DNA of 64,000 bases. It comes from Curvibacter sp. PD_MW3 (GTDB lineage: Bacteria > Pseudomonadota > Gammaproteobacteria > Burkholderiales > Burkholderiaceae_C). This document shows positions 1 through 64,000 of the stretch, in pieces. The stretch lies in NCBI GenBank assembly GCA_002633085.1, contig NSIV01000004.1:124001-188000 (forward strand), given 5' to 3'. The position numbers were made by a program, and so were the translations under genes. Position 1 is the first letter of the stretch; every line of letters starts with the position of its first letter. The notes under the pieces are model-generated. The model saw only the letters and a program-made list of their open reading frames with translations. It did no database searches and was not told where the DNA came from.

Positions 1-1139
1 CCATGACCTGGCCGGTGGGCCAGGGCAAATCGTTCGGCGGCATCATCAACCTGCGCACCCAGGCCATGACGGTGTTTGAATCTGGCAGCGAGCGCCGGCC
101 GCAGGACTTCGACACGGTGCCGTTGAGCGACCGCGCCACCCTGCTGCAACGCTTCGGCCACGATTTCGAGGCGGCGATGGACAGCATGGAGTTGGCCACC
201 GGTGCCTCGCCCACCTTCGACCGCGAAGCCTTCCTGGCCGGCAAGCAGACGCCGGTGTTCTTCGGCTCCGGCGTCAACAACTTCGGTGTGATGGAGGTGC
301 TGGATGCGCTGGTGGACCTGGCGCCCTCACCGGGCCCGCGCACCAGTTCGCTGCTGGTCAACAAGCAGCCAGTGGTGAAGGAAATCCAGCCCGACGACGA
401 CGCCTTCTCCGGCGTGGTGTTCAAGGTGCAGGCCAATATGGATGCCAACCACCGCGACCGCATCGCCTTCGTGCGCGTCTGCTCCGGCAAGTACACGCCG
501 GGCATGAAACTGAAGGTGCAACGCACCGCCAAGGAACTGCGCCCCACCAGCGTGGTGACCTTCATGAGCCAGCGCCGCGAAGCGGTGGAAGAGGCCTACG
601 CGGGCGACATCGTCGGCTTCACCACCCACGGCGGCGTGCAGCTGGGCGACACCATCACCGATGGCTCCATCGCCCTGCAGTACACCGGCCTGCCCTTCTT
701 CGCGCCCGAGCTGTTCATGACCGTGGTGCTGAAGAACCCGCTGCGCACCAAACAGCTGCAGCAGGGCCTGGCCCAGCTGGGGGAGGAAGGCGCGATCCAG
801 GTGTTCCGCCCCGAGATGGGCGGCAACATGCTGCTGGGCGCTGTCGGCCAGCTGCAGTTTGAAGTGGTGCAGCACCGCCTGAAGAGCGAGTACGACGCCG
901 ACGTGCGGCTGGAGGGTTGCCAGTACACCGGCGCGCGCTGGATCACGGCTGACACGCCGGCCGAGCTCAAGGCCTTCTGCGACGCCTACCCGCAGCGGCT
1001 GGCGCGCGATGCGGCCGACACGCTGGCCTACCTCTGCACCTCACCCTACGACGTGCGGCTGGCGCAGGAGCGCTTCCCCAAGATCCACTTCCACCCGCTG
1101 CGCGAGCACGCCGGGCTGTCGCTGCAAAGCGCAGGCTGA
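1..1139 (+). CDS. prfC: Peptide chain release factor 3 (RF3), 5'-truncated by window edge
   Basis: This is the C-terminal 378 codons or so of RF3, the translational GTPase that removes RF1/RF2 from the ribosome after peptide release. The frame is open to the left edge, so the P-loop and first G motifs lie outside the window. Visible are the end of the G domain (PVFFGSGVNNFGV, then a VNKQPVVKEIQPDDDAFSG linker), the beta-barrel domain II (FSGVVFKVQANMDANHRDR, VQRTAKELRP) and domain III (IQVFRPEMGG, LGAVGQLQFEVVQHRL), all characteristic of PrfC rather than EF-G. It ends 6 bases before the convergent hydrolase gene, with no obvious terminator between them. The family is about 530 residues, so roughly 150 residues are missing. 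Identity is firm. Confidence 0.95.
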   Translation, partial: MTWPVGQGKSFGGIINLRTQAMTVFESGSERRPQDFDTVPLSDRATLLQRFGHDFEAAMDSMELATGASPTFDREAFLAGKQTPVFFGSGVNNFGVMEVLDALVDLAPSPGPRTSSLLVNKQPVVKEIQPDDDAFSGVVFKVQANMDANHRDRIAFVRVCSGKYTPGMKLKVQRTAKELRPTSVVTFMSQRREAVEEAYAGDIVGFTTHGGVQLGDTITDGSIALQYTGLPFFAPELFMTVVLKNPLRTKQLQQGLAQLGEEGAIQVFRPEMGGNMLLGAVGQLQFEVVQHRLKSEYDADVRLEGCQYTGARWITADTPAELKAFCDAYPQRLARDAADTLAYLCTSPYDVRLAQERFPKIHFHPLREHAGLSLQSAG

Positions 1140-1145
1140 AAACGT

Positions 1146-2036
1146 TCAGGGGGCGGCGAAGAACGCCGCCACCTCGTGCTGAAACTGCCGATGCCCTTTT
1201 TGCAGGTGCATCATGTGGCCGGCATCGGGAATCACCACGTACTTCTTGTACGGATGGGGCAACTCGCGGAAGAAGGGCCACAGCCCCGCCAGGTCGGCCA
1301 CATCGTCGTACTGGCCGTGGATCATCATCACCGGCACCGGCAGCCGCGCGGCATCCACCATCGGCAGCTTGGTGAGCAGGTCCACTTGCGGCCCCGTGGG
1401 TGACCGGGTCTCCACCAGCGCCGCCGACCGCGCAAACGCCTCCACCACCGCAGGCTCGTTGGCCTCAGGCGGGGTCATCGAATCGAAACGCAGCTTCCAG
1501 CCGGACTCGGTGATGCGGATGTAGGGCGAGCGCTTGAAGGTCTCCAGCCGCGGGCGACGCGCCAGCAGGTCCGGGCTGTCGGCATGCATCTGCGCATAGC
1601 TGATGTAACGGACCACCTTCTGCGGATGCGCCATCACGAACATGCCACCGTACTGCGTCCCCCAGGACCAGGCCAGCAGATGGACCTGCGCCGCGCCGCG
1701 CAGGTCACGCACATAGTCGACCGCCGCATTCAGGTCGGCACTGGCCTGTTCGGTGCTCAGATGACCTTCAGGGTGCGTCGAGCTGCCAAAGCCCCGCACA
1801 TCGAGCGCGAACACGTCAAACCCCTGCCGGGCCAGAAAGTCCATCAGGCTGTAGGACGGATGGCCAGGCACCTTCAAGTCAAAACTCTCGCGGCCGGCGG
1901 TGGCCGAGCCGTGCGCCAGCATCACCACCGGCTTGCCGCCTGGCATGCCTTGGTACTTCTCCCAGACAAAAAGCCGGATGTCCCCCTGGACAACCCAATG
2001 CGACTCGCCGTGCACCGCCTGGCCTTCTGCCTGCAT
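1146..2036 (-). CDS. Alpha/beta hydrolase
   Basis: A soluble protein of 296 residues with the alpha/beta-hydrolase fold. The oxyanion strand is VVMLAHGSATAG. The nucleophile elbow is LAWSWGTQYGG, with Ser in an A-W-S-W-G context instead of canonical G-x-S-x-G. The acid is probably in MMIHGQYDDVAD and the histidine in IPDAGHMMH near the C-terminus. The FALDVRGFGSS segment is typical of the family. No signal peptide is seen. Substrate cannot be predicted; esterase, lipase or C-C hydrolase activities are all possible. It converges with prfC on the left and starts 46 bp from the divergent HAD phosphatase gene on the right, so the two start sites share a short intergenic region. Confidence 0.85.
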   Translation of the reverse strand: MQAEGQAVHGESHWVVQGDIRLFVWEKYQGMPGGKPVVMLAHGSATAGRESFDLKVPGHPSYSLMDFLARQGFDVFALDVRGFGSSTHPEGHLSTEQASADLNAAVDYVRDLRGAAQVHLLAWSWGTQYGGMFVMAHPQKVVRYISYAQMHADSPDLLARRPRLETFKRSPYIRITESGWKLRFDSMTPPEANEPAVVEAFARSAALVETRSPTGPQVDLLTKLPMVDAARLPVPVMMIHGQYDDVADLAGLWPFFRELPHPYKKYVVIPDAGHMMHLQKGHRQFQHEVAAFFAAP

Positions 2037-2082
2037 ACAACCGCCTCATGTAAAGTTGTCCAAATTCTCTCTCAATCGCGCC

Positions 2083-2928
2083 ATGCAGTCTCTGAGCCAA
2101 TGGTCCGCGGATGATCGGCGTCCGATCATCGGCGTGTTGACCGACATCGACGACACCCTGACCACCGAAGGCGCCATCACGCCCGACGCCTTGCAGGCCC
2201 TGGCCGACCTGCGGGCCGCCGGCTTGCATGTGATCCCGATCACGGGCCGCCCCGTTGGCTGGAGCGAACCGTTCGCCCTGAGTTGGCCGGTCGATGCGAT
2301 CGTGGCGGAGAACGGTGCCGTGGCACTGATTCAGCCTCGCCACCCTGCGGGAGTTTCTGGCAAAAACAGCACCCAGCCCTTGCCAGATAAGAGCCAAGCG
2401 CTATCAAAACGATACCAGCAGGATGCCGCCACCCGGGCCACCAACTTCGCCCGCATGCAGCAGGTAGCCCAGCGCGTCCTGCATGAAGTGCCCGGCACGA
2501 CGCTGGCCGAAGATTCGCCAGGCCGCGAAACCGACATTGCCGTCGACCACAGCGAGTTCACGCACTTAGGCCCCGAACAGATCACGCAGGTGGTGCAGAT
2601 CATGCAAAGCGAGGGGATGTGCGCTACCGTGAGCAGCATCCACATCAACGGCTGGTTTGGTGCGCACAACAAGCTGGAGGGCGCACGCTGGATCGTGCGC
2701 GAACTGCTGGGCCGCGAACTCGATGCTGAAATCGCCCGCTGGGTCTATGTGGGCGACTCCACCAACGACCAGCTGATGTTCCAGCACTTTCCCTTCAGCG
2801 TGGGTGTGGCCAACATCCGCCGCTTCGCGGCCGAGCTCACGCACCAGCCACGTTTCATCACGCCAAGCGAGCGCGGCGCCGGCTTTGCCGAGGTGGCACG
2901 CGCGCTGCTGGCCGTGCGCGCCGGCTGA
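2083..2928 (+). CDS. HAD-superfamily phosphatase (sucrose-/mannosylglycerate-phosphatase-like class)
   Basis: A protein of 281 residues, started at the ATG at 2083 because the DxDxT motif follows shortly (VLTDIDDTLTT, about residues 18-28). The open frame runs further upstream into the region antisense to the neighbouring hydrolase, which I discount. Motif II is in IPITGRP and motif IV is GDSTNDQLMF near residue 225. This set, with a large C2-type cap, resembles the Cof/SPP/MPGP branch of HAD phosphatases, which act on sugar phosphates. The actual substrate is unknown. Residues about 93-109 are encoded by a copy of a dispersed repeat (2361-2409), an in-frame insertion in a variable part of the protein. 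Confidence 0.8.
   Translation: MQSLSQWSADDRRPIIGVLTDIDDTLTTEGAITPDALQALADLRAAGLHVIPITGRPVGWSEPFALSWPVDAIVAENGAVALIQPRHPAGVSGKNSTQPLPDKSQALSKRYQQDAATRATNFARMQQVAQRVLHEVPGTTLAEDSPGRETDIAVDHSEFTHLGPEQITQVVQIMQSEGMCATVSSIHINGWFGAHNKLEGARWIVRELLGRELDAEIARWVYVGDSTNDQLMFQHFPFSVGVANIRRFAAELTHQPRFITPSERGAGFAEVARALLAVRAG
2361..2409 (-). repeat. Dispersed GATAGC-type repeat inside the HAD phosphatase gene
   Basis: On the minus strand this stretch starts TTTTGATAGC and continues with GCTTGGC, TTATCTGG, CAAGGGCTGG and TTTTTG. The same succession of blocks occurs at 25476-25523 and, in variant form, at 49344-49403 and 21663-21727. It is read through in frame by the host gene. Confidence 0.6.
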
Positions 2929-2957
2929 ATCACAGCCGGCCGGCTCACTCGTGCCGC

Positions 2958-4142
2958 CTAGTGCAGATCACCCAGGACGCCGCGCAGCAAAGCCAGCCCC
3001 TGCGCCACCTCCTGCGCACGGGTGTTGAGTGCCGGCATGAAGCGCAGGCAGTGCGCGCGCGGCGCATTGAGCAGCAGCCCGCGCTCACGCGCCAAGGTGA
3101 CCACCTGCGCGGCACGGTCATGCCCCAACTCCAACGCCAGCAGCAGGCCATGTCCGCGTACCTCTCCCAGGCCAAACTCGCGGGACAGACTGCGCAACCC
3201 GTCTGCCAGTTGTGCACCCACCTGGCGTGAGGCGTCCAGAAAACCCTCCGCCAGCAAACTGTGCATGACGGCCACGCCGGCGGCGCACATGAGCGGGTTG
3301 CCGCAAAAGGTGCCGCCCTGCTCGCCGGGCGCGAAGCAGGCGCAGGCCGTCTTGGCCAGCAGCGCCGAAAGCGGCGCGCCGCCGCCCAGCCCCTTGCCCA
3401 GGGTCATGATGTCGGGCTCCACCCCATACTGCTCGTAGGCAAACAGCGTGCCGGTGCGGCCGCAACCGGTCTGCACCTCGTCGGCGATCAGCAGCAGGCC
3501 ATGGGCATCGCACAGCGCACGCAAGCCCTGGAAAAAGGCCGCATCGGCCGGCATGACACCGGCCTCGCCCTGCACCGGCTCGAGCATGACCGCGACCGTC
3601 TTTTCATTGATCAGCGCGCGCACCGATGCCAGATCGTTCCAAACCGCCTTGGGGAAACCCGGCACCTGCGGTGCAAACATCGTGTCCCAGCCCGGCTTGC
3701 CGCTGGCGGACATGGTGGCCAGGGTGCGGCCGTGAAAGCCGTTGATGAAGGTGATGATCTCGAACGCGCCCTGCTTGTGCAGCTGGCCCCACTTGCGTGC
3801 CAGCTTGATGGCGCCCTCGTTGGCCTCGGCGCCCGAGCTGGCAAAGAACACCTGGTCAAAGCAGCTGTGCTGCGTCAGCAAGGTAGCCAGTTCCATGGCC
3901 GGCTCGTTGTAGAAGGCCGGGCTCGGATTGATCAACGTGCGGGCCTGGTGGCACAGCGCCTGCGCCACGGCGGCCGGCGCGTGCCCCAGGCAATTGACGG
4001 CCCAACCCTGCACCCAGTCCAGATAACGGCGGCCCTGCCGATCGAACAGGTACGCGCCCTCGCCGCGCACGAAAACAAGTTCCGGGCGCGGGGTGATCGG
4101 CATCAGGCTGCTGGTGTTGAACGGGGCGGCAGTCTCGGGCAT
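2958..4142 (-). CDS. argD: Acetylornithine-type class-III aminotransferase
   Basis: A PLP-dependent enzyme of 394 residues. ArgD converts N-acetylglutamate semialdehyde and glutamate to N-acetylornithine and 2-oxoglutarate in arginine synthesis. Visible motifs are [17 protein letters not shown] (cofactor phosphate binding), [30 protein letters not shown] (the Asp that pairs with the pyridine nitrogen) and TLGKGLGGG with the Schiff-base lysine near residue 247. Length fits the ArgD family. The closest alternatives are succinylornithine or other omega-amino-acid transaminases, which share all these motifs. No other arg genes lie nearby. A strong terminator sits 25 bases upstream of its start on the same strand, so expression depends on readthrough or on attenuation. 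Confidence 0.85.
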
Positions 4143-4164
4143 ATCGAACCTCTTTCTGTGGAGT

Positions 4165-4332
4165 ACAAAAACAAAAAGGCCACGGGGGTGAGCCGTGGCC
4201 TGGTCGGAAAAACTGAAGAGATCAGTTCAGGTGATTACATTTTCTTCAACCCATTTCCGCGCACGCCCACAGCCCGCCCGACATGCGTCGGGCGTTCATG
4301 GAGCGTCGGGAGGATTGGCGGGAAATGATCAC
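4165..4332 (-). ncRNA. Candidate structured small RNA or argD leader (about 168 nt)
   Basis: The stretch between the HD-GYP stop codon and argD has a promoter-like sequence, a highly structured body and a strong terminator, but no convincing ORF. Reading the minus strand, CATTTCC-CGC pairs with GCG-CGGAAATG, ACGC-CCA pairs with TGGGCGT, and GCCCGAC-GCAT-GTCGGGC forms a 7-bp stem with a four-base loop. Together they make one long hairpin of roughly 90 nt. The asymmetric internal loop holds UCCUCCC, complementary to Shine-Dalgarno sequences. I do not recognise an Rfam family. It could be a free small RNA or a cis-acting attenuator of argD. The transcript start is inferred from the promoter position. 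Confidence 0.5.
4167..4200 (-). terminator. Rho-independent terminator upstream of argD
   Basis: On the minus strand an 8-bp perfect stem (GGCCACGG at 4200-4193 with CCGTGGCC at 4185-4178), a 7-nt loop, then a T-rich run TTTTTGTTTT. It reads in the argD direction but lies before argD, so it ends an upstream transcript or acts as an attenuator. Confidence 0.85.
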
Positions 4333-4338
4333 AGGCAA

Positions 4339-4367
4339 ATACTAAGTCGTCCGGCGTCGAACGTCAA
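4339..4367 (-). promoter_or_regulatory. Sigma70-like promoter for the candidate small RNA
   Basis: On the minus strand TTGACG (4367-4362), a 17-nt spacer, then TAGTAT (4344-4339). This is close to consensus with ideal spacing, and lies immediately after the HD-GYP stop codon. The predicted start is near 4332. Confidence 0.6.
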
Positions 4368-4384
4368 CGCATCGATCTTGGACG

Positions 4385-5509
4385 CTAGTCGTAGAGCTGG
4401 TCGGCCGACACCTGGACGGTGATGGCCTTGTCAGCCAGCGGCCCCACAATCGCACGCCCGGGCTGGGAGGTATCCCGCTGCACAGGGCGCCCCAAGGGTT
4501 CGCCATGGGGATTCGTCAGGGCCACCACCAGCGGATCCTTGAGCGTGAGCCCACGCCGCGTCACCACCGCAGATTCACCACTGGCCAGCTTGACGAAGCA
4601 CCCCGGCGGGTAAATGCCGCACTCCTTGATCAGCGCCGCTGCGAGCGGATTGCCGCCGCTTTGCGCGTACAGGTCCTTGGCCGCCTGGTGCGCCGGCTGC
4701 TTGTCGCGTCCGGCACGCGGGCTGTATTTGGCGGTGAAGTTGTCGATGAAACGGATCAGCTGCGACAGCTCGCCTGGGGTCTGCACCTGCTTCGGGTAAC
4801 CGCTGCCACCCGGGCATTCATGGTGCTGCTCCACCGCCAGCAGCCATTCCTCATCCTGCAGCCCGTTGGCGCGCAGCAACGACGCAGAGACCAGCGGATG
4901 GGCATCGATTTCCTGGCGCTGCTGCGGTGTCGGGGGTGTCCGCTGCATCGCCAGCTTGGCTTGCAGGCTGGCCATGCCCAGATTCATGGTCAGGGCGGCA
5001 CCGATCAGGCTCAGGCGCCGATTGTCTGACCACCCCAGGCGCCGGCTGACCAAGTGGCACAGGACGGCCACATGCAGCGAATGCGCCTCCGGGTAACGCT
5101 GAGTCTGGCTGTAGTCATGACGCACGATCAGGAAAATCATCTGATCGGTACACGATTCCGGGCAGCCGGCAATCCGCACCACCATCTCGCGTACTTGTTT
5201 GAGGAACTGTGGATCAGCGGGGGTCTGCAGCAGCAGCCCCAGCCTGCGCAGCAACGCCTCCCAACGGACGGAGAAACGTTCCGCGGGTCGCTCAATGGCG
5301 TCAGACTCCCGGGCGGGCGGCACATACCGCTTGACCTCCTCGGTGTCGACAAACATGCCGCGGTTGAGCAAATCCAACAGCTTGGACTGCTCATGCAGCA
5401 CCAGCCCCTTGGCCAGCAGCAGGCGGCCAGCAGCATCGCGCACACCGAACGGCAGCGGCACCCCCGGCCGCAGTATCTGGAATACCTGATCCAGCGAAAT
5501 CATCTGCAT
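4385..5509 (-). CDS. Degenerate HD-GYP domain protein
   Basis: A protein of 374 residues with an N-terminal segment typical of HD-GYP c-di-GMP phosphodiesterases (LLLAKGLVLHEQSKLLDLLNRGMFV) and a C-terminal HD-GYP-like domain. The first His survives (EAHSLHVAVLCHLV), as do IDAHPLVSASLL and HHECPGGSGYP. The metal-binding HD-x-GK motif, normally LLHDIGK, is replaced by ALTMNLGM. The protein should therefore be catalytically impaired and may act as a c-di-GMP binding or partner-docking protein. The region after GYP (DNFTAKYSPRAGRD) is near normal. It starts at ATG 5509, 110 bases after uvrA ends on the same strand. Confidence 0.8.
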   Translation of the reverse strand: MQMISLDQVFQILRPGVPLPFGVRDAAGRLLLAKGLVLHEQSKLLDLLNRGMFVDTEEVKRYVPPARESDAIERPAERFSVRWEALLRRLGLLLQTPADPQFLKQVREMVVRIAGCPESCTDQMIFLIVRHDYSQTQRYPEAHSLHVAVLCHLVSRRLGWSDNRRLSLIGAALTMNLGMASLQAKLAMQRTPPTPQQRQEIDAHPLVSASLLRANGLQDEEWLLAVEQHHECPGGSGYPKQVQTPGELSQLIRFIDNFTAKYSPRAGRDKQPAHQAAKDLYAQSGGNPLAAALIKECGIYPPGCFVKLASGESAVVTRRGLTLKDPLVVALTNPHGEPLGRPVQRDTSQPGRAIVGPLADKAITVQVSADQLYD

Positions 5510-5586
5510 AGTTATTTTTTTGGCTCAAGGCCCCTTCCCTACGAGATTTATAGCAGGATTTGATTTCCTCTTGAAGTCCCTCTCGA

Positions 5587-5616
5587 ATTTGCTATCAAAT
5601 CAGTAGCGTTAGACGC
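5587..5616. repeat. Partial GATAGC-type repeat downstream of uvrA
   Basis: The sequence TTTGCTATCAAATCAG followed by TAGCG and GACGC lies in the 109-base gap between the uvrA stop codon and the HD-GYP gene. It shares only the GATAGC-containing end of the dispersed repeat, so assignment is tentative. Confidence 0.35.
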
Positions 5617-5618
5617 AT

Positions 5619-8600
5619 CTACCGCGCCAGCACCGGCGCCAGTGCCAGTCCGGTGTGGGTACCCTGTCGCACCACCGCCTCCGGTGTCGCTGCGGCGGCA
5701 ATGCGCCCGCCGTCCTTGCCGCCGTCCGGGCCCAGATCGATGATCCAGTCAGCCTCGGCGATGACGTCGAGGTCATGTTCGATCACCACCACGCTGTGGC
5801 CGCCGTCCACCAGCCGATGCAGCACGCGGATCAGCTTGTCCACGTCGGCCATGTGCAGGCCCACCGTGGGCTCGTCCAGCACATAAAGCGTGTGCGGCGC
5901 CTTCTGCCCGCGCCGGCCCACCTCGTCACGCACCTTGGTGAGTTCCGTCACCAGCTTGATGCGCTGCGCCTCGCCGCCGCTGAGCGTGGGCGAAGGCTGC
6001 CCCAGCGTCAGGTAACCCAGACCGACATCCTTCAGCAGCTGCAGGGGGTGCGCGATGGAAGGCATGGCGGCGAAGAACTCGACGGCTTCGTCCACCTCCA
6101 TCTGCAGCACATCGCCCACGCTTTTGCCGCGCCAGGTCACGGCCAGCGTCTCGGGGTTGAAGCGCGCACCGCGGCAGGTTTCGCACAGCACCTTCACATC
6201 GGGCAGGAAGCTCATCTCGATGGTGCGCACCCCCTGGCCTTCGCAACTCGGGCAGCGGCCCTCACCGGTGTTGAAGGAGAAGCGCCCGGCCGCATAGCCG
6301 CGCGCCTTGGCTTCCAGCGTCTCGGCAAACAGCTTGCGGATGGTGTCCCAGAAACCAATGTAGGTAGCCGGGCAGGAGCGCGGCGTCTTGCCGATCGGTG
6401 TCTGGTCGACTTCGAGCACGCGGTCAACGGTCTCAAAGCCGCTGACCGATTCGCAGCCGCTCCAGACTAACGCCTCCCCCGCAGCCAGCGCATCGCGCCC
6501 GGCCTTGGTGGCGCGTTTGGCCACCGCCGCCTGCACATTGCTCAGCAGCACATCGCGTGCCAGCGTCGATTTACCCGAGCCACTGACGCCAGTGACAGCC
6601 ACCAGGCGCTTGAGCGGAATGCTGGCGCTGATGTTCTGCAGGTTGTGCAGCTTCGCGCCGTGCACGGTCAGCCAGGGCTGCTCACTGTCGGCAACGTTGC
6701 GACGCGCCTGCAACGGGTGCTTCATGGCGTGCAGCAGGTAACGCCCGGTCTGCGAGTCGCCCGCGCCGGTGATGTCGTTCACGCTGCCTTCGGCGACCAG
6801 ACGACCGCCGCGCTTGCCGGCGCTCGGCCCGATGTCGATGATGTGATCGGCACGGCGGATGGTGTCCTCGTCGTGTTCCACCACCACCAGCGTGTTGCCC
6901 TTGTCGCTCAGGGTTTGCAGGGCATTGAGCAGGATCTGGTTGTCGCGCGCATGCAGGCCGATGGTTGGCTCGTCCAGCACGTAACACACGCCCTGCAGGT
7001 TGCTACCCAATTGCGCGGCCAGGCGGATGCGCTGCGCCTCGCCGCCCGACAGTGTGGGCGCGCCACGGTCCAGCGTCAGGTAACCCAGCCCCACCTGCTC
7101 CAGGAATTCAAGCCGGCTCCGGATTTCGGGAATCAGGTCGCGCGCGATATCGCTTTCACGTTGGGTCATGCGGCCTGACAGCGCCAGCGCCTGCACCCAG
7201 GCCCGGATGTCGCTCACGCTCAGCCGCGCGATTTCGGTGATGCCGACACCGTTGAACTTCACCGCACGGGCGGTCGCATTCAGACGGGTGCCTTCGCAGC
7301 TCGGGCAGGCGACATCGGCCACGTCCTCCACCTCGGGCTCGGCAAAGGTCTGCTCGCGCCCCTTGTCCTTATCGTCGCGCACCGAGTCATCGAGCAGCTT
7401 GCGCTGCTCCTTGCTGAGTTTGACGCCGGTGCCGACACAGTCCGGGCACCAGCCATGCTTGCTGTTGTAGGAGAACAGACGCGGGTCGAGCTCGGCATAC
7501 GAGGTGGCGCACACCGGGCAGGCGCGCTTGGTGGAGAACACATCGAGCCGGCCGATACCCGCCGTTGGCGCCTGGTTCTTCATCGCCTCTCGCAGGCCAT
7601 CGAGCCCGCTCAGCACATGCAGCACACCCTTGCCGTGCTCCAGCGCTGTCGTCAGCGCCTGGCGCAACTGGGTTTCGTTGTCCGGCAGCACGTCGAGGCT
7701 GGCCACTGGCAGCTCGATGGTGTGCTCCTTGAAACGGTCGATGCGCGGGAAGCCCGTGGTCGGCAGGAAGTTGCCGTCGACCCGCAGGTGGGTGTAGCCA
7801 CGCGGCCGCGCCCAGTCGGCCAGCTCGGTGTAGACGCCCTTGCGATTCAGCACCAGGGGGGCCAGCAGGCCGATGTGCTGGCCACGGAAACTCTTCATCA
7901 GCTGCGCCACGATGCTCTCGGGCGTCTGCGGCGCCACCGCGGCATCATCGTGAATACAGTGCTGCACACCCAGCTTGACAAACAACAGGCGCAGGAAGTG
8001 CCAGACCTCGGTGGTGGTGCCCACCGTGCTCTTGCGCCCGCCACGCGACAGGCGCTGCTCGATCGCCACCGTGGGCGGAATGCCGTAGACCGCATCGACC
8101 TCGGGCCGGCCGGCCGGCTGCACGATGCTGCGGGCATAGGCGTTGAGCGATTCGAGGTAACGGCGCTGGCCTTCGTTGAACAGGATGTCGAACGCCAGCG
8201 TGGACTTGCCCGAGCCCGACACCCCTGTGATGACATTGAATTTGCCGCGCGGAATGTTGACGCTCAAGCTCTTGAGGTTGTGCTCCTTGGCGTTGACGAT
8301 CTGGATCGCGTCCAGCGTTTCCTGCACCGGGCGAATCCGTCGCGGCAGGGGGGTGAAAGCCTGCGGCATGAAGCGCACAGCGCCTTCCTGGGCTTCATGC
8401 ACCTCGCCCATGGCCAGCGCGTACTCACGCAGCGCACGGCCGGTATGTGACGTTGGATGTTGGCGCACCTCTTCCGGCGTGCCGACCGCCACCACCTCGC
8501 CGCCAGCGTCGCCGCCTTCGGGGCCAAGGTCGATCAGCCAGTCACTGGCGCGCATCACGTCGAGGTTGTGCTCGATCACCAGCAGCGAGTGGCCGGCATC

Positions 8601-11396
8601 GAGCAGCTTGCGCAGCGCCCGCATCAGCTTGGCGATGTCGTCGAAGTGCAGGCCGGTGGTGGGTTCGTCGAACAGGAACAGCGTGCCCTTGCGCGCCATG
8701 GCCTGGCGGCTGGCGCTGGCGCTTTTGGCTGCTTCGGCCAGGAAACCGGCCAGCTTCAGACGCTGCGCCTCGCCACCGGAGAGTGTGGGCACGGGCTGCC
8801 CCAGGCGCACGTACTCCAGCCCGACATCGACGATGGGCTGCAGCGCACGGATGACGTCACGGTCGTTGGCAAACAGGCTGCAGGCCTCGCTGACGGTGAG
8901 CTCCAGCACGTCGGCCACATTCAGGTGCTTGCCGCCGCGCTCAATCGTGATCTCCAGAATCTCCGGGCGGAAGCGTTTGCCGTCGCAGTCCGGGCAGCGC
9001 AGGTAGACGTCGCTGAGGAACTGCATCTCCACGTGCTCGAAGCCGGAGCCGCCGCAAGTGGGGCAGCGGCCGTCGCCGCTGTTGGCGCTGAATTTGGCGG
9101 CGGTATAGCCGCGCTGGCGCGACAGCGGCGCGTTGGCAAAAATCTCGCGCAGCGTATCCCAGGCGCCGACATAACTGACCGGGTTGGAGCGTGCCGTCTT
9201 GCCGATCGGCGACTGGTCGACGAACACCACCTCGCTCAGCTGTTCGGCACCGAGCAGGCGCTCGAACGCGCCCGGTGCCTCGGTGGATTTGCCGAAATGC
9301 CGCATCAGCGCCGGCGCCAGCACATCCTGGATCAGGGTGGACTTGCCTGAGCCGGAAACGCCGGTGACGCACACCAGCCGCCCGAGCGGAATGTCGACCG
9401 AGACATGCTTGAGGTTGTGTTCGGTGACGCCTTCGAGCAGCAGGCGCGGCGTGCTCTCGCTCACCATGCGCTTGAAGCCGAAGCCGACCTGCTTGCGCCC
9501 CCCCAGGTAGGCACCGGTCAGGGTATCGGCATTCCGCAGGTCCTCGGTGCTGCCATCGAACACGATGTTGCCGCCGCGCTCGCCCGGGCCGGGGCCCATG
9601 TCGATCATGCGGTCGGCCGCCAGCATCACCGCCGGGTCGTGCTCCACCACCACCAGCGTGTTGCCGGCGTCAACCAGGCGCTGCATGGCCTCGATGATGC
9701 GGTGCATGTCGCGCGGGTGAAGGCCGATGCTGGGCTCGTCCAGCACGAACAGGGTGTTCACCAGTGAGGTGCCCAAGGCTGTAGTGAGGTTGATACGCTG
9801 CACCTCGCCACCCGACAACGTGCGGCTCTGGCGATCCAGCGTGAGGTAGCCGATGCCGACGTCGCACAGGTATTTCAGGCGGGTCGTGATCTCTTCAAAC
9901 AGCAGCTTGAGGGCCTGATGCTGGCCCTGGTCGACTCCCTGAGCCAGCGTCCCCTGCGCCATCTCCACCTGGGCCACGCGTTCAAAAAAGGCGCGCAGAC
10001 GATCGATCGGCAGCAGCATCAGGTCGTGCAAACACAGACCCGGCAGCGCCTCGAGCTGCGCACGCGACCATTGCACACCGGCAGGCATGAAGCGTTTGGC
10101 CGGCGCCAGCACCGCGTCCGCGTCTTCCTTGGCGCCGATGCGCCAAAGCAGGCTCTCGGTCTTCAGGCGCGCACCGTTGCAGGTCTCGCACGGTGTGTAG
10201 CTTCGGTACTTGGACAGCAGCACCCGGATGTGCATTTTGTAGGACTTGGTCTCCAGGTACTCGAAGAAGCGCTTGACGCCATACCACTGCTGGTTCCACT
10301 TGCCGTTCCAGTTGGGCGAGCCGTGGATCACCCAGTGCTGCTGCTCGGGCGTGAGCTTGTTCCAGGCGGTGTCGCGCGGAATGCCAGCGGCCTCGGCATG
10401 ACGCATCAGGTCGTCCTGGCACTCGGCCCAGGCCGGCGTCTGCATCGGCTTGATGGCCCCGGCACGCAAGGTCAGCTTATCGTTCGGGATCACCAGGCCG
10501 TAATCAACGCCGATGACGCGACCGAAGCCGCGACAGACCTCGCACGCCCCCACGGCCGAGTTGAACGAAAACATGGAGGGAATCGGATCGGTGTAGCGCT
10601 GGTCGCTCTCCGGGCAGTGCAGGCCGGTGGAAAACCGCCAGACCTCGGGCTCGTCCTCGTCACGCAGCCGGTAGACGTTCAGGCGGCCGCTGCCGCGCTT
10701 GAGCGCGACCTCGATGGCCTCGACCACACGCGCGCGCTCAGCGTGGCTCAGGCGAAAGCGGTCAGCCACCACATCCAGCACTTTTCTCGGGCCGGCCTGC
10801 GTGGCCACTTCGCGCTCGGCCTGTACCTTGGTAAAACCGCTGGCCGACAGCCACTGCGTCACTTCGTCTTCGGTGGTGCCGCCCGGCAACTCGACCGGGA
10901 ACGTGATGACCAGCCGTGGATCGACGGGGGCCTCCAGCGAAGCCGACTCGGACGCGGCTTGCGCACGCGCCTGCAACTCGGCATAGATGCTGTCCGCCGA
11001 ATCGTGCCGCACCGGCAACGCGGTCACACGGTCGAACAACTGGCCGGCACGGGCGAACAGCAACTTGAGGTGGTCGTTGAGTTCGGTCATCGTGCCGACC
11101 GTCGAGCGCGACGAGCGCACCGGGTTGGTCTGGTCGATGGCAATGGCCGGCGGCACACCCTCCACCTTGTCCACCGCAGGTTTGTCCATGCGGTCGAGAA
11201 ACTGGCGTGCGTAGGCGCTGAAGGTCTCGACATAACGACGCTGGCCCTCGGCGTAGAGGGTGTCAAACACCAGGCTCGACTTGCCGGAGCCACTGGGGCC
11301 GGTAACCACCGTCAACTCCCCGGTACGGATGTCGAGATCAAGGTTCTTGAGGTTGTGCTGGCGTGCACCGCGGATGCGGATGGTCCCCTGGGTCAT
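5619..11396 (-). CDS. uvrA: Double-length UvrA-like excinuclease ATPase (two fused UvrA units)
   Basis: A protein of about 1925 residues, twice the usual UvrA length of about 940. Four Walker A motifs (GPSGSGKSS near 35; GVSGSGKST near 682, 1062 and 1605) and four ABC signatures (LSGGEVQR, then LSGGEAQR three times) show two complete UvrA units in tandem. Each unit carries its own zinc-binding cysteines (CEVC/CETC and CPTC-CPDC in unit 1; CPVC-CPDC, CPSC and CPSC-CETC in unit 2). UvrA dimers normally scan for DNA damage and load UvrB; here one chain could form the whole dimer. Similar long UvrA paralogues are known from Burkholderiales and are usually additional to a standard UvrA. Whether this is the only copy cannot be seen here. 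No frameshift or stop separates the halves. Confidence 0.9.
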   Translation of the reverse strand: MTQGTIRIRGARQHNLKNLDLDIRTGELTVVTGPSGSGKSSLVFDTLYAEGQRRYVETFSAYARQFLDRMDKPAVDKVEGVPPAIAIDQTNPVRSSRSTVGTMTELNDHLKLLFARAGQLFDRVTALPVRHDSADSIYAELQARAQAASESASLEAPVDPRLVITFPVELPGGTTEDEVTQWLSASGFTKVQAEREVATQAGPRKVLDVVADRFRLSHAERARVVEAIEVALKRGSGRLNVYRLRDEDEPEVWRFSTGLHCPESDQRYTDPIPSMFSFNSAVGACEVCRGFGRVIGVDYGLVIPNDKLTLRAGAIKPMQTPAWAECQDDLMRHAEAAGIPRDTAWNKLTPEQQHWVIHGSPNWNGKWNQQWYGVKRFFEYLETKSYKMHIRVLLSKYRSYTPCETCNGARLKTESLLWRIGAKEDADAVLAPAKRFMPAGVQWSRAQLEALPGLCLHDLMLLPIDRLRAFFERVAQVEMAQGTLAQGVDQGQHQALKLLFEEITTRLKYLCDVGIGYLTLDRQSRTLSGGEVQRINLTTALGTSLVNTLFVLDEPSIGLHPRDMHRIIEAMQRLVDAGNTLVVVEHDPAVMLAADRMIDMGPGPGERGGNIVFDGSTEDLRNADTLTGAYLGGRKQVGFGFKRMVSESTPRLLLEGVTEHNLKHVSVDIPLGRLVCVTGVSGSGKSTLIQDVLAPALMRHFGKSTEAPGAFERLLGAEQLSEVVFVDQSPIGKTARSNPVSYVGAWDTLREIFANAPLSRQRGYTAAKFSANSGDGRCPTCGGSGFEHVEMQFLSDVYLRCPDCDGKRFRPEILEITIERGGKHLNVADVLELTVSEACSLFANDRDVIRALQPIVDVGLEYVRLGQPVPTLSGGEAQRLKLAGFLAEAAKSASASRQAMARKGTLFLFDEPTTGLHFDDIAKLMRALRKLLDAGHSLLVIEHNLDVMRASDWLIDLGPEGGDAGGEVVAVGTPEEVRQHPTSHTGRALREYALAMGEVHEAQEGAVRFMPQAFTPLPRRIRPVQETLDAIQIVNAKEHNLKSLSVNIPRGKFNVITGVSGSGKSTLAFDILFNEGQRRYLESLNAYARSIVQPAGRPEVDAVYGIPPTVAIEQRLSRGGRKSTVGTTTEVWHFLRLLFVKLGVQHCIHDDAAVAPQTPESIVAQLMKSFRGQHIGLLAPLVLNRKGVYTELADWARPRGYTHLRVDGNFLPTTGFPRIDRFKEHTIELPVASLDVLPDNETQLRQALTTALEHGKGVLHVLSGLDGLREAMKNQAPTAGIGRLDVFSTKRACPVCATSYAELDPRLFSYNSKHGWCPDCVGTGVKLSKEQRKLLDDSVRDDKDKGREQTFAEPEVEDVADVACPSCEGTRLNATARAVKFNGVGITEIARLSVSDIRAWVQALALSGRMTQRESDIARDLIPEIRSRLEFLEQVGLGYLTLDRGAPTLSGGEAQRIRLAAQLGSNLQGVCYVLDEPTIGLHARDNQILLNALQTLSDKGNTLVVVEHDEDTIRRADHIIDIGPSAGKRGGRLVAEGSVNDITGAGDSQTGRYLLHAMKHPLQARRNVADSEQPWLTVHGAKLHNLQNISASIPLKRLVAVTGVSGSGKSTLARDVLLSNVQAAVAKRATKAGRDALAAGEALVWSGCESVSGFETVDRVLEVDQTPIGKTPRSCPATYIGFWDTIRKLFAETLEAKARGYAAGRFSFNTGEGRCPSCEGQGVRTIEMSFLPDVKVLCETCRGARFNPETLAVTWRGKSVGDVLQMEVDEAVEFFAAMPSIAHPLQLLKDVGLGYLTLGQPSPTLSGGEAQRIKLVTELTKVRDEVGRRGQKAPHTLYVLDEPTVGLHMADVDKLIRVLHRLVDGGHSVVVIEHDLDVIAEADWIIDLGPDGGKDGGRIAAAATPEAVVRQGTHTGLALAPVLAR

Positions 11397-11544
11397 GGCG
11401 TGGCATCTTTCTAATCAGGCCAATCATTCTAGGCAGTCACGGCCGAATCGGCCGGATTGGGGTCATGACAGTTCTGTTACAGCCAGATACCCCTGAAACG
11501 CCGCTTAAACTTCACAATCCGGGGAAAAAGGAGCAGGAAATACC

Positions 11545-12648
11545 ATGTGGAATTACAAAACCTTGGGCGCCACCTTGCTGGTGCTGGCCAGTGCCACCGC
11601 GCAAGCGCAGATCCTGATTGGCCAGACCGCTGGTTTCAGCGGCCCGGTGGCCGCCGGCGTCAAGGAAACCACGGACGGTGCCAAGCTCTACATTGACAGC
11701 ATCAACGCCAAAGGCGGTATCGGCGGACAGAAGATCGAGCTGATCTCGCTCGACGACAAGTTCGACCCCAAACTGGCTGGAGAAAACGCACGCAAGCTGA
11801 TCGAGGATCAGAACGTGGTGGCCATGTTTCTGAACCGTGGCACGCCTCACACCGAGGCCATCCTGCCCCTGCTGGACAAACATGGCGTGCCGCTGATCGG
11901 CCCGTCCACCGGCGCCATGACGCTGCACCAGCCGGTACGCAAGTACATCTTCAACGTGCGGGCCACCTATCAGCGCGAAGCCGAGAAGGCCGTCATCCAC
12001 CTGGCCACCATCGGCATGACCAAGATCGCCGTGGTTCTCGCCAATGACAGCTTCGGCGAGGACGGCCTGGCCGGTGCACAAAAAGGGCTGGCAACCGCCA
12101 AGATCAATGCCGTCGCAGTGGAGAAATTCGACCGCGCCAAGCCGGACTTTTCCAAGATCGCGCCACTGGTGGCCCAATCCGGCGCCCAGGCCGTGCTCAT
12201 GATCGCCTCCGGTGCTGCTGTCGTGGACGGCATCAAGGCCTTCCGTGCGGCCGGCAGCAATTGCCAGGTTGTGACCTTGTCCAACAACGCTTCGGGTGGT
12301 TTCATCAAAAGCCTGGGGGACAACGCCCGCGGCGTGATCGTCTCACAAGTGCTTCCGCAATCTCTGAGTTACGCCCTGGTCAAGGAAGCGCAGGACCTCG
12401 CGCGCACCAAGGACATCGCAGAAGTCAGCCCGGCCATGCTGGAAGGCTTCGCCTCGGCCAAAGTACTGGTGGAAGCCTTGCGGCGCACGGGCGGCAAACC
12501 GACCCGCGACAAAATCCAGACCGCGCTGGAAGGCATGAACAAATTTGATCTGGGCGGGCTGGAAATCAGCTACAGCCCCAAGGACCACACCGGCCTGGAC
12601 TTTGCCGACCTGGCCATCATCACTTCCGATGGCCGCTTCCGCCGCTGA
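11545..12648 (+). CDS. Periplasmic amino-acid-type ABC transporter substrate-binding protein
   Basis: A protein of 367 residues with a signal peptide (LGATLLVLASATAQA, cleavage probably before QILIG). The mature part is a type I periplasmic binding protein of the branched-chain amino acid/LivJ class: GQTAGFSGPVAAGVKETTDGAKLYIDSINAKGGIGG, a central LIGPSTGAM, and VVLANDSFGEDGLAGAQKGL. The ligand cannot be predicted, since the family covers amino acids, amides, urea and aromatic compounds. No permease or ATPase genes adjoin it, so it is an orphan that may serve a transporter elsewhere or a sensor. A good ribosome binding site (AAGGAG) lies at 11529-11534. Confidence 0.85.
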   Translation: MWNYKTLGATLLVLASATAQAQILIGQTAGFSGPVAAGVKETTDGAKLYIDSINAKGGIGGQKIELISLDDKFDPKLAGENARKLIEDQNVVAMFLNRGTPHTEAILPLLDKHGVPLIGPSTGAMTLHQPVRKYIFNVRATYQREAEKAVIHLATIGMTKIAVVLANDSFGEDGLAGAQKGLATAKINAVAVEKFDRAKPDFSKIAPLVAQSGAQAVLMIASGAAVVDGIKAFRAAGSNCQVVTLSNNASGGFIKSLGDNARGVIVSQVLPQSLSYALVKEAQDLARTKDIAEVSPAMLEGFASAKVLVEALRRTGGKPTRDKIQTALEGMNKFDLGGLEISYSPKDHTGLDFADLAIITSDGRFRR

Positions 12649-12662
12649 GCCGGGCCGAAGCG

Positions 12663-13097
12663 TCAGCCCTTGAGGGCCTGCTCCAGTTCCTGGCAGGCTT
12701 TCGGCCCGAGCACATCCTGGATCTTGGGCAGCAACGCCAGCAGCTCGTCGTAGCCACTGGCGGCCTCAACCGCCAAGTTGAGCTTGAAACCGCGCAGCCC
12801 CAGAGAGGCGGTCAGCCGGGTGGCGATCGGCCAAGCCTCGGCATAGCGCACCTGGGGTGTTCGCGCGCTCATCGCTTCGACCGCGGCAAGCTGCGGCCCG
12901 TTCGCAGCCAGAAATCCCTGGGCCAGCATATGGTCCACGTCGGCTTGTGTCACACCGAGACCGGCAGCGGCAGCCAGCACCTGGTCTAGGGTCTTGGTTC
13001 CATCAAACAAAATGAAAGCCGAGCGCTGCCGCGCCGACAGCAGCGGAGAACGCTGCTTGAACGCCTGCTGCCCGGCCTCAGTTTTTGAGTATGTCAT
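12663..13097 (-). CDS. Conserved hypothetical protein, 144 residues
   Basis: I do not recognise a named family. The first 75 residues (SARQRSAFILFDGTKTLDQVLAAAAGLGVTQ then a helix ending MLAQGFL) look like a small winged-helix or antitoxin-like module. The second half is alpha-helical (ATRLTASLGLRGFKLNLAVEAASGYDELLALLPKIQDVLG). No signal peptide, membrane segment or cysteines are seen. It ends 15 bases from the convergent binding-protein gene and follows the 66-residue membrane protein on the same strand, so the two may share a transcript. Confidence 0.65.
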   Translation of the reverse strand: MTYSKTEAGQQAFKQRSPLLSARQRSAFILFDGTKTLDQVLAAAAGLGVTQADVDHMLAQGFLAANGPQLAAVEAMSARTPQVRYAEAWPIATRLTASLGLRGFKLNLAVEAASGYDELLALLPKIQDVLGPKACQELEQALKG

Positions 13098-13148
13098 GGC
13101 GATGATGTGCGGCCTTTGTGGCCGTCATTGTCTCCTCAGGACACCATC

Positions 13149-13349
13149 TTACTTGGCTGCGCTGGCAGCCGGCTCGGCAGGCACGGCGGCCGAGGCAGCG
13201 GGGGCTGCAGCCGAAGCGGGCGCTTCCGGCGCATGCACGGCGTCAGCACCGTGCTTCTCACCACCCATGTCCAGCTGGTCGCCGCCTTTCATGATGACAA
13301 ACATGGCCAGTGCGGCAAAGACGATGAAGGCAACGATGATTTTCCACAT
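13149..13349 (-). CDS. Small single-span membrane protein with Ala/Pro-rich tail
   Basis: Sixty-six residues: an N-terminal hydrophobic segment (IIVAFIVFAALAMFVIM, about residues 4-20) followed by a low-complexity Ala/Pro tail (APEAPASAAAPAASAAVPAE). A ribosome binding site (AAAGGAAG) precedes the ATG at 13349, supporting a real gene. The function is unknown. It lies immediately downstream of the terminator of the MHS transporter gene. Confidence 0.6.
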   Translation of the reverse strand: MWKIIVAFIVFAALAMFVIMKGGDQLDMGGEKHGADAVHAPEAPASAAAPAASAAVPAEPAASAAK

Positions 13350-13363
13350 AACTTTCTTCCTTT

Positions 13364-13390
13364 AAAAAAAAGGCCCTCTGCAGGAGGGCC
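13364..13390 (-). terminator. Rho-independent terminator of the MHS transporter gene
   Basis: A 7-bp stem (GGCCCTC at 13372-13378 with GAGGGCC at 13384-13390) and a 5-nt loop, followed on the minus strand by eight T residues. Confidence 0.9.
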
Positions 13391-13447
13391 TGTTTGCCTA
13401 CCCGGATCCGGCGAGCCGGACCGGGAGGCTTATTGAAGCACAGGGCT

Positions 13448-15100
13448 TCAGTCGTTGGCGTAGATGTCCACGTCCTTGGTTTCACGGACGAACAGCATGC
13501 CGACCACGAAGGTCATGCCGGCCACGATGATCGGGTACCAGAGACCGTTGTACATGTTGCCGGTTTGCGCCACGATGGCGAACGCCGTGGTGGGCAGCAG
13601 GCCGCCGAACCAGCCGTTACCGATGTGATACGGCAGCGACATGGAGGTGTAGCGGATGCGGGTCGGGAACATTTCCACCAGCATGGCGGCGATCGGGCCA
13701 TACACCATGGTCACCAGGATCACGAGGTAGGTGAGGATGGCGATGACCATGACCTTGTCCACCTTGGCCATGTCGGCCTTGGCGGGATAGCCGTGGGCCT
13801 TGAGGGCTTCGGCAACAGCCTTCTTGAACTCGCCGTCAAGCTTCTTGGCATCGTCAGCCGGGATGCCCTTGGCGGTGTAGCTGGTGATGAGCGTGTCGCC
13901 GATCTTGATGGTGGCGGGGCCGGTACCGGCCACATTGTCATAGCTCACCGAAGCACCCGCCAGCACCTGCTTGGCGATGTCGCACGAGCTGGTGAACTTG
14001 GCGGTACCAGTCGGATTGAACTGGAACGAGCACTCTTTCGGATCAGCCGTCACAACCACCTTGCTCGCTTGCTGAGCCTTGTACAGGTCAGGGTTGGCGG
14101 CCTTGGTCAGCGCTTCGAACACCGGGAAGTAGGTCACGACCGCCAGCAGGCAGCCGGCCATGATGATCGGCTTGCGGCCGATCTTGTCAGACCAGGCACC
14201 GAAGACGATGAAGAACGGCGTGCCGATCAGCAGGGAGATGGCCACGTAGATGTTGGCAGCAGCACCATCGACCTTGAGCGCTTGCGTCAGGAAGAACAGG
14301 GCATAGAACTGGCCGGAGTACCAGACCACGGCTTGGCCGGCGGTCAGGCCGATCAGGGCCAGGATCACGATCTTCAGGTTTTTCCATTGACCGAAGGCTT
14401 CGGACAGCGGTGCCTTGGAGGTCTTGCCTTCAGCCTTCATCTTGGCGAAAGCGGGCGACTCGTTCATGGACAGACGGATCCAGACCGAGATGGCCAGCAG
14501 CAGGATGGAGACGATGAAGGGAACGCGCCAGCCCCAGTCAGCGAAGGCAGCTTCACCGATCATGGTACGGGTACCCAGAATCACCATCAGGCTCAGGAAC
14601 AGGCCCAGGGTGGCCGTGGTCTGAATCCAGGCGGTGTAGGCACCGCGCTTGCCGTGCGGCGAGTGCTCGGCCACGTAGGTGGCAGCACCGCCATACTCAC
14701 CGCCGAGCGCCAGGCCTTGCAGCATGCGCAGGGCAATCAGGATCACGGGCGCCGCGACGCCGATGGTGGCGTAGTTCGGCAGGATACCCACGATGAACGT
14801 GGACAGGCCCATGATCAGGATGGTCACCAGGAAGGTGTACTTGCGGCCGATCATGTCGCCCAGACGGCCGAACACCAGCGCGCCGAAAGGACGCACGATG
14901 AAACCGGCAGCGAAAGCCAGCAGCGCGAAGATGAAGGCCGAACCGGCATCCAGACCGCTGAAGAACTGCTTCGCGATGATGGCTGCGAGCGAGCCGTACA
15001 AGTAGAAGTCGTACCATTCGAAAACGGTGCCCAGCGAAGAGGCGAAGATCACCTTCTTCTCTTCGGGGGTCATTGGCCTTGCAGCCGCTGAAGTAGCCAT
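13448..15100 (-). CDS. MHS-family MFS transporter with periplasmic insertion
   Basis: A protein of 550 residues from the ATG at 15100, chosen for the AAGGAGACACAAC leader before MATSAAARP; the frame opens 45 codons earlier without support. The metabolite:proton symporter (MHS) subfamily signature is clear: FASSLGTVFEWYDFYLYGSLA, RPFGALVFGRLGDMIGRK and LALGGEYGGAATYVAEH. Relatives carry organic acids, betaines, shikimate or alpha-ketoglutarate. Twelve membrane segments can be placed. About 115 residues are inserted between segments 9 and 10 (residues about 330-445), with two cysteines (KECSF, TSSCDI), and are predicted to be periplasmic. The substrate is unknown. The gene is followed by its own terminator. 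Confidence 0.88.
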   Translation of the reverse strand: MATSAAARPMTPEEKKVIFASSLGTVFEWYDFYLYGSLAAIIAKQFFSGLDAGSAFIFALLAFAAGFIVRPFGALVFGRLGDMIGRKYTFLVTILIMGLSTFIVGILPNYATIGVAAPVILIALRMLQGLALGGEYGGAATYVAEHSPHGKRGAYTAWIQTTATLGLFLSLMVILGTRTMIGEAAFADWGWRVPFIVSILLLAISVWIRLSMNESPAFAKMKAEGKTSKAPLSEAFGQWKNLKIVILALIGLTAGQAVVWYSGQFYALFFLTQALKVDGAAANIYVAISLLIGTPFFIVFGAWSDKIGRKPIIMAGCLLAVVTYFPVFEALTKAANPDLYKAQQASKVVVTADPKECSFQFNPTGTAKFTSSCDIAKQVLAGASVSYDNVAGTGPATIKIGDTLITSYTAKGIPADDAKKLDGEFKKAVAEALKAHGYPAKADMAKVDKVMVIAILTYLVILVTMVYGPIAAMLVEMFPTRIRYTSMSLPYHIGNGWFGGLLPTTAFAIVAQTGNMYNGLWYPIIVAGMTFVVGMLFVRETKDVDIYAND

Positions 15101-15231
15101 GTTGTGTCTCCTTAAGGAATTGGATCCCCTGACGAGGGGACTGCCGTGCATTCTTGGAGACAGCACTGACCACTTTCTTACATCTACCTTAGGGGATAAC
15201 CCTGAGTCTCGGCGCCATTTCGCGCCAAAAA

Positions 15232-15873
15232 TCAACGCTGGCGGACCAGGCCCGAAGTCACATTTGTGACGGCGTTCCAGCCGGGGCCGTCAAACCAGGT
15301 ATCCCCCTCCAGATAACGGCGCGACATGGGCAGGCTGTCCAAGCCCCAGAACAACTTGCCGTCCACGGCAAAGGCAGGCACGCCGAACACGCCGGCGGCG
15401 ATGGCCGCTTCGGTGTTGTCGCGCAGCCGGGCCTTGACGGCCTCGTCATCCGGCGCCAGCGATGGTGAGAGTTGCTCCCGCAGTTGCTGCAGGCGCGCCG
15501 CATCAACCGCGTCGGCCCCGCCATGCCAGACGTGGCGTAGCAGTGTTTCGCACACATAACGGTTGGGGTCGCCACCGCCAGCACAGGCGATGGCCAGCCG
15601 CAACAGCGGCAGCGGGTTGAAGGGATGCACCGCCGGCATCTGAAGCTCAACCTGATGCTGCTGCCCCAGCCACTGCACATGGCGGTAGGTCCAGTCCCGC
15701 TTGGCCGGCACCTCGGCCGGCCCGAGCTGGCCGTGGTGCTTGAGGAGAGCGCCCAGCAGCACCGGTTTGTAGCTGACCGAGTAGCTCAGGCCCATGAGCG
15801 CCTCGGGCAAGTACTCGAAGGCCAGATGGGCGTAGGGCGAGATGAAATCCAGGTAGAAGGTGATGTGCTTCAT
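15232..15873 (-). CDS. DsbA-family protein, 2-hydroxychromene-2-carboxylate isomerase-like
   Basis: A protein of 213 residues from ATG 15873 with AAGGAG upstream. It has the thioredoxin/DsbA-like fold of the kappa GST/HCCA isomerase family: MKHITFYLDFISPYAHLAFE at the N-terminus (Ser of the SPY motif in place of the redox CxxC), a helical insertion, and GVFGVPAFAVDGKLFWGLDSL at the C-terminus. Family members are glutathione-dependent isomerases in aromatic degradation, but many have unknown roles. It lies 4 bases after the DUF1289 gene at the end of the leucine-degradation operon, so cotranscription is likely, while a biochemical link is not established. Confidence 0.82.
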   Translation of the reverse strand: MKHITFYLDFISPYAHLAFEYLPEALMGLSYSVSYKPVLLGALLKHHGQLGPAEVPAKRDWTYRHVQWLGQQHQVELQMPAVHPFNPLPLLRLAIACAGGGDPNRYVCETLLRHVWHGGADAVDAARLQQLREQLSPSLAPDDEAVKARLRDNTEAAIAAGVFGVPAFAVDGKLFWGLDSLPMSRRYLEGDTWFDGPGWNAVTNVTSGLVRQR

Positions 15874-15877
15874 GACC

Positions 15878-16105
15878 TCAAGCTCCTTGTGTGACGGCGC
15901 GTTGCTCGATCCGGGTCCAGACGGTGCGCTTGTCGGCGTCATTCATCGTCGACCAGTCCCGGATCTCCTGCAGCGTGCGCAGGCAGCCGAGACACAGGAT
16001 GCGATGCTCATCCATCTTGCAAACCGATATACAGGGTGATGGCACATTTTCGGCCATTGCCCTTGCCTGTGCTGCGCGAACCGCTATCGAATCCATAGCA
16101 TTCAT
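15878..16105 (-). CDS. DUF1289 family cysteine-rich small protein
   Basis: About 75 residues. The family core is SPCISVCKMDE, then CLGCLRTLQEIRDWSTM, giving four cysteines (C-x3-C, then C-x2-C) likely to bind a metal or an iron-sulfur cluster. DUF1289 proteins have no established function. The start is uncertain: ATG 16105, ATG 16096 or a GTG at 16111 adjoining the HMG-CoA lyase stop codon. It is embedded in the mcc/HMG-CoA lyase operon. Confidence 0.8.
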   Translation of the reverse strand: MNAMDSIAVRAAQARAMAENVPSPCISVCKMDEHRILCLGCLRTLQEIRDWSTMNDADKRTVWTRIEQRAVTQGA

Positions 16106-16111
16106 CGCCAC

Positions 16112-17017
16112 TTACCCGCGCTTGGCGAGCAGCGCCGTGGCAGCGCGCGAGCCGGGCGCACGGCCCAGGACGTCGCTGATGAACTTGCCGGCATCCACCA
16201 GCCGCTCCAGATCGATGTCGGTCTCGATGCCCAAGCCATGCAGCAGGTAGACCACATCCTCGGTCGCCACGTTGCCGGTGGCGCCCTTGGCATAAGGACA
16301 GCCGCCCAGGCCGGCCACGGAGGACTGGAAATTCCAGACGCCCATCTCCAGCGCGGCGTAGGTATTGGCCAGCGCCTGGCCGTAGGTATCGTGGAAGTGG
16401 CCCGAGACGTCGTCCAGACCGAAGTGCACCAGTGTGGCCTCGATGGCGCGTTGCACCTTGCGCGGTGTGCCGACGCCGATGGTGTCTGCCACGTCCACCC
16501 GCTGCACACCGATGTCTTTCATCAACCGCGCCAGCATGCCCACCCGCTCGGGCGGGATATCACCCTCGTAGGGGCAGCCGACGGTGCAGCTCATGGCCCC
16601 TCGCACACGAATGCCTGCCGCACGCGCGGCCGCCACCACCGGCGCGAAACGCTCAATGCTCTCGGCAATCGAGCAGTTGATGTTGCGCTGGCTGAAGGCT
16701 TCGCTGGCGGCACCGAAGACCACGATCTCATCCGGCTTCGACAACACAGCAGCCTCGAAACCCTTGAGGTTGGGCGTCAGCACCGAGTAGCGCACGCCAC
16801 TTTGGCGCTGGATGCCGGCCATGACCTCAGCGTTGTCGGCCATCTGCGGCACCCACTTCGGGCTGACGAAGCTGGTGACCTCAATCTCCTTCAAGCCGGC
16901 GTCCTGCAGGCGGTGCACCAGCTCGATCTTGACGGCCGCCGGCACCGGCTGCTTCTCGTTCTGCAGGCCATCGCGCGGGCCGACGTCGATCAGTTGGACT
17001 CGTTCAGGCAAGCTCAT
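16112..17017 (-). CDS. mvaB: Hydroxymethylglutaryl-CoA lyase
   Basis: A 301-residue TIM-barrel enzyme that splits HMG-CoA into acetyl-CoA and acetoacetate, the last step of leucine breakdown. Motifs include IDVGPRDGLQNEK (substrate and metal binding), VTSFVSPKWVPQMADN, the catalytic-cysteine loop GAMSCTVGCPYEGDIPPE, HFHDTYGQALAN (metal-binding histidines) and GGCPYAKGATGNVATEDVV. Length is normal. It starts one base after the ghrA-like stop codon, which implies tight translational linkage. Known as liuE, hmgL or mvaB in different species. Confidence 0.95.
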   Translation of the reverse strand: MSLPERVQLIDVGPRDGLQNEKQPVPAAVKIELVHRLQDAGLKEIEVTSFVSPKWVPQMADNAEVMAGIQRQSGVRYSVLTPNLKGFEAAVLSKPDEIVVFGAASEAFSQRNINCSIAESIERFAPVVAAARAAGIRVRGAMSCTVGCPYEGDIPPERVGMLARLMKDIGVQRVDVADTIGVGTPRKVQRAIEATLVHFGLDDVSGHFHDTYGQALANTYAALEMGVWNFQSSVAGLGGCPYAKGATGNVATEDVVYLLHGLGIETDIDLERLVDAGKFISDVLGRAPGSRAATALLAKRG

Positions 17018-17018
17018 G

Positions 17019-17939
17019 TCAATATCCTCTTACCGGATCAACAATACCGGCAATCGATTCCCCGCACTCCAGGCGGGTGATCTTGGTCGCGATCTGCGCC
17101 ACGCTCTCGTCGCGCAGCGTGCGTGCCGCCGTATGCGGTGTGACGGTGATCTTCGGATGGCGCCAGAACGGGTGGCCGGCCGGCAGCGGCTCCTGGCGGA
17201 ACACGTCGAGCGTGGCGCCAGCCAGGTGACCGTTGTCGAGCAACGGAATCAGGTCTTCCTCCACCAGATGCGCGCCGCGCGCCACGTTGATCAGGTAACC
17301 CCCCGGCCGCAGCTGCGCCAGGGTCTGCCGGTTCAGGATGCCCTCGGTTTCAGCGGTCAACGGCAGCAGGCACACCAGCACCCGCGTCTCAGCCAGAAAG
17401 TCGGACAACTGTTCAGCGCCGGCATAACAACGCATGCCGGGCACGTCCTTGGCGTTGCGGCTCCAGCCGAGCACCGGAAACTCGAAAGCCTGCACGGCAC
17501 GCGCCACGCGCTGGCCCAGCACGCCCAGCCCCATGATGCCGACCGGAAAATCCTGCCGCAGGCGCGGCCGCCGGAAGGACCACTTGCCCTGCGCCACATC
17601 CTGCTCATAGAGATCAAACTCACGGAAGTGGCGGATCAGCGCATGCACCACATACTCGGCCATCTGCACCGACATGCCCGCATCATCCAGCCGCACCAGC
17701 TGGGTCGCTGGCGCCACCTTGAGCTGCGTCAGCGCATCAACGCCGGCGCCGAGGTTGAACAAGGCCTTGAGGCGCGGCTGCTCGTCCAGAAAGGCCTGCG
17801 GCGGCGCCCACACCACCGCGTAATCGCCCGGTGGGGCCCCGGATGCCCAGACTTCGATCTCGGCCTGCGGCAAGGCTGTGCGCAGTGCGGCCAGCCAGGG
17901 TTCTGCCTTGAAATCGGTGCAACAGAAATAGATCTTCAT
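17019..17939 (-). CDS. ghrA: Glyoxylate/hydroxypyruvate reductase A-like D-2-hydroxyacid dehydrogenase
   Basis: A 306-residue NAD(P)H-dependent reductase. The Rossmann motif is GIMGLGVLGQRVA. Catalytic residues are visible as Arg in NVARGAHLVEEDL, Glu in LDVFRQEPLP and His in VTPHTAART. The N-terminal half resembles GhrA (LKALFNLGAGVDAL). GhrA reduces glyoxylate or hydroxypyruvate. It is unusual within a leucine-degradation operon, between mccA (35-base gap) and HMG-CoA lyase (1-base gap). Its physiological substrate here may be another 2-oxo acid. Confidence 0.88.
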   Translation of the reverse strand: MKIYFCCTDFKAEPWLAALRTALPQAEIEVWASGAPPGDYAVVWAPPQAFLDEQPRLKALFNLGAGVDALTQLKVAPATQLVRLDDAGMSVQMAEYVVHALIRHFREFDLYEQDVAQGKWSFRRPRLRQDFPVGIMGLGVLGQRVARAVQAFEFPVLGWSRNAKDVPGMRCYAGAEQLSDFLAETRVLVCLLPLTAETEGILNRQTLAQLRPGGYLINVARGAHLVEEDLIPLLDNGHLAGATLDVFRQEPLPAGHPFWRHPKITVTPHTAARTLRDESVAQIATKITRLECGESIAGIVDPVRGY

Positions 17940-17974
17940 AGGCCGAGCTTAGCGGCTGTCGCGCACTGACAGGA

Positions 17975-19978
17975 TTACGCCGCCGAGAGCTTCAGCAGCT
18001 CCGCACCCTCGGCCACCTGGTCGCCCGGCGCATAAAGCAGTTCGGCCACCACGCCGTCGACTGGCGCGGCGATGGTGTGCTCCATCTTCATGGCCTCCAT
18101 CACCGCCAGCACCTGCCCCTTGGTCACCTTGTCGCCGGCCTGCACGGCAAACGACACCACCTTGCCTGGCATCGGCGCGGTCAGGCGCCCGCCCTCGGTC
18201 TGGGTCTCGCCGGCATGGGCCAGTGCGTCGATCACGGTGATCTGCGTCGCCCCCTGTGGCAGGAAGACATGGGCCACCTCACCGCTGCGCAACACCTGCA
18301 CGCGCTGGCGTTGGCCGGCGAACTGCAGGTCGATGCCGTCCGGACTCGCCGCCATCTGCAAGGCACCGCTCACCTCACCCGCCTGCAACTGCAACGCGCC
18401 GTCATGCAGGTAGGTCAGCACGGCGGTTTGCGGTTCGCCATGAAACTGGAAATCGAAATAACGCTGCGTCAGGCCATGCGAACGCCAGCCGTCGCGCCGC
18501 GCCCAGGGGTCAACCCAGCCGGAGGCAGCCACGCCGGCCTGCTCTTGCAACAGGGTGTGTGCCACCACGCTGGCAGCGGCCCATGGCAGGCCGACGCGCT
18601 CCTGCTTGAACAGCACGGCCGACTCGCGCACGATCAGCGCGGTGTCGAGGTCGGCCTCGGCAAAGGAGCCGCTTTGCACCACATGGCGCAGGAACTGCAC
18701 GTTGGTGCTCAGGCCGACGATGCGCGTGGCGGCCAGCGCCGCGTCGAGCCGGGCCAGGGCCTGTTCGCGCGTCTCACCGTGCACGATGAGCTTGGCCACC
18801 ATCGAGTCGTAGAACGGGCTGATGGTGTCACCTTCGCGCACGCCGGAATCGACGCGCACATCACTGCGTTCGAACGTGCTGCAGGCCGGCAGGCCGTAGA
18901 CCTGCAGCGTGCCTGTGGCCGGCAGGAAATGGTTGTCCGGGTTCTCGGCGCAGATGCGCGCCTCGATGGCGTGGCCATGGATACGCAGTTGCTCCTGCTG
19001 CAGCGGCAGCGGCTCGCCAGAGGCAACGCGCAACTGCCACTCCACCAGGTCCAGCCCGGTAATCGCTTCCGTCACCGGGTGCTCCACCTGCAGCCGGGTG
19101 TTCATCTCCATGAAGAAAAAACTCATCTTTCCTTCACGTTGCTCGACGATGAACTCCACCGTGCCGGCGCCGACGTAGTTCACGGCACGCGCTGCTGCCA
19201 CGGCGGCCAGCCCCATCTGCTGGCGCATGGCCTCGCTCATGCCCGGCGCCGGCGCTTCTTCCAGCACCTTCTGGTGGCGCCGCTGCACTGAGCAGTCGCG
19301 CTCAAACAGGTAGACGTAATTGCCCTGCGTATCACCAAACACCTGGATCTCGATGTGGCGCGGGCGCAGCACGTATTTTTCGATCAGCACCGCCGCGTCG
19401 CCGAAGCTGTTGATCGCTTCGCGCTGGCAGGAGGCGAGCGAAGCCGCAAAGTCTTCGCTCTTCTCCACCACGCGCATGCCTTTGCCGCCGCCGCCGGCGC
19501 TGGCCTTGATCAGCACCGGGTAACCGATGCGATCGGCCTCGTGCTGCAGCAGCTTGGCATCCTGGTCGGCGCCGTGATAACCCGGCACCAGCGGCACGCC
19601 GGCCTTTTCCATCAGCCGCTTGGACTCGGCCTTCAGACCCATCGCCAGGATGGCAGAGGCCGGCGGGCCGATGAAGACCAAGCCGGCCGCGGCACAGGCC
19701 TGGGCAAACGCTTCGTTCTCGCTCAGGAAACCGTAACCCGGGTGGATGGCCTGCGCGCCTGTCGCCTTGGCGGCCTCGATGATGCGCTCCCAGCGCAGGT
19801 AGCTCTCGGCCGGCGCGCTGCCGCCGATGTGCACCGCTTCGTCGCACACGCTGACGTGCTTGGCGTTTGCATCGGCATCGGAATAGACCGCGACCGTTTT
19901 GATGCCCATGCGGCGCGCTGTCGCCGCCACGCGGCAAGCGATTTCACCTCGGTTTGCAATCAGGATCTTGTTAAACAT
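17975..19978 (-). CDS. mccA: Methylcrotonyl-CoA carboxylase, biotin-containing alpha subunit
   Basis: A 667-residue subunit combining biotin carboxylase and biotin carrier domains. The N-terminal domain has KILIANRGEIACRV, the ATP-grasp loop ASAGGGGKGMRVV and EMNTRLQVEHPVTE. The C-terminal carrier has VMEAMKMEHTI with the biotinylated lysine near residue 629. It carboxylates 3-methylcrotonyl-CoA with MccB, in leucine catabolism. The motifs alone do not exclude acetyl/propionyl/geranyl-CoA carboxylase, but the neighbours (mccB, HMG-CoA lyase, ivd in the same regulon) make MccA by far the best call. Also named liuD. Confidence 0.93.
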   Translation of the reverse strand: MFNKILIANRGEIACRVAATARRMGIKTVAVYSDADANAKHVSVCDEAVHIGGSAPAESYLRWERIIEAAKATGAQAIHPGYGFLSENEAFAQACAAAGLVFIGPPASAILAMGLKAESKRLMEKAGVPLVPGYHGADQDAKLLQHEADRIGYPVLIKASAGGGGKGMRVVEKSEDFAASLASCQREAINSFGDAAVLIEKYVLRPRHIEIQVFGDTQGNYVYLFERDCSVQRRHQKVLEEAPAPGMSEAMRQQMGLAAVAAARAVNYVGAGTVEFIVEQREGKMSFFFMEMNTRLQVEHPVTEAITGLDLVEWQLRVASGEPLPLQQEQLRIHGHAIEARICAENPDNHFLPATGTLQVYGLPACSTFERSDVRVDSGVREGDTISPFYDSMVAKLIVHGETREQALARLDAALAATRIVGLSTNVQFLRHVVQSGSFAEADLDTALIVRESAVLFKQERVGLPWAAASVVAHTLLQEQAGVAASGWVDPWARRDGWRSHGLTQRYFDFQFHGEPQTAVLTYLHDGALQLQAGEVSGALQMAASPDGIDLQFAGQRQRVQVLRSGEVAHVFLPQGATQITVIDALAHAGETQTEGGRLTAPMPGKVVSFAVQAGDKVTKGQVLAVMEAMKMEHTIAAPVDGVVAELLYAPGDQVAEGAELLKLSAA

Positions 19979-20121
19979 TCGTTACTCCAACGTGACTCAC
20001 ACGATCTGTTGCGTCACGCATGCCTTAAAAACCAAGCCATTGCTCCGGCTCGGTGCCTTTACTCGCAGCGTCTAAAGAATTTTCCACCCGCACATTCAAT
20101 CGCCAACACAATGGAGCTGTA

Positions 20122-20838
20122 CTAGCGCCTTTCGCCGCTGAGGGGCAACGATGGCAAGACAGCGCTGGTGACTCGCTTCTCAAAGAAAGCCGTCAAAGCA
20201 TCAGGCAGCCGCTTGGCATACTCCACCACAGCCTCCTCAGAAACCACAAGACTTTGCGGAATGAAGACTCGGACCCAGCCGTATTCATTCGAGGCAAAAC
20301 GGAAGTACTGAACCTCATACACTGGACCAGGATTTCCTACACCCTTTTCGCGAAGCCACTCCTTGGCCTGCCCATAGAAGGCGTCATTGGAAATCGTGAG
20401 GTGAGTCTTGCGCTTGAAAATCAGCAAGCATTGAGACTGACCGTAGCTGCTTTGAAAATCGTCTTTATAGAGAAAGCCCTTTACCAGGCAAGGCTCGTCA
20501 GTCCATCGCGTTACCAGATGGCTGTCTGTGGGTAGTTTCAATACTATGCCCGCCCGCATGATCTTCTCATCGGTGCTCATCGCATAGGCCGTGAAGGTCT
20601 GGGGACGCGTCTCCTTGTTCATCCCATGAGCGTCGCTAGTGTGGTCTTGTTTTTTTGCCACAAAGGTCCAACTCCCCTCCGGCAACTGCAAAACCCTCAC
20701 CCCAATCTTCATCTGCCTGCCATCGATTCTCTGAGGAGGATGGCTCACCTCGATATCAATAGCGTAGGCAACATGGAATAAAAATCCACAGACCATCGAC
20801 ACTACGACTCGCGCCATCAGCAATGAATAGCGACTCAT
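20122..20838 (-). CDS. Exported hypothetical protein inserted between mccB and mccA
   Basis: A 238-residue protein with an N-terminal signal sequence (MARVVVSMVCGFLFHVAYA, probable cleavage before IDIEV). The rest looks soluble and beta-rich (IGVRVLQLPEGSWTFVAKKQ, VYEVQYFRFASNEYGWVRVFIPQS) with two cysteines. I recognise no family. Its DNA is visibly more AT-rich than the flanking mcc genes, and it is separated from mccA by 143 bases and from mccB by 70, whereas other gaps in the operon are short. In typical liu operons the enoyl-CoA hydratase liuC occupies this place. This suggests later acquisition or replacement. Transcription from the mccB promoter is likely. Confidence 0.7.
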   Translation of the reverse strand: MSRYSLLMARVVVSMVCGFLFHVAYAIDIEVSHPPQRIDGRQMKIGVRVLQLPEGSWTFVAKKQDHTSDAHGMNKETRPQTFTAYAMSTDEKIMRAGIVLKLPTDSHLVTRWTDEPCLVKGFLYKDDFQSSYGQSQCLLIFKRKTHLTISNDAFYGQAKEWLREKGVGNPGPVYEVQYFRFASNEYGWVRVFIPQSLVVSEEAVVEYAKRLPDALTAFFEKRVTSAVLPSLPLSGERR

Positions 20839-20908
20839 TTGCAGCCCCCTTGCCCCGTCAGAAATTCATCGAAGTATTGGCTGATATGCATTCTGGCAAA
20901 GCACTCCA

Positions 20909-22516
20909 TCACATCCGGAACACACCGAACTTCGTGTCCGGAATCGGCGCGTTGAGCGCCGCACTCAGACCCAGCGCCAGCACGCGCCGCGTATCAGCCG
21001 GGTCGATCACGCCGTCATCCCACAGGCGGGCGGTGGCGTAGTAGGGGTGGCCCTGGGCCTCGTACTGGTTGCGGATCGGCGCCTTGAAGGCCTCTTCCTC
21101 TTCCATGCTCCACTGGCCGCCCTTGGCCTCGATGCCGTCGCGCTTGACGGTGGCCAGTACGCTGGCGGCCTGCTCGCCGCCCATGACCGAGATACGCGCG
21201 TTTGGCCACATCCAGAGGAAACGCGGGTTGAAGGCGCGGCCGCACATGCCGTAGTTGCCGGCGCCGAAACTGCCGCCGATGATGACGGTGAACTTCGGCA
21301 CCTGGGCAGTGGAGACCGCCGTCACCATCTTGGCGCCGTTGCGCGCGATGCCCTCGTTTTCGTACTTGCGCCCGACCATGAAGCCGGTGATGTTCTGCAG
21401 GAACACCAGCGGGATCTTGCGCTGGCAGCACAGTTCTATGAAATGCGCCCCCTTCAAGGCGGACTCACTGAACAGGATGCCGTTGTTGGCCACGATGCCC
21501 ACCGGCATGCCCTCGATGCGGGCGAAGCCGCACACCAGCGTGGTGCCGTAGCGCGCCTTGAACTCGTCGAACTCGGAGCCGTCGACGATGCGGGCAATGA
21601 TCTCGCGCACGTCGAACGGCTTGCGGGTGTCGGTCGGGATCACGCCATACAGTTCTTCCGCTGCAAATTTAGGAGCTGCCGGCGCAGCTGTGACAAGGCT
21701 TGGAGCCTTGTTTGAGTTCAAGTTTTTCACCGCGGCACGCGCCAGCGCCAGAGCGTGCAGGTCATTCTGTGCCAGGTGGTCAGCCACGCCGGACAGGCGG
21801 GTGTGCACGTCGCCGCCGCCCAGGTCCTCGGCCGTCACCACCTCGCCGGTGGCCGCCTTCACCAGCGGCGGGCCGCCGAGGAAGATGGTGCCCTGGTTCT
21901 TGACGATGATGGCCTCGTCGCTCATGGCCGGCACGTAGGCGCCGCCGGCGGTGCACGAGCCCATGACCACGGCGACCTGCGCAATGCCCAACGCGCTCAT
22001 GTTGGCCTGGTTGTAGAAGATGCGACCGAAGTGGTCGCGATCCGGGAAAACGTCGTCCTGGTTCGGCAGGTTGGCGCCGCCTGAATCCACCAGGTAGATG
22101 CAGGGCAGGCGATTCTGCTGCGCCACTTCCTGCGCCCGCAGGTGCTTCTTCACCGTCAGCGGGTAATAGGTACCGCCCTTCACGGTGGCGTCGTTGCAGA
22201 CGATCATGCAGTCCACGCCGCTGACGCGGCCGATGCCGACGATCAGGCCGGCGCAGGGCGCCTCGTCGTTGTACATGGCGTAGGCCGCCAGCGGGCTGAG
22301 CTCCAGGAAAGGCGTGCCGGGGTCGAGCAGGCGCTGCACGCGCTCGCGCGGCAGCAGCTTGCCGCGTGCCGTGTGCTTGGCGCGCGCCGCCTCGCCACCG
22401 CCCTGGGCCACCCGGGTCACCTGGGCATTGAGATCGTCCACCAGCGACCGCATGGCCGTGGCGTTGGCCTGGAAGTCGGCCGAACGGGCATTGAGCTTGG
22501 TTTCCAGAATCGGCAT
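20909..22516 (-). CDS. mccB: Methylcrotonyl-CoA carboxylase, carboxyltransferase beta subunit
   Basis: A 535-residue carboxyltransferase that transfers CO2 from MccA-bound biotin to 3-methylcrotonyl-CoA. Two crotonase-fold halves are visible. The first has [36 protein letters not shown] and [15 protein letters not shown]; the second has [37 protein letters not shown] and [16 protein letters not shown]. It is the first gene after the operator at 22560. Residues about 264-285 ([20 protein letters not shown]) lie in a linker coded by a copy of the dispersed repeat, so the protein is slightly longer there than expected. Also named liuB. Confidence 0.95.
21663..21727. repeat. Dispersed repeat variant within mccB
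   Basis: On the plus strand AAATTTAGGAGCTGC, then CGGCGCAGC, TGACAAGG, CTTGGAGCC and TTGTTTGAG. It matches the 49344-49403 copy block for block (AGGAGCTG, TGGCGCA, GGCC, TTTGA). It is translated in frame as an Ala/Pro/Asn-rich linker in the host enzyme. Confidence 0.55.
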
Positions 22517-22559
22517 GGTTGTGCTTTCTGCGCTCCCGCCGGCAGCGCGCCAGGCGGAG

Positions 22560-22581
22560 TTGACGTTTACGTAAACGTCAA
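22560..22581. promoter_or_regulatory. LiuR-type operator before mccB
   Basis: A perfect 22-bp palindrome with arms TTGACGT and ACGTCAA around TTACGTAA. It lies 44 bases upstream of mccB and 115 bases upstream of the divergent GGDEF-EAL gene. Near-identical sites occur at 27902 and 40484, and a weaker one at 41849. Assignment to the MerR protein encoded at 39999-40415 is an inference from the known LiuR regulation of these pathways. Confidence 0.85.
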
Positions 22582-22696
22582 TTGTGGCAGATTTGGACGC
22601 CTGCCCGCCGCAAATGTCGGCAGAGCACCACGACGGTGCGTCAAACAGGCACGGCCCTTGCTAAACACAAGGGCGAGAAGCCCACCCGTGAGTACC

Positions 22697-24811
22697 ATGT
22701 CTTTCCTCCCTACACGCTCACGCCGCACCAGCTTGCTCAGTGCCGGGGAACTCGACCGGGCACGTGTGCTCGACACGCTGGTCAACAACCTGGACGGCAT
22801 GGCCTACCGCTGCCGCAACGACGCCAGCTGGCGCATGATCTTCGTCAGCCAAGGTTGCCTGATCCTGACCGGCTACCAGCCGACCGAACTGGTGGAAAAC
22901 ACCACGATCACCTGGGAAGACATCACCCACCCTGAAGAACGCGCTTATGTGCGTGCCCATATCCATGCGGCTGTACTCGGCGGGCAACGTTTTTCCGTGC
23001 AATACCGGATCGTCACGAAATCAGGGCACTTGAAATGGGTGGTCGAACGCGGCATTGCCGTGCCCGATGAAATGGGTGAGGTCGTGATCGAGGGCTTCAT
23101 CGAAGACGTGACCAACCAGCGCGAAATGCTCGAGGCGCTGGAGCAAGCCGAACTGCGTTACCGCAACATCTTCGAGCACGCATCCGAAGGCATCTTCCAG
23201 ACCACACCCGACGGCCGTTACCTGGCGGCCAACCCGGCGCTGGCACGCATCTACGGCTATGCCAGTCCGGCAACCCTGATCGCCAGCCTGGACGACATCG
23301 GGCGCCAGCTCTACGTGCGTCCAAGCCAGCGCGAGCGCTTTCGCCAACTCATGGAGCAACAAGGCGAAGTGCTCAACTTCGAATCCGAGATCTACCGGCA
23401 GGACGGCGCCCGCATCTGGATCTCGGAGAACGCCCACATCGTGCGCGACACCGCCGGCGAGACGCTTTACTACGAAGGGACGGTGCAGGACATTTCGGAG
23501 CGGCGGCATTACCAGGAGCAACTCGAGCGCCAGGCCAACCACGACATGCTGACCGGCCTGCCCAACCGCATCCTGCTGGGGGACCGTGTGGAGCAGGGCA
23601 TTGCCCGCGCGGCGCGGCTGGGCTACTACCTGACGGTGGTGTTCATCGACCTGGACAACTTCAAGTTCATCAACGACAGCCTGGGCCATGGCGCCGGTGA
23701 CAAACTGCTGCGGGAAATCGCCGACCGCCTCAAGCACTGCGTGCGCACGTCTGACACCGTGGCACGGCTGGGCGGCGATGAGTTCGTGTTGCTGCTGAAC
23801 GACCACTTCCGCGCCAGCACCGTGATGTCTCAACTGCAGCGCGTGCTGACCGAAATCGCCCGGCCCGTGCTGTTGTCCGGGCGTGAATTCCACATTGGTG
23901 CCAGCCTGGGTGTTGCGCTCTACCCGGCCGACGGCGAAGACTCGGCCAGCCTGCTCAAGCATGCGGATGTCGCCATGTACGCGGCCAAGAACCGCGGGCG
24001 CAACAACTTCCAGTTTTTCACCAGCGCGCTCAACCGCGAAGCCGACGAGCGACTCAACCTGGAGACGGCGCTGCGCCTGGCCATCGAGCATGACGAATTC
24101 GAGGTGCACTACCAGCCCAAGTTTGACCACCGCCGCCGCATCGTCGGCATGGAAGCGCTGGCGCGCTGGTTCCACCCCGAATACGGCGCGGTCAGCCCCG
24201 ACAGATTCATCCCGATCGCCGAAGAAACCGGCCTGATCCTGCCGCTGACCACCGCCATCCTGCGCCGCGCCTTTGCCGCCGCCCACCACTGGAACCGTCA
24301 GCGCACCACCCCGCTGCGCATGGCGGTCAACCTGTCGCCACGCCTGTTCCTCAGCGGTGACATCGTGGCCCACGTGGCTGAGCTGCTGGACGAAGCGCAA
24401 CTGCCGGCCGCGCAAGTTGAGCTGGAAATCACCGAGACCGTGTTCATGGGCGATGGCGATCGCGCCATCACCACGCTGGACCGCTTCAAGGACCTGGGCG
24501 TCAACCTGGCGATGGACGACTTCGGCACCGGCTATTCCTCGCTGAGCTACCTGCGGCGCTTTCCGCTGGACATCATCAAGATTGATCGATCGCTGGTCAC
24601 CGGCATCGAGCACGAGGAAGAGGTGGCGATGATCGCGCGCGCCGTCATCTCGCTCGGCCAGAGCCTGCGCAAGACCGTGGTGGCGGAGGGCGTGGAGAAC
24701 CAGGCGCAGTTCGACTTTCTGCGTTACCAGGGCTGCCACGAATTCCAGGGCTACCTGCTGTCGCGCCCCCTGTCGCAGGAGGCACTGACCCGCCTGCTCG
24801 ACGCGGGCTAG
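22697..24811 (+). CDS. PAS-PAS-GGDEF-EAL cyclic-di-GMP signalling protein
   Basis: A 704-residue protein from ATG 22697 (a GTG at 22688 is an alternative). Two PAS domains (about 30-150 and 150-275) precede GGDEF (RLGGDEFVLLL near 359) and EAL (MEALARWFHPE near 486). The inhibitory-site motif RTSD lies five residues before GGDEF, so the cyclase should be feedback-controlled. EAL catalytic motifs are intact: LEITETVFM, DDFGTGYSSLSYL, DIIKIDRSLV and VVAEGVE. Either or both activities are possible. No membrane segment or signal peptide is seen, so it is probably a cytoplasmic sensor. It is divergent from mccB across a 180-base region holding the palindromic operator. Its last codons overlap the convergent HAD gene by 4 bases. 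Confidence 0.92.
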   Translation: MSFLPTRSRRTSLLSAGELDRARVLDTLVNNLDGMAYRCRNDASWRMIFVSQGCLILTGYQPTELVENTTITWEDITHPEERAYVRAHIHAAVLGGQRFSVQYRIVTKSGHLKWVVERGIAVPDEMGEVVIEGFIEDVTNQREMLEALEQAELRYRNIFEHASEGIFQTTPDGRYLAANPALARIYGYASPATLIASLDDIGRQLYVRPSQRERFRQLMEQQGEVLNFESEIYRQDGARIWISENAHIVRDTAGETLYYEGTVQDISERRHYQEQLERQANHDMLTGLPNRILLGDRVEQGIARAARLGYYLTVVFIDLDNFKFINDSLGHGAGDKLLREIADRLKHCVRTSDTVARLGGDEFVLLLNDHFRASTVMSQLQRVLTEIARPVLLSGREFHIGASLGVALYPADGEDSASLLKHADVAMYAAKNRGRNNFQFFTSALNREADERLNLETALRLAIEHDEFEVHYQPKFDHRRRIVGMEALARWFHPEYGAVSPDRFIPIAEETGLILPLTTAILRRAFAAAHHWNRQRTTPLRMAVNLSPRLFLSGDIVAHVAELLDEAQLPAAQVELEITETVFMGDGDRAITTLDRFKDLGVNLAMDDFGTGYSSLSYLRRFPLDIIKIDRSLVTGIEHEEEVAMIARAVISLGQSLRKTVVAEGVENQAQFDFLRYQGCHEFQGYLLSRPLSQEALTRLLDAG

Positions 24812-25458
24812 CGCAACACGTCCGGCAACTGCGCCATGTCGCCGAACACCTCGACGGCACCCGCGCGGCGGAACACCTCGGCATCGCCCTGCGGCACGTA
24901 GGCAAACACCGTGGCGCCGGCCGCCACGCCGGCGGCAACACCGGTCAACGTGTCTTCCACCACGGCGCAACGCTGTGGCACTGCCGCCAGGGCGGCGGCG
25001 GCAGCCAGGTAAACGTCCGGGTGCGGCTTGGAGCGCGGCATCTCGTGGCCGCTGAAGATACGGCCGGCAAAGTAGTCGAGCAGGCCGACCTTGCGCAACT
25101 GCAATTCGACCTTGTGGCGGTCTGCGCCCGAGGCGCAAGCGATACGCGCGTCATGCCGGGCATGGACTTCATGCACCGCAGCGTGTGCGTTGGCAATGAC
25201 GGTCAGTTCGGACTCCAGCGCCGCATTGCGCCGGGCACGAAAGCCGGCCAGCCAGTCCTCGGTCAGCGGCTGGCCGGTGTGCTGCTCGATGCGCAAGCGC
25301 TCGTCCTTGACCGCCTTGCCGACAAAGATGGACCAGCATTCCTCGGCCGTCAGCTCCCAACCGCGCTCGGCCAGCATGTCGCGCAGCACGCGATTGACGA
25401 TGGGCTCGGAGTCCACCAACACGCCATCGCAGTCGAACAGGATTGCGTCAAATCGCAT
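24808..25458 (-). CDS. HAD-superfamily phosphatase (subfamily IA, beta-phosphoglucomutase-like)
   Basis: A 216-residue protein. Motif I is LFDCDGVLVDSEP (residues about 7-19), with motif III/IV region SKPHPDVYLAAA and VVEDTLTGVAAGVAAGATVFAYV. A small helical cap follows motif I. The family includes phosphoglycolate phosphatase, beta-phosphoglucomutase and sugar-phosphate phosphatases; the substrate cannot be assigned. It overlaps the convergent GGDEF-EAL gene by 4 bases. Confidence 0.85.
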   Translation of the reverse strand: MRFDAILFDCDGVLVDSEPIVNRVLRDMLAERGWELTAEECWSIFVGKAVKDERLRIEQHTGQPLTEDWLAGFRARRNAALESELTVIANAHAAVHEVHARHDARIACASGADRHKVELQLRKVGLLDYFAGRIFSGHEMPRSKPHPDVYLAAAAALAAVPQRCAVVEDTLTGVAAGVAAGATVFAYVPQGDAEVFRRAGAVEVFGDMAQLPDVLR

Positions 25459-25475
25459 TACATCAAATTACTATT

Positions 25476-25523
25476 ATTTTGATAGCAACTGGCGCAATAA
25501 TGACAAGGATGGGGCATCGATTT
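25476..25523 (+). repeat. Dispersed GATAGC-type repeat between YchJ and HAD genes
   Basis: ATTTTGATAGC, AACTGGCGC, AATAATG, ACAAGG, ATGGGGC and ATCGATTT in order. This is the best intergenic copy of the element. It ends at the stop codon of the ychJ-like gene and lies before the HAD gene start. Confidence 0.6.
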
Positions 25524-25930
25524 CATTGATGATCGCCATCAACGTAGTACCAGCGCCCCTCTTCGCGCACAAAACGGCTGCGCTCATGCAGGCGCACGGC
25601 ACGGCCGAACAGCTCACGCAGCCGGGCGACGAACTCGACCTCGGCATGGTCATCGTCGATGACCTGATTGTCGCGCACCTCCAGCCCCAGCCATTTGACA
25701 CCGGCATCGAAGCTCACCCGCGACGGCCGCTTGCTGGCATGCCAGGTGGCTCGCAGGTAGTCGGCACGCTCCCGCACGAAGGCCGTGTAACGCGAACGCA
25801 TCAGCGCCTCGGCGTCGGGCGCCGGCGTACTTTCGTCTTCCACGTAGCGGCCGCAGCATTGCGCATACGGCAGGACCTGGCCGGCCGCATCGCGCCGGCC
25901 GCAAGGGCAGTCGACAGCTGACACCGCCAT
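25523..25930 (-). CDS. YchJ family (UPF0225) SEC-C motif protein
   Basis: A 135-residue protein from ATG 25930. The N-terminal zinc motif DCPCGRR then YAQCCGRYV is the SEC-C-like signature of YchJ. The conserved core ALMRSRYTAFVRERADYLRATWH and FDAGVKWLGLEV, and the C-terminal REEGRWYYVDGD, match the family. YchJ function is not well defined. Its start codon overlaps the rhodanese stop codon by one base (TGATG), which suggests translational coupling. Confidence 0.88.
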   Translation of the reverse strand: MAVSAVDCPCGRRDAAGQVLPYAQCCGRYVEDESTPAPDAEALMRSRYTAFVRERADYLRATWHASKRPSRVSFDAGVKWLGLEVRDNQVIDDDHAEVEFVARLRELFGRAVRLHERSRFVREEGRWYYVDGDHQ

Positions 25931-26343
25931 CAGCCCTTTTTCGCCTTGCGCTGTTCCAGCGTCTCCACCGGACCGCCCTGCTTCACCCATTCGGCAAAAC
26001 CGCCGTCGATGTGCGCCACGTTGGTCATTCCCATGTCCTGCAGCGTCTTGGTGGCCAGCGCGCTGCGCCAGCCGGCACCGCAGAACAGAATGAAGCGTTT
26101 GCTCTCGTCGGCCCACATCGGCTTGTGGTACGGCGACTCGGGATCGACCCAGAACTCCAGCATGCAGCGCGGCGCATGCGTGCTGCCGGTGACGGTGCCG
26201 TCCTTCAACTCGCGCACGTCGCGAATGTCGACGATATGCACCTTCGGGTCGTCCAGCATGCCCAGCACCTCGGGCACGGTGTAGGTCTTGACCTGGGCCA
26301 TGGCCTCGTCGACGAGGGCACGGAATCCTTTGGTGATCGGCAT
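25930..26343 (-). CDS. Rhodanese-like domain protein
   Basis: A 137-residue single-domain rhodanese from ATG 26343, preceded by an AGGAGACA ribosome binding site. The CH2A-like VHIVDIRDVRELKDGTVTGSTHAPR and the active-site loop FCGAGWRSALATK, with the catalytic Cys near residue 88, are present, as is the C-terminal HIDGGFAEWVKQGGPVE. It probably transfers sulfane sulfur to cyanide or another thiophilic acceptor; the physiological acceptor is unknown. Translationally coupled to the YchJ-like gene. Confidence 0.9.
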   Translation of the reverse strand: MPITKGFRALVDEAMAQVKTYTVPEVLGMLDDPKVHIVDIRDVRELKDGTVTGSTHAPRCMLEFWVDPESPYHKPMWADESKRFILFCGAGWRSALATKTLQDMGMTNVAHIDGGFAEWVKQGGPVETLEQRKAKKG

Positions 26344-26510
26344 GGTGTGTCTCCTGAATAGGAAGGTGCGGCCTCGATGAGGTCGCCCGGGAAGCTTGTT
26401 GAAATTGTCGCATGGCCGACCGCAAAGAACGCGCCTCAAGCCACCGGTCCAGGTGCGCCACGCCCGTCTCCCATCTGAAGTATCATCGCCGCCGACTTGA
26501 ATTCAGAGAC

Positions 26511-26720
26511 ATGGCAAACGAAGTGGGATCCATCAGACAGGCAGGCGCGTCCACCGCGGTCAAAGGACTGGTGAGCAGCCGGCCGCTGACGCCCCGCGTC
26601 TCGACCTACGACCCGTACGCCGACGCCCAGGCCAAACGACAGGCCAAGGCCGAGCAAATGCAGATCATCCTCAACACCATGGGCCAGCCCACCGGCCGGT
26701 TGATCAGCTTCGTCGTCTGA
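26511..26720 (+). CDS. Small hypothetical protein, 69 residues
   Basis: An ORF from ATG 26511 encoding a basic, Ala/Gln-rich protein (RVSTYDPYADAQAKRQAKAEQ then MQIILNTMGQPTGRLISFVV). The amphipathic helix in the middle and a sensible C-terminus suggest a real protein, but the ribosome binding site is weak and I know no family. It lies alone on the plus strand between two leftward units. Confidence 0.45.
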   Translation: MANEVGSIRQAGASTAVKGLVSSRPLTPRVSTYDPYADAQAKRQAKAEQMQIILNTMGQPTGRLISFVV

Positions 26721-26744
26721 CGGCAGCCGGCACGCGCCTGCGGC

Positions 26745-27875
26745 TCAGGCCAGCGCGCGCTGGATCAGGATTTTCTGCACGTCGCTGGTGCCCTCATAAA
26801 TCTGGCACACGCGCACGTCGCGGTAGATGCGCTCGACCGGGAAGTCGCTCACATAACCGTAGCCGCCGAGCGTCTGGATGGCGGTGCTGCACACCGCTTC
26901 AGCCATCTCACTGGCAAACAGCTTGGCCATGGCGGCTTCCTTCAGGCAAGGCCGGCCGGCATCACGCAGCGCCGCGGCATGCCAGACCAGCTGGCGCGCG
27001 GCTTCGATCTTCGTCGCGCACTCGGCCAGACGGAACCCGACGGCTTGGTGGTTGAAGATCGGCTGGCCGAAGCTCTCGCGCTGTTTCGCGTAGTCGAGTG
27101 CCACCTCGAACGCGCTGCGCGCCATACCGATGCTCTGCGCCGCGATGCCAATGCGCCCGCCTTCCAAGGCGCCGAGCGCAATCTTGTAGCCCTCGCCCTC
27201 GGCACCAATCAGGTTTTCGGCCGGGATGCGACAGTTGTCGAAATTGATTTGCGCCGTGTCGCTGGAATGCTGGCCCAGTTTGTCTTCCAGGCGCGCCACC
27301 ACATAACCCGGTGCGTCGGTCGGCACCAGGAAGGCGCTCATGCCCTTCTTGCCGGCGCCCTTGTCGGTGACGGCAATCACGATGGCCACGTCGCCGTTCT
27401 GGCCACTGGTGATGAACTGCTTGACGCCGTTGATCACATAACCGTCGCCATCTTTCTCTGCCGTGGTGCGCAGCGACGAGGCATCGGAGCCGACGTGCGG
27501 CTCGGTCAGACAGAAGGCGCCGAGCAGCTGGCCCTGGGCCAGCGGCGTCAGCCAGCGTTTCTTCTGCTGTGCGTTGCCGTAACGCATGAGGATGGCGTTG
27601 ACCGGGCAGTTGGTGACGGAAATCGCGGTGCTGGTGCCGCCGTCACCGGCGGCAATCTCTTCCAGCACCAGCGCCAGCGTCAGGTAGTCCAGGTTGGCGC
27701 CACCGAACTCTTCCGGCACGCAGATGCCGTAGGCACCCAGCGCGGCCAACCCCTGGTGTGCCTCTTTCGGGAAATGGTGTTCCTTGTCCCAGCGCGCCGC
27801 ATTTGGCCACAGCTCCTGCTTGGCAAAGTCACGCACCGCGTCGCGGATCATTTCCTGGTCTTGGGTCAACAGCAT
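26745..27875 (-). CDS. Acyl-CoA dehydrogenase (short/branched-chain type)
   Basis: A 376-residue flavoenzyme that oxidises acyl-CoA to enoyl-CoA, passing electrons to ETF. Motifs are FCLTEPHVGSDASSL (FAD and substrate binding), QFITSGQNGDVAIV and FGQPIFNHQAV. The catalytic Glu is in the usual IYEGTSDVQK context near residue 360. This differs from the isovaleryl-CoA dehydrogenase at 38379. Short-chain or 2-methyl-branched substrates (isoleucine/valine) fit the family and the LiuR-type operator located 26 bases upstream of the start. The exact substrate is not shown by sequence. Confidence 0.9.
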   Translation of the reverse strand: MLLTQDQEMIRDAVRDFAKQELWPNAARWDKEHHFPKEAHQGLAALGAYGICVPEEFGGANLDYLTLALVLEEIAAGDGGTSTAISVTNCPVNAILMRYGNAQQKKRWLTPLAQGQLLGAFCLTEPHVGSDASSLRTTAEKDGDGYVINGVKQFITSGQNGDVAIVIAVTDKGAGKKGMSAFLVPTDAPGYVVARLEDKLGQHSSDTAQINFDNCRIPAENLIGAEGEGYKIALGALEGGRIGIAAQSIGMARSAFEVALDYAKQRESFGQPIFNHQAVGFRLAECATKIEAARQLVWHAAALRDAGRPCLKEAAMAKLFASEMAEAVCSTAIQTLGGYGYVSDFPVERIYRDVRVCQIYEGTSDVQKILIQRALA

Positions 27876-27901
27876 GGGCTTGTCTCGCTTGTCTTGTTCA
27901 A

Positions 27902-27923
27902 TTGACGTTTACGTTAACGTCAA
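27902..27923. promoter_or_regulatory. LiuR-type operator before the acyl-CoA dehydrogenase gene
   Basis: Identical to the 22560 palindrome except one base in the centre (TTACGTTA for TTACGTAA), with arms TTGACGT and ACGTCAA. It is 26 bases upstream of the dehydrogenase start and downstream of the SDR gene, so it serves the dehydrogenase. Confidence 0.85.
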
Positions 27924-27952
27924 TTATGCCCCTGCTGCTACCGGGGCTGCCG

Positions 27953-28627
27953 TCAGAACGCGTCGTAGCGCCGGCCGTCGTGATGCAGGAACGTGCCCTT
28001 GTGCTCCGCCGTCAAGCCACCAAGGGTGCGGCGCATGGCGGTCACGCTTTCCTCCACCGACAGTGGCGCGCCGGCACCGCCCATGTCGGTCCGCACCCAA
28101 CCCGGGCACAGCGCCACCAGAATGGCGCCCGGGTAGTCGTGCTGGGCGGCCACCACCGCCATGTTGAGCGCTGCCTTGCTGACGCGGTAGGTCCAGCCGA
28201 AGCTGGACTCGACCGCACCGATCTGCCCCATGCCGCTGGTGATGAAAGCGAACTTGCCGCCGTGGCGCGAAGCCGCCACCAGCGGCGCCACCTGCGGAAT
28301 GGCCTGCATGGCGCCCAGCACATTGGTGTGCATGATGCAATCAAACTCGGGTTGAGTCGGCGGCGTGTCAGCGCCGCTGGTGCTGTAGACGCCCGCCACG
28401 TAGAGCGCGATGTCGATTTCCTCGCCATCGAGCTGCCAAGCCAGGCCGCTGATGCTGGCTGGGTCGGCCACGTCGAGCTTGAGCGCCGTGGCGCCCAGCG
28501 CGCGCAAGCGCGCCAGCCCGGCGGCATCGCGCGCGGTGGCAATGACACGCTCACCCGCCTCGGCGTATTGCCGCACGAACTCCAGGCCAATGCCGCGGGA
28601 GGCGCCGATGACCAGGATCGTTGCCAT
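27953..28627 (-). CDS. Short-chain dehydrogenase/reductase, C-factor-like
   Basis: A 224-residue Rossmann-fold oxidoreductase. The cofactor motif is VIGASRGIGLEFVRQY, with LDVADPASI and LYVAGVY. The catalytic Ser is in FAFITSGMG and the YxxxK motif is YRVSKAALNM. The compact length and PGWVRTDMGG segment resemble the CsgA/C-factor group of SDRs. The substrate is unknown. It follows the chemoreceptor gene on the same strand with an 8-base gap, so they may be cotranscribed. Confidence 0.85.
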   Translation of the reverse strand: MATILVIGASRGIGLEFVRQYAEAGERVIATARDAAGLARLRALGATALKLDVADPASISGLAWQLDGEEIDIALYVAGVYSTSGADTPPTQPEFDCIMHTNVLGAMQAIPQVAPLVAASRHGGKFAFITSGMGQIGAVESSFGWTYRVSKAALNMAVVAAQHDYPGAILVALCPGWVRTDMGGAGAPLSVEESVTAMRRTLGGLTAEHKGTFLHHDGRRYDAF

Positions 28628-28635
28628 ATGCGCTT

Positions 28636-30156
28636 TCAGAGCCGGAAGGCGCCGACCAGTTGGTTCAGGTGCTGCGCCTGTTCGCGCAGGCTCATGGCGG
28701 CAGCGGCGGACTCCTCCACCAATGCGGCGTTCTGCTGCGTGGCCTGGTCCATCTGCGTCACGGCCTCACCCACCTGGGCCACGCCCTGGCTTTGCTCGGC
28801 GCTGGCGGCACTGATCTCGCCCATGATGTCGGTCACGCGGCGGATGCTGCTCACCACTTCGCTCATGGTGGTGCCCGCCTGGTCCACCAGGGCTGTACCC
28901 TGCTCGACCCGCTGCACGCTGTCGGTGATCAGGGTCTTGATTTCTTTCGCCGCTTCGGCCGAACGGCCGGCCAGGCTGCGCACTTCGCTGGCCACCACGG
29001 CAAAGCCACGGCCTTGTTCGCCGGCACGGGCGGCTTCCACGGCCGCGTTCAGTGCCAGGATGTTGGTCTGGAAGGCAATGCCGTCGATGACGCTGATGAT
29101 GTCGTTGATCTTGCGGCTCGAATCATTGATGCCCTTCATGGTGTCGACCACCTGGGCCACCACTTCACCGCCCTGGATGGCCACCGTGCTGGCGCTTTGG
29201 GCCAGCTGGTTGGCTTGTTTGGCGTTGTCGGCGTTCTGGCGCACGGTGGAGCTCAACTCTTCCATGGAAGCTGCAGTCTCCTCCAGCGAACTCGCCTGGC
29301 TTTCGGTGCGGGCACTCAGGTCCTGGCTGCCGTCTGCGATCTCGCTGCTGGCCGTGGTGATGCTGTCCGTCGAATGACGCACCTCGCCGACCAGTCGGCG
29401 CAGCGAATCCTGCATGCGCACCAACTCCTGCATCAGGCTGTTGTCGTAGCGCGTTGGCGGCACCGGGTAGACCAGGTTGCCTTCGGCAATTTCATGCAGG
29501 GCTTTGCGGGCGTCACCCGGATCACCACCGAGCTCATTGCACACGGTATTGCGCAGGTAGAGCGTGAAGCCGACGGCCACGACCACGGCCAGCACCGCCA
29601 GCGACAGCGCAAACACAATGAGCCGGTTGGCCTGAAGTTCCACATTGGCCTGCGCCTCTTCAGAAATCTTGCCAGCCACCTTGATCTGCTGCAGCAGCTC
29701 AGCCCGCAAGTCCCGCCAGGCAGGGGTCTCTGTGCTGTTGAGAAACGGGATGGTGTCCGGCGACTGCTCCTTGATCAGCACCGTCACCTTCTCCTGCGCC
29801 TGGGCATGCTTCGCTCGCAGTGCCGGCAGCTTGCTCAGACCTGCCTCAAATTGTGTGCCCTGGGCAATCTTGCTCGCCTCGGCAAACGCCTTTTCATAGC
29901 CGGTGCGCGCGCCCTCCAGGTTGTCGTAAGCACGCTTGTTGGTCGGATCGAGCACGATGTTGCGCAAGGCCTGCCCCATCTGCAGACCCTGGGCGTACAT
30001 CTCGGTCAGGCCACTGCTGATGCGCTGCTCGGTTTCGATGTAGTGGTGAAACTGGTTTTGGGTATGGACCAGCCCGCCGATGCTGCCGGCCAGGCCGATG
30101 ATGAACAGCACCGCAGGAACCACGGCACACAAAAGAAGCTTGTTACTGAATTTCAT
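28636..30156 (-). CDS. Methyl-accepting chemotaxis protein
   Basis: A 506-residue chemoreceptor from ATG 30156. Transmembrane segment 1 is [24 protein letters not shown]; a periplasmic four-helix-type sensor of about 150 residues follows, then segment 2 ([19 protein letters not shown]), a HAMP linker, and a coiled-coil signalling domain. The hairpin tip [28 protein letters not shown], which binds CheW/CheA, is intact. There is no C-terminal NWETF-type pentapeptide. The ligand is unknown. Confidence 0.92.
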
Positions 30157-30211
30157 GGGGTTAACCCTGATATGTGACAAGCCACATTCTGCATCATCAG
30201 TCACTTATATT

Positions 30212-30246
30212 TGGCCAAAAATACCAGGGGGGGCATGTCGCCCCCC
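30212..30246 (-). terminator. Terminator downstream of the thiolase gene
   Basis: A GC-only 7-bp stem (GGGGGGC at 30228-30234 with GCCCCCC at 30240-30246), a 5-nt loop and a following TATTTTT on the minus strand. It sits 29 bases after the thiolase stop codon and separates it from the chemoreceptor. Confidence 0.75.
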
Positions 30247-30274
30247 TCTTCTTCTGACGTCAAAAAACGACGAC

Positions 30275-31456
30275 TCAGAGCATTTCCAGCGCCACCGCCG
30301 TGCCTTCACCACCGCCAATGCACAGCGTGGCCAGGCCGCGCTTGAGGCCACGGGCCTGCAACGCGTACATCAGCGTCACCATGATGCGTGCACCACTGGC
30401 GCCGATCGGGTGGCCCAGCGCGCAGGCACCGCCGTTGACGTTGACGATGTCGTGCGACACCTTGAGCTCTTCCATCAGTGCCATCGGCACCACGGCAAAG
30501 GCCTCATTGACTTCCCACAGGTCCACGTCCTTGACACTCCAGCCGGCCTTGGCCAGCGCCTTCTGCGTGGCGCCCACCGGGGCGGTGGTGAACCAGTTCG
30601 GCTCCTGCGCATGCACGGCGTGGGCCACGATCTTGGCCAGCGGCTTGCAGCCCAGCTTGGCGGCGGTGGAAGCACGCATCATCACCAGGGCGGCGGCGCC
30701 GTCGTTGATGGACGAGCTGCTGGCAGCGGTGATGGTGCCGTCCTTCTTGAAGGCGGGCTTGAGCGCCGGGATCTTGTCGAGCTTGGCCTTGCCCGGGCCT
30801 TCATCGATGGAGATCACGGTGTCGCCAGCGCGGCCCTTGACCGTGACCGGCGTGATCTCGGCGGCAAAAGCGCCGGACTGGATCGCGGCCTGCGCGCGAC
30901 GCACGCTGGTGATGGCGAAGTGGTCCTGCGCCGTGCGGCTGAAGCTGTACTTGGCGGCGCACTCTTCGCCGAAGGTACCCATGGAGCGGCCGGCTTCGTA
31001 GGCATCCTCCAGGCCGTCGAGCATCATGTGGTCGTAAATCTTGTCGTGGCCCATGCGGTAGCCGCCACGGCCCTTGAGCATCAGGTAGGGTGCGTTGGTC
31101 ATGCTTTCCATGCCGCCAGCCACGATCACGTCGGCCGAACCGGACTGCAGCATGTCGTGCGCAAACATGGCCGCGCGCATGCCGGAGCCGCACATCTTGG
31201 ACAGCGTCACCGCGCCCGCGCTCTTGGGCAGGCCGCCCTTGAAACCCGCCTGGCGCGCCGGCGCCTGGCCCTGGCCTGCCATCAGGCAGTTGCCGAACAG
31301 CACCTCGTTGACGGCCTCGGGCGCGATGCCGGCACGCTCGACGGCGGCCTTGATGGCTGCGCCGCCGAGGTCATGGGCGGCGAGGGAAGAGAAGTCACCC
31401 TGGAACGCCCCCATGGGGGTACGGGCGGCGCCAACGATAACGATGGGATCGGACAT
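30275..31456 (-). CDS. Acetyl-CoA acetyltransferase (thiolase)
   Basis: A 393-residue thiolase from ATG 31456 (MSDPIVIVGAARTPMG; the frame opens further upstream without support). Catalytic residues are visible: the acyl-accepting Cys in SKMCGSGMRAA near 88, His in GGACALGHPIGASGARI and the second Cys in ATLCIGGGEG. Size and motifs fit the biosynthetic/degradative acetoacetyl-CoA thiolase class (AtoB/PhaA). It can cleave acetoacetyl-CoA formed downstream of HMG-CoA lyase once acetoacetate is activated, consistent with the local theme. No palindromic operator is seen before it. Confidence 0.92.
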   Translation of the reverse strand: MSDPIVIVGAARTPMGAFQGDFSSLAAHDLGGAAIKAAVERAGIAPEAVNEVLFGNCLMAGQGQAPARQAGFKGGLPKSAGAVTLSKMCGSGMRAAMFAHDMLQSGSADVIVAGGMESMTNAPYLMLKGRGGYRMGHDKIYDHMMLDGLEDAYEAGRSMGTFGEECAAKYSFSRTAQDHFAITSVRRAQAAIQSGAFAAEITPVTVKGRAGDTVISIDEGPGKAKLDKIPALKPAFKKDGTITAASSSSINDGAAALVMMRASTAAKLGCKPLAKIVAHAVHAQEPNWFTTAPVGATQKALAKAGWSVKDVDLWEVNEAFAVVPMALMEELKVSHDIVNVNGGACALGHPIGASGARIMVTLMYALQARGLKRGLATLCIGGGEGTAVALEML

Positions 31457-31610
31457 GATGTGCTCCTTCGGTCTGAATACAAGTGGGCACATTTTGCCGC
31501 GAAAGCCCTCGGTGCGGCCCTGCGGGAAGCAGTCCGGATGACTACGTATGTCCCGCAGGTGGCAAGCTCGGCGCCCCGCTGGCAAACCAGGAGAGTCTCC
31601 ACGCCACGGA

Positions 31611-33587
<1,977 letters not shown>

Positions 33588-33615
33588 TCACGAGGGAAAA
33601 GGCAGCAGGCCAGGC

Positions 33616-33693
33616 TCTTCTTACGCCGGTATGAACCGGATCAAGTTCGCGGGTTTGGAATCCATCTCAGCGCAACCATTGCGCACCCCGGGC
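33616..33693 (-). ncRNA. TPP riboswitch in the thiC leader
   Basis: On the minus strand GGGGTGC, then GCTGAGATGG, ACCCGCGAACTTGATC, CGGTTCATACCGG and CGTAAGAAG. This order and spacing are the conserved core of the thi-box aptamer (CTGAGA pyrimidine-sensing loop, then the GAACCTGATC- and CGTAGGAA-like segments). The thiC start is about 130 bases downstream. No clear terminator follows, so control is probably at translation initiation. Confidence 0.93.
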
Positions 33694-33759
33694 AAGGCAA
33701 AGTGTACGTCAGCCCATGGCCAACGCCATGACCAAGGTCAATTTTTGCCAACCGGCCAA

Positions 33760-35589
33760 CTACATGCTGGTGCGCCGCTGCGAGAAACGCCGGCTGCGCT
33801 CGTAGGGGAAAACGTCGTACACGTACCCCTGCCGGATGCGCTCCTGGTGGCTCTGCCAGAAGGCCACGTCGAGCAGGTCGGCATGGTGTTTCATGAAGAC
33901 CTCGCGCACCACCGGGTTGCCCAGCAGAAAGGGGGCGAAGGTTTCGGGAAACACATCGTGCGGCCCCACGCTGTACCAGACCTCGCCCGACATCTCCTCT
34001 TCCTCGGTGCGGGGCTGCGGCACGCGACGGAAGTTGCAGTCGGTGATGTACTCGATCTCGTCGTAGTCGTAGAACACCACCTTGCCATGGCGCGTGACAC
34101 CGAAGTTCTTCCACAGCATGTCGCCGGGAAAGATGTTGGCCGCCACCAGATCCTTGATGGCCTTGCCGTACTCGATGACGGCGCGCTCCAGTTGGGCACG
34201 GGCGCGCAAGGCATCCTCGTCTGTGCGCGACGGATCGGCCCCGCCGGCGTCGAACACCTCCTGCAGGTAGATGTTGAGCGGGATCATGCGCCGCTCGATG
34301 TACAGGTGCTTGATGATCACCTCGCTGCGGCCGTCACCATCGCGGTCGCTGATCTCCAGCTGGCTCGGTGCGAACTTTTCAATTTCAGCGATTAACTCGT
34401 CATTGAACCGTTCGCGCGGAAACGCCACCAAGCTGTACTCCAAGGTATCGGCCATGCGGCCGACCCGGTCGTGCTGCTTCACCAGCAGGTACTTGCCCTT
34501 GATCTGCTCACGCGTGGTGTCCTTCGGCGGCGGATACCAGTCCTTGATGAGCTTGAACACATACGGAAAGGACGGCAGGTCGAACACCAGCATCACCATG
34601 CCCTTGATGCCGGGCGCGATGCGGAACTTGTCGCTCGAGTGCTTCAGGTGGTAGAGAAAGTCGCGGTAGAACAGCGTCTTGCCCTGCTTGGCCAGGCCGA
34701 GCGCGTTGTAGAGCTCGGCGCGTGGCTTGCGCGGCATCATGCTGCGCAGGAACTGCACATAGGCCGACGGTACCTCCATGTCCACCATGAAGTAGGCCCG
34801 CGCAAAGGAGAACAGCATGAGCAGATCGTCCTCGCCGAACAATGCGGCATCGATCACCAACTGACCATGTTCGTTGTGCAGGATGGGCAAGGCAAACGGC
34901 ACCTCGTGAAAGCCATTGATGATCTTGCCCACCACGTAGGCGCCCTTGTTGCGAAAGAACAGGCTGGACAGCACCTGCACCTGGAAATTGGCGCGCAGCT
35001 TGACCTGCCCCAGTTGCGCGTTCACCGCCGCCAGCACATGGTCGACGTCTTTGGCCAAGTCCTCGAACTCGCGCTGCAACTGGAAGTTGGTGATGACGCG
35101 CTCGATGGCCTCGCGCAGCGTCTCGCGCGTCGGGTAGTAGGCGCGGTAGGTCGGCTTGGCGGCCGGCTCGTCGTTTTCGATGTACTCGGTGCTGACAGCC
35201 GGGCGCACGAAGATGAAGTCGTTCTGGAAGTGCGTGCGGTGCAGGATCTTGCAGGTGACCGAGTTGAAGAAGGTCTCGGCCAGCTCAGGCTGATGGTGGT
35301 CCACCAGCAGGCCGATGTAGTGCAACTTGACCTGGTGCCAGATGGCCATCGGCTGCGTGCCGGCCTGGAACTCCTTCGCCAAGCGCTGCACACACTCCTT
35401 GACGCGCAGGTCGTAGAACTCGATGCGCTCGCGCTGGGCGCGCTGCTGGCCATGCCAGTCGGCGGTCTCGAAACGGTGTTTGGCCCGCGCCGATTCGGTG
35501 CGAAACAGGCGATAGTGGCGGTTGAAGCCATCCATCATCGCCTTGGCGATGTCATAGGCGATGGAGGAATCAAGCCGCTGCGGAAACAT
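33760..35589 (-). CDS. aceK: Isocitrate dehydrogenase kinase/phosphatase
   Basis: A 609-residue bifunctional regulator that phosphorylates or dephosphorylates isocitrate dehydrogenase, switching flux between the TCA cycle and the glyoxylate shunt. The AceK kinase fold is visible: ATP loop [23 protein letters not shown], catalytic [15 protein letters not shown] and metal-binding [11 protein letters not shown]. The N-terminal helical regulatory domain (residues 1 to about 310) is present. Length is normal. No isocitrate lyase or malate synthase gene adjoins it. It starts 9 bases after the carbonic anhydrase stop codon on the same strand. Confidence 0.96.
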
Positions 35590-35597
35590 CGGGGTCC

Positions 35598-36254
35598 TCA
35601 GGACCGGGCGGCGAGCACTCCCTGAATCGCGGCCCTGTACATGGGTTCGATCGAGTCGGTGCTGTTGATGGTCATCTTGAGATCCTGCAGCAAGCCATCG
35701 TGCACCCCGAAGGACCAGCCGTGAATGCTGACGTTCTGACCGCTGGCCCAGGCGTCGAGCATGACGGTGCTGACGCCGACATTGACCACCTGCTCGATGA
35801 CGTTGAGCTCCACCAGCGCATCATGACGATGGCGCTCCGGCATGGCGTCCAGCAGCCCGCGATGGCGGTCGCGCACATCCTGGATGTGGCGCAGCCAGTT
35901 GTCGGCCAGCCCGATGCGCGCGCCCTCCAGCGCAGCCTGCACGCCGGAGCAGCCGTAGTGACCGACCACCATGATGTGCTCCACCTTGAGCCGCTCGACC
36001 GCGAACTGGATGGCGGAGAGCGCGTTCAGGTCCGAATGCACCACGATGTTGGCGACGTTGCGGTGAACGAACACCTCGCCCGGGTCGAGACCGGTGATCT
36101 GGTTGGCCGGCACCCGGCTGTCGGAGCAGCCGATCCACATGTACTTGGGCGTCTGCTGCTTGACCAGCCCGGTGAAGAAACCGGGGCGCTCGCGCTCCAT
36201 CTGCTCGGCCCAGGCACGGTTGTGGAAAAACAGGTCTTCAAGGGATTTGCTCAT
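35598..36254 (-). CDS. can: Beta-class carbonic anhydrase
   Basis: A 218-residue enzyme interconverting CO2 and bicarbonate. The zinc ligands are visible in GCSDSRVPA (Cys near residue 42 with its Asp-Arg dyad) and VGHYGCSGV (His and Cys near 96-99). HRNVANIV is also conserved. It is upstream of aceK by 9 bases and may be cotranscribed with it. Bicarbonate is used by the biotin carboxylase MccA encoded elsewhere in the window, but no specific link is implied. Confidence 0.95.
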
Positions 36255-36284
36255 GCGCTCGATTGTCCTACACGGTGAGAAACC

Positions 36285-38303
36285 CTAGTGCCGCAGGGTG
36301 GCACGCACATTCCAGTCCAGCAAGCCGAGTTGCGCGCGCGCCTGGGCATCCTGCTGCGCATCGAAATGGCAGTCGGCGCCGGCCGGCCCGGGCGAGCAAA
36401 CAAAGCTGGCCGGGTCTCCCAGGGTCCAACTGCCTTGGGCATTGCGGGCCGTGCCGTAGTAGTTCATGCTGAACGGCGCATTCAGGGCCGGGTTGGTCTG
36501 CTTGGCCGGGTCGAGCAGCAGGTTACGGCCCGTCTTGACATAGCCGCTGTTGACGCCCAGCAAGGGCAGCAACGTGGGGAACATGTCGCGGTGGCTGGCG
36601 GGCAGTTGGCGCTGCGGTCCACAGTCGAGGCCATCGTCCCAGATCACGAACGGCACCTGACTGAGCAGGTAGCGCCGCTCCGGCGTGGCGTACAGACCGA
36701 AGCTGCGCACATTGTGGTCACCGGTGGCGGCTATCACGGTATTGGCGTGCTGCGGGCCCGCGCGCACTTCTTGCACCAGCCCGCCCAACAGGTCGGTGGC
36801 GTAATGGTAGGAGTCGATGTTGAGCCACAACGTATCGGCACTGCGCTCGCCCCCCCACTTGGCTTGGTTGCGTTCGACCCGCTGGTACTCCGGCGGCAGA
36901 TCGTAGGGCGGGTGGTTGGTGGCGGTCAGCACGAAAACAAACAGCGGTTTGTCCTCTTTTTTCTTCAGGCGTTCGGACAGGTAGCGGAACACATAACTGT
37001 CCCACACGCCCCAGATGCCCAACGTGGCCTCGGGATAGGCGGCCTTGAGGTTGTTCGCATCCACCACTTCGTCAAAACCCTGCGTCCTGAGCACGCGATC
37101 CAGGTCGCGCCAGCCAGATCGCGTCGACGTCACGAACAGGGTGTGATAACCGGCCTGCTTCAGGAGCAGAGGAACCGACCAGGGAATCGGTGTCTTGCCC
37201 TGCGGCCCGAGCGTCAACGGTGTGATCGGGGTGGAAAACAGGATGGCTTCGAGCGAGGGGTGCGTACCGGGCTGCGCAGAGTCGAAGTTGGAGAAATGGC
37301 AGGCCTGCTTCAGCGTCGGCGCCAGCCGGCCCAGCACATCAAAGTCTTTGGCCTGGTAGCGGAACGGTTCGGCACTCCAGGACTCCATCAGGAAGAACAG
37401 CAGGTTCTTGCGCGGCTTGCCGGGTGGGGCATCGACACCCTGGGCAAACAATGAAGCACGCAGCGCCTTGTCATCGCCGGCCTCGATACCGAGCACACGT
37501 GCCGCCGCCATCGGCGAGTCATAGCCCAGCTGCTTCAGACCCAGCAATGGATCGCTGAAGTTCTGCGACGCCTTGCGGCCATCCCAAGCGAACTTGAGCG
37601 CAATCACGCCGTTGGGCACCATGTCGTTGAGGAACTGCGAGGTCGTGACCGAGACGTTCTGCCGCCCCAGCGCCATGGCGCGCAGCGTGCCCTTGGTGGT
37701 CAATACCAGCAGGAACAGCGCCGCCAACACCCCCAGCAAGGTCAGCCAGACCGGGATGCGCCGGTCGCCAATGCCGCGGTTCAGCCGCAGGCTCAGCCGG
37801 CCATAGGCGGCCTTGCGGGCCGCCATGGAACCCCAACTCGCGCCGGCGAGCACCGCCAGCGTCAACGTGACCGGGAAGTCGCTCCAGATGGTCTGGAGAA
37901 TAGCCTTGGTGTCATCCTCGAAGAAACCGAACACCACTGGATCGATCGGCGTCTTGTAGAACCCGAAGTAATGCAAATTGACCAGTGAGGCGGTGACGAA
38001 CAGCAGCGTCACCGTGCCGGTCAGCCAGCCGTGCCAGCGCGCCGGCACGATGATCAGTACCGGCCACAGCAGAATCGCCGCGGCGGCGCAGACCTTGAGG
38101 TCGAAGCGAGCGCCCTGGAACACCACGGACCAGAGATCGGCCAGCGGCGCATCGAAGCCTTCGGGCCAATGCCAGGCGATCTGCCCCATGCGCAACAGCG
38201 ACAACGCGCAGGCCACGCACAGCACCATGACCCAGGCCTGCAGGGTGGCGGAGGCCAGCGCCCCCAGCAAATGCTGGCCGAAGGTCCGCAGCGAAAACTT
38301 CAT
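36285..38303 (-). CDS. Membrane sulfatase-fold protein (LTA synthase/phosphoglycerol transferase-like)
   Basis: A 672-residue protein with five or so N-terminal membrane segments (WVMVLCVACALSLLRM, FDLKVCAAAAILLWPVLIIV, WLTGTVTLLFVTASLVNL and others) and a periplasmic sulfatase-like domain from about residue 310. Visible are LLFFLMESWSAEPF (metal-binding Glu), QPGTHPSLEAILFS (candidate nucleophile Thr) and IAATGDHNVRSFG (Asp-His metal ligands). The layout is that of LTA synthase-like or OpgB-like phosphoglycerol transferases, which in Gram-negatives modify periplasmic glucans or lipids. The substrate cannot be assigned. It stands alone between can and ivd. Confidence 0.85.
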   Translation of the reverse strand: MKFSLRTFGQHLLGALASATLQAWVMVLCVACALSLLRMGQIAWHWPEGFDAPLADLWSVVFQGARFDLKVCAAAAILLWPVLIIVPARWHGWLTGTVTLLFVTASLVNLHYFGFYKTPIDPVVFGFFEDDTKAILQTIWSDFPVTLTLAVLAGASWGSMAARKAAYGRLSLRLNRGIGDRRIPVWLTLLGVLAALFLLVLTTKGTLRAMALGRQNVSVTTSQFLNDMVPNGVIALKFAWDGRKASQNFSDPLLGLKQLGYDSPMAAARVLGIEAGDDKALRASLFAQGVDAPPGKPRKNLLFFLMESWSAEPFRYQAKDFDVLGRLAPTLKQACHFSNFDSAQPGTHPSLEAILFSTPITPLTLGPQGKTPIPWSVPLLLKQAGYHTLFVTSTRSGWRDLDRVLRTQGFDEVVDANNLKAAYPEATLGIWGVWDSYVFRYLSERLKKKEDKPLFVFVLTATNHPPYDLPPEYQRVERNQAKWGGERSADTLWLNIDSYHYATDLLGGLVQEVRAGPQHANTVIAATGDHNVRSFGLYATPERRYLLSQVPFVIWDDGLDCGPQRQLPASHRDMFPTLLPLLGVNSGYVKTGRNLLLDPAKQTNPALNAPFSMNYYGTARNAQGSWTLGDPASFVCSPGPAGADCHFDAQQDAQARAQLGLLDWNVRATLRH

Positions 38304-38378
38304 TGTCGACTTCCCTTGTTCACTCAGGGAAGTATTGTGCCGCCTGCCGGCGCCTCCCGTATCCAGGGAGGCGACCGG

Positions 38379-39557
38379 TCACATGGTTTCGGCAAACAGC
38401 TCGCGGCCGATCAGCATGCGGCGGATCTCACTGGTGCCGGCACCAATCTCGTACAACTTGGCGTCGCGCCACAAGCGGCCCAGCGGGTATTCGTTGATGT
38501 AGCCGTTGCCGCCATAGATCTGCACGCCTTCGCCCGCCATCCAAGTGGCCTTCTCGGCGCACCACAGAATGACCGAGGCGCAATCCTTGCGCACCTGGCG
38601 CACATGCTCGGTGCCCAGCATGTCGAGGTTCTTGGCCACGGTGTAGGCGAACGAGCGGCCGGCCTGCAACACGGTGTACATGTCGGCCACCTTGCCCTGG
38701 ATCAGCTGGAATTCGCCGATGCTCTGGCCGAACTGCTTGCGGTCGTGGATGTAGGGCACCACGTTGTCCATCACCGACTGCATGATGCCCAGCGGGCCGC
38801 CGGTCAGCACGGCGCGCTCGTAGTCCAGGCCGCTCATCAGCACCTTGGCACCGCCGTTGACGCTGCCCAACACGTTGCTCGCCGGCACCTCCACGTTGTT
38901 GAACACCAGTTCACCAGTGTGGCTGCCGCGCATGCCGAGCTTGTCGAGCTTTTGCGCGATCGAGAAGCCCTTCATGCCCTTCTCGATCAGGAAGGCGGTG
39001 ACGCCGCGTGCGCCCAGCTCGGGCTCGGTCTTGGCATAGACCACCAGGGTATCGGCGTCCGGGCCGTTGGTGATCCAGAACTTGCTGCCGTTGAGCAGGT
39101 AGTAGCCGCCCTTGTCCTCGGCCTTGAGCTTCATGCTGATGACGTCGCTGCCAGCGCCCGGCTCGCTCATGGCCAGGGCGCCCACATGCTCGCCGGAGAT
39201 CAGCTTGGGCAGGTACTTGCGACGCTGTTCGTCATTGCCGTTGCGTTTGATCTGGTTCACGCACAGGTTGCTGTGCGCACCGTAGCTCAGGCCGACGCTG
39301 GCCGAAGCGCGCGAGATCTCCTCCATGGCGATCATGTGCGCCAGGTAGCCCATGTTGGCGCCGCCATACTCCTCGCCCACTGTGATGCCGAGCACGCCCA
39401 GGTCTCCCATCTTGCGCCACAGGTCCATCGGGAACTGATCGTTGCGGTCGATCTCGGCCGCACGCGGCGCAATCTCGGCCTGCGCGAAATCGCGCACCGC
39501 ATCACGCAGGGCATCGATGTCGTCGCCAAGCTGGAAGTTGAGTCCGGGCAGGTTCAT
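38379..39557 (-). CDS. ivd: Isovaleryl-CoA dehydrogenase
   Basis: A 392-residue flavoprotein that oxidises isovaleryl-CoA to 3-methylcrotonyl-CoA, the substrate of MccAB. It has the family marker in which the usual catalytic Glu near the C-terminus is absent ([13 protein letters not shown]), and the base is supplied instead by Glu near residue 246 in [10 protein letters not shown]. Other motifs: [34 protein letters not shown] and [17 protein letters not shown]. It is third in the merR-thioesterase-ivd cluster behind the operator at 40484. Also named liuA. Confidence 0.95.
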
Positions 39558-39583
39558 GCAAGTCTCCGTCGAATGAAATGGGG

Positions 39584-40009
39584 TTAATAAGTCTTGGGCA
39601 CGGGCACCAGGGTCTGCTGCAGCATGGCGCAGGCGCGCTGCTGGCCGTCGGCATCGATATGCACCACCTCTGCGGCAGTGACGATGATGCGCCGGCCTGC
39701 CTTGAGCACACGGCCGGTGGCGCGCAGTTCGCCACCCTGAAAGCTGTTGAAGAAATTGATCTTGTATTCGGCCGTCACCACTTCCATGCCTTCCGGGGCC
39801 ACGGTCAGGCCGGCATAACCGCCGGCAATGTCGGCCAATGCACCCATGGCGCCGCCGTGAAAGCCATCCTGTTGCTGCGTCACCTTGTCGGAATACGGCA
39901 GCGCCAGTTCACACAGCCCCAGCTCCACGCGCAACAGGCGCGCGCCGAGGTGGCGCATCATGCCCTGGCGCTCGAAGCTGGCCTGCACACGGGCGAACTC
40001 AGGCTGCAT
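39584..40009 (-). CDS. PaaI-family hotdog-fold thioesterase
   Basis: A 141-residue protein from ATG 40009, whose first codons overlap the end of the merR gene by 11 bases. The hotdog core is [23 protein letters not shown], with the HGG and Asp positions used by PaaI thioesterases, then [34 protein letters not shown]. It probably hydrolyses a dead-end or stalled acyl-CoA and recycles CoA in branched-chain degradation. The substrate is not defined. Translationally coupled to the regulator and upstream of ivd. Confidence 0.87.
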
Positions 40010-40415
40010 GGGCCTTCTTCCCGCGTTTGGCTTCGACCTTGGCCAGCAAGGCACGGGCCTCGCGCTGGTGCGCCTTGACCTCGTCCAGGTTGGCCTGCAG
40101 GTCGGCCATCTGCTCCTCCACCTGCCGGCGGTGCTGAGCCAGCACGTCCAGGAATTTCTGCAACTGCGGCCCGGTATCGCGCGGGCTGTCGTACATGTCG
40201 ATGATCTCTTTGGCCTCGGTCAGGCTCAGCCCCAGCCGCTTGGCGCGCAACGTGAGCTTGAGGCGCGTGCGGTCGCGACCGCTGTAGACCCGGTTGCGCC
40301 CGCCGGGGCCCGAGCGCTCGGGTTGCAGGAGGCCCATGTCTTCGTAGAAGCGCATGGCCCGTGTGGTCAGGTCGAACTCCCGGGCCAGATCGCTGATGCT
40401 GTAGGTCGTTGCCAT
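39999..40415 (-). CDS. liuR: MerR-family transcriptional regulator, LiuR-like
   Basis: A 138-residue MerR protein from ATG 40415 (MATTYSISDLAREFDLTTRAMRFYED; the frame opens 23 codons earlier without support). The winged helix-turn-helix is followed by LLQPERSGPGGRNRVYSGRDRTRLKLTLRAKRLGLSLTEAKEIIDMYD and a C-terminal coiled-coil dimer helix. There are no metal-binding cysteines, so it is a metabolite-type MerR member. LiuR controls branched-chain amino acid catabolism genes in Gamma- and Betaproteobacteria. The next genes are a thioesterase and ivd, and the palindrome at 40484 lies 69 bases upstream, which implies self-regulation. Confidence 0.9.
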   Translation of the reverse strand: MATTYSISDLAREFDLTTRAMRFYEDMGLLQPERSGPGGRNRVYSGRDRTRLKLTLRAKRLGLSLTEAKEIIDMYDSPRDTGPQLQKFLDVLAQHRRQVEEQMADLQANLDEVKAHQREARALLAKVEAKRGKKAHAA

Positions 40416-40483
40416 AGGGTTTGGATGAGTGCAAGGTCCACCGCCACGCCAACGCGGCACCTCCCGCAGGACGGCCGCACGCA

Positions 40484-40505
40484 TTGACGTTTACGTAAAC
40501 GTCAA
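40484..40505. promoter_or_regulatory. LiuR-type operator before liuR-thioesterase-ivd
   Basis: A perfect copy of the 22560 palindrome: TTGACGT, TTACGTAA, ACGTCAA. It lies between the end of the MFS gene and the liuR start. Confidence 0.88.
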
Positions 40506-40544
40506 TTATGCAACCAAAACCCGAGCCGCCACAGCGGCGGGAAG

Positions 40545-41732
40545 TCAGCGCGGCAACCGGTCTGGGCGCAGCAGCAGGAAGGCGCCCAAGGCCAGCAGCG
40601 CCAAGCCGGCGGCGAATAAAAAGGCGCTGGCCGGCTGCAGCAGCCACAGCGCCCCGGCGATCAGAGAAGCGGGCAGGTAGATCAGGCCCGTCACGAAGTT
40701 GTGCAGCCCGATGGCTGCGCCGCGCCGTTCCTGCTCCAAATCAGCGATGAAGGCCTTGCTCTGGGCTTCGTCAATCGCATAGAACACACCAAACAGCAGG
40801 AACAAGGCAATGATCTGCCACGGCTCGCTGGCAAAGGCAAACCCCAGGCTCATCAGCAGGTACGTCAGGTAACCCAGCATGACCATGTGCCCCCGCCCCA
40901 GATGGTCGCCCAGTTTGCCGATCAACGGCGCGGCAATGACACAGGCAATGTTGAACAGGGCATACAGCAGCACCACATCCTTGACGCTGAAGCCGATGCT
41001 GTGGGCTTTCAACAGCAGGAAACTGAAGCTGAAATAGGCCAGAGAAAAAATGCCCGATGTGACCAGGTAGCGCTTGAAGGCCGGACTGAGGACACCCCAG
41101 GTCTCGAACATGTTTTCGCGCTGACGCGGTATGCCAGGTTGCTCCTTCACCTGGCTCAGGACCAAGATACTGAGCAGGGCGGGAACCATCGCAACCCAGA
41201 ACAGGATCCGGAAAGACGCCAGGCCTTCCCCCAACCATGACAGCAGACCGTAGGCGGCCAGGGGCCCCAACACGGCCCCGGATTTGTCCAGCGCCTTGTG
41301 CACGCCGAAGGCATAACCGCGCGTGTCCTTGTCCGCCACCGTCGACAGCCAGGCATCGCGCGGCGGCCCGCGAAAGCTCTTGCCCAAGCGCTCGATGACA
41401 CGAAAAATCCCGAGCCCGGCCACCGAGCTGGAGACCAGCAGAATCAACTTGGCCAGCGTGGAAAAACCGTAACCCGCCAACGCAAAGACCTTGCGCCGGC
41501 CGGTGCGGTCCGACAACCAGCCCGACAGGTAGTTCAAGGAGGACGCCGCCAAGTCGGCACAGCCTTCGATCACGCCGAGCAAGGCGGCCGAAGCGCCCGC
41601 AATCGTCGTGAAGAACACCGCGAACACGGCAAAAATCATCTCGGAACTGAGGTCGGTCAGGAAACTCACCAGTCCCAGCTTGAGCACATCAGGATGCACT
41701 CCCAGCTTGTTGTTCTCTGAATCATCCGGCAT
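40545..41732 (-). CDS. MFS transporter, 12-span
   Basis: A 395-residue integral membrane protein with about 12 hydrophobic segments. MFS loop signatures are visible: GWLSDRTGRRKVFALAGYG between segments 2 and 3, GKSFRGPPRDAWLSTVAD after segment 4, and GKLGDHLGRGHMV in the second half. The FRGPPRDA segment is seen in a drug/H+ antiporter-like clade of unknown substrate. It is divergent from the MBL-fold gene, sharing a 154-base region with the weak operator at 41849. Confidence 0.82.
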   Translation of the reverse strand: MPDDSENNKLGVHPDVLKLGLVSFLTDLSSEMIFAVFAVFFTTIAGASAALLGVIEGCADLAASSLNYLSGWLSDRTGRRKVFALAGYGFSTLAKLILLVSSSVAGLGIFRVIERLGKSFRGPPRDAWLSTVADKDTRGYAFGVHKALDKSGAVLGPLAAYGLLSWLGEGLASFRILFWVAMVPALLSILVLSQVKEQPGIPRQRENMFETWGVLSPAFKRYLVTSGIFSLAYFSFSFLLLKAHSIGFSVKDVVLLYALFNIACVIAAPLIGKLGDHLGRGHMVMLGYLTYLLMSLGFAFASEPWQIIALFLLFGVFYAIDEAQSKAFIADLEQERRGAAIGLHNFVTGLIYLPASLIAGALWLLQPASAFLFAAGLALLALGAFLLLRPDRLPR

Positions 41733-41848
41733 CGTGCGTCCTTTTCTTTCGCAGCTGACATTCTGGCGCTTTTGACAGACCGGGCCCAGCGCTCCGGAAA
41801 CGGAGGCGACAGCACCACGCAGCAGGCGTCCCTAGAATGAGCCGATGG

Positions 41849-41870
41849 TTGACGTGAACGTCAACGTTAC
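41849..41870. promoter_or_regulatory. Weak LiuR-type operator before the MBL-fold gene
   Basis: Seventeen of 22 positions match the consensus palindrome: the left arm TTGACGT is intact, the central ACGT is present, and the right arm reads ACGTTAC. It lies 17 bases upstream of the MBL-fold start at 41887. Confidence 0.6.
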
Positions 41871-41886
41871 CTGTGCAGTACATCCT

Positions 41887-42966
41887 ATGAACGAACTCGA
41901 ACGCCAACTCCACTACCCCCTGGGCGACACTCTGCCTGCTCCCGGCACGACACTGGAAGTGGCACCCGACATCCGTTGGGTGCGCATGGCCCTGCCTTTT
42001 GCGCTGGACCACATCAACCTCTGGCTGCTGCGTGACGAGATCGATGGCCAGCCCGGCTGGAGCGTGGTGGACTGCTGCATCAGCCGCGACGAAGCCAAGG
42101 CTCAGTGGGAACAGATCTTCAGCAGCGAGTTCGAAGGCCTCCCGCTGCTGCGTGTCATCGTGACCCACATGCACCCGGACCACATCGGCCTGGCCTATTG
42201 GCTGTGCGAGCGCTGGAGCACACCGGAACATCCCTGCCGCCTGTGGATCAGCGCCACCGACTACAACCTGGCTCGTGTCGGCTCGGCCGGCACCAACGGC
42301 TTCGGCGGCGACAGTTCGGCCCTGTTCTTTGCCTCGCATGGTCTGACCGACCCGGCGTCGATGGACAAGATCCGCGAACGCGCCAGCTACTACCCCACGC
42401 TCGTGCCGGCCGTGCCACGCCACTTCCGTCGCCTGATGGACGGTGACATGCTGCACATTGGCGGCCGGGCCTGGCGCTGCATCAGTGGTCATGGCCATGC
42501 ACCGGAACACATCTCGCTCTACTGTGATGAGCTGAAATTGCTGATCGGTGGCGACATGATGCTGCCGCGCATCTCCACCAATGTCAGCGTGTTCGACATG
42601 GAGCCCGAGGCCAACCCGCTGCAGCTGTTCCTGCAATCCATCGACAAGTTCAAGACACTGCCGTCCGACACGCTGACCCTGCCCTCGCACGGCAAGCCCT
42701 TCACTGGCCTGCACCGGCGCATCGAACAGCTGCACGAACACCACCATGACCGCTTGGCCGAAGTCATGGACGCGTGTCGCGAAAAACCTTGCAGCGCTGC
42801 CGACGTATTGCCCATCCTGTTCAAGCGCAAGCTTGATCTGCACCAGACCACGTTCGCCATGGGCGAGTCGATCGCGCACCTGCATACGCTGTGGTTTGAA
42901 GGCCGGCTGCAACGCAGTCGCGATCCGCACGGCGTTTACCGCTTCAGTGCCAGCACGGTCGCATGA
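41887..42966 (+). CDS. MBL-fold metallohydrolase
   Basis: A 359-residue protein from ATG 41887, chosen because the longer frame would run through the operator. The metallo-beta-lactamase signature THMHPDHIG is near residue 93, followed by the second metal His in ISGHGHAPEHI, Asp in LLIGGDMMLP and a late His in LPSHGKPF. The C-terminal winged helix (VLPILFKRKLDLHQTTFAMGESIAHLHTLWFEGRL) places it in the LACTB2-like hydrolase group. A thioesterase-like or nuclease role is possible. The upstream operator suggests acyl-CoA or branched-chain catabolism, but the substrate is unknown. Confidence 0.87.
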   Translation: MNELERQLHYPLGDTLPAPGTTLEVAPDIRWVRMALPFALDHINLWLLRDEIDGQPGWSVVDCCISRDEAKAQWEQIFSSEFEGLPLLRVIVTHMHPDHIGLAYWLCERWSTPEHPCRLWISATDYNLARVGSAGTNGFGGDSSALFFASHGLTDPASMDKIRERASYYPTLVPAVPRHFRRLMDGDMLHIGGRAWRCISGHGHAPEHISLYCDELKLLIGGDMMLPRISTNVSVFDMEPEANPLQLFLQSIDKFKTLPSDTLTLPSHGKPFTGLHRRIEQLHEHHHDRLAEVMDACREKPCSAADVLPILFKRKLDLHQTTFAMGESIAHLHTLWFEGRLQRSRDPHGVYRFSASTVA

Positions 42967-43088
42967 ATCGGGAACATGGGATACGAATGGATACAAATCG
43001 CCCGTCAACGTTGCTGCCAACGCACTCGTTGTGGTAAGGCCTCTGGGATTTTCCGGAGCAGCAAGTTGAACTTTGAAAGGCATTTGAA

Positions 43089-43334
43089 ATGAGCAAGATC
43101 CTCGCTTCCCTGATTGCTGGTCTGTTTGCTGTTGGCGCGTTCGCACAAGCTGCGGCACCCGCCACCCCGGCTACGCCGGCCACTCCTGCAGCACCTGCCA
43201 AAGTCGAAGCGAAAGCCGACACCAAGGTAGAGAAGAAGGCTGAAGTGAAGAAGAAGGTTACCGCCAAGAAGGCGGAAAAGGCAGCTGAGAAGACCGAGAA
43301 AGCCGCCGAAAAGAAAGAAGACGCGAAGAAGTAA
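43089..43334 (+). CDS. Lys/Ala-rich small exported protein
   Basis: An 81-residue protein. An N-terminal signal peptide (SKILASLIAGLFAVGAFAQA) is followed by short ATP repeats (TPATPATPA) and a long tail of Lys, Glu and Ala in heptad-like repeats (KKAEKAAEKTEK, AAEKKEDAKK), probably a highly charged helix. Histone-H1-like or envelope-associated roles are guesses. It has its own terminator and a purine-rich ribosome binding site, so it is a real, probably well-expressed gene. Confidence 0.75.
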   Translation: MSKILASLIAGLFAVGAFAQAAAPATPATPATPAAPAKVEAKADTKVEKKAEVKKKVTAKKAEKAAEKTEKAAEKKEDAKK

Positions 43335-43353
43335 TTTCATCGTCACTTCCAAC

Positions 43354-43380
43354 AAAAAGCCCGCACCACGCGGGCTTTTT
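43354..43380. terminator. Bidirectional-type terminator after the Lys/Ala-rich protein
   Basis: AAAAAGCCCGC (43354-43364), loop ACCAC, GCGGGCTTTTT. A 6-bp GC stem extends through A-T pairs to 11 bp with T runs on both strands. Confidence 0.9.
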
Positions 43381-43765
43381 GTTGCGCGCTCCTTGAGACC
43401 TTGTCCGCCACGCGATGCGCATCACCGCGGCGGGCGAGCCCCCCAACGGCACAACATGCGTCTATGTACTACTACGTACAAATACAGCGTTGAGAGATTT
43501 CTACAATCTGGTGTCTCGCGTCTGAAGCCGACAAACCGTCGGGTCTGCGCCGACACCCCGATCCAAGCCCGCCCGCAAACACACGGACTGAGGGCGCCTG
43601 GCGATCCACTCACAGCTGCCAAGAGGAAGCGACGCGAAGCACAACCGCTTCTAGCCGACAAATGCATTGTCACGCGTGTCACCGCGCACCCAGCCTGGGC
43701 GCTGGCGTTCACCACCTTGGCTCACAACCGACTCGATTAATTCACAACATCACAAGGAGTATTTG
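43381..43765 (+). other. Intergenic leader of the lactate permease gene with a palindrome
   Basis: A 385-base stretch without a supported gene. It contains the palindrome TGTAC-N6-GTACA at 43465-43480, a possible GntR-type (LldR-like) operator, 286 bases before the start codon. An AAGGAGT ribosome binding site at 43754-43760 precedes the permease. No convincing coding signal is seen in between. Confidence 0.5.
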
Positions 43766-45427
<1,662 letters not shown>

Positions 45428-45449
45428 GCCTTGACCACCCCCTGAAAAA

Positions 45450-45476
45450 GACCGCTTCGGCGGTCTTTTCTTTTTT
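45450..45476 (+). terminator. Rho-independent terminator after lldP
   Basis: GACCGC, loop TTCG, GCGGTC, then TTTTCTTTTTT. A 6-bp stem with a UUCG tetraloop, 22 bases after the stop codon. Confidence 0.93.
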
Positions 45477-45572
45477 GCCAAACCGCCAGACCAGGCGGCG
45501 AGCGATCGCGCCCACCTTGCCCCCTACAATGCGCCAACCTGGTGCGATCGGCACCGCTCTGGAGTGCGTCAC

Positions 45573-46703
45573 GTGCCCGTCGTTCTGTCCTGGCTTCGTT
45601 CCTTTTTGCCTGCGCCTTTGACCGTTGGACGGCGTGAAATCTGGCTGGCATGCGTCGGCGCCGGGCTCGGTCTGCTCGGCACCGAATGGCTGAGCCACCA
45701 CGTCTTGGGCAGCGCCAATCCCTGGTTCATTGCGCCCATGGGCGCCTCCGCCGTGCTGCTGTTTGCCGTGCCGGCCAGTCCACTGGCCCAGCCCTGGTCC
45801 ATTGTGGGCGGCAATCTGGTGTCGGCTCTCATCGGTGTGAGTTGCGCGCTGTGGCTCGGCCCGAGCGGCCTGGCTGCGGGCCTCGCCGGTGCGCTGGCCA
45901 TCAGCGCCATGTTTGCCCTGCGTTGCCTGCATCCACCCGGCGGCGCGGTGGCCCTGACGGCCGTGCTGGGTGGGCCCGCCGTGAGCCAACTGGGCTATGG
46001 CTTTGCACTCTGGCCCGTTGCGGCCAACTCATGTCTCATGCTGCTGCTGGCACTGCTGTTCAACAACCTCATGCAGCGCCGCTACCCGCACCAGCACGCG
46101 CCACAACCGCACCCCCACCGCACAGCCGATCTACCACCCAGTGCGCGCCTGGGCTTCACGCAGGACGACCTGGATGCTGCCCTCGCCGGCCAAGGCGAAT
46201 TGCTGGACATCAACAAGGATGACCTGGAGGAAATCCTGACCCGGGCTCAGCTGCATGCCAGCCGCCGCAAATGGGGCGATGTCTATTGCCGCGACATCAT
46301 GTCGCGTGATGTAGTGCACATCGGACCGCGCGACTCGCTGGACGCCGCCTGGGAGCGCCTGGCCAAGCACAAGGTCAAGGCTTTGCCGGTGGCGCAGGAA
46401 GACGGCACGCTGGTCGGCATTGTGTCGCTGCACGACTTCTTCATCGGCCACAGCGCACCGACGTCACGCATGACGCCGGCCATGAGCACGGCACGTTATG
46501 TCGAGGACATCATGACGAGCAAGGTGCGCGTGGCACGCCCGGAACAGCCCATGGTCGACCTGGTCGGACTCTTTTCCGACGGCGGCTTGCACCACATGCC
46601 CGTGGTCGATGCGCAGCATCGCGTGGTCGGCATGATCACGCAGTCCGACCTGGTCGCCGCGCTCTTCAAGACCGGCATCGGCAAACCCGCCCAAGCCGAT
46701 TGA
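45573..46703 (+). CDS. HPP family membrane protein with two CBS domains
   Basis: About 376 residues. The start is taken as GTG 45573 because GGAG lies 8 bases upstream; GTG 45564 is an alternative. The N-terminal HPP domain (residues about 15-165) has four membrane segments, with the name-giving motif in ALRCLHPPGGAVALTAVLG and WFIAPMGASAVLLFAVP. A linker leads to a CBS pair (DIMSRDVVHIGPRDSLDAAWERL, VEDIMTSKVRVARPEQPMVDLVGL). HPP proteins have been linked to nitrite transport in cyanobacteria and chloroplasts. CBS domains suggest adenylate-responsive gating. The transported ion here is unknown. Confidence 0.88.
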   Translation: MPVVLSWLRSFLPAPLTVGRREIWLACVGAGLGLLGTEWLSHHVLGSANPWFIAPMGASAVLLFAVPASPLAQPWSIVGGNLVSALIGVSCALWLGPSGLAAGLAGALAISAMFALRCLHPPGGAVALTAVLGGPAVSQLGYGFALWPVAANSCLMLLLALLFNNLMQRRYPHQHAPQPHPHRTADLPPSARLGFTQDDLDAALAGQGELLDINKDDLEEILTRAQLHASRRKWGDVYCRDIMSRDVVHIGPRDSLDAAWERLAKHKVKALPVAQEDGTLVGIVSLHDFFIGHSAPTSRMTPAMSTARYVEDIMTSKVRVARPEQPMVDLVGLFSDGGLHHMPVVDAQHRVVGMITQSDLVAALFKTGIGKPAQAD

Positions 46704-46725
46704 GATCATCCCCGTGGAGATCAGC

Positions 46726-47214
46726 ATGCCATCCGGGACATCCCCCTCCGCTCCGTTGACGGTGCTGCACATCGGTGCCGAGCAGACCACCGTGCTCAGC
46801 CGCAATGGCACTACCCTGGCCACCCCGTTGGTGCTGGCCGTCGGCGCACAGAAAACAGCGCAGCTGTTTTTCAAGCACGAGCCCCCGACACCGTACGAGC
46901 TGGAGAACGCCATCGCGGCCGTCGAGGACGAGGTGATGCGCGTGCACTCACAGATCGTGCCGGACTCCCGTCTGGTCACGTCGGACGCCACCATTCGCGA
47001 GATCGCCCGGCTGGCCGGCATGACGCCGGCCACGCCACTCCAGCTGTCTCGGGATGACATGGAGCAGGTCTTTCAACGGCTGACCGCACGCAGTCTGGGG
47101 CGCCCCGCTTCGCAAGACGCCATGCCCACCGATGCCGCGTTCGCCGCCACCTTGCTGATCCTGCGCGAATTCATGCAGCATCTGCATTTCGCGTCGATCA
47201 CCGTGCAGGCATAA
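46726..47214 (+). CDS. Conserved hypothetical protein, 162 residues
   Basis: Start taken at ATG 46726 (GGAG six bases upstream). I know no family. The N-terminus contains a strand-turn pattern (LTVLHIGAEQTTVLSRNGTTLATPLVLAVGAQKTAQLFF), then helices (ELENAIAAVEDEVMRVHSQI, TSDATIREIARLAGM) and a C-terminal helix. Soluble, without cysteines. It follows the HPP-CBS gene by 22 bases on the same strand and is probably cotranscribed. Confidence 0.65.
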   Translation: MPSGTSPSAPLTVLHIGAEQTTVLSRNGTTLATPLVLAVGAQKTAQLFFKHEPPTPYELENAIAAVEDEVMRVHSQIVPDSRLVTSDATIREIARLAGMTPATPLQLSRDDMEQVFQRLTARSLGRPASQDAMPTDAAFAATLLILREFMQHLHFASITVQA

Positions 47215-47234
47215 GCACGGACGTTCACGGGGCG

Positions 47235-48491
47235 TCAGGCCAGCCAGCGCGTCCAGCCCCACGGCAGCCAGGCGGCCAAGGCCACCAGCAGCAAGCCCAT
47301 GGACACGACGGAGCCGAAGCGCATGCCACCGGCCGCGTAAGCCGCCACGATCTTGCTCACGCTGTTGGTGGAGAAGGCCAGCAGCACCGCTGTCAGCATG
47401 GTGGCCGCGTCGGTGCCGCCATTCGCCGCCAGGGTGATGGCGGCGGCCGACACCGAGTGCATGTCGGCAAAACCGGCCAAGGCGGTGGCGGCAAATGTGG
47501 CCAAGGTTCCGAAGGCGCCCTGCACCCAGGTCACCACGGCTGTTACCCCCGACAGCAGCAGCGCCAGACCGATGGACTGCCCGAGATGGAAAGCGCGGCC
47601 CTTCACATCGTTGTCCTGCACTGGTGCCCCGATACGGCGGAATGCGACCAAGCCCAGCACCAGTGCCATGGCCAGTGCGCTGCCCATGGCCGGCGCAAGG
47701 ACACGCAAGGACGCTGGATTCAGCACCAGCGCAATCAGCAGCACCTGCAAGGCCGTGGAGACGGTGGAGAACCAGGCGCCGGCCACGCAGGCGCCGCGCA
47801 GTTCCGGGTGCTTGCTCGCGCGCGCGCCCATGGCGGCAATGGTGGCGGTGCTGGAGACAAAACCCGCCACCAGTCCCGAGAGCGGCATACCGAGCCGGGC
47901 ACCGAACAGGCGCAGCGCCACATGCCCCACAGCCTGCACCGCCATGATCATCACCACCAGCAGCCACACCGTGCGCGGGTTCACGCCAGCCAGCCAGGTC
48001 AGCGGGTGGTCGGGCGTCAGCGGCAGGATGATGAGGGCCGAGCCGGCCAGCACCAGCGCATCGCGCAATTCCTGTTCCGACAGGCTGCGCGTGGAGAAGC
48101 GCTGCAGCGGCTCGCGTGCAGCCAGCAGACCGGCCACCGCCACGCCGCCGGCCGCGGCCTCGCCCTGGTGCTCCACCGTGAGGACGCCCAGCAGGAAGGT
48201 GAGGAACAGCGCCATCTCGGTGGTGATGCCGGGGTCTTTGGAGCGATCCTTGAGGTGCGAGACCACTGCCAGGGAGGCCACCAGTGCGGCCGTCACGACC
48301 GTGAGCCAGGGCTGGTCCAGCAGCTGGGCACCGGCCCCTACCAGCGCCACCAGGGAAAACGTGCGGATGCCGGCAAAGTGGCGCGTCGGCCCCCGACCTT
48401 TGTGCCGTTCGCGATCGACGCCGATCAACAGCCCCAGCCCCAAGGCCAGCGCCAGGCTGCCCAGGGAGTCGAGATTGAAGTCCATGTTCAT
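47235..48491 (-). CDS. MgtC/SapB-like membrane protein with DUF4010 domain
   Basis: A 418-residue polytopic membrane protein. The N-terminal MgtC/SapB-type part is LGLGLLIGVDRERHKGRGPTRHFAGIRTFSLVALVGA; the rest matches DUF4010 (AGFVSSTATIAAMGARASKHPEL, AFSTNSVSKIVAAYAAGG). About 11 hydrophobic segments. MgtC proteins help adaptation to low magnesium by acting on the F-ATPase or magnesium uptake, but this fused family has no assigned role. It starts one base after the YgjP-like gene ends, so the two are one transcript. Confidence 0.87.
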   Translation of the reverse strand: MNMDFNLDSLGSLALALGLGLLIGVDRERHKGRGPTRHFAGIRTFSLVALVGAGAQLLDQPWLTVVTAALVASLAVVSHLKDRSKDPGITTEMALFLTFLLGVLTVEHQGEAAAGGVAVAGLLAAREPLQRFSTRSLSEQELRDALVLAGSALIILPLTPDHPLTWLAGVNPRTVWLLVVMIMAVQAVGHVALRLFGARLGMPLSGLVAGFVSSTATIAAMGARASKHPELRGACVAGAWFSTVSTALQVLLIALVLNPASLRVLAPAMGSALAMALVLGLVAFRRIGAPVQDNDVKGRAFHLGQSIGLALLLSGVTAVVTWVQGAFGTLATFAATALAGFADMHSVSAAAITLAANGGTDAATMLTAVLLAFSTNSVSKIVAAYAAGGMRFGSVVSMGLLLVALAAWLPWGWTRWLA

Positions 48492-48492
48492 G

Positions 48493-49488
48493 TCAGTGCC
48501 AACGCGGAATGGCGTCGTCCTTGAGTTGGCTGCGCAGGGTCTCGTAATCCGGCATGACGGAGCGCACCGTGTCCCAGAACCGCGGGCTGTGGTCCATCAC
48601 GCGCAGGTGGCTCAGTTCATGCGCCACCACGTAGTCGATGACGGACTGCTGGAAATGGATCAGACGCCAGTTCAGGCGAATGGCGCCATCGCTGCGTGCG
48701 CTGCCCCAGCGGGTGCCGGCGCTGCTGAGCGAGAGTTTGCGCCATTGCACCTGCAGTTGCGGCGCGTAATGGTTGAGTCGTGCGGTGAAGATGCTGTGCG
48801 CCTGTCGCATCAGCCAGGCCTGCACCGTATCGCGGATCTGCGCGTGCGTCGCCGTTTGCGGCAGACCGATGTGCAGCGTCAGCCGCGGCACCCCTGCCAG
48901 CGTCAGGTTGGGCGCCTCGGCATCGGTGCGCAACACCACCTCCACCCCGGCCGACTTGAGGCCGCCACCGACAGTGGTGAACGCATGCCGAGGGTCCAGC
49001 ACCACGATGACCGGCTCACCCAGGAAGGGGAAGGTCGCACCATCCTGCCACTGGATGCGGGCGGACTCCAGCCGCTGCTGGCGCTCGCGTGCTTCGTCGA
49101 GCTTGCGCACGATCCAGTTGGCTTTTTCCTGCAGGGCGGCTTCCACCTCGTACAAGGGCACCCAGCGCGGCGCGCTGACCACCAGGCCGTCGGCCCCAAC
49201 CGCCATGCCGATGGTGCGGCGCTTGCCGCGCTTGAACTCGTAGGCCACCACCGCCTCGCACAGACGGCTTTCGCGGTTGGCACGCGGATGCGCAAAACGT
49301 GCCAGCGTCATGACGCTGCCCAACGACTGGGCTGGCGGCTCATTTGCTATCAATTCAGGAGCTGATGGCGCAATATCAACGGGGGCCGAAGGCCGATTTG
49401 ACATCTTTTCCCGCTGAGTCTCGGCAACAGCGGCCACTTCCCGTGGCGCGGGATCGAACAGATCGAGGGCTAGCTGCAGAAAGCTCAT
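48493..49488 (-). CDS. YgjP-like (DUF45) zinc metallopeptidase
   Basis: A 331-residue protein from ATG 49488 (MSFLQLALDLF); the open frame extends further upstream into a dispersed repeat without support. The peptidase domain has RWGSARSDGAIRLNWRLIHFQQSVIDYVVAHELSHLRVMDHSPRFW, with the HExxH zinc site near residue 291 and a third ligand downstream. The N-terminal half has the conserved KRRTIGMAVGADGLVVSAPRWVPLYEVEAALQEKANWI. Family function is unknown. Residues about 29-48 are encoded by a dispersed repeat copy (49344-49403). Confidence 0.87.
   Translation of the reverse strand: MSFLQLALDLFDPAPREVAAVAETQREKMSNRPSAPVDIAPSAPELIANEPPAQSLGSVMTLARFAHPRANRESRLCEAVVAYEFKRGKRRTIGMAVGADGLVVSAPRWVPLYEVEAALQEKANWIVRKLDEARERQQRLESARIQWQDGATFPFLGEPVIVVLDPRHAFTTVGGGLKSAGVEVVLRTDAEAPNLTLAGVPRLTLHIGLPQTATHAQIRDTVQAWLMRQAHSIFTARLNHYAPQLQVQWRKLSLSSAGTRWGSARSDGAIRLNWRLIHFQQSVIDYVVAHELSHLRVMDHSPRFWDTVRSVMPDYETLRSQLKDDAIPRWH
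49344..49403. repeat. Dispersed repeat in the 5' part of the YgjP-like gene
   Basis: TTGCTATCAATTC, AGGAGCTGATGGCGCA, ATATCAACGG, GGGCCGAAGGCC and GATTTGACATC on the plus strand. This is the most complete copy seen. It is translated in frame as residues about 29-48 of the host protein (SAPVDIAPSAPELIANE region), before the conserved domain. Confidence 0.65.
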
Positions 49489-49555
49489 GCGCACGACTTT
49501 ACCGAAAATCGCCCAAACACCAGCAAGAAAACTCTCCCGCCGGGAAACGCCGCGG

Positions 49556-49640
49556 AACCGGCTTTGCCGGGCCGCTGGCGTTGCCCCCTCTTCGAGGGGG
49601 GTGGCGGAGCGACACATCGTGTCGCGTAGCCTGGGGGAGC
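49556..49640. repeat. Intergenic palindromic repeat (TCTTCGAGGGGG type)
   Basis: An 85-base GC-rich stretch with the stem CCCCCTC-TTC-GAGGGGG, followed by GGCGGAGCGACAC and GTGTCGC, and AGCCTGGGGGAG. I have seen similar sequence in intergenic regions of Comamonadaceae. It fills the gap between the plsC-like stop codon and the YgjP-like start. The copy number in the genome cannot be judged here. Confidence 0.5.
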
Positions 49641-49641
49641 T

Positions 49642-50376
49642 TCACTTATACGCATCGGGGTCGAGCCGGCGCATCTCCGCCTCGATCCAGGTTTCAACTT
49701 CGCGCATGAGTTCGGCCGGGTCGCGACCCGTGCTCGGAATCGGCTTGCCAATGGACACATCCACCACACCCGGCCGCTTGATGAAGGCCTTGCGCGGCCA
49801 GCACTTGGCCGAGGTCACTGCCACCGGAATCACCGGGGCACCGGTCTCCACCGCCAGCCGGGTACCGCCGGTCTTGTAGGTACCGGCCTGGCCACGTGCA
49901 ATGCGCGTGCCCTCGGGGAACATGATGATCCAGACGCCGCGCGCCAGCAGCTCCTTGCCTTGTGCCACCACCTTGGCAAAGGCTTTGGAGCCCTGCGAAC
50001 GGTCGATGTGAATCATGTCCAGCCGCCCCATGGCCCAGCCAAAGAAGGGCACATACAGCAGCTCCTTCTTGAACACATAGGCCAGCGGGTGCGGCATCAG
50101 CGTGGGCATGTAAAAGGTTTCGAAGGTGGACTGGTGCTTGACCAGCAGGATGGCCGGGCTGATCTCGCCCAGCGGCAGGTTGTCCATCCCGGTCACGCGC
50201 ACCTGGATGCCGAGGATGACGCGCGCACCGTCGATGGCCCAGCGCAGCCAGCGCACCGCCATCCCATACAGCGGATTGCCACGCACGCGGATCGAGGCCA
50301 GCACCATGATGATGCCCCACGGGATCACCGTGACCAGCATCCACAGCGTATGGAGAATGGAACGAATCAAAGGCAT
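49642..50376 (-). CDS. plsC: 1-acylglycerol-3-phosphate acyltransferase
   Basis: A 244-residue membrane acyltransferase from ATG 50376 (MPLIRSILHTLWMLV); the frame opens further upstream without support. Motif I is VKHQSTFETF (His81 and Glu86 in place of the usual Asp), motif II DMIHIDRSQGSKA, motif III FPEGTRIARGQ and motif IV VIPVAVTSA. It converts lysophosphatidate to phosphatidate in phospholipid synthesis. An N-terminal anchor segment is present. It lies 11 bases after gmhB, in the corC-lnt-glyQ-glyS-gmhB-plsC block. Confidence 0.92.
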   Translation of the reverse strand: MPLIRSILHTLWMLVTVIPWGIIMVLASIRVRGNPLYGMAVRWLRWAIDGARVILGIQVRVTGMDNLPLGEISPAILLVKHQSTFETFYMPTLMPHPLAYVFKKELLYVPFFGWAMGRLDMIHIDRSQGSKAFAKVVAQGKELLARGVWIIMFPEGTRIARGQAGTYKTGGTRLAVETGAPVIPVAVTSAKCWPRKAFIKRPGVVDVSIGKPIPSTGRDPAELMREVETWIEAEMRRLDPDAYK

Positions 50377-50387
50377 GGGGGAATTTT

Positions 50388-50945
50388 TCAGGTAGCGCTG
50401 TCGCGTCGTACCAGATGGTCGGCAAAGGCCAGCAGGTTCTCGTGCACGCGCGTGCCGGGCGGAAAGTTGTCGGGCAGCGGCTGGCCGCGCAGGGCCTCGC
50501 CTTTGCCGGTCAGCACCAGGTGCGGCTCGCAGCCGACGCTGGTGCCGGCAATCAGGTCGCGCGCCGTGTCGCCCACTGTGGGTACGCCCTTGAGGTCGAT
50601 ACCGTAGCGCTCGCCGATCTGCTCGAACAGGCCCGACTGCGGCTTGCGGCAATGGCAGGCCTGGTCGGGCGCATGCGGGCAGTAGAAGATGGCATCAACG
50701 CGGCCACCGGCGGTGGCCAGCAGCTTGTGCATCTTGGCGTGCATGGCGTTGAGCGCCGCCACGTCAAACAGGCCACGCCCCAGCCCCGATTGGTTGGACG
50801 CCACCACCACATGCCAGCCGGCGTGGTTGAGCTTGGCGATCGCCTCCAGCGCACCGGGCAGCGGCTTCCACTCGGCCTCGGACTTGATGTAGTCGAGGCT
50901 GTCTTCGTTGATGGTGCCGTCGCGATCGAGGATGACCAGCTTCAT
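50388..50945 (-). CDS. gmhB: D-glycero-beta-D-manno-heptose 1,7-bisphosphate 7-phosphatase
   Basis: A 185-residue HAD phosphatase from ATG 50945 (a GTG three codons upstream is an alternative). Motif I ILDRDGTINEDS, motif II VVASNQSGLGRG, the zinc-binding FYCPHAPDQACHCRKPQ loop (Cys/His ligands) and motif IV VGDTARDLIAG are all present and specific for GmhB. It makes heptose-1-phosphate for ADP-heptose, a lipopolysaccharide inner-core precursor. Ten bases separate it from glyS. Confidence 0.94.
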   Translation of the reverse strand: MKLVILDRDGTINEDSLDYIKSEAEWKPLPGALEAIAKLNHAGWHVVVASNQSGLGRGLFDVAALNAMHAKMHKLLATAGGRVDAIFYCPHAPDQACHCRKPQSGLFEQIGERYGIDLKGVPTVGDTARDLIAGTSVGCEPHLVLTGKGEALRGQPLPDNFPPGTRVHENLLAFADHLVRRDSAT

Positions 50946-50955
50946 CGTGTGCACG

Positions 50956-53088
50956 TCAGGCCGCCAGACGCGAGAGGTCGGCCACGCGGTTCATGGCGTC
51001 GTGCAGGCTTTTCAGCAGGCCTTGGCGGTTCAGGCGCAGGTCCAGCTCTTCGGCGTTCACCATCACGTCGTCAAAAAAGGCATCCACCGGCGCACGCAGC
51101 GCGGCCAGCGTCTGCAGCGAGGCGGTGTAGTCACCGGCCTCGAACTGGGCGTTGGCTTGCGGCACCACGCTCTTGAGCGCGGCGTACAAATCCTTCTCGG
51201 CCTGCTCCTTGAGCAGCACGTCACTGACATGGGCGTCCACGTCGCCGGCCTTCTTCAGGATGTTGCTGATGCGCTTGTTGGCAGCCGCCAGTGCAGCGGC
51301 TTCCGGCAGCGCGGCAAAGGCACGCACGGCGGCGAGGCGCTTGGTCACATCGCCCAGACGCTGCGGCTGCAGCGCCAGTACGGCCTCGACTTCCTGCGCA
51401 GAGTAGCCCTGCTCGCGCAGGGAACCGGCCAGGCGGTCGTAGATGAATTCGGCCAGGGCCGGCGTGGCATCGCTGATCTTGTCGCCAAAGGCTGGCACGG
51501 CACCAGCGAGCAGGGCGTTGAGGTCCAGCGGCAGATCCTTTTCAGTCAGCATGCGGATCACGCCCAGCGCATGGCGACGCAGCGCAAACGGGTCCTTGTC
51601 GCCAGTCGGCAGGTTGCCGATGCCGAACATACCGACCAGCGTCTCCAGCTTGTCGGCCAGCGCCACCACCAAGCCGACTTGGCTGCGCGGCAGTTCATCG
51701 CCAGCAAAGCGCGGCTTGTAGTGATCTTCAACGGCGAAGGCGATGTCCTCGCTCAGGCCGTCATGGCGCGCGTAATAACCGCCCATGATGCCCTGCAGTT
51801 CGGGGAACTCGCCCACCATGTCGGTCAGCAAATCGGTCTTGGCCAGACGGGCCGCGGTATCGGCGGCCTTGGCCAGCACTTCGCCACCCAGTTGCTGTGC
51901 GATGGCCTTGGCAATCGCACGCACGCGCTCGACGCGCTCACCCTGCGTTCCGAGCTTGTTGTGATACACCACCTTGCCCAGCCCCTCGACGCGCGACTCC
52001 AGCGTCTTCTTGCGATCCTGGTCGAAGAAGAACTTGGCGTCGGCCAGACGCGGGCGCACCACGCGCTCGTTGCCGCCGATCACCGCACTGGCATCACTCG
52101 GGCTGATGTTGCTGACCACCAGGAACTGGTGGGTCAGCTTGCCGGCCGCATCCAGCAGCGGGAAGTACTTCTGGTTGGCCTTCATCGTGAGGATCAGGCA
52201 CTCCTGCGGCACGTCGAGGAACTGCTTCTCGAATTGACACACCAGCACATTGGGTCGCTCGACCAACGCGGTCACTTCATCCAGCAGGGCCTCGTCTTCA
52301 ATCGGGCGGGCACCGTTGCCGACCTTGGCAGCCGCAGCAGCCAGCTGGCGCGCGATCTCGGCTTTGCGTTCGGCAAAGGAGGCGATCACCGCGCCGTCTT
52401 GCAGCAGCGTGGCGGCATAACTGTCGGCGTCCTTGATGACAACCTTGGCGACCTTGGCCTCGAAACGGTGGCCTTGCGTGCTGTTGCCGGCGGTGAGGCC
52501 GAGCGCCTTGACCGGCACCACGGTGCTGCCGTGCAACGCCACCAGGCCGTGCGCCGGGCGCACGAAGTTGACGCTGCTCCAGCCCGGCAGTTCGCAATCG
52601 GTCTCGAGCTGGTAGCTCATGACCTTCGGGATCGGCAGCTTGGTTATCGCTTCTTCAAGCGCCTTTTGCAGGCCAGTGTCGAGCGTGGCGCCGGTGACCA
52701 GGCTGTCGTAGAACAGCGCTTCGGCCTTGCCGTCGGGCGCGCGCTTGAGGGCAGCCACGGCGGCAGCCGGGTTGGAGACGTCTGCACCGAGGGCCTGCAG
52801 TTTTTTCAGCAGCGCGGGCGTGGCGTTGCCACTCGCATCCAGCCCCACCGTCACCGGCATGAGTTTTTGCTGCACCGCCTTGTCGGCGGCCTTGAGCCAG
52901 ACGTGCGTGACGTGCGCGGCCAGCCGACGCGGCGAGGCGTAGGCGGTAACGACGGAGTCGGCACCGGCCAGGCCCAGCGCCTTGAGTTGATCAGCCAGCG
53001 TGCCGGCAAAGGCATCGCCCAGCTTCTTGAGCGCCTTCGGCGGCAGCTCTTCAACAAACAGTTCAACGAGAAGATTCTTGGTGGTCAT
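50956..53088 (-). CDS. glyS: Glycyl-tRNA synthetase beta subunit
   Basis: A 710-residue subunit of the alpha2beta2 glycyl-tRNA synthetase. Recognisable are LLVELFVEELPPKALKKLGDAFA at the N-terminus, VRPAHGLVALHGSTVVP, YFPLLDAAGKLTHQFLVVSNI, VVRPRLADAKFFFDQDRK and MGGYYARHDGLSEDIA. The C-terminal anticodon-binding domain (AFFDDVMVNAEELDLRLNRQGLLKSL) is intact. It follows glyQ after 18 bases. Confidence 0.97.
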   Translation of the reverse strand: MTTKNLLVELFVEELPPKALKKLGDAFAGTLADQLKALGLAGADSVVTAYASPRRLAAHVTHVWLKAADKAVQQKLMPVTVGLDASGNATPALLKKLQALGADVSNPAAAVAALKRAPDGKAEALFYDSLVTGATLDTGLQKALEEAITKLPIPKVMSYQLETDCELPGWSSVNFVRPAHGLVALHGSTVVPVKALGLTAGNSTQGHRFEAKVAKVVIKDADSYAATLLQDGAVIASFAERKAEIARQLAAAAAKVGNGARPIEDEALLDEVTALVERPNVLVCQFEKQFLDVPQECLILTMKANQKYFPLLDAAGKLTHQFLVVSNISPSDASAVIGGNERVVRPRLADAKFFFDQDRKKTLESRVEGLGKVVYHNKLGTQGERVERVRAIAKAIAQQLGGEVLAKAADTAARLAKTDLLTDMVGEFPELQGIMGGYYARHDGLSEDIAFAVEDHYKPRFAGDELPRSQVGLVVALADKLETLVGMFGIGNLPTGDKDPFALRRHALGVIRMLTEKDLPLDLNALLAGAVPAFGDKISDATPALAEFIYDRLAGSLREQGYSAQEVEAVLALQPQRLGDVTKRLAAVRAFAALPEAAALAAANKRISNILKKAGDVDAHVSDVLLKEQAEKDLYAALKSVVPQANAQFEAGDYTASLQTLAALRAPVDAFFDDVMVNAEELDLRLNRQGLLKSLHDAMNRVADLSRLAA

Positions 53089-53106
53089 CGTGTTCTTTCC
53101 CGGCCT

Positions 53107-54021
53107 TCAGGCTGCCTTCTTCGTCAACGGTGTCATCTGTTCCACCCACTCGCGCGGCGCCATGGGGAAGCCCAGGCGCTCGCGGCTCTCGTAGTAGCTC
53201 TGTGCCACGGCCCGCGCCAGGTTGCGGATGCGGCCGATGTAAGCGGCGCGCTCAGTGACGGAAATCGCACCGCGCGCGTCCAGCAGGTTGAAGGTGTGCG
53301 CGGCTTTCAGCACCTGCTCGTAGGCCGGCAGCGCAAGCTGCTGCTCCATCAGGTACTTGGCCTGTTTCTCGTGCGCGCTGAAGGCGGTGAACAAGAAGTC
53401 GGCATCGCTGTGCTCGAAGTTGTAGGCCGACTGCTCTTTTTCGTTCTGCAGGTAGACGTCGCCATAGCTCATGGTGTCGGTCCACTTCAGGTTGTAGACG
53501 TTGTCCACGCCCTGCAGGTACATGGCCAGGCGCTCCAGACCGTAGGTGATCTCGCCGGTGATGGGCTTGCAGTCGATGCCGCCGACCTGCTGGAAGTAGG
53601 TGAACTGCGTCACCTCCATGCCGTTGAGCCAGACCTCCCAGCCCAGGCCCCAGGCGCCCAGCGTCGGGTTTTCCCAGTCGTCTTCCACGAAGCGGATGTC
53701 GTTTTTCTTCAGGTCGAAGCCCAGCGCTTCGAGCGAGCCGAGGTACAGCTCCAGGATGTTGCTGGGCGCCGGCTTCAAGACCACCTGGAACTGGTAGTAG
53801 TGCTGCAGGCGGTTCGGGTTCTCGCCGTAGCGGCCGTCCTTGGGGCGGCGGCTGGGCTGCACGTAGGCGGCCTTCCACGGCTCGGGGCCAATGGCGCGCA
53901 AGAACGTCGCGGTGTGCGAGGTGCCGGCGCCGACTTCCATGTCGTAGGGTTGCAAGAGGGCGCAGCCCTGGGCATCCCAGTAGGACTGCAATTTCAGAAT
54001 GATTTGTTGGAAGGTCAACAT
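53107..54021 (-). CDS. glyQ: Glycyl-tRNA synthetase alpha subunit
   Basis: A 304-residue catalytic subunit from ATG 54021 ([20 protein letters not shown]), the conserved GlyQ N-terminus; the frame opens 57 codons earlier without support. It contains [54 protein letters not shown] and [22 protein letters not shown]. Together with GlyS it charges tRNA-Gly. The gene is 249 bases after lnt. Confidence 0.97.
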
Positions 54022-54249
54022 GGCTGTGAGCTGGGGCACACGGCCCGGCAAGACAGGCTTGGCCGGGGTCGCGCGACCGGTTGCTGGTAAAGCGGTTTTC
54101 CCGCGTAAACCCTTGATTTTACGGGGCTTCCTGCCTGCGGGGGCTGAATCGGACGCCAGCGCGGCGGACGCTTCACTTTCGGTGCCGGGCACGGGCCAGC
54201 GAAACCGTCGTCCGCCACAGAGATTCCAAGAGAATCAGGGCCTCGGCCC

Positions 54250-54296
54250 TTGTCAAATATGCACCAATAGCTATGTTTTTGATAGCAATCGACGCA
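54250..54296. repeat. GATAGC-type repeat at the 3' end of lnt
   Basis: AATAGCTATG, TTTTTGATAGC, AATCGACGC on the plus strand. The last residues of Lnt and its stop codon lie in this copy, which is partial compared with the 25476 copy. Confidence 0.4.
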
Positions 54297-55800
54297 TACC
54301 CAGTCCCAGCACGAGCAGGACCACGCCCCACAGCGGCCACAGACCGAAGCGCGACACCCACCAAGCATAGGGTGTGAGGCCCTGGCGGCCTTCGACTTCA
54401 CCGCTGAGCACGCCACGGGTATGGCGCGGTAGTGCAGCCGTCACGCGGCCCTGGTGGTCGATGATGGCGGTGGCGCCGGTGTTGGTGGCGCGCACGAAGG
54501 GGCGCGCGAACTCCAGCGTGCGCATGCGCGAGATGTGCAGGTGCTGGTCGATCGCCACCGTGTTGCCAAACCAGGCGATGTTGCTCAGATTCACGAACAC
54601 CGTCGGCGCGGTGGCCGGATCGGCAAAGCGCGCGCCAAGTTCTTCGCCGAACAGGTCTTCGTAGCAGATGTTGGGCGCCAGGCGCTGGCCCTGCCATTCG
54701 AAGGAAGACTGGCCGAGGTCGCCGCGATTGAAGTCGCCCAGTGGGATGTTCATCATGGCGGTGAACCACTTGAAGCCGGTCGGGATGAACTCGCCGAACG
54801 GCACCAGGTGGTGCTTGTCGTAGCGCCAGGCACTGGCCTGGCCCGGCTTGAAGCCGACGGCCGCATTGGTGTAGCCCGCGCTGAAACTGCCCCAGGGCAT
54901 GCCGATGAGCGCGGCCTGCTCGCCACTGGCAAAGCGTTTCGTGAGCGCATCCCAATAGCCATCCGGCAGTTGCTGCGGCAGCAGCGGCAGGGCCGTCTCG
55001 GGCGCCACCACCAGCGGTGCGCGGCTGGCCCCCAGTTGCTCGCCGTACCAGCGCAGGGCGGTGGGCACGCCGCTGCCGGGCTGGAATTTTTCGTCCTGCG
55101 GAATATCGCCCTGCAACAGCGCCACCTGCAGCCGCCCCGCCGAGGTGGAGGTCACGGGGCCGCCCATCTGGTAGACCCAAGGCAGAACCAGCACGACCAG
55201 CGCCGCGCCCCGCTGCCATGGCCCGCAGGTCCGGATCTGCGATGCCGTCATGGCCAGCCAGGCTGCGATCGCACTGATGCCGTAGACCCCCAGCCAGGGC
55301 GCATAACCGGCCAGAGGGCCGTCCACATGGGCGTAGCCGCCGCCGCCCCAGCCAAAGCCCGTGAACCAGCGGCCACGCGCAAGCTCGGCCAGCAGCCACA
55401 GCGCCGCAAAAAACATAGCACGTTGCGCCCGATGGGTGGGCCCCAGGCGCACAAACAAGGCACAGGCGGCGGCGTAGTACAGGGCCAGCACGGCGGCCAG
55501 TGCCAGCACCGCTGCGGCGGCCAGCGGCGCCGGCAAGCCACCGTAGGTGTGCATGGAGATGTACATCCACCAGAAGGTGCCCGTCAGCCAGGCACAGGCG
55601 AAAACCCCACCCAACGCGGCAGCGCGCCGCCAATGCACGCCACGATCCAGTTGCCAGGCCAGCACGCCCAGCGAGAGCCATTGCAGCCACCACAGCGGCT
55701 GGCCGCTCCAGGGGGCGGCGATGGACACGGCCTGCGCCAGACCGGCCAGCAGGCTCAGACACAGGGGCCAGAACAGAGGCTGTTCGGCCTCAGCGTTCAA
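54271..55800 (-). CDS. lnt: Apolipoprotein N-acyltransferase
   Basis: A 509-residue inner-membrane enzyme that adds the third acyl chain to lipoproteins. About seven N-terminal membrane segments precede a nitrilase-like periplasmic domain. The catalytic triad is visible as Glu in VVAPETALP near 268, Lys in RYDKHHLVPFGEFIP near 327 and Cys in NICYEDLFGEE near 378. A last membrane segment (LWGVVLLVLGLGM) closes the chain. It overlaps corC by 11 bases upstream, a common linkage. Confidence 0.96.
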   Translation of the reverse strand: MNAEAEQPLFWPLCLSLLAGLAQAVSIAAPWSGQPLWWLQWLSLGVLAWQLDRGVHWRRAAALGGVFACAWLTGTFWWMYISMHTYGGLPAPLAAAAVLALAAVLALYYAAACALFVRLGPTHRAQRAMFFAALWLLAELARGRWFTGFGWGGGGYAHVDGPLAGYAPWLGVYGISAIAAWLAMTASQIRTCGPWQRGAALVVLVLPWVYQMGGPVTSTSAGRLQVALLQGDIPQDEKFQPGSGVPTALRWYGEQLGASRAPLVVAPETALPLLPQQLPDGYWDALTKRFASGEQAALIGMPWGSFSAGYTNAAVGFKPGQASAWRYDKHHLVPFGEFIPTGFKWFTAMMNIPLGDFNRGDLGQSSFEWQGQRLAPNICYEDLFGEELGARFADPATAPTVFVNLSNIAWFGNTVAIDQHLHISRMRTLEFARPFVRATNTGATAIIDHQGRVTAALPRHTRGVLSGEVEGRQGLTPYAWWVSRFGLWPLWGVVLLVLGLGMRRLLSKT

Positions 55801-56665
55801 GACCGGTCTCGGTGGCAGGCGACACCTTGAACCACTTCACGGCGCCGCCCTTGGTATGGAGCACGACGAACTGCAGGCCGGCCATCACATGCTGCTCGCC
55901 GCGTTTGGGCACATGGCCCATCTCGTGCGCAATCAGCCCGCCGATGGTGTCGAACGAGGCATCCGGGTCACTCCCGGTCAGGGTGACGTTGAACGCGTCG
56001 TTCACGCGCTCGACCGAAGTGTCGCCACTGACGCGGTAGGTGCGATCCGCCAGGCCAAAAATGTCGCCTTCGTCCTCGGCAATGTCGAATTCGTCTTCGA
56101 TCTCGCCCACGATCTGCTCCAGCACATCCTCGATGGTGATGAGCCCGGCGGTGCGACCGAACTCGTCGACGACCATGGCGAGGTGATTGCGGTTGCCGCG
56201 GAATTCGCGCAGCAAATCATTCAGGCCCTTGCTTTCCGGAACGAAGACCGCCGGCCGCAACAGGGCCCGGATGTTGAACTCTGGCGCGCGCTGCAGTTTG
56301 AGCAGATCCTTCGCCATGAGAATGCCGATGATGTTCTCGTGCCCGCCCTCGAAGACCGGAAACCGTGAATGTGCCGTACTGATGACCGCGCGCAACAACT
56401 CGTCGTAGGGCGCATCGATGTCGATCAGATCCATGCGGGTGGCCGGCACCATGACATCGCCGGCTGTCATGTCGGCCATGCGGATCACGCCTTCCAGCAT
56501 GACGCGGGACTCGGCGCCGATGACGTTGTTGCCTTCAGCCTCGGCCAGCGTTTCGATCAGTTCGGCGGTGGAGTCTGGTCCGGGGTGGATGAACTCGACC
56601 AGCTTCTGCAGAAAGGTGCGCTTGTCTTCCTTGTCAGGAAGCCGCGCAGGATGTGGGTCTGACAC
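55790..56665 (-). CDS. corC: CorC/HlyC-family CBS domain protein
   Basis: A 291-residue cytoplasmic protein starting at a GTG (56665). Two CBS domains (DVMVPATRMDLIDIDAPYDELLRAVI with SRFPVFE; FVPESKGLNDLLREFRGN with AMVVDEFGRTAGLITIEDVLEQIVGEIEDEFD) are followed by a CorC/HlyC domain (TYRVSGDTSVERVNDAFNV). CorC is implicated in magnesium/cobalt efflux. The lnt-corC overlap is conserved in proteobacteria. Confidence 0.94.
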   Translation of the reverse strand: MSDPHPARLPDKEDKRTFLQKLVEFIHPGPDSTAELIETLAEAEGNNVIGAESRVMLEGVIRMADMTAGDVMVPATRMDLIDIDAPYDELLRAVISTAHSRFPVFEGGHENIIGILMAKDLLKLQRAPEFNIRALLRPAVFVPESKGLNDLLREFRGNRNHLAMVVDEFGRTAGLITIEDVLEQIVGEIEDEFDIAEDEGDIFGLADRTYRVSGDTSVERVNDAFNVTLTGSDPDASFDTIGGLIAHEMGHVPKRGEQHVMAGLQFVVLHTKGGAVKWFKVSPATETGLER

Positions 56666-56751
56666 AGAGGAATGTGCAGGACATGCGGTAGTTGCGACCC
56701 CCTAAGGATAGCGGATTGGCAAGACCGCCCAATGACAGCGTTGTGCCGCGT

Positions 56752-57471
56752 TCAGGACGAGGTTTTGTGGCGCGCATCGCGCACACCGCGCCGCACTTCC
56801 TGCAGACCGGCCAGAAAATCCCAGAACTGCTTGGCCTGCCGCTTCAGGCTGTAGTCGGTCTGGGCAATCTGCTCCTCCAGCATCTCGGTGATGCGACTGT
56901 CAAAGGTGGCCGGCGGAAGCCGCAGATAGGCCTCGCTTTCCGAGCCATCCCGCTCTACCGTGGCGCCGGCCTTGCGCGCGATCTTCAGCATGGCCGTGTT
57001 TTCAGTCAGGGCGTGGATGAACATCAGGTGCACGCCCTCGTTGCGTGCATGCATCACGGCCCGGTCAAACAGTTTGCCGCCGTAGCCGCGCCCGCGCGCC
57101 GATTTCGACACCGAAACCCCAAATTCGCCACAGGCATCGAAATTGCGATCCACCGAATGCGCCAGGTGCGCCATGGCAATGAGTTCCAGCCGGCGGTTGT
57201 AGATGCCAAAGATGTCATCACGCTCGAAGTCCAGGCCTTCGACATAACGACGGATCTGCTCATCGGTGGCCGCGTAGCCAAAGCGCAGGTAACGATCATG
57301 CCCCTCCAGGGCCAACAGGTGCTTGGCGATCCGCTCCCGATGCCCGGGGCCCAGCTTGCGGATGCTGGCGACCCAAGGGGCCAGACGTGAACTGTTCTCC
57401 TCTCGAAAAGGCAAATCCAATTGATTGCGATGTCTTGTCGATGAGGAAGGAGGTTCCAGCGGGTCAGCCAT
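56752..57471 (-). CDS. GNAT-family N-acetyltransferase
   Basis: A protein of about 239 residues (start at ATG 57471; ribosome binding site weak and start uncertain). The GNAT core is LIAMAHLAHSVDRNFDACGEFGVSVSKSARGRGYGGKLFDRAVMHARNEGVHLMFIHALTENTAMLKIARKAG, with the acetyl-CoA loop SARGRGYGGKL. The substrate is unknown. It stands alone in divergent orientation to fadD. Confidence 0.82.
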   Translation of the reverse strand: MADPLEPPSSSTRHRNQLDLPFREENSSRLAPWVASIRKLGPGHRERIAKHLLALEGHDRYLRFGYAATDEQIRRYVEGLDFERDDIFGIYNRRLELIAMAHLAHSVDRNFDACGEFGVSVSKSARGRGYGGKLFDRAVMHARNEGVHLMFIHALTENTAMLKIARKAGATVERDGSESEAYLRLPPATFDSRITEMLEEQIAQTDYSLKRQAKQFWDFLAGLQEVRRGVRDARHKTSS

Positions 57472-57629
57472 AGGGGTGAATGTAAGGGCATTTGCGCAAA
57501 TCGCCAAGATGGGCCCTATCTTCCCGTGCACGGTTGACGCCTGCGTGACAGTTTCAGGCTGCAACCTAGGACAAGCCCGGTGGTACGCCGCGGCCAGCTG
57601 CGCTCAAATAGCTGCATATGGAGTACTTG

Positions 57630-59315
57630 ATGGATAAATTCTGGCTTGAACATTACCCCGAGGGGGTCCCGCACGACGTTGACCCCGACCAATACAGCTC
57701 GCTCGGTCAGTTGCTCGAAGAGTCTTTCCGCAAAAACGCCGACCGCCCGTTTTCCGTCTGCATGGAACGCTGGATGTCCTACCGCCAGCTCGACGAGTTG
57801 TCCGCAGCGCTCGGCGCCTGGCTGCAACGCCTGGGGCTGGAGCCTGATGCGCGCGTCGCCATCATGCTACCCAACATCCCGCAGTTTGCCGTCACCATGG
57901 CCGCCATCCTGCGTGCCGGGTACACCTGCGTCAACGTCAACCCCTTGTACACGGCACGTGAACTGGAGCACCAGCTTCGGGACTCGGGGGCCACGGCGAT
58001 CGTGGTGCTGGAGAACTTCGCGCACACGCTCGAGGAAGTGATCGACAACACGCATGTGAAGCATGTTGTCATTGCCGCCATGGGCGATCTGCTCGGCCCT
58101 TGGTACGGCCGCTGGATCACGTTTGCCGTGCGCCACCTTGCCAAGATGGTGCCCGCCTTCCGCCTGCCACTGTCCGAAGGACGTACCGTCACCCAGTTTC
58201 GCAAAGCCCTGGCGGAAGGATCGCACCTGACGCTCAAGCCTGCCGTCAGCACACTGGACTCGGTCGCCTTCCTGCAGTACACCGGCGGCACGACCGGCTT
58301 GAGCAAAGGCGCCGTGCTCACCCATCGCAACATTGTGGCGGCCATCCTGCAGGCCGAAGCCTGGTTCACCCCCGCGCTCAAACGCGTTGGGGATGTGCGT
58401 TCGACCAACAGCATCGCCGCATTGCCGCTGTACCACATCTTCGCGCTCACACTGTGTTTTCTGGCCATCCGCTGGGGCTCGCACATGACGCTGATCCCCA
58501 ATCCGCGCGACATCGGCAAGTTCATTGACACCCTGAAACGCCGTCCGTTCCACATGCTGCCAGCCGTCAACACCCTCTTCAACGCCTTGCTGCAGCACCC
58601 CCAACTCCGAACCGTCGACTTCTCCCACCTTTGCATCTCACAGGCCGGCGGTATGGCCGCGTCTGAAGGAACGGCCAAACACTGGCGCGAAGTCACCGGC
58701 TGCGCGATGGTGGAAGGCTGGGGCATGAGCGAGACCTGCGCCATTGGTACGAATAACCCGGTGACGACCGATCGCTTCAGCGGCAGCATTGGCCTGCCAT
58801 TGCCCGGTGTCGAGGTTGCCATCAAGGATGACGCCGGCCGGTCGCTGCCCGTCGGCGACTCCGGTGAAATCTGCATTCGAGGCCCCAACGTGATGACGGG
58901 CTATTACCGCCAGCCCACCGAGACGGCCGATGCCTTCACGGCCGATGGTTTCATGCGCACTGGTGATATCGGGATCATGGACGCACAGGGCTACACCAAG
59001 ATCGTCGATCGCAAAAAGGACATGATCCTGGTCAGTGGCTTCAACGTTTTCCCCAGTGAACTGGAAAATGTCATTTCGCTGTGTGATGGCGTTCTCGAAT
59101 GTGCCGTCATCGGCGTGCCCGATGCCAAGCAGGGAGAGGCTATCAAGGTTTATGTGGTCCGTAGCGACCCGACCCTGAGTGAGGAAGATGTCGCCAAGTA
59201 CTGCCATCAGAACCTGACGGGCTACAAACACCCCAAGTACATCGAGTTCCGCGACGAGCTGCCCAAATCCAATGTCGGCAAGATCCTCCGTCGTGAACTG
59301 CGCGCAGGAAAGTAG
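57630..59315 (+). CDS. fadD: Long-chain fatty acid-CoA ligase
   Basis: A 561-residue AMP-forming ligase from ATG 57630, chosen for the GGAG six bases upstream. The ATP loop is YTGGTTGLSKGAVLTHRN near residue 217; further motifs are VEGWGMSETCAIGTNNP, GEICIRGPNVMTGYYRQP, DGFMRTGDIGIMDAQGYTKIVDRKKDMILVSGFNVFPSELE and SNVGKILRREL with the catalytic Lys. It activates fatty acids to acyl-CoA, feeding beta-oxidation. Chain-length preference is not visible. No palindromic operator precedes it. Confidence 0.93.
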   Translation: MDKFWLEHYPEGVPHDVDPDQYSSLGQLLEESFRKNADRPFSVCMERWMSYRQLDELSAALGAWLQRLGLEPDARVAIMLPNIPQFAVTMAAILRAGYTCVNVNPLYTARELEHQLRDSGATAIVVLENFAHTLEEVIDNTHVKHVVIAAMGDLLGPWYGRWITFAVRHLAKMVPAFRLPLSEGRTVTQFRKALAEGSHLTLKPAVSTLDSVAFLQYTGGTTGLSKGAVLTHRNIVAAILQAEAWFTPALKRVGDVRSTNSIAALPLYHIFALTLCFLAIRWGSHMTLIPNPRDIGKFIDTLKRRPFHMLPAVNTLFNALLQHPQLRTVDFSHLCISQAGGMAASEGTAKHWREVTGCAMVEGWGMSETCAIGTNNPVTTDRFSGSIGLPLPGVEVAIKDDAGRSLPVGDSGEICIRGPNVMTGYYRQPTETADAFTADGFMRTGDIGIMDAQGYTKIVDRKKDMILVSGFNVFPSELENVISLCDGVLECAVIGVPDAKQGEAIKVYVVRSDPTLSEEDVAKYCHQNLTGYKHPKYIEFRDELPKSNVGKILRRELRAGK

Positions 59316-59368
59316 GCATTCACCGCCTGTCATCACCTCGATAGGCAGCCGTTCTACACTCTGACGTG

Positions 59369-60292
59369 ATGACTGCTCACGCTCTGTTGCCGGACGACAT
59401 CCGCGTTTTCGAACGCGGCTGGTTGTCGTCCAACAACATTCTGCTCTGCTCCGACACGGACGCCGCCCTGGTTGACAGTGGCTACGTGAGCCATGCGCGC
59501 CAGACGCTGTCACTCTTGACGTCGGCTCTCGGCACGCGGCCGCTCAACGTGTTGGTGAACACCCACCTTCACAGCGACCATTGCGGCGGTAATGCCAGCC
59601 TTCAGCAGCAGTACCCGGCCCTGCGCACCCTCATTCCGCCCGGCCATGCCGAACAAGTGCGACGCTGGGATGCCGACGCGCTGAGTTACGCCCCCACAGG
59701 CCAGTCATGCCCATCTTTTCGGTTTGATGGCTTGCTTGAACCTGGCAGCAGTTTGCACCTTGGCCTGCGCGACTGGCAGGTGCATGCGGCGCCTGGTCAT
59801 GACCCTCATTCGGTAATTCTTTTTGAGCCGGAACTCCGACTGCTCATCTCTGCCGATGCACTCTGGGAAAACGGCTTTGGTGTCGTATTTCCTGAAATTG
59901 AAGGTGAGGATGCCTTTGATGAAGTGGCTGCAACATTGGATCTGATCGAATCTCTGCAACCGCGTGTGGTCATCCCTGGCCACGGCGGCGTCTTCCAGCA
60001 AGTGGATGCCGCGCTCGAAGTGGCACGTCAGAGGCTTAAGCAATTCATCGCCGATCCGCGTCGACATGCACGCCATGCCGCCAAGGTACTGATGAAATTC
60101 AAATTGCTGGAGTTGCAACGGGTTTCGCTCGACGACTTCCAGCAATGGATTGGGCAAACCTCGTATTTCGCCCTTCTGCATCACACGCATTTCAAAGTGC
60201 AAGACTTCAATCTGTGGATCGAAGAGCTTTTGCAGGACTTGGTCCGTGTAGGCGCGGCCCGTGTCGGCGACAAGATGCTGTTCAATCAATAA
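59369..60292 (+). CDS. MBL-fold metallohydrolase
   Basis: A 307-residue protein from ATG 59369 (a GTG one codon earlier is also possible). Zinc motif NTHLHSDHCGG near residue 65, His in HAAPGHDPHSV, Asp in LLISADALWENGFG and a late His in VIPGHGGVF. A helical tail follows. Glyoxalase-II-like or thioesterase-like roles are possible but not shown. It lies 53 bases after fadD and ends before a bidirectional terminator. Confidence 0.87.
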   Translation: MTAHALLPDDIRVFERGWLSSNNILLCSDTDAALVDSGYVSHARQTLSLLTSALGTRPLNVLVNTHLHSDHCGGNASLQQQYPALRTLIPPGHAEQVRRWDADALSYAPTGQSCPSFRFDGLLEPGSSLHLGLRDWQVHAAPGHDPHSVILFEPELRLLISADALWENGFGVVFPEIEGEDAFDEVAATLDLIESLQPRVVIPGHGGVFQQVDAALEVARQRLKQFIADPRRHARHAAKVLMKFKLLELQRVSLDDFQQWIGQTSYFALLHHTHFKVQDFNLWIEELLQDLVRVGAARVGDKMLFNQ

Positions 60293-60322
60293 ACACCATC
60301 GCTTGCGTTCAAGCAAAAAAAA

Positions 60323-60349
60323 CGCCCCATCGAATGATGGGGCGTTTTT
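60323..60349. terminator. Bidirectional terminator between the MBL gene and the rRNA operon
   Basis: CGCCCCATC, loop GAAT, GATGGGGCG, with T5 on the plus side and eight A residues before it (T run on the minus strand). It ends both the MBL-fold gene and the leftward rRNA operon. Confidence 0.93.
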
Positions 60350-60359
60350 GCTGTAAGAG

Positions 60360-60472
60360 CCTGACGATGTCCTACTTTCACACGGGAATCCGCACTATCA
60401 TCGGCGCTGAGGCGTTTCACTGTCCTGTTCGGGATGGGAAGGAGTGGGACCACCTCGCTATGGTCATCAGGC
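60360..60472 (-). rRNA. rrf: 5S ribosomal RNA
   Basis: About 113 nt. The minus strand begins TGCCTGATGACCATAG and continues through CCCATCCCGAACAGG (loop B/C signature) to AGTAGGACATCGTCAGGC; the two ends pair as the helix I stem. It is the last gene of the leftward rRNA operon, 118 bases after 23S. Confidence 0.97.
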
Positions 60473-60576
60473 ATAACTTGTTGTCATCTTGACTGGGTCA
60501 AGACGACCAATTTATAGAGCCAATCAGCTTTGTATTTTTGAATGCGTCACTTGGCATAACAACCTTGATTGCTTCA

Positions 60577-60590
60577 ATCAAAGTTATAGG

Positions 60591-60596
<6 letters not shown>
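60577..60596. repeat. 23S processing stem, 3' arm
   Basis: ATCAAAGTTATAGGGTCAAG, the exact reverse complement of 63458-63477. The two arms bracket 23S rRNA. Confidence 0.85.
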
Positions 60597-63457
<2,861 letters not shown>

Positions 63458-63463
<6 letters not shown>

Positions 63464-63477
63464 CCTATAACTTTGAT
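63458..63477. repeat. 23S processing stem, 5' arm
   Basis: CTTGACCCTATAACTTTGAT, the exact complement arm of 60577-60596. Confidence 0.85.
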
Positions 63478-63821
63478 CTCTCTTGCGAGACTTCAAAGCG
63501 TTTCAAGGACTTGCTAGGTCTTTCACCTAGCGCGTTATGCCGTAATGTGAATGATTCTTTGGTATTGCTACCAGAGAACGATTCGTCATTACTTGAAATA
63601 CAAACAAAGTTTGAATTTCGTTTTGACGCAATCAAAAAATTGTCATCAGAGGCACGGTCTGCACTAAACCTTTACGAATGTGCAGTTTCCTCTGACAACG
63701 CTGATTCGACTCTATAAATTGTTAAAGAACAGCCGTGAGTCTTGCGACTCGTTGTTGATCGATATATATCAACCAACATCAAAGCAGCCTCTTGCAAAGC
63801 AGCTTTGATGTTGAGATTTGA
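63464..63821 (-). other. tRNA-Ala to 23S spacer
   Basis: A 358-base spacer with no gene. It holds a boxA-like antitermination sequence on the minus strand (TGTTCTTTAACA at 63731-63720) and a 14-bp hairpin with one mismatch (63775-63788 with 63799-63812, arms AACATCAAAGCAGC and GCAGCTTTGATGTT), possibly a processing site. Confidence 0.7.
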
Positions 63822-63897
63822 TGGTGGAGGATGACGGGATCGAACCGACGACCCCCTGCTTGCAAAGCAGGTGCTCTCCCAGCTGAGCTAATCCCCC
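63822..63897 (-). tRNA. tRNA-Ala (TGC)
   Basis: 76 nt with encoded CCA. The acceptor GGGGGAT pairs with ATCCTCC; the anticodon arm CCTGC-TTTGCAA-GCAGG gives TGC; the T-loop is GGTTCGATCC. It is in the standard position of the rRNA spacer. Confidence 0.98.
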
Positions 63898-63913
63898 AGT
63901 TTGATGGACGGGA

Positions 63914-63990
63914 TGGTGGGTCTGGTTGGTCTCGAACCAACGACCCCCGCCTTATCAAGACGGTGCTCTAACCAACTGAGCTACAGACCC
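63914..63990 (-). tRNA. tRNA-Ile (GAT)
   Basis: 77 nt with encoded CCA. The acceptor GGGTCTG pairs with CAGACCC; the anticodon loop TTGATAA gives GAT. The 16S gene should follow beyond the right edge, which is 10 bases away. Confidence 0.98.
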
Positions 63991-64000
63991 AAGCCGGTCG

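Follow-up and report, generated by a model that had tools for sequence, protein, structure and literature searches.

LiuR is described in PMC3223726 as a MerR-family repressor of isoleucine, leucine and valine utilization, and PMC5343134 gives 103 LiuR regulons in a table but 104 in the running text, as far as the available portions of both sources go. LiuR regulons are already known, and the one described here adds a member. It was analysed in a window of 64,000 nucleotides from Curvibacter sp. PD_MW3 (contig NSIV01000004.1, positions 124,001 to 188,000), the whole stretch of DNA to which the coordinates refer, and it shares several traits with LiuR systems: the regulator is a MerR-family protein, it is encoded with leucine/isovalerate genes that have the site before them, and a site also lies 5' of its own gene. 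In the available text of PMC7238569, Rhodospirillum rubrum has an ILV box 5' of both a LiuR-like merR gene and a liu cluster, an arrangement reminiscent of the one found here, and that cluster includes a DsbA-family gene, as do the genes 3' of mccB in the window. Isobutyryl-CoA mutase was sought in R. rubrum and, in the same portion of PMC7238569, thought unlikely, whereas relatives of our strain have icmF, often with an operator. Compared with the LiuR regulons of Proteobacteria in the accessible parts of PMC5343134 and PMC3223726, sites are carried here by etfBA, as a 16-bp core, and by a gene for an MBL-fold hydrolase, and in relatives by icmF, although the published regulogs may list these as well. 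The four strings of the palindrome described below were not found in the literature searched.

The regulator is a protein of 138 amino acids (39999..40415, minus strand) for which the MerR_1 (E 3.2e-15), MerR-DNA-bind (E 4.4e-14) and MerR models all exceed their gathering scores. Its NCBIfam matches include no LiuR model, and the LiuR-type assignment rests on the MerR domains, the site and the gene context. The DNA-binding domain is similar to that of the CueR and MerR metal sensors, CueR being the best solved chain (E 1.6e-11), but, unlike in the metal sensors, no metal-sensor NCBIfam model scores over its cut-off for this protein. Cysteine is absent from 76 of 80 MerR orthologues (the best 80 of 486), and therefore a thiolate-bound metal is unlikely.

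A perfect palindrome of 22 bp, TTGACGTTTACGTAAACGTCAA, occurs at 22560-22581 and 40484-40505 without mismatch and at 27902-27923 with one, as the sequence-only reading of this DNA had reported, and it was not matched once in 100 dinucleotide-preserving shuffles of the window. No further copy is present in the window at up to three mismatches. The first of these predicted operators starts 44 nt 5' of the start of mccB (22516) and would serve the mcc operon; the palindrome is also found 5' of mccB orthologues in relatives. The one-change site starts 27 nt 5' of the start of the acyl-CoA dehydrogenase gene acd (27875), and the site at 40484 starts 69 nt 5' of the MerR start adopted both here and in the earlier reading (40415), the open frame having an alternative start at 40484. 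This last site is the predicted operator of liuR-thioesterase-ivd and would mediate autoregulation. At both acd and liuR a -10-like CATAAT abuts the operator in the sense of the gene. A fourth, degenerate site at 41849-41870 has five mismatches to the 22-mer; it consists of a 16-bp core, TTGACGTGAACGTCAA, and a third ACGT, and is flanked by a -10-like TAGAAT on one side and, on the other, by the MBL-fold metallo-hydrolase gene (41887..42966, plus strand; Lactamase_B E 1.2e-17), which we place in the regulon by its predicted operator. The stretch singled out by the sequence-only reading ends at 41870, the last base of this site, which its text left unmentioned.

The gene names given in that reading to the clusters behind the three 22-bp sites agree with the domains found, namely MerR, carboxyltransferase, two acyl-CoA dehydrogenases and hotdog thioesterase. 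The carboxyltransferase (20909..22516, minus; Carboxyl_trans E 7e-156) is probably the beta subunit of 3-methylcrotonyl-CoA carboxylase, MccB. On the same strand, 3' of mccB, are a gene without Pfam match, mccA (17975..19978), which encodes a biotin carboxylase with a methylcrotonyl-CoA carboxylase alpha BT domain, a 2-hydroxyacid dehydrogenase gene, an HMG-CoA lyase-like gene (16112..17017; HMGL-like E 1.8e-57) and the DsbA-family gene (15232-15942). The best NCBIfam match of Acd (26745..27875, minus) is acryloyl-CoA reductase, below cut-off. Next to liuR, on the minus strand, are the hotdog thioesterase gene (39584..39991; 4HBT E 3.8e-12, TIGR00369 over cut-off) and a second acyl-CoA dehydrogenase gene (38379..39557), which is named ivd by its context, no listed NCBIfam model being over cut-off. 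The pathway roles of the single enzymes would follow from their families and context.

The regulon extends beyond the window. In our strain's genome (3.37 Mb in 17 contigs, 94.8% complete) the 22-mer is matched at up to three mismatches by four sites, three of them in the window and the fourth on another contig (C5), with no match of the reversed-pattern control. A degenerate pattern finds six sites at up to two mismatches; another six have exactly three, and these are taken as noise because the reversed control gave 11 at up to three mismatches (all mismatch numbers taken together). Both sites that fall beyond the window lie on another contig, one before a short-chain dehydrogenase (SDR) gene and one before etfB, which is followed by etfA. 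A search with the 16-bp core gave no match of its control; two loci with one mismatch to the core (L009 and L010) were judged chance matches, since they lie inside open reading frames. The predicted regulon thus comprises six promoters, those of liuR, mcc, acd, MBL, SDR and etfBA. The regulon had been proposed as local and LiuR-type: the second part stands, on the MerR protein, the site at its own promoter, the pathway genes and the co-occurrence described below, whereas the first does not, with SDR and etfBA on another contig, and the regulon is wider than the leucine/isovalerate genes to which it had been assigned. It would join enzymes of leucine and probably isoleucine degradation with the electron acceptor of acyl-CoA dehydrogenases. 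What had been a guess by eye thereby becomes a defined six-promoter regulon with a testable predicted operator.

The predicted operator has two forms. The 22-mer contains three ACGT units at 6-bp steps, and the etfBA site two (TTGACGTNNACGTCAA). In our strain and eight relatives (10 rows, two of them repeats), the etfB site is always 50-51 bp 5' of etfB and has AC, GC or TC at its centre, a comparison that leaves out 16-bp core matches with etf-like centres in four genomes (G005, G009, G017 and G018). The 22-mer could represent two overlapping 16-mers or a single long site, its sequence being compatible with LiuR using either register.

Orthologous loci were compared in the best 80 of 486 confirmed relatives, with MerR proteins 80-99% identical, from Curvibacter, Rhodoferax, Ramlibacter, Hydrogenophaga and others; these are the 80 named loci referred to throughout. 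The MerR protein of L047 is 99% identical, from which our strain is probably a Curvibacter near C. delicatus. A loss of the sites from orthologous promoters, which would have spoken against the earlier proposal, is not what we found: 77 of the 80 have a site at most 300 nt 5' of the MerR gene, perfect in 39, and with one change in 10, two in 22, three in five and four in one. As for the other three, the sequence ends 95 nt before the match in L063, and L114 and L121 have no site there; L121 has a perfect site 398 nt past the match start. Sites also recur in relatives before orthologues of mccB, acd, SDR, liuR and MBL. The MBL gene is divergent from liuR and less than 400 nt away in 62 of the 80 named loci; the rest comprise 14 without an MBL match, two that are incomplete and two (L047 and L049) with an intervening MFS gene, as in the window. 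In the window this gene, encoding an MFS transporter (40545..41732, minus), stands between liuR and MBL, a place where it is missing in 62 of the 80, and it was probably inserted there. MBL retains the -10-like TAGAAT in these three loci, its operator being no more than a degenerate one (7, 5 and 5 mismatches for L047, L049 and the window, respectively).

How might a MerR-family protein repress from such sites? A -10-like hexamer, defined as a TATAAT-like sequence with at least five of six matches, ends exactly at the first base of the operator in 44 of 79 liuR, 12 of 12 acd and 10 of 12 SDR distinct promoters (sites at up to three mismatches near the reference gene, one for each distinct upstream sequence); in the other 35 liuR promoters fewer than five bases match at that place. 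Weaker hexamers only (CACAAT, TAAGAT) are found there in the mccB (n=11) and icmF (n=20) promoters, and in MBL promoters (n=65) the -10-like hexamer is 10-14 bp 5' of the operator. In a profile of 76 of the 80 liuR loci, the rest having no site or less than 45 nt before it, the strongest conservation outside the operator among the 73 distinct promoters is in the five bases preceding it, CATAA. No -35 element is named, because a scan for sigma-70-type promoters of 40300-42000 gave no match. If the hexamer is the -10 element, the operator would span about -7 to +15, a position that suits a repressor and agrees with what PMC3223726 states, as far as its available text goes. Since the last base of the hexamer is the first of the operator, LiuR probably exerts repression by covering the -10/+1 region, and this yields a specific prediction for how repression by a MerR-family protein could work.

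Given the sites and how they are conserved, the genes that follow them, the co-occurrence of protein and sites, and the position of the -10-like hexamer, we consider it likely that the MerR protein encoded at 39999-40415 is a LiuR-type repressor of its own, the mcc, acd, MBL, SDR and etfBA promoters. Without signal, a LiuR dimer would sit on the operators at these six promoters and, where the operator starts at the last base of a -10-like hexamer, as in several of them, bound LiuR would block RNA polymerase. The signal is perhaps an acyl-CoA or keto acid from branched-chain amino-acid breakdown. In its presence the enzymes of leucine and probably isoleucine degradation would be expressed together with the electron acceptor ETF, and LiuR would limit its own synthesis.

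Proteins of the CueR, MerR and CadR type are spacer-binding activators, and a 22-bp palindrome is a usual length for the operators of such proteins. In sequence our protein is closest, among solved chains, to CueR, followed by a MerR-family protein, MerR and CadR, which speaks for LiuR as a classical MerR activator that would sit between -35 and -10 and remodel the spacer upon induction. The promoter geometry tells against this reading, which seems unlikely: the hexamer is at the 5' edge of the operator in the acd, SDR and liuR promoters counted above and further 5' in those of MBL, and, by eye, no -10 stands at a suitable distance 3' of the palindrome in the window.

In 60 whole genomes (our strain and 59 relatives) the MerR protein and the sites mostly occur together. 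With a MerR orthologue set at 100 bits or more, a threshold chosen after the score gap had been seen, and sites at up to two mismatches, 31 genomes have both, two the MerR orthologue only, two a site only and 25 neither, so that the two agree in 56 of 60 (Fisher 2e-12, a value that overstates independence because the genomes are related). Three genomes of the same genus (G003, G007 and G008), 98-99% complete, lack both the MerR orthologue and the sites. The exceptions are G030 and G034, with a MerR orthologue and no site at up to two mismatches, and G005 and G011, with sites and no whole MerR orthologue. The completeness of these last two is 80% and 86%, and in G005 a MerR fragment of 80% identity lies at the edge of a contig. 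Betaproteobacteria are known to have TetR-family regulators of these pathways (PMC5343134, in its available portion), and one such as LiuQ or FadP might bind the palindrome, with the MerR gene a mere neighbour. The agreement in 56 genomes and the occurrence of the site in front of the MerR gene itself, in 77 of the 80 named loci, make that quite improbable. It is very unlikely that the palindrome functions as a hairpin in the 5' leader of the RNA and not as an operator in the DNA: it does lie 3' of the -10-like hexamer at promoters of several classes, but it stands between two divergent genes in 62 of the 80 named loci, and its variable inner positions 9 and 14, which are symmetric partners, vary mostly on one side without matching change.

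In relatives a recurring extra site precedes a gene encoding IcmF, a B12-dependent isobutyryl-CoA mutase of 1097 aa (NF045497, 1957 bits, cut-off 1500). icmF is present in 33 of the 60 genomes, and none was found in our strain's genome, 94.8% complete, at E up to 1e-100. Loci were available for 30 of the 33 genomes, and one without a gene start (G022) was left out; among the 29 testable loci, one with only 249 nt upstream (G010), a site at up to three mismatches occurs at 20, in 19 of 24 with a MerR orthologue and in one of five without (G011, 86% complete). The 3-hydroxyisobutyrate dehydrogenase equivalog was counted by TIGR01692 matches over cut-off only (below cut-off, 58 of 60 genomes match); it is present in seven of the 60, none of them with icmF, and was not found in our strain. 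ECH_2 (PF16113) proved too broad to mark the usual valine route, occurring in 58 of 60 genomes.

Why do icmF and the dehydrogenase gene so rarely share a genome? Among 200 genomes of the family, icmF is present in 133 and the dehydrogenase in 60, with both in seven and neither in 14 (exclusion p 1.8e-27, uncorrected for relatedness). IcmF interconverts isobutyryl-CoA and n-butyryl-CoA (PMC10481361, in its accessible part). We suggest tentatively, as a reading that falls somewhat short of even chances, that in Comamonadaceae and neighbours the LiuR regulon took over valine and a LiuR-controlled IcmF route replaces the 3-hydroxyisobutyrate route. IcmF would convert isobutyryl-CoA to butyryl-CoA, which a LiuR-controlled acyl-CoA dehydrogenase with ETF could oxidise. 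This would explain the rare sharing (7 of 200) as well as an operator that precedes icmF (20 of 29) yet was not found at the dehydrogenase genes: the best matches have at least eight mismatches at eight such loci (L214-L221, seven over cut-off and L221 not) and in 12-kb stretches around five of the over-cut-off loci. Three observations speak against it: genomes of both kinds encode a 3-hydroxyisobutyryl-CoA-hydrolase-type protein (ECH_2), 38 of 133 icmF genomes have no operator at up to one mismatch to the pattern, and neither gene was found in our strain. In the literature searched, LiuR and isobutyryl-CoA mutase occur together in PMC7238569 only and, in its available text, are not joined in a regulon. 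If the IcmF reading is true, many betaproteobacteria degrade valine by a vitamin-B12 rearrangement, growth on it would be B12-dependent, and pathway annotation misses a valine route.

The presence of the operator does not in itself track icmF, because it is about equally frequent in dehydrogenase genomes: it is present in 95 of 133 icmF genomes and 44 of 60 dehydrogenase genomes, 38 and 16, respectively, having none within one mismatch of the pattern. Two genera contain both states in different species, g39 (G063 versus G169 and G242) and g69 (G187 versus G093).

In eight of the relatives' loci encoding the MerR orthologue (L062, L065, L071, L077, L079, L091, L095 and L097), the predicted LiuR operator upstream of liuR carries two changes, and an additional, perfect operator lies 406-420 nt past the liuR start. 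This second operator would perhaps place the genes downstream of liuR under separate control. The Hydrogenophaga flava locus (L117) has overlapping matches to the 22-mer at 861 and 867 nt past the start of the liuR match, with one and four mismatches, respectively. Offset by six bases, the pair is, judged by its sequence, a single predicted operator with a fourth ACGT unit and an unchanged 6-bp step.

Searches of three genomes from the genus of the window's own genome (G003, G007 and G008; 98-99% complete) for the MerR orthologue, the site and icmF found none of them, and the LiuR system may have been lost there as a whole. In 14 of the 200 family genomes there is neither icmF nor a 3-hydroxyisobutyrate dehydrogenase that exceeds its cut-off, and valine breakdown in those 14 is therefore missing or different.

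The genes that follow mccB in the window include, at 15232-17939, one DsbA-family gene and one 2-hydroxyacid dehydrogenase gene. The liu cluster of Rhodospirillum rubrum likewise has a DsbA-family gene (PMC7238569).
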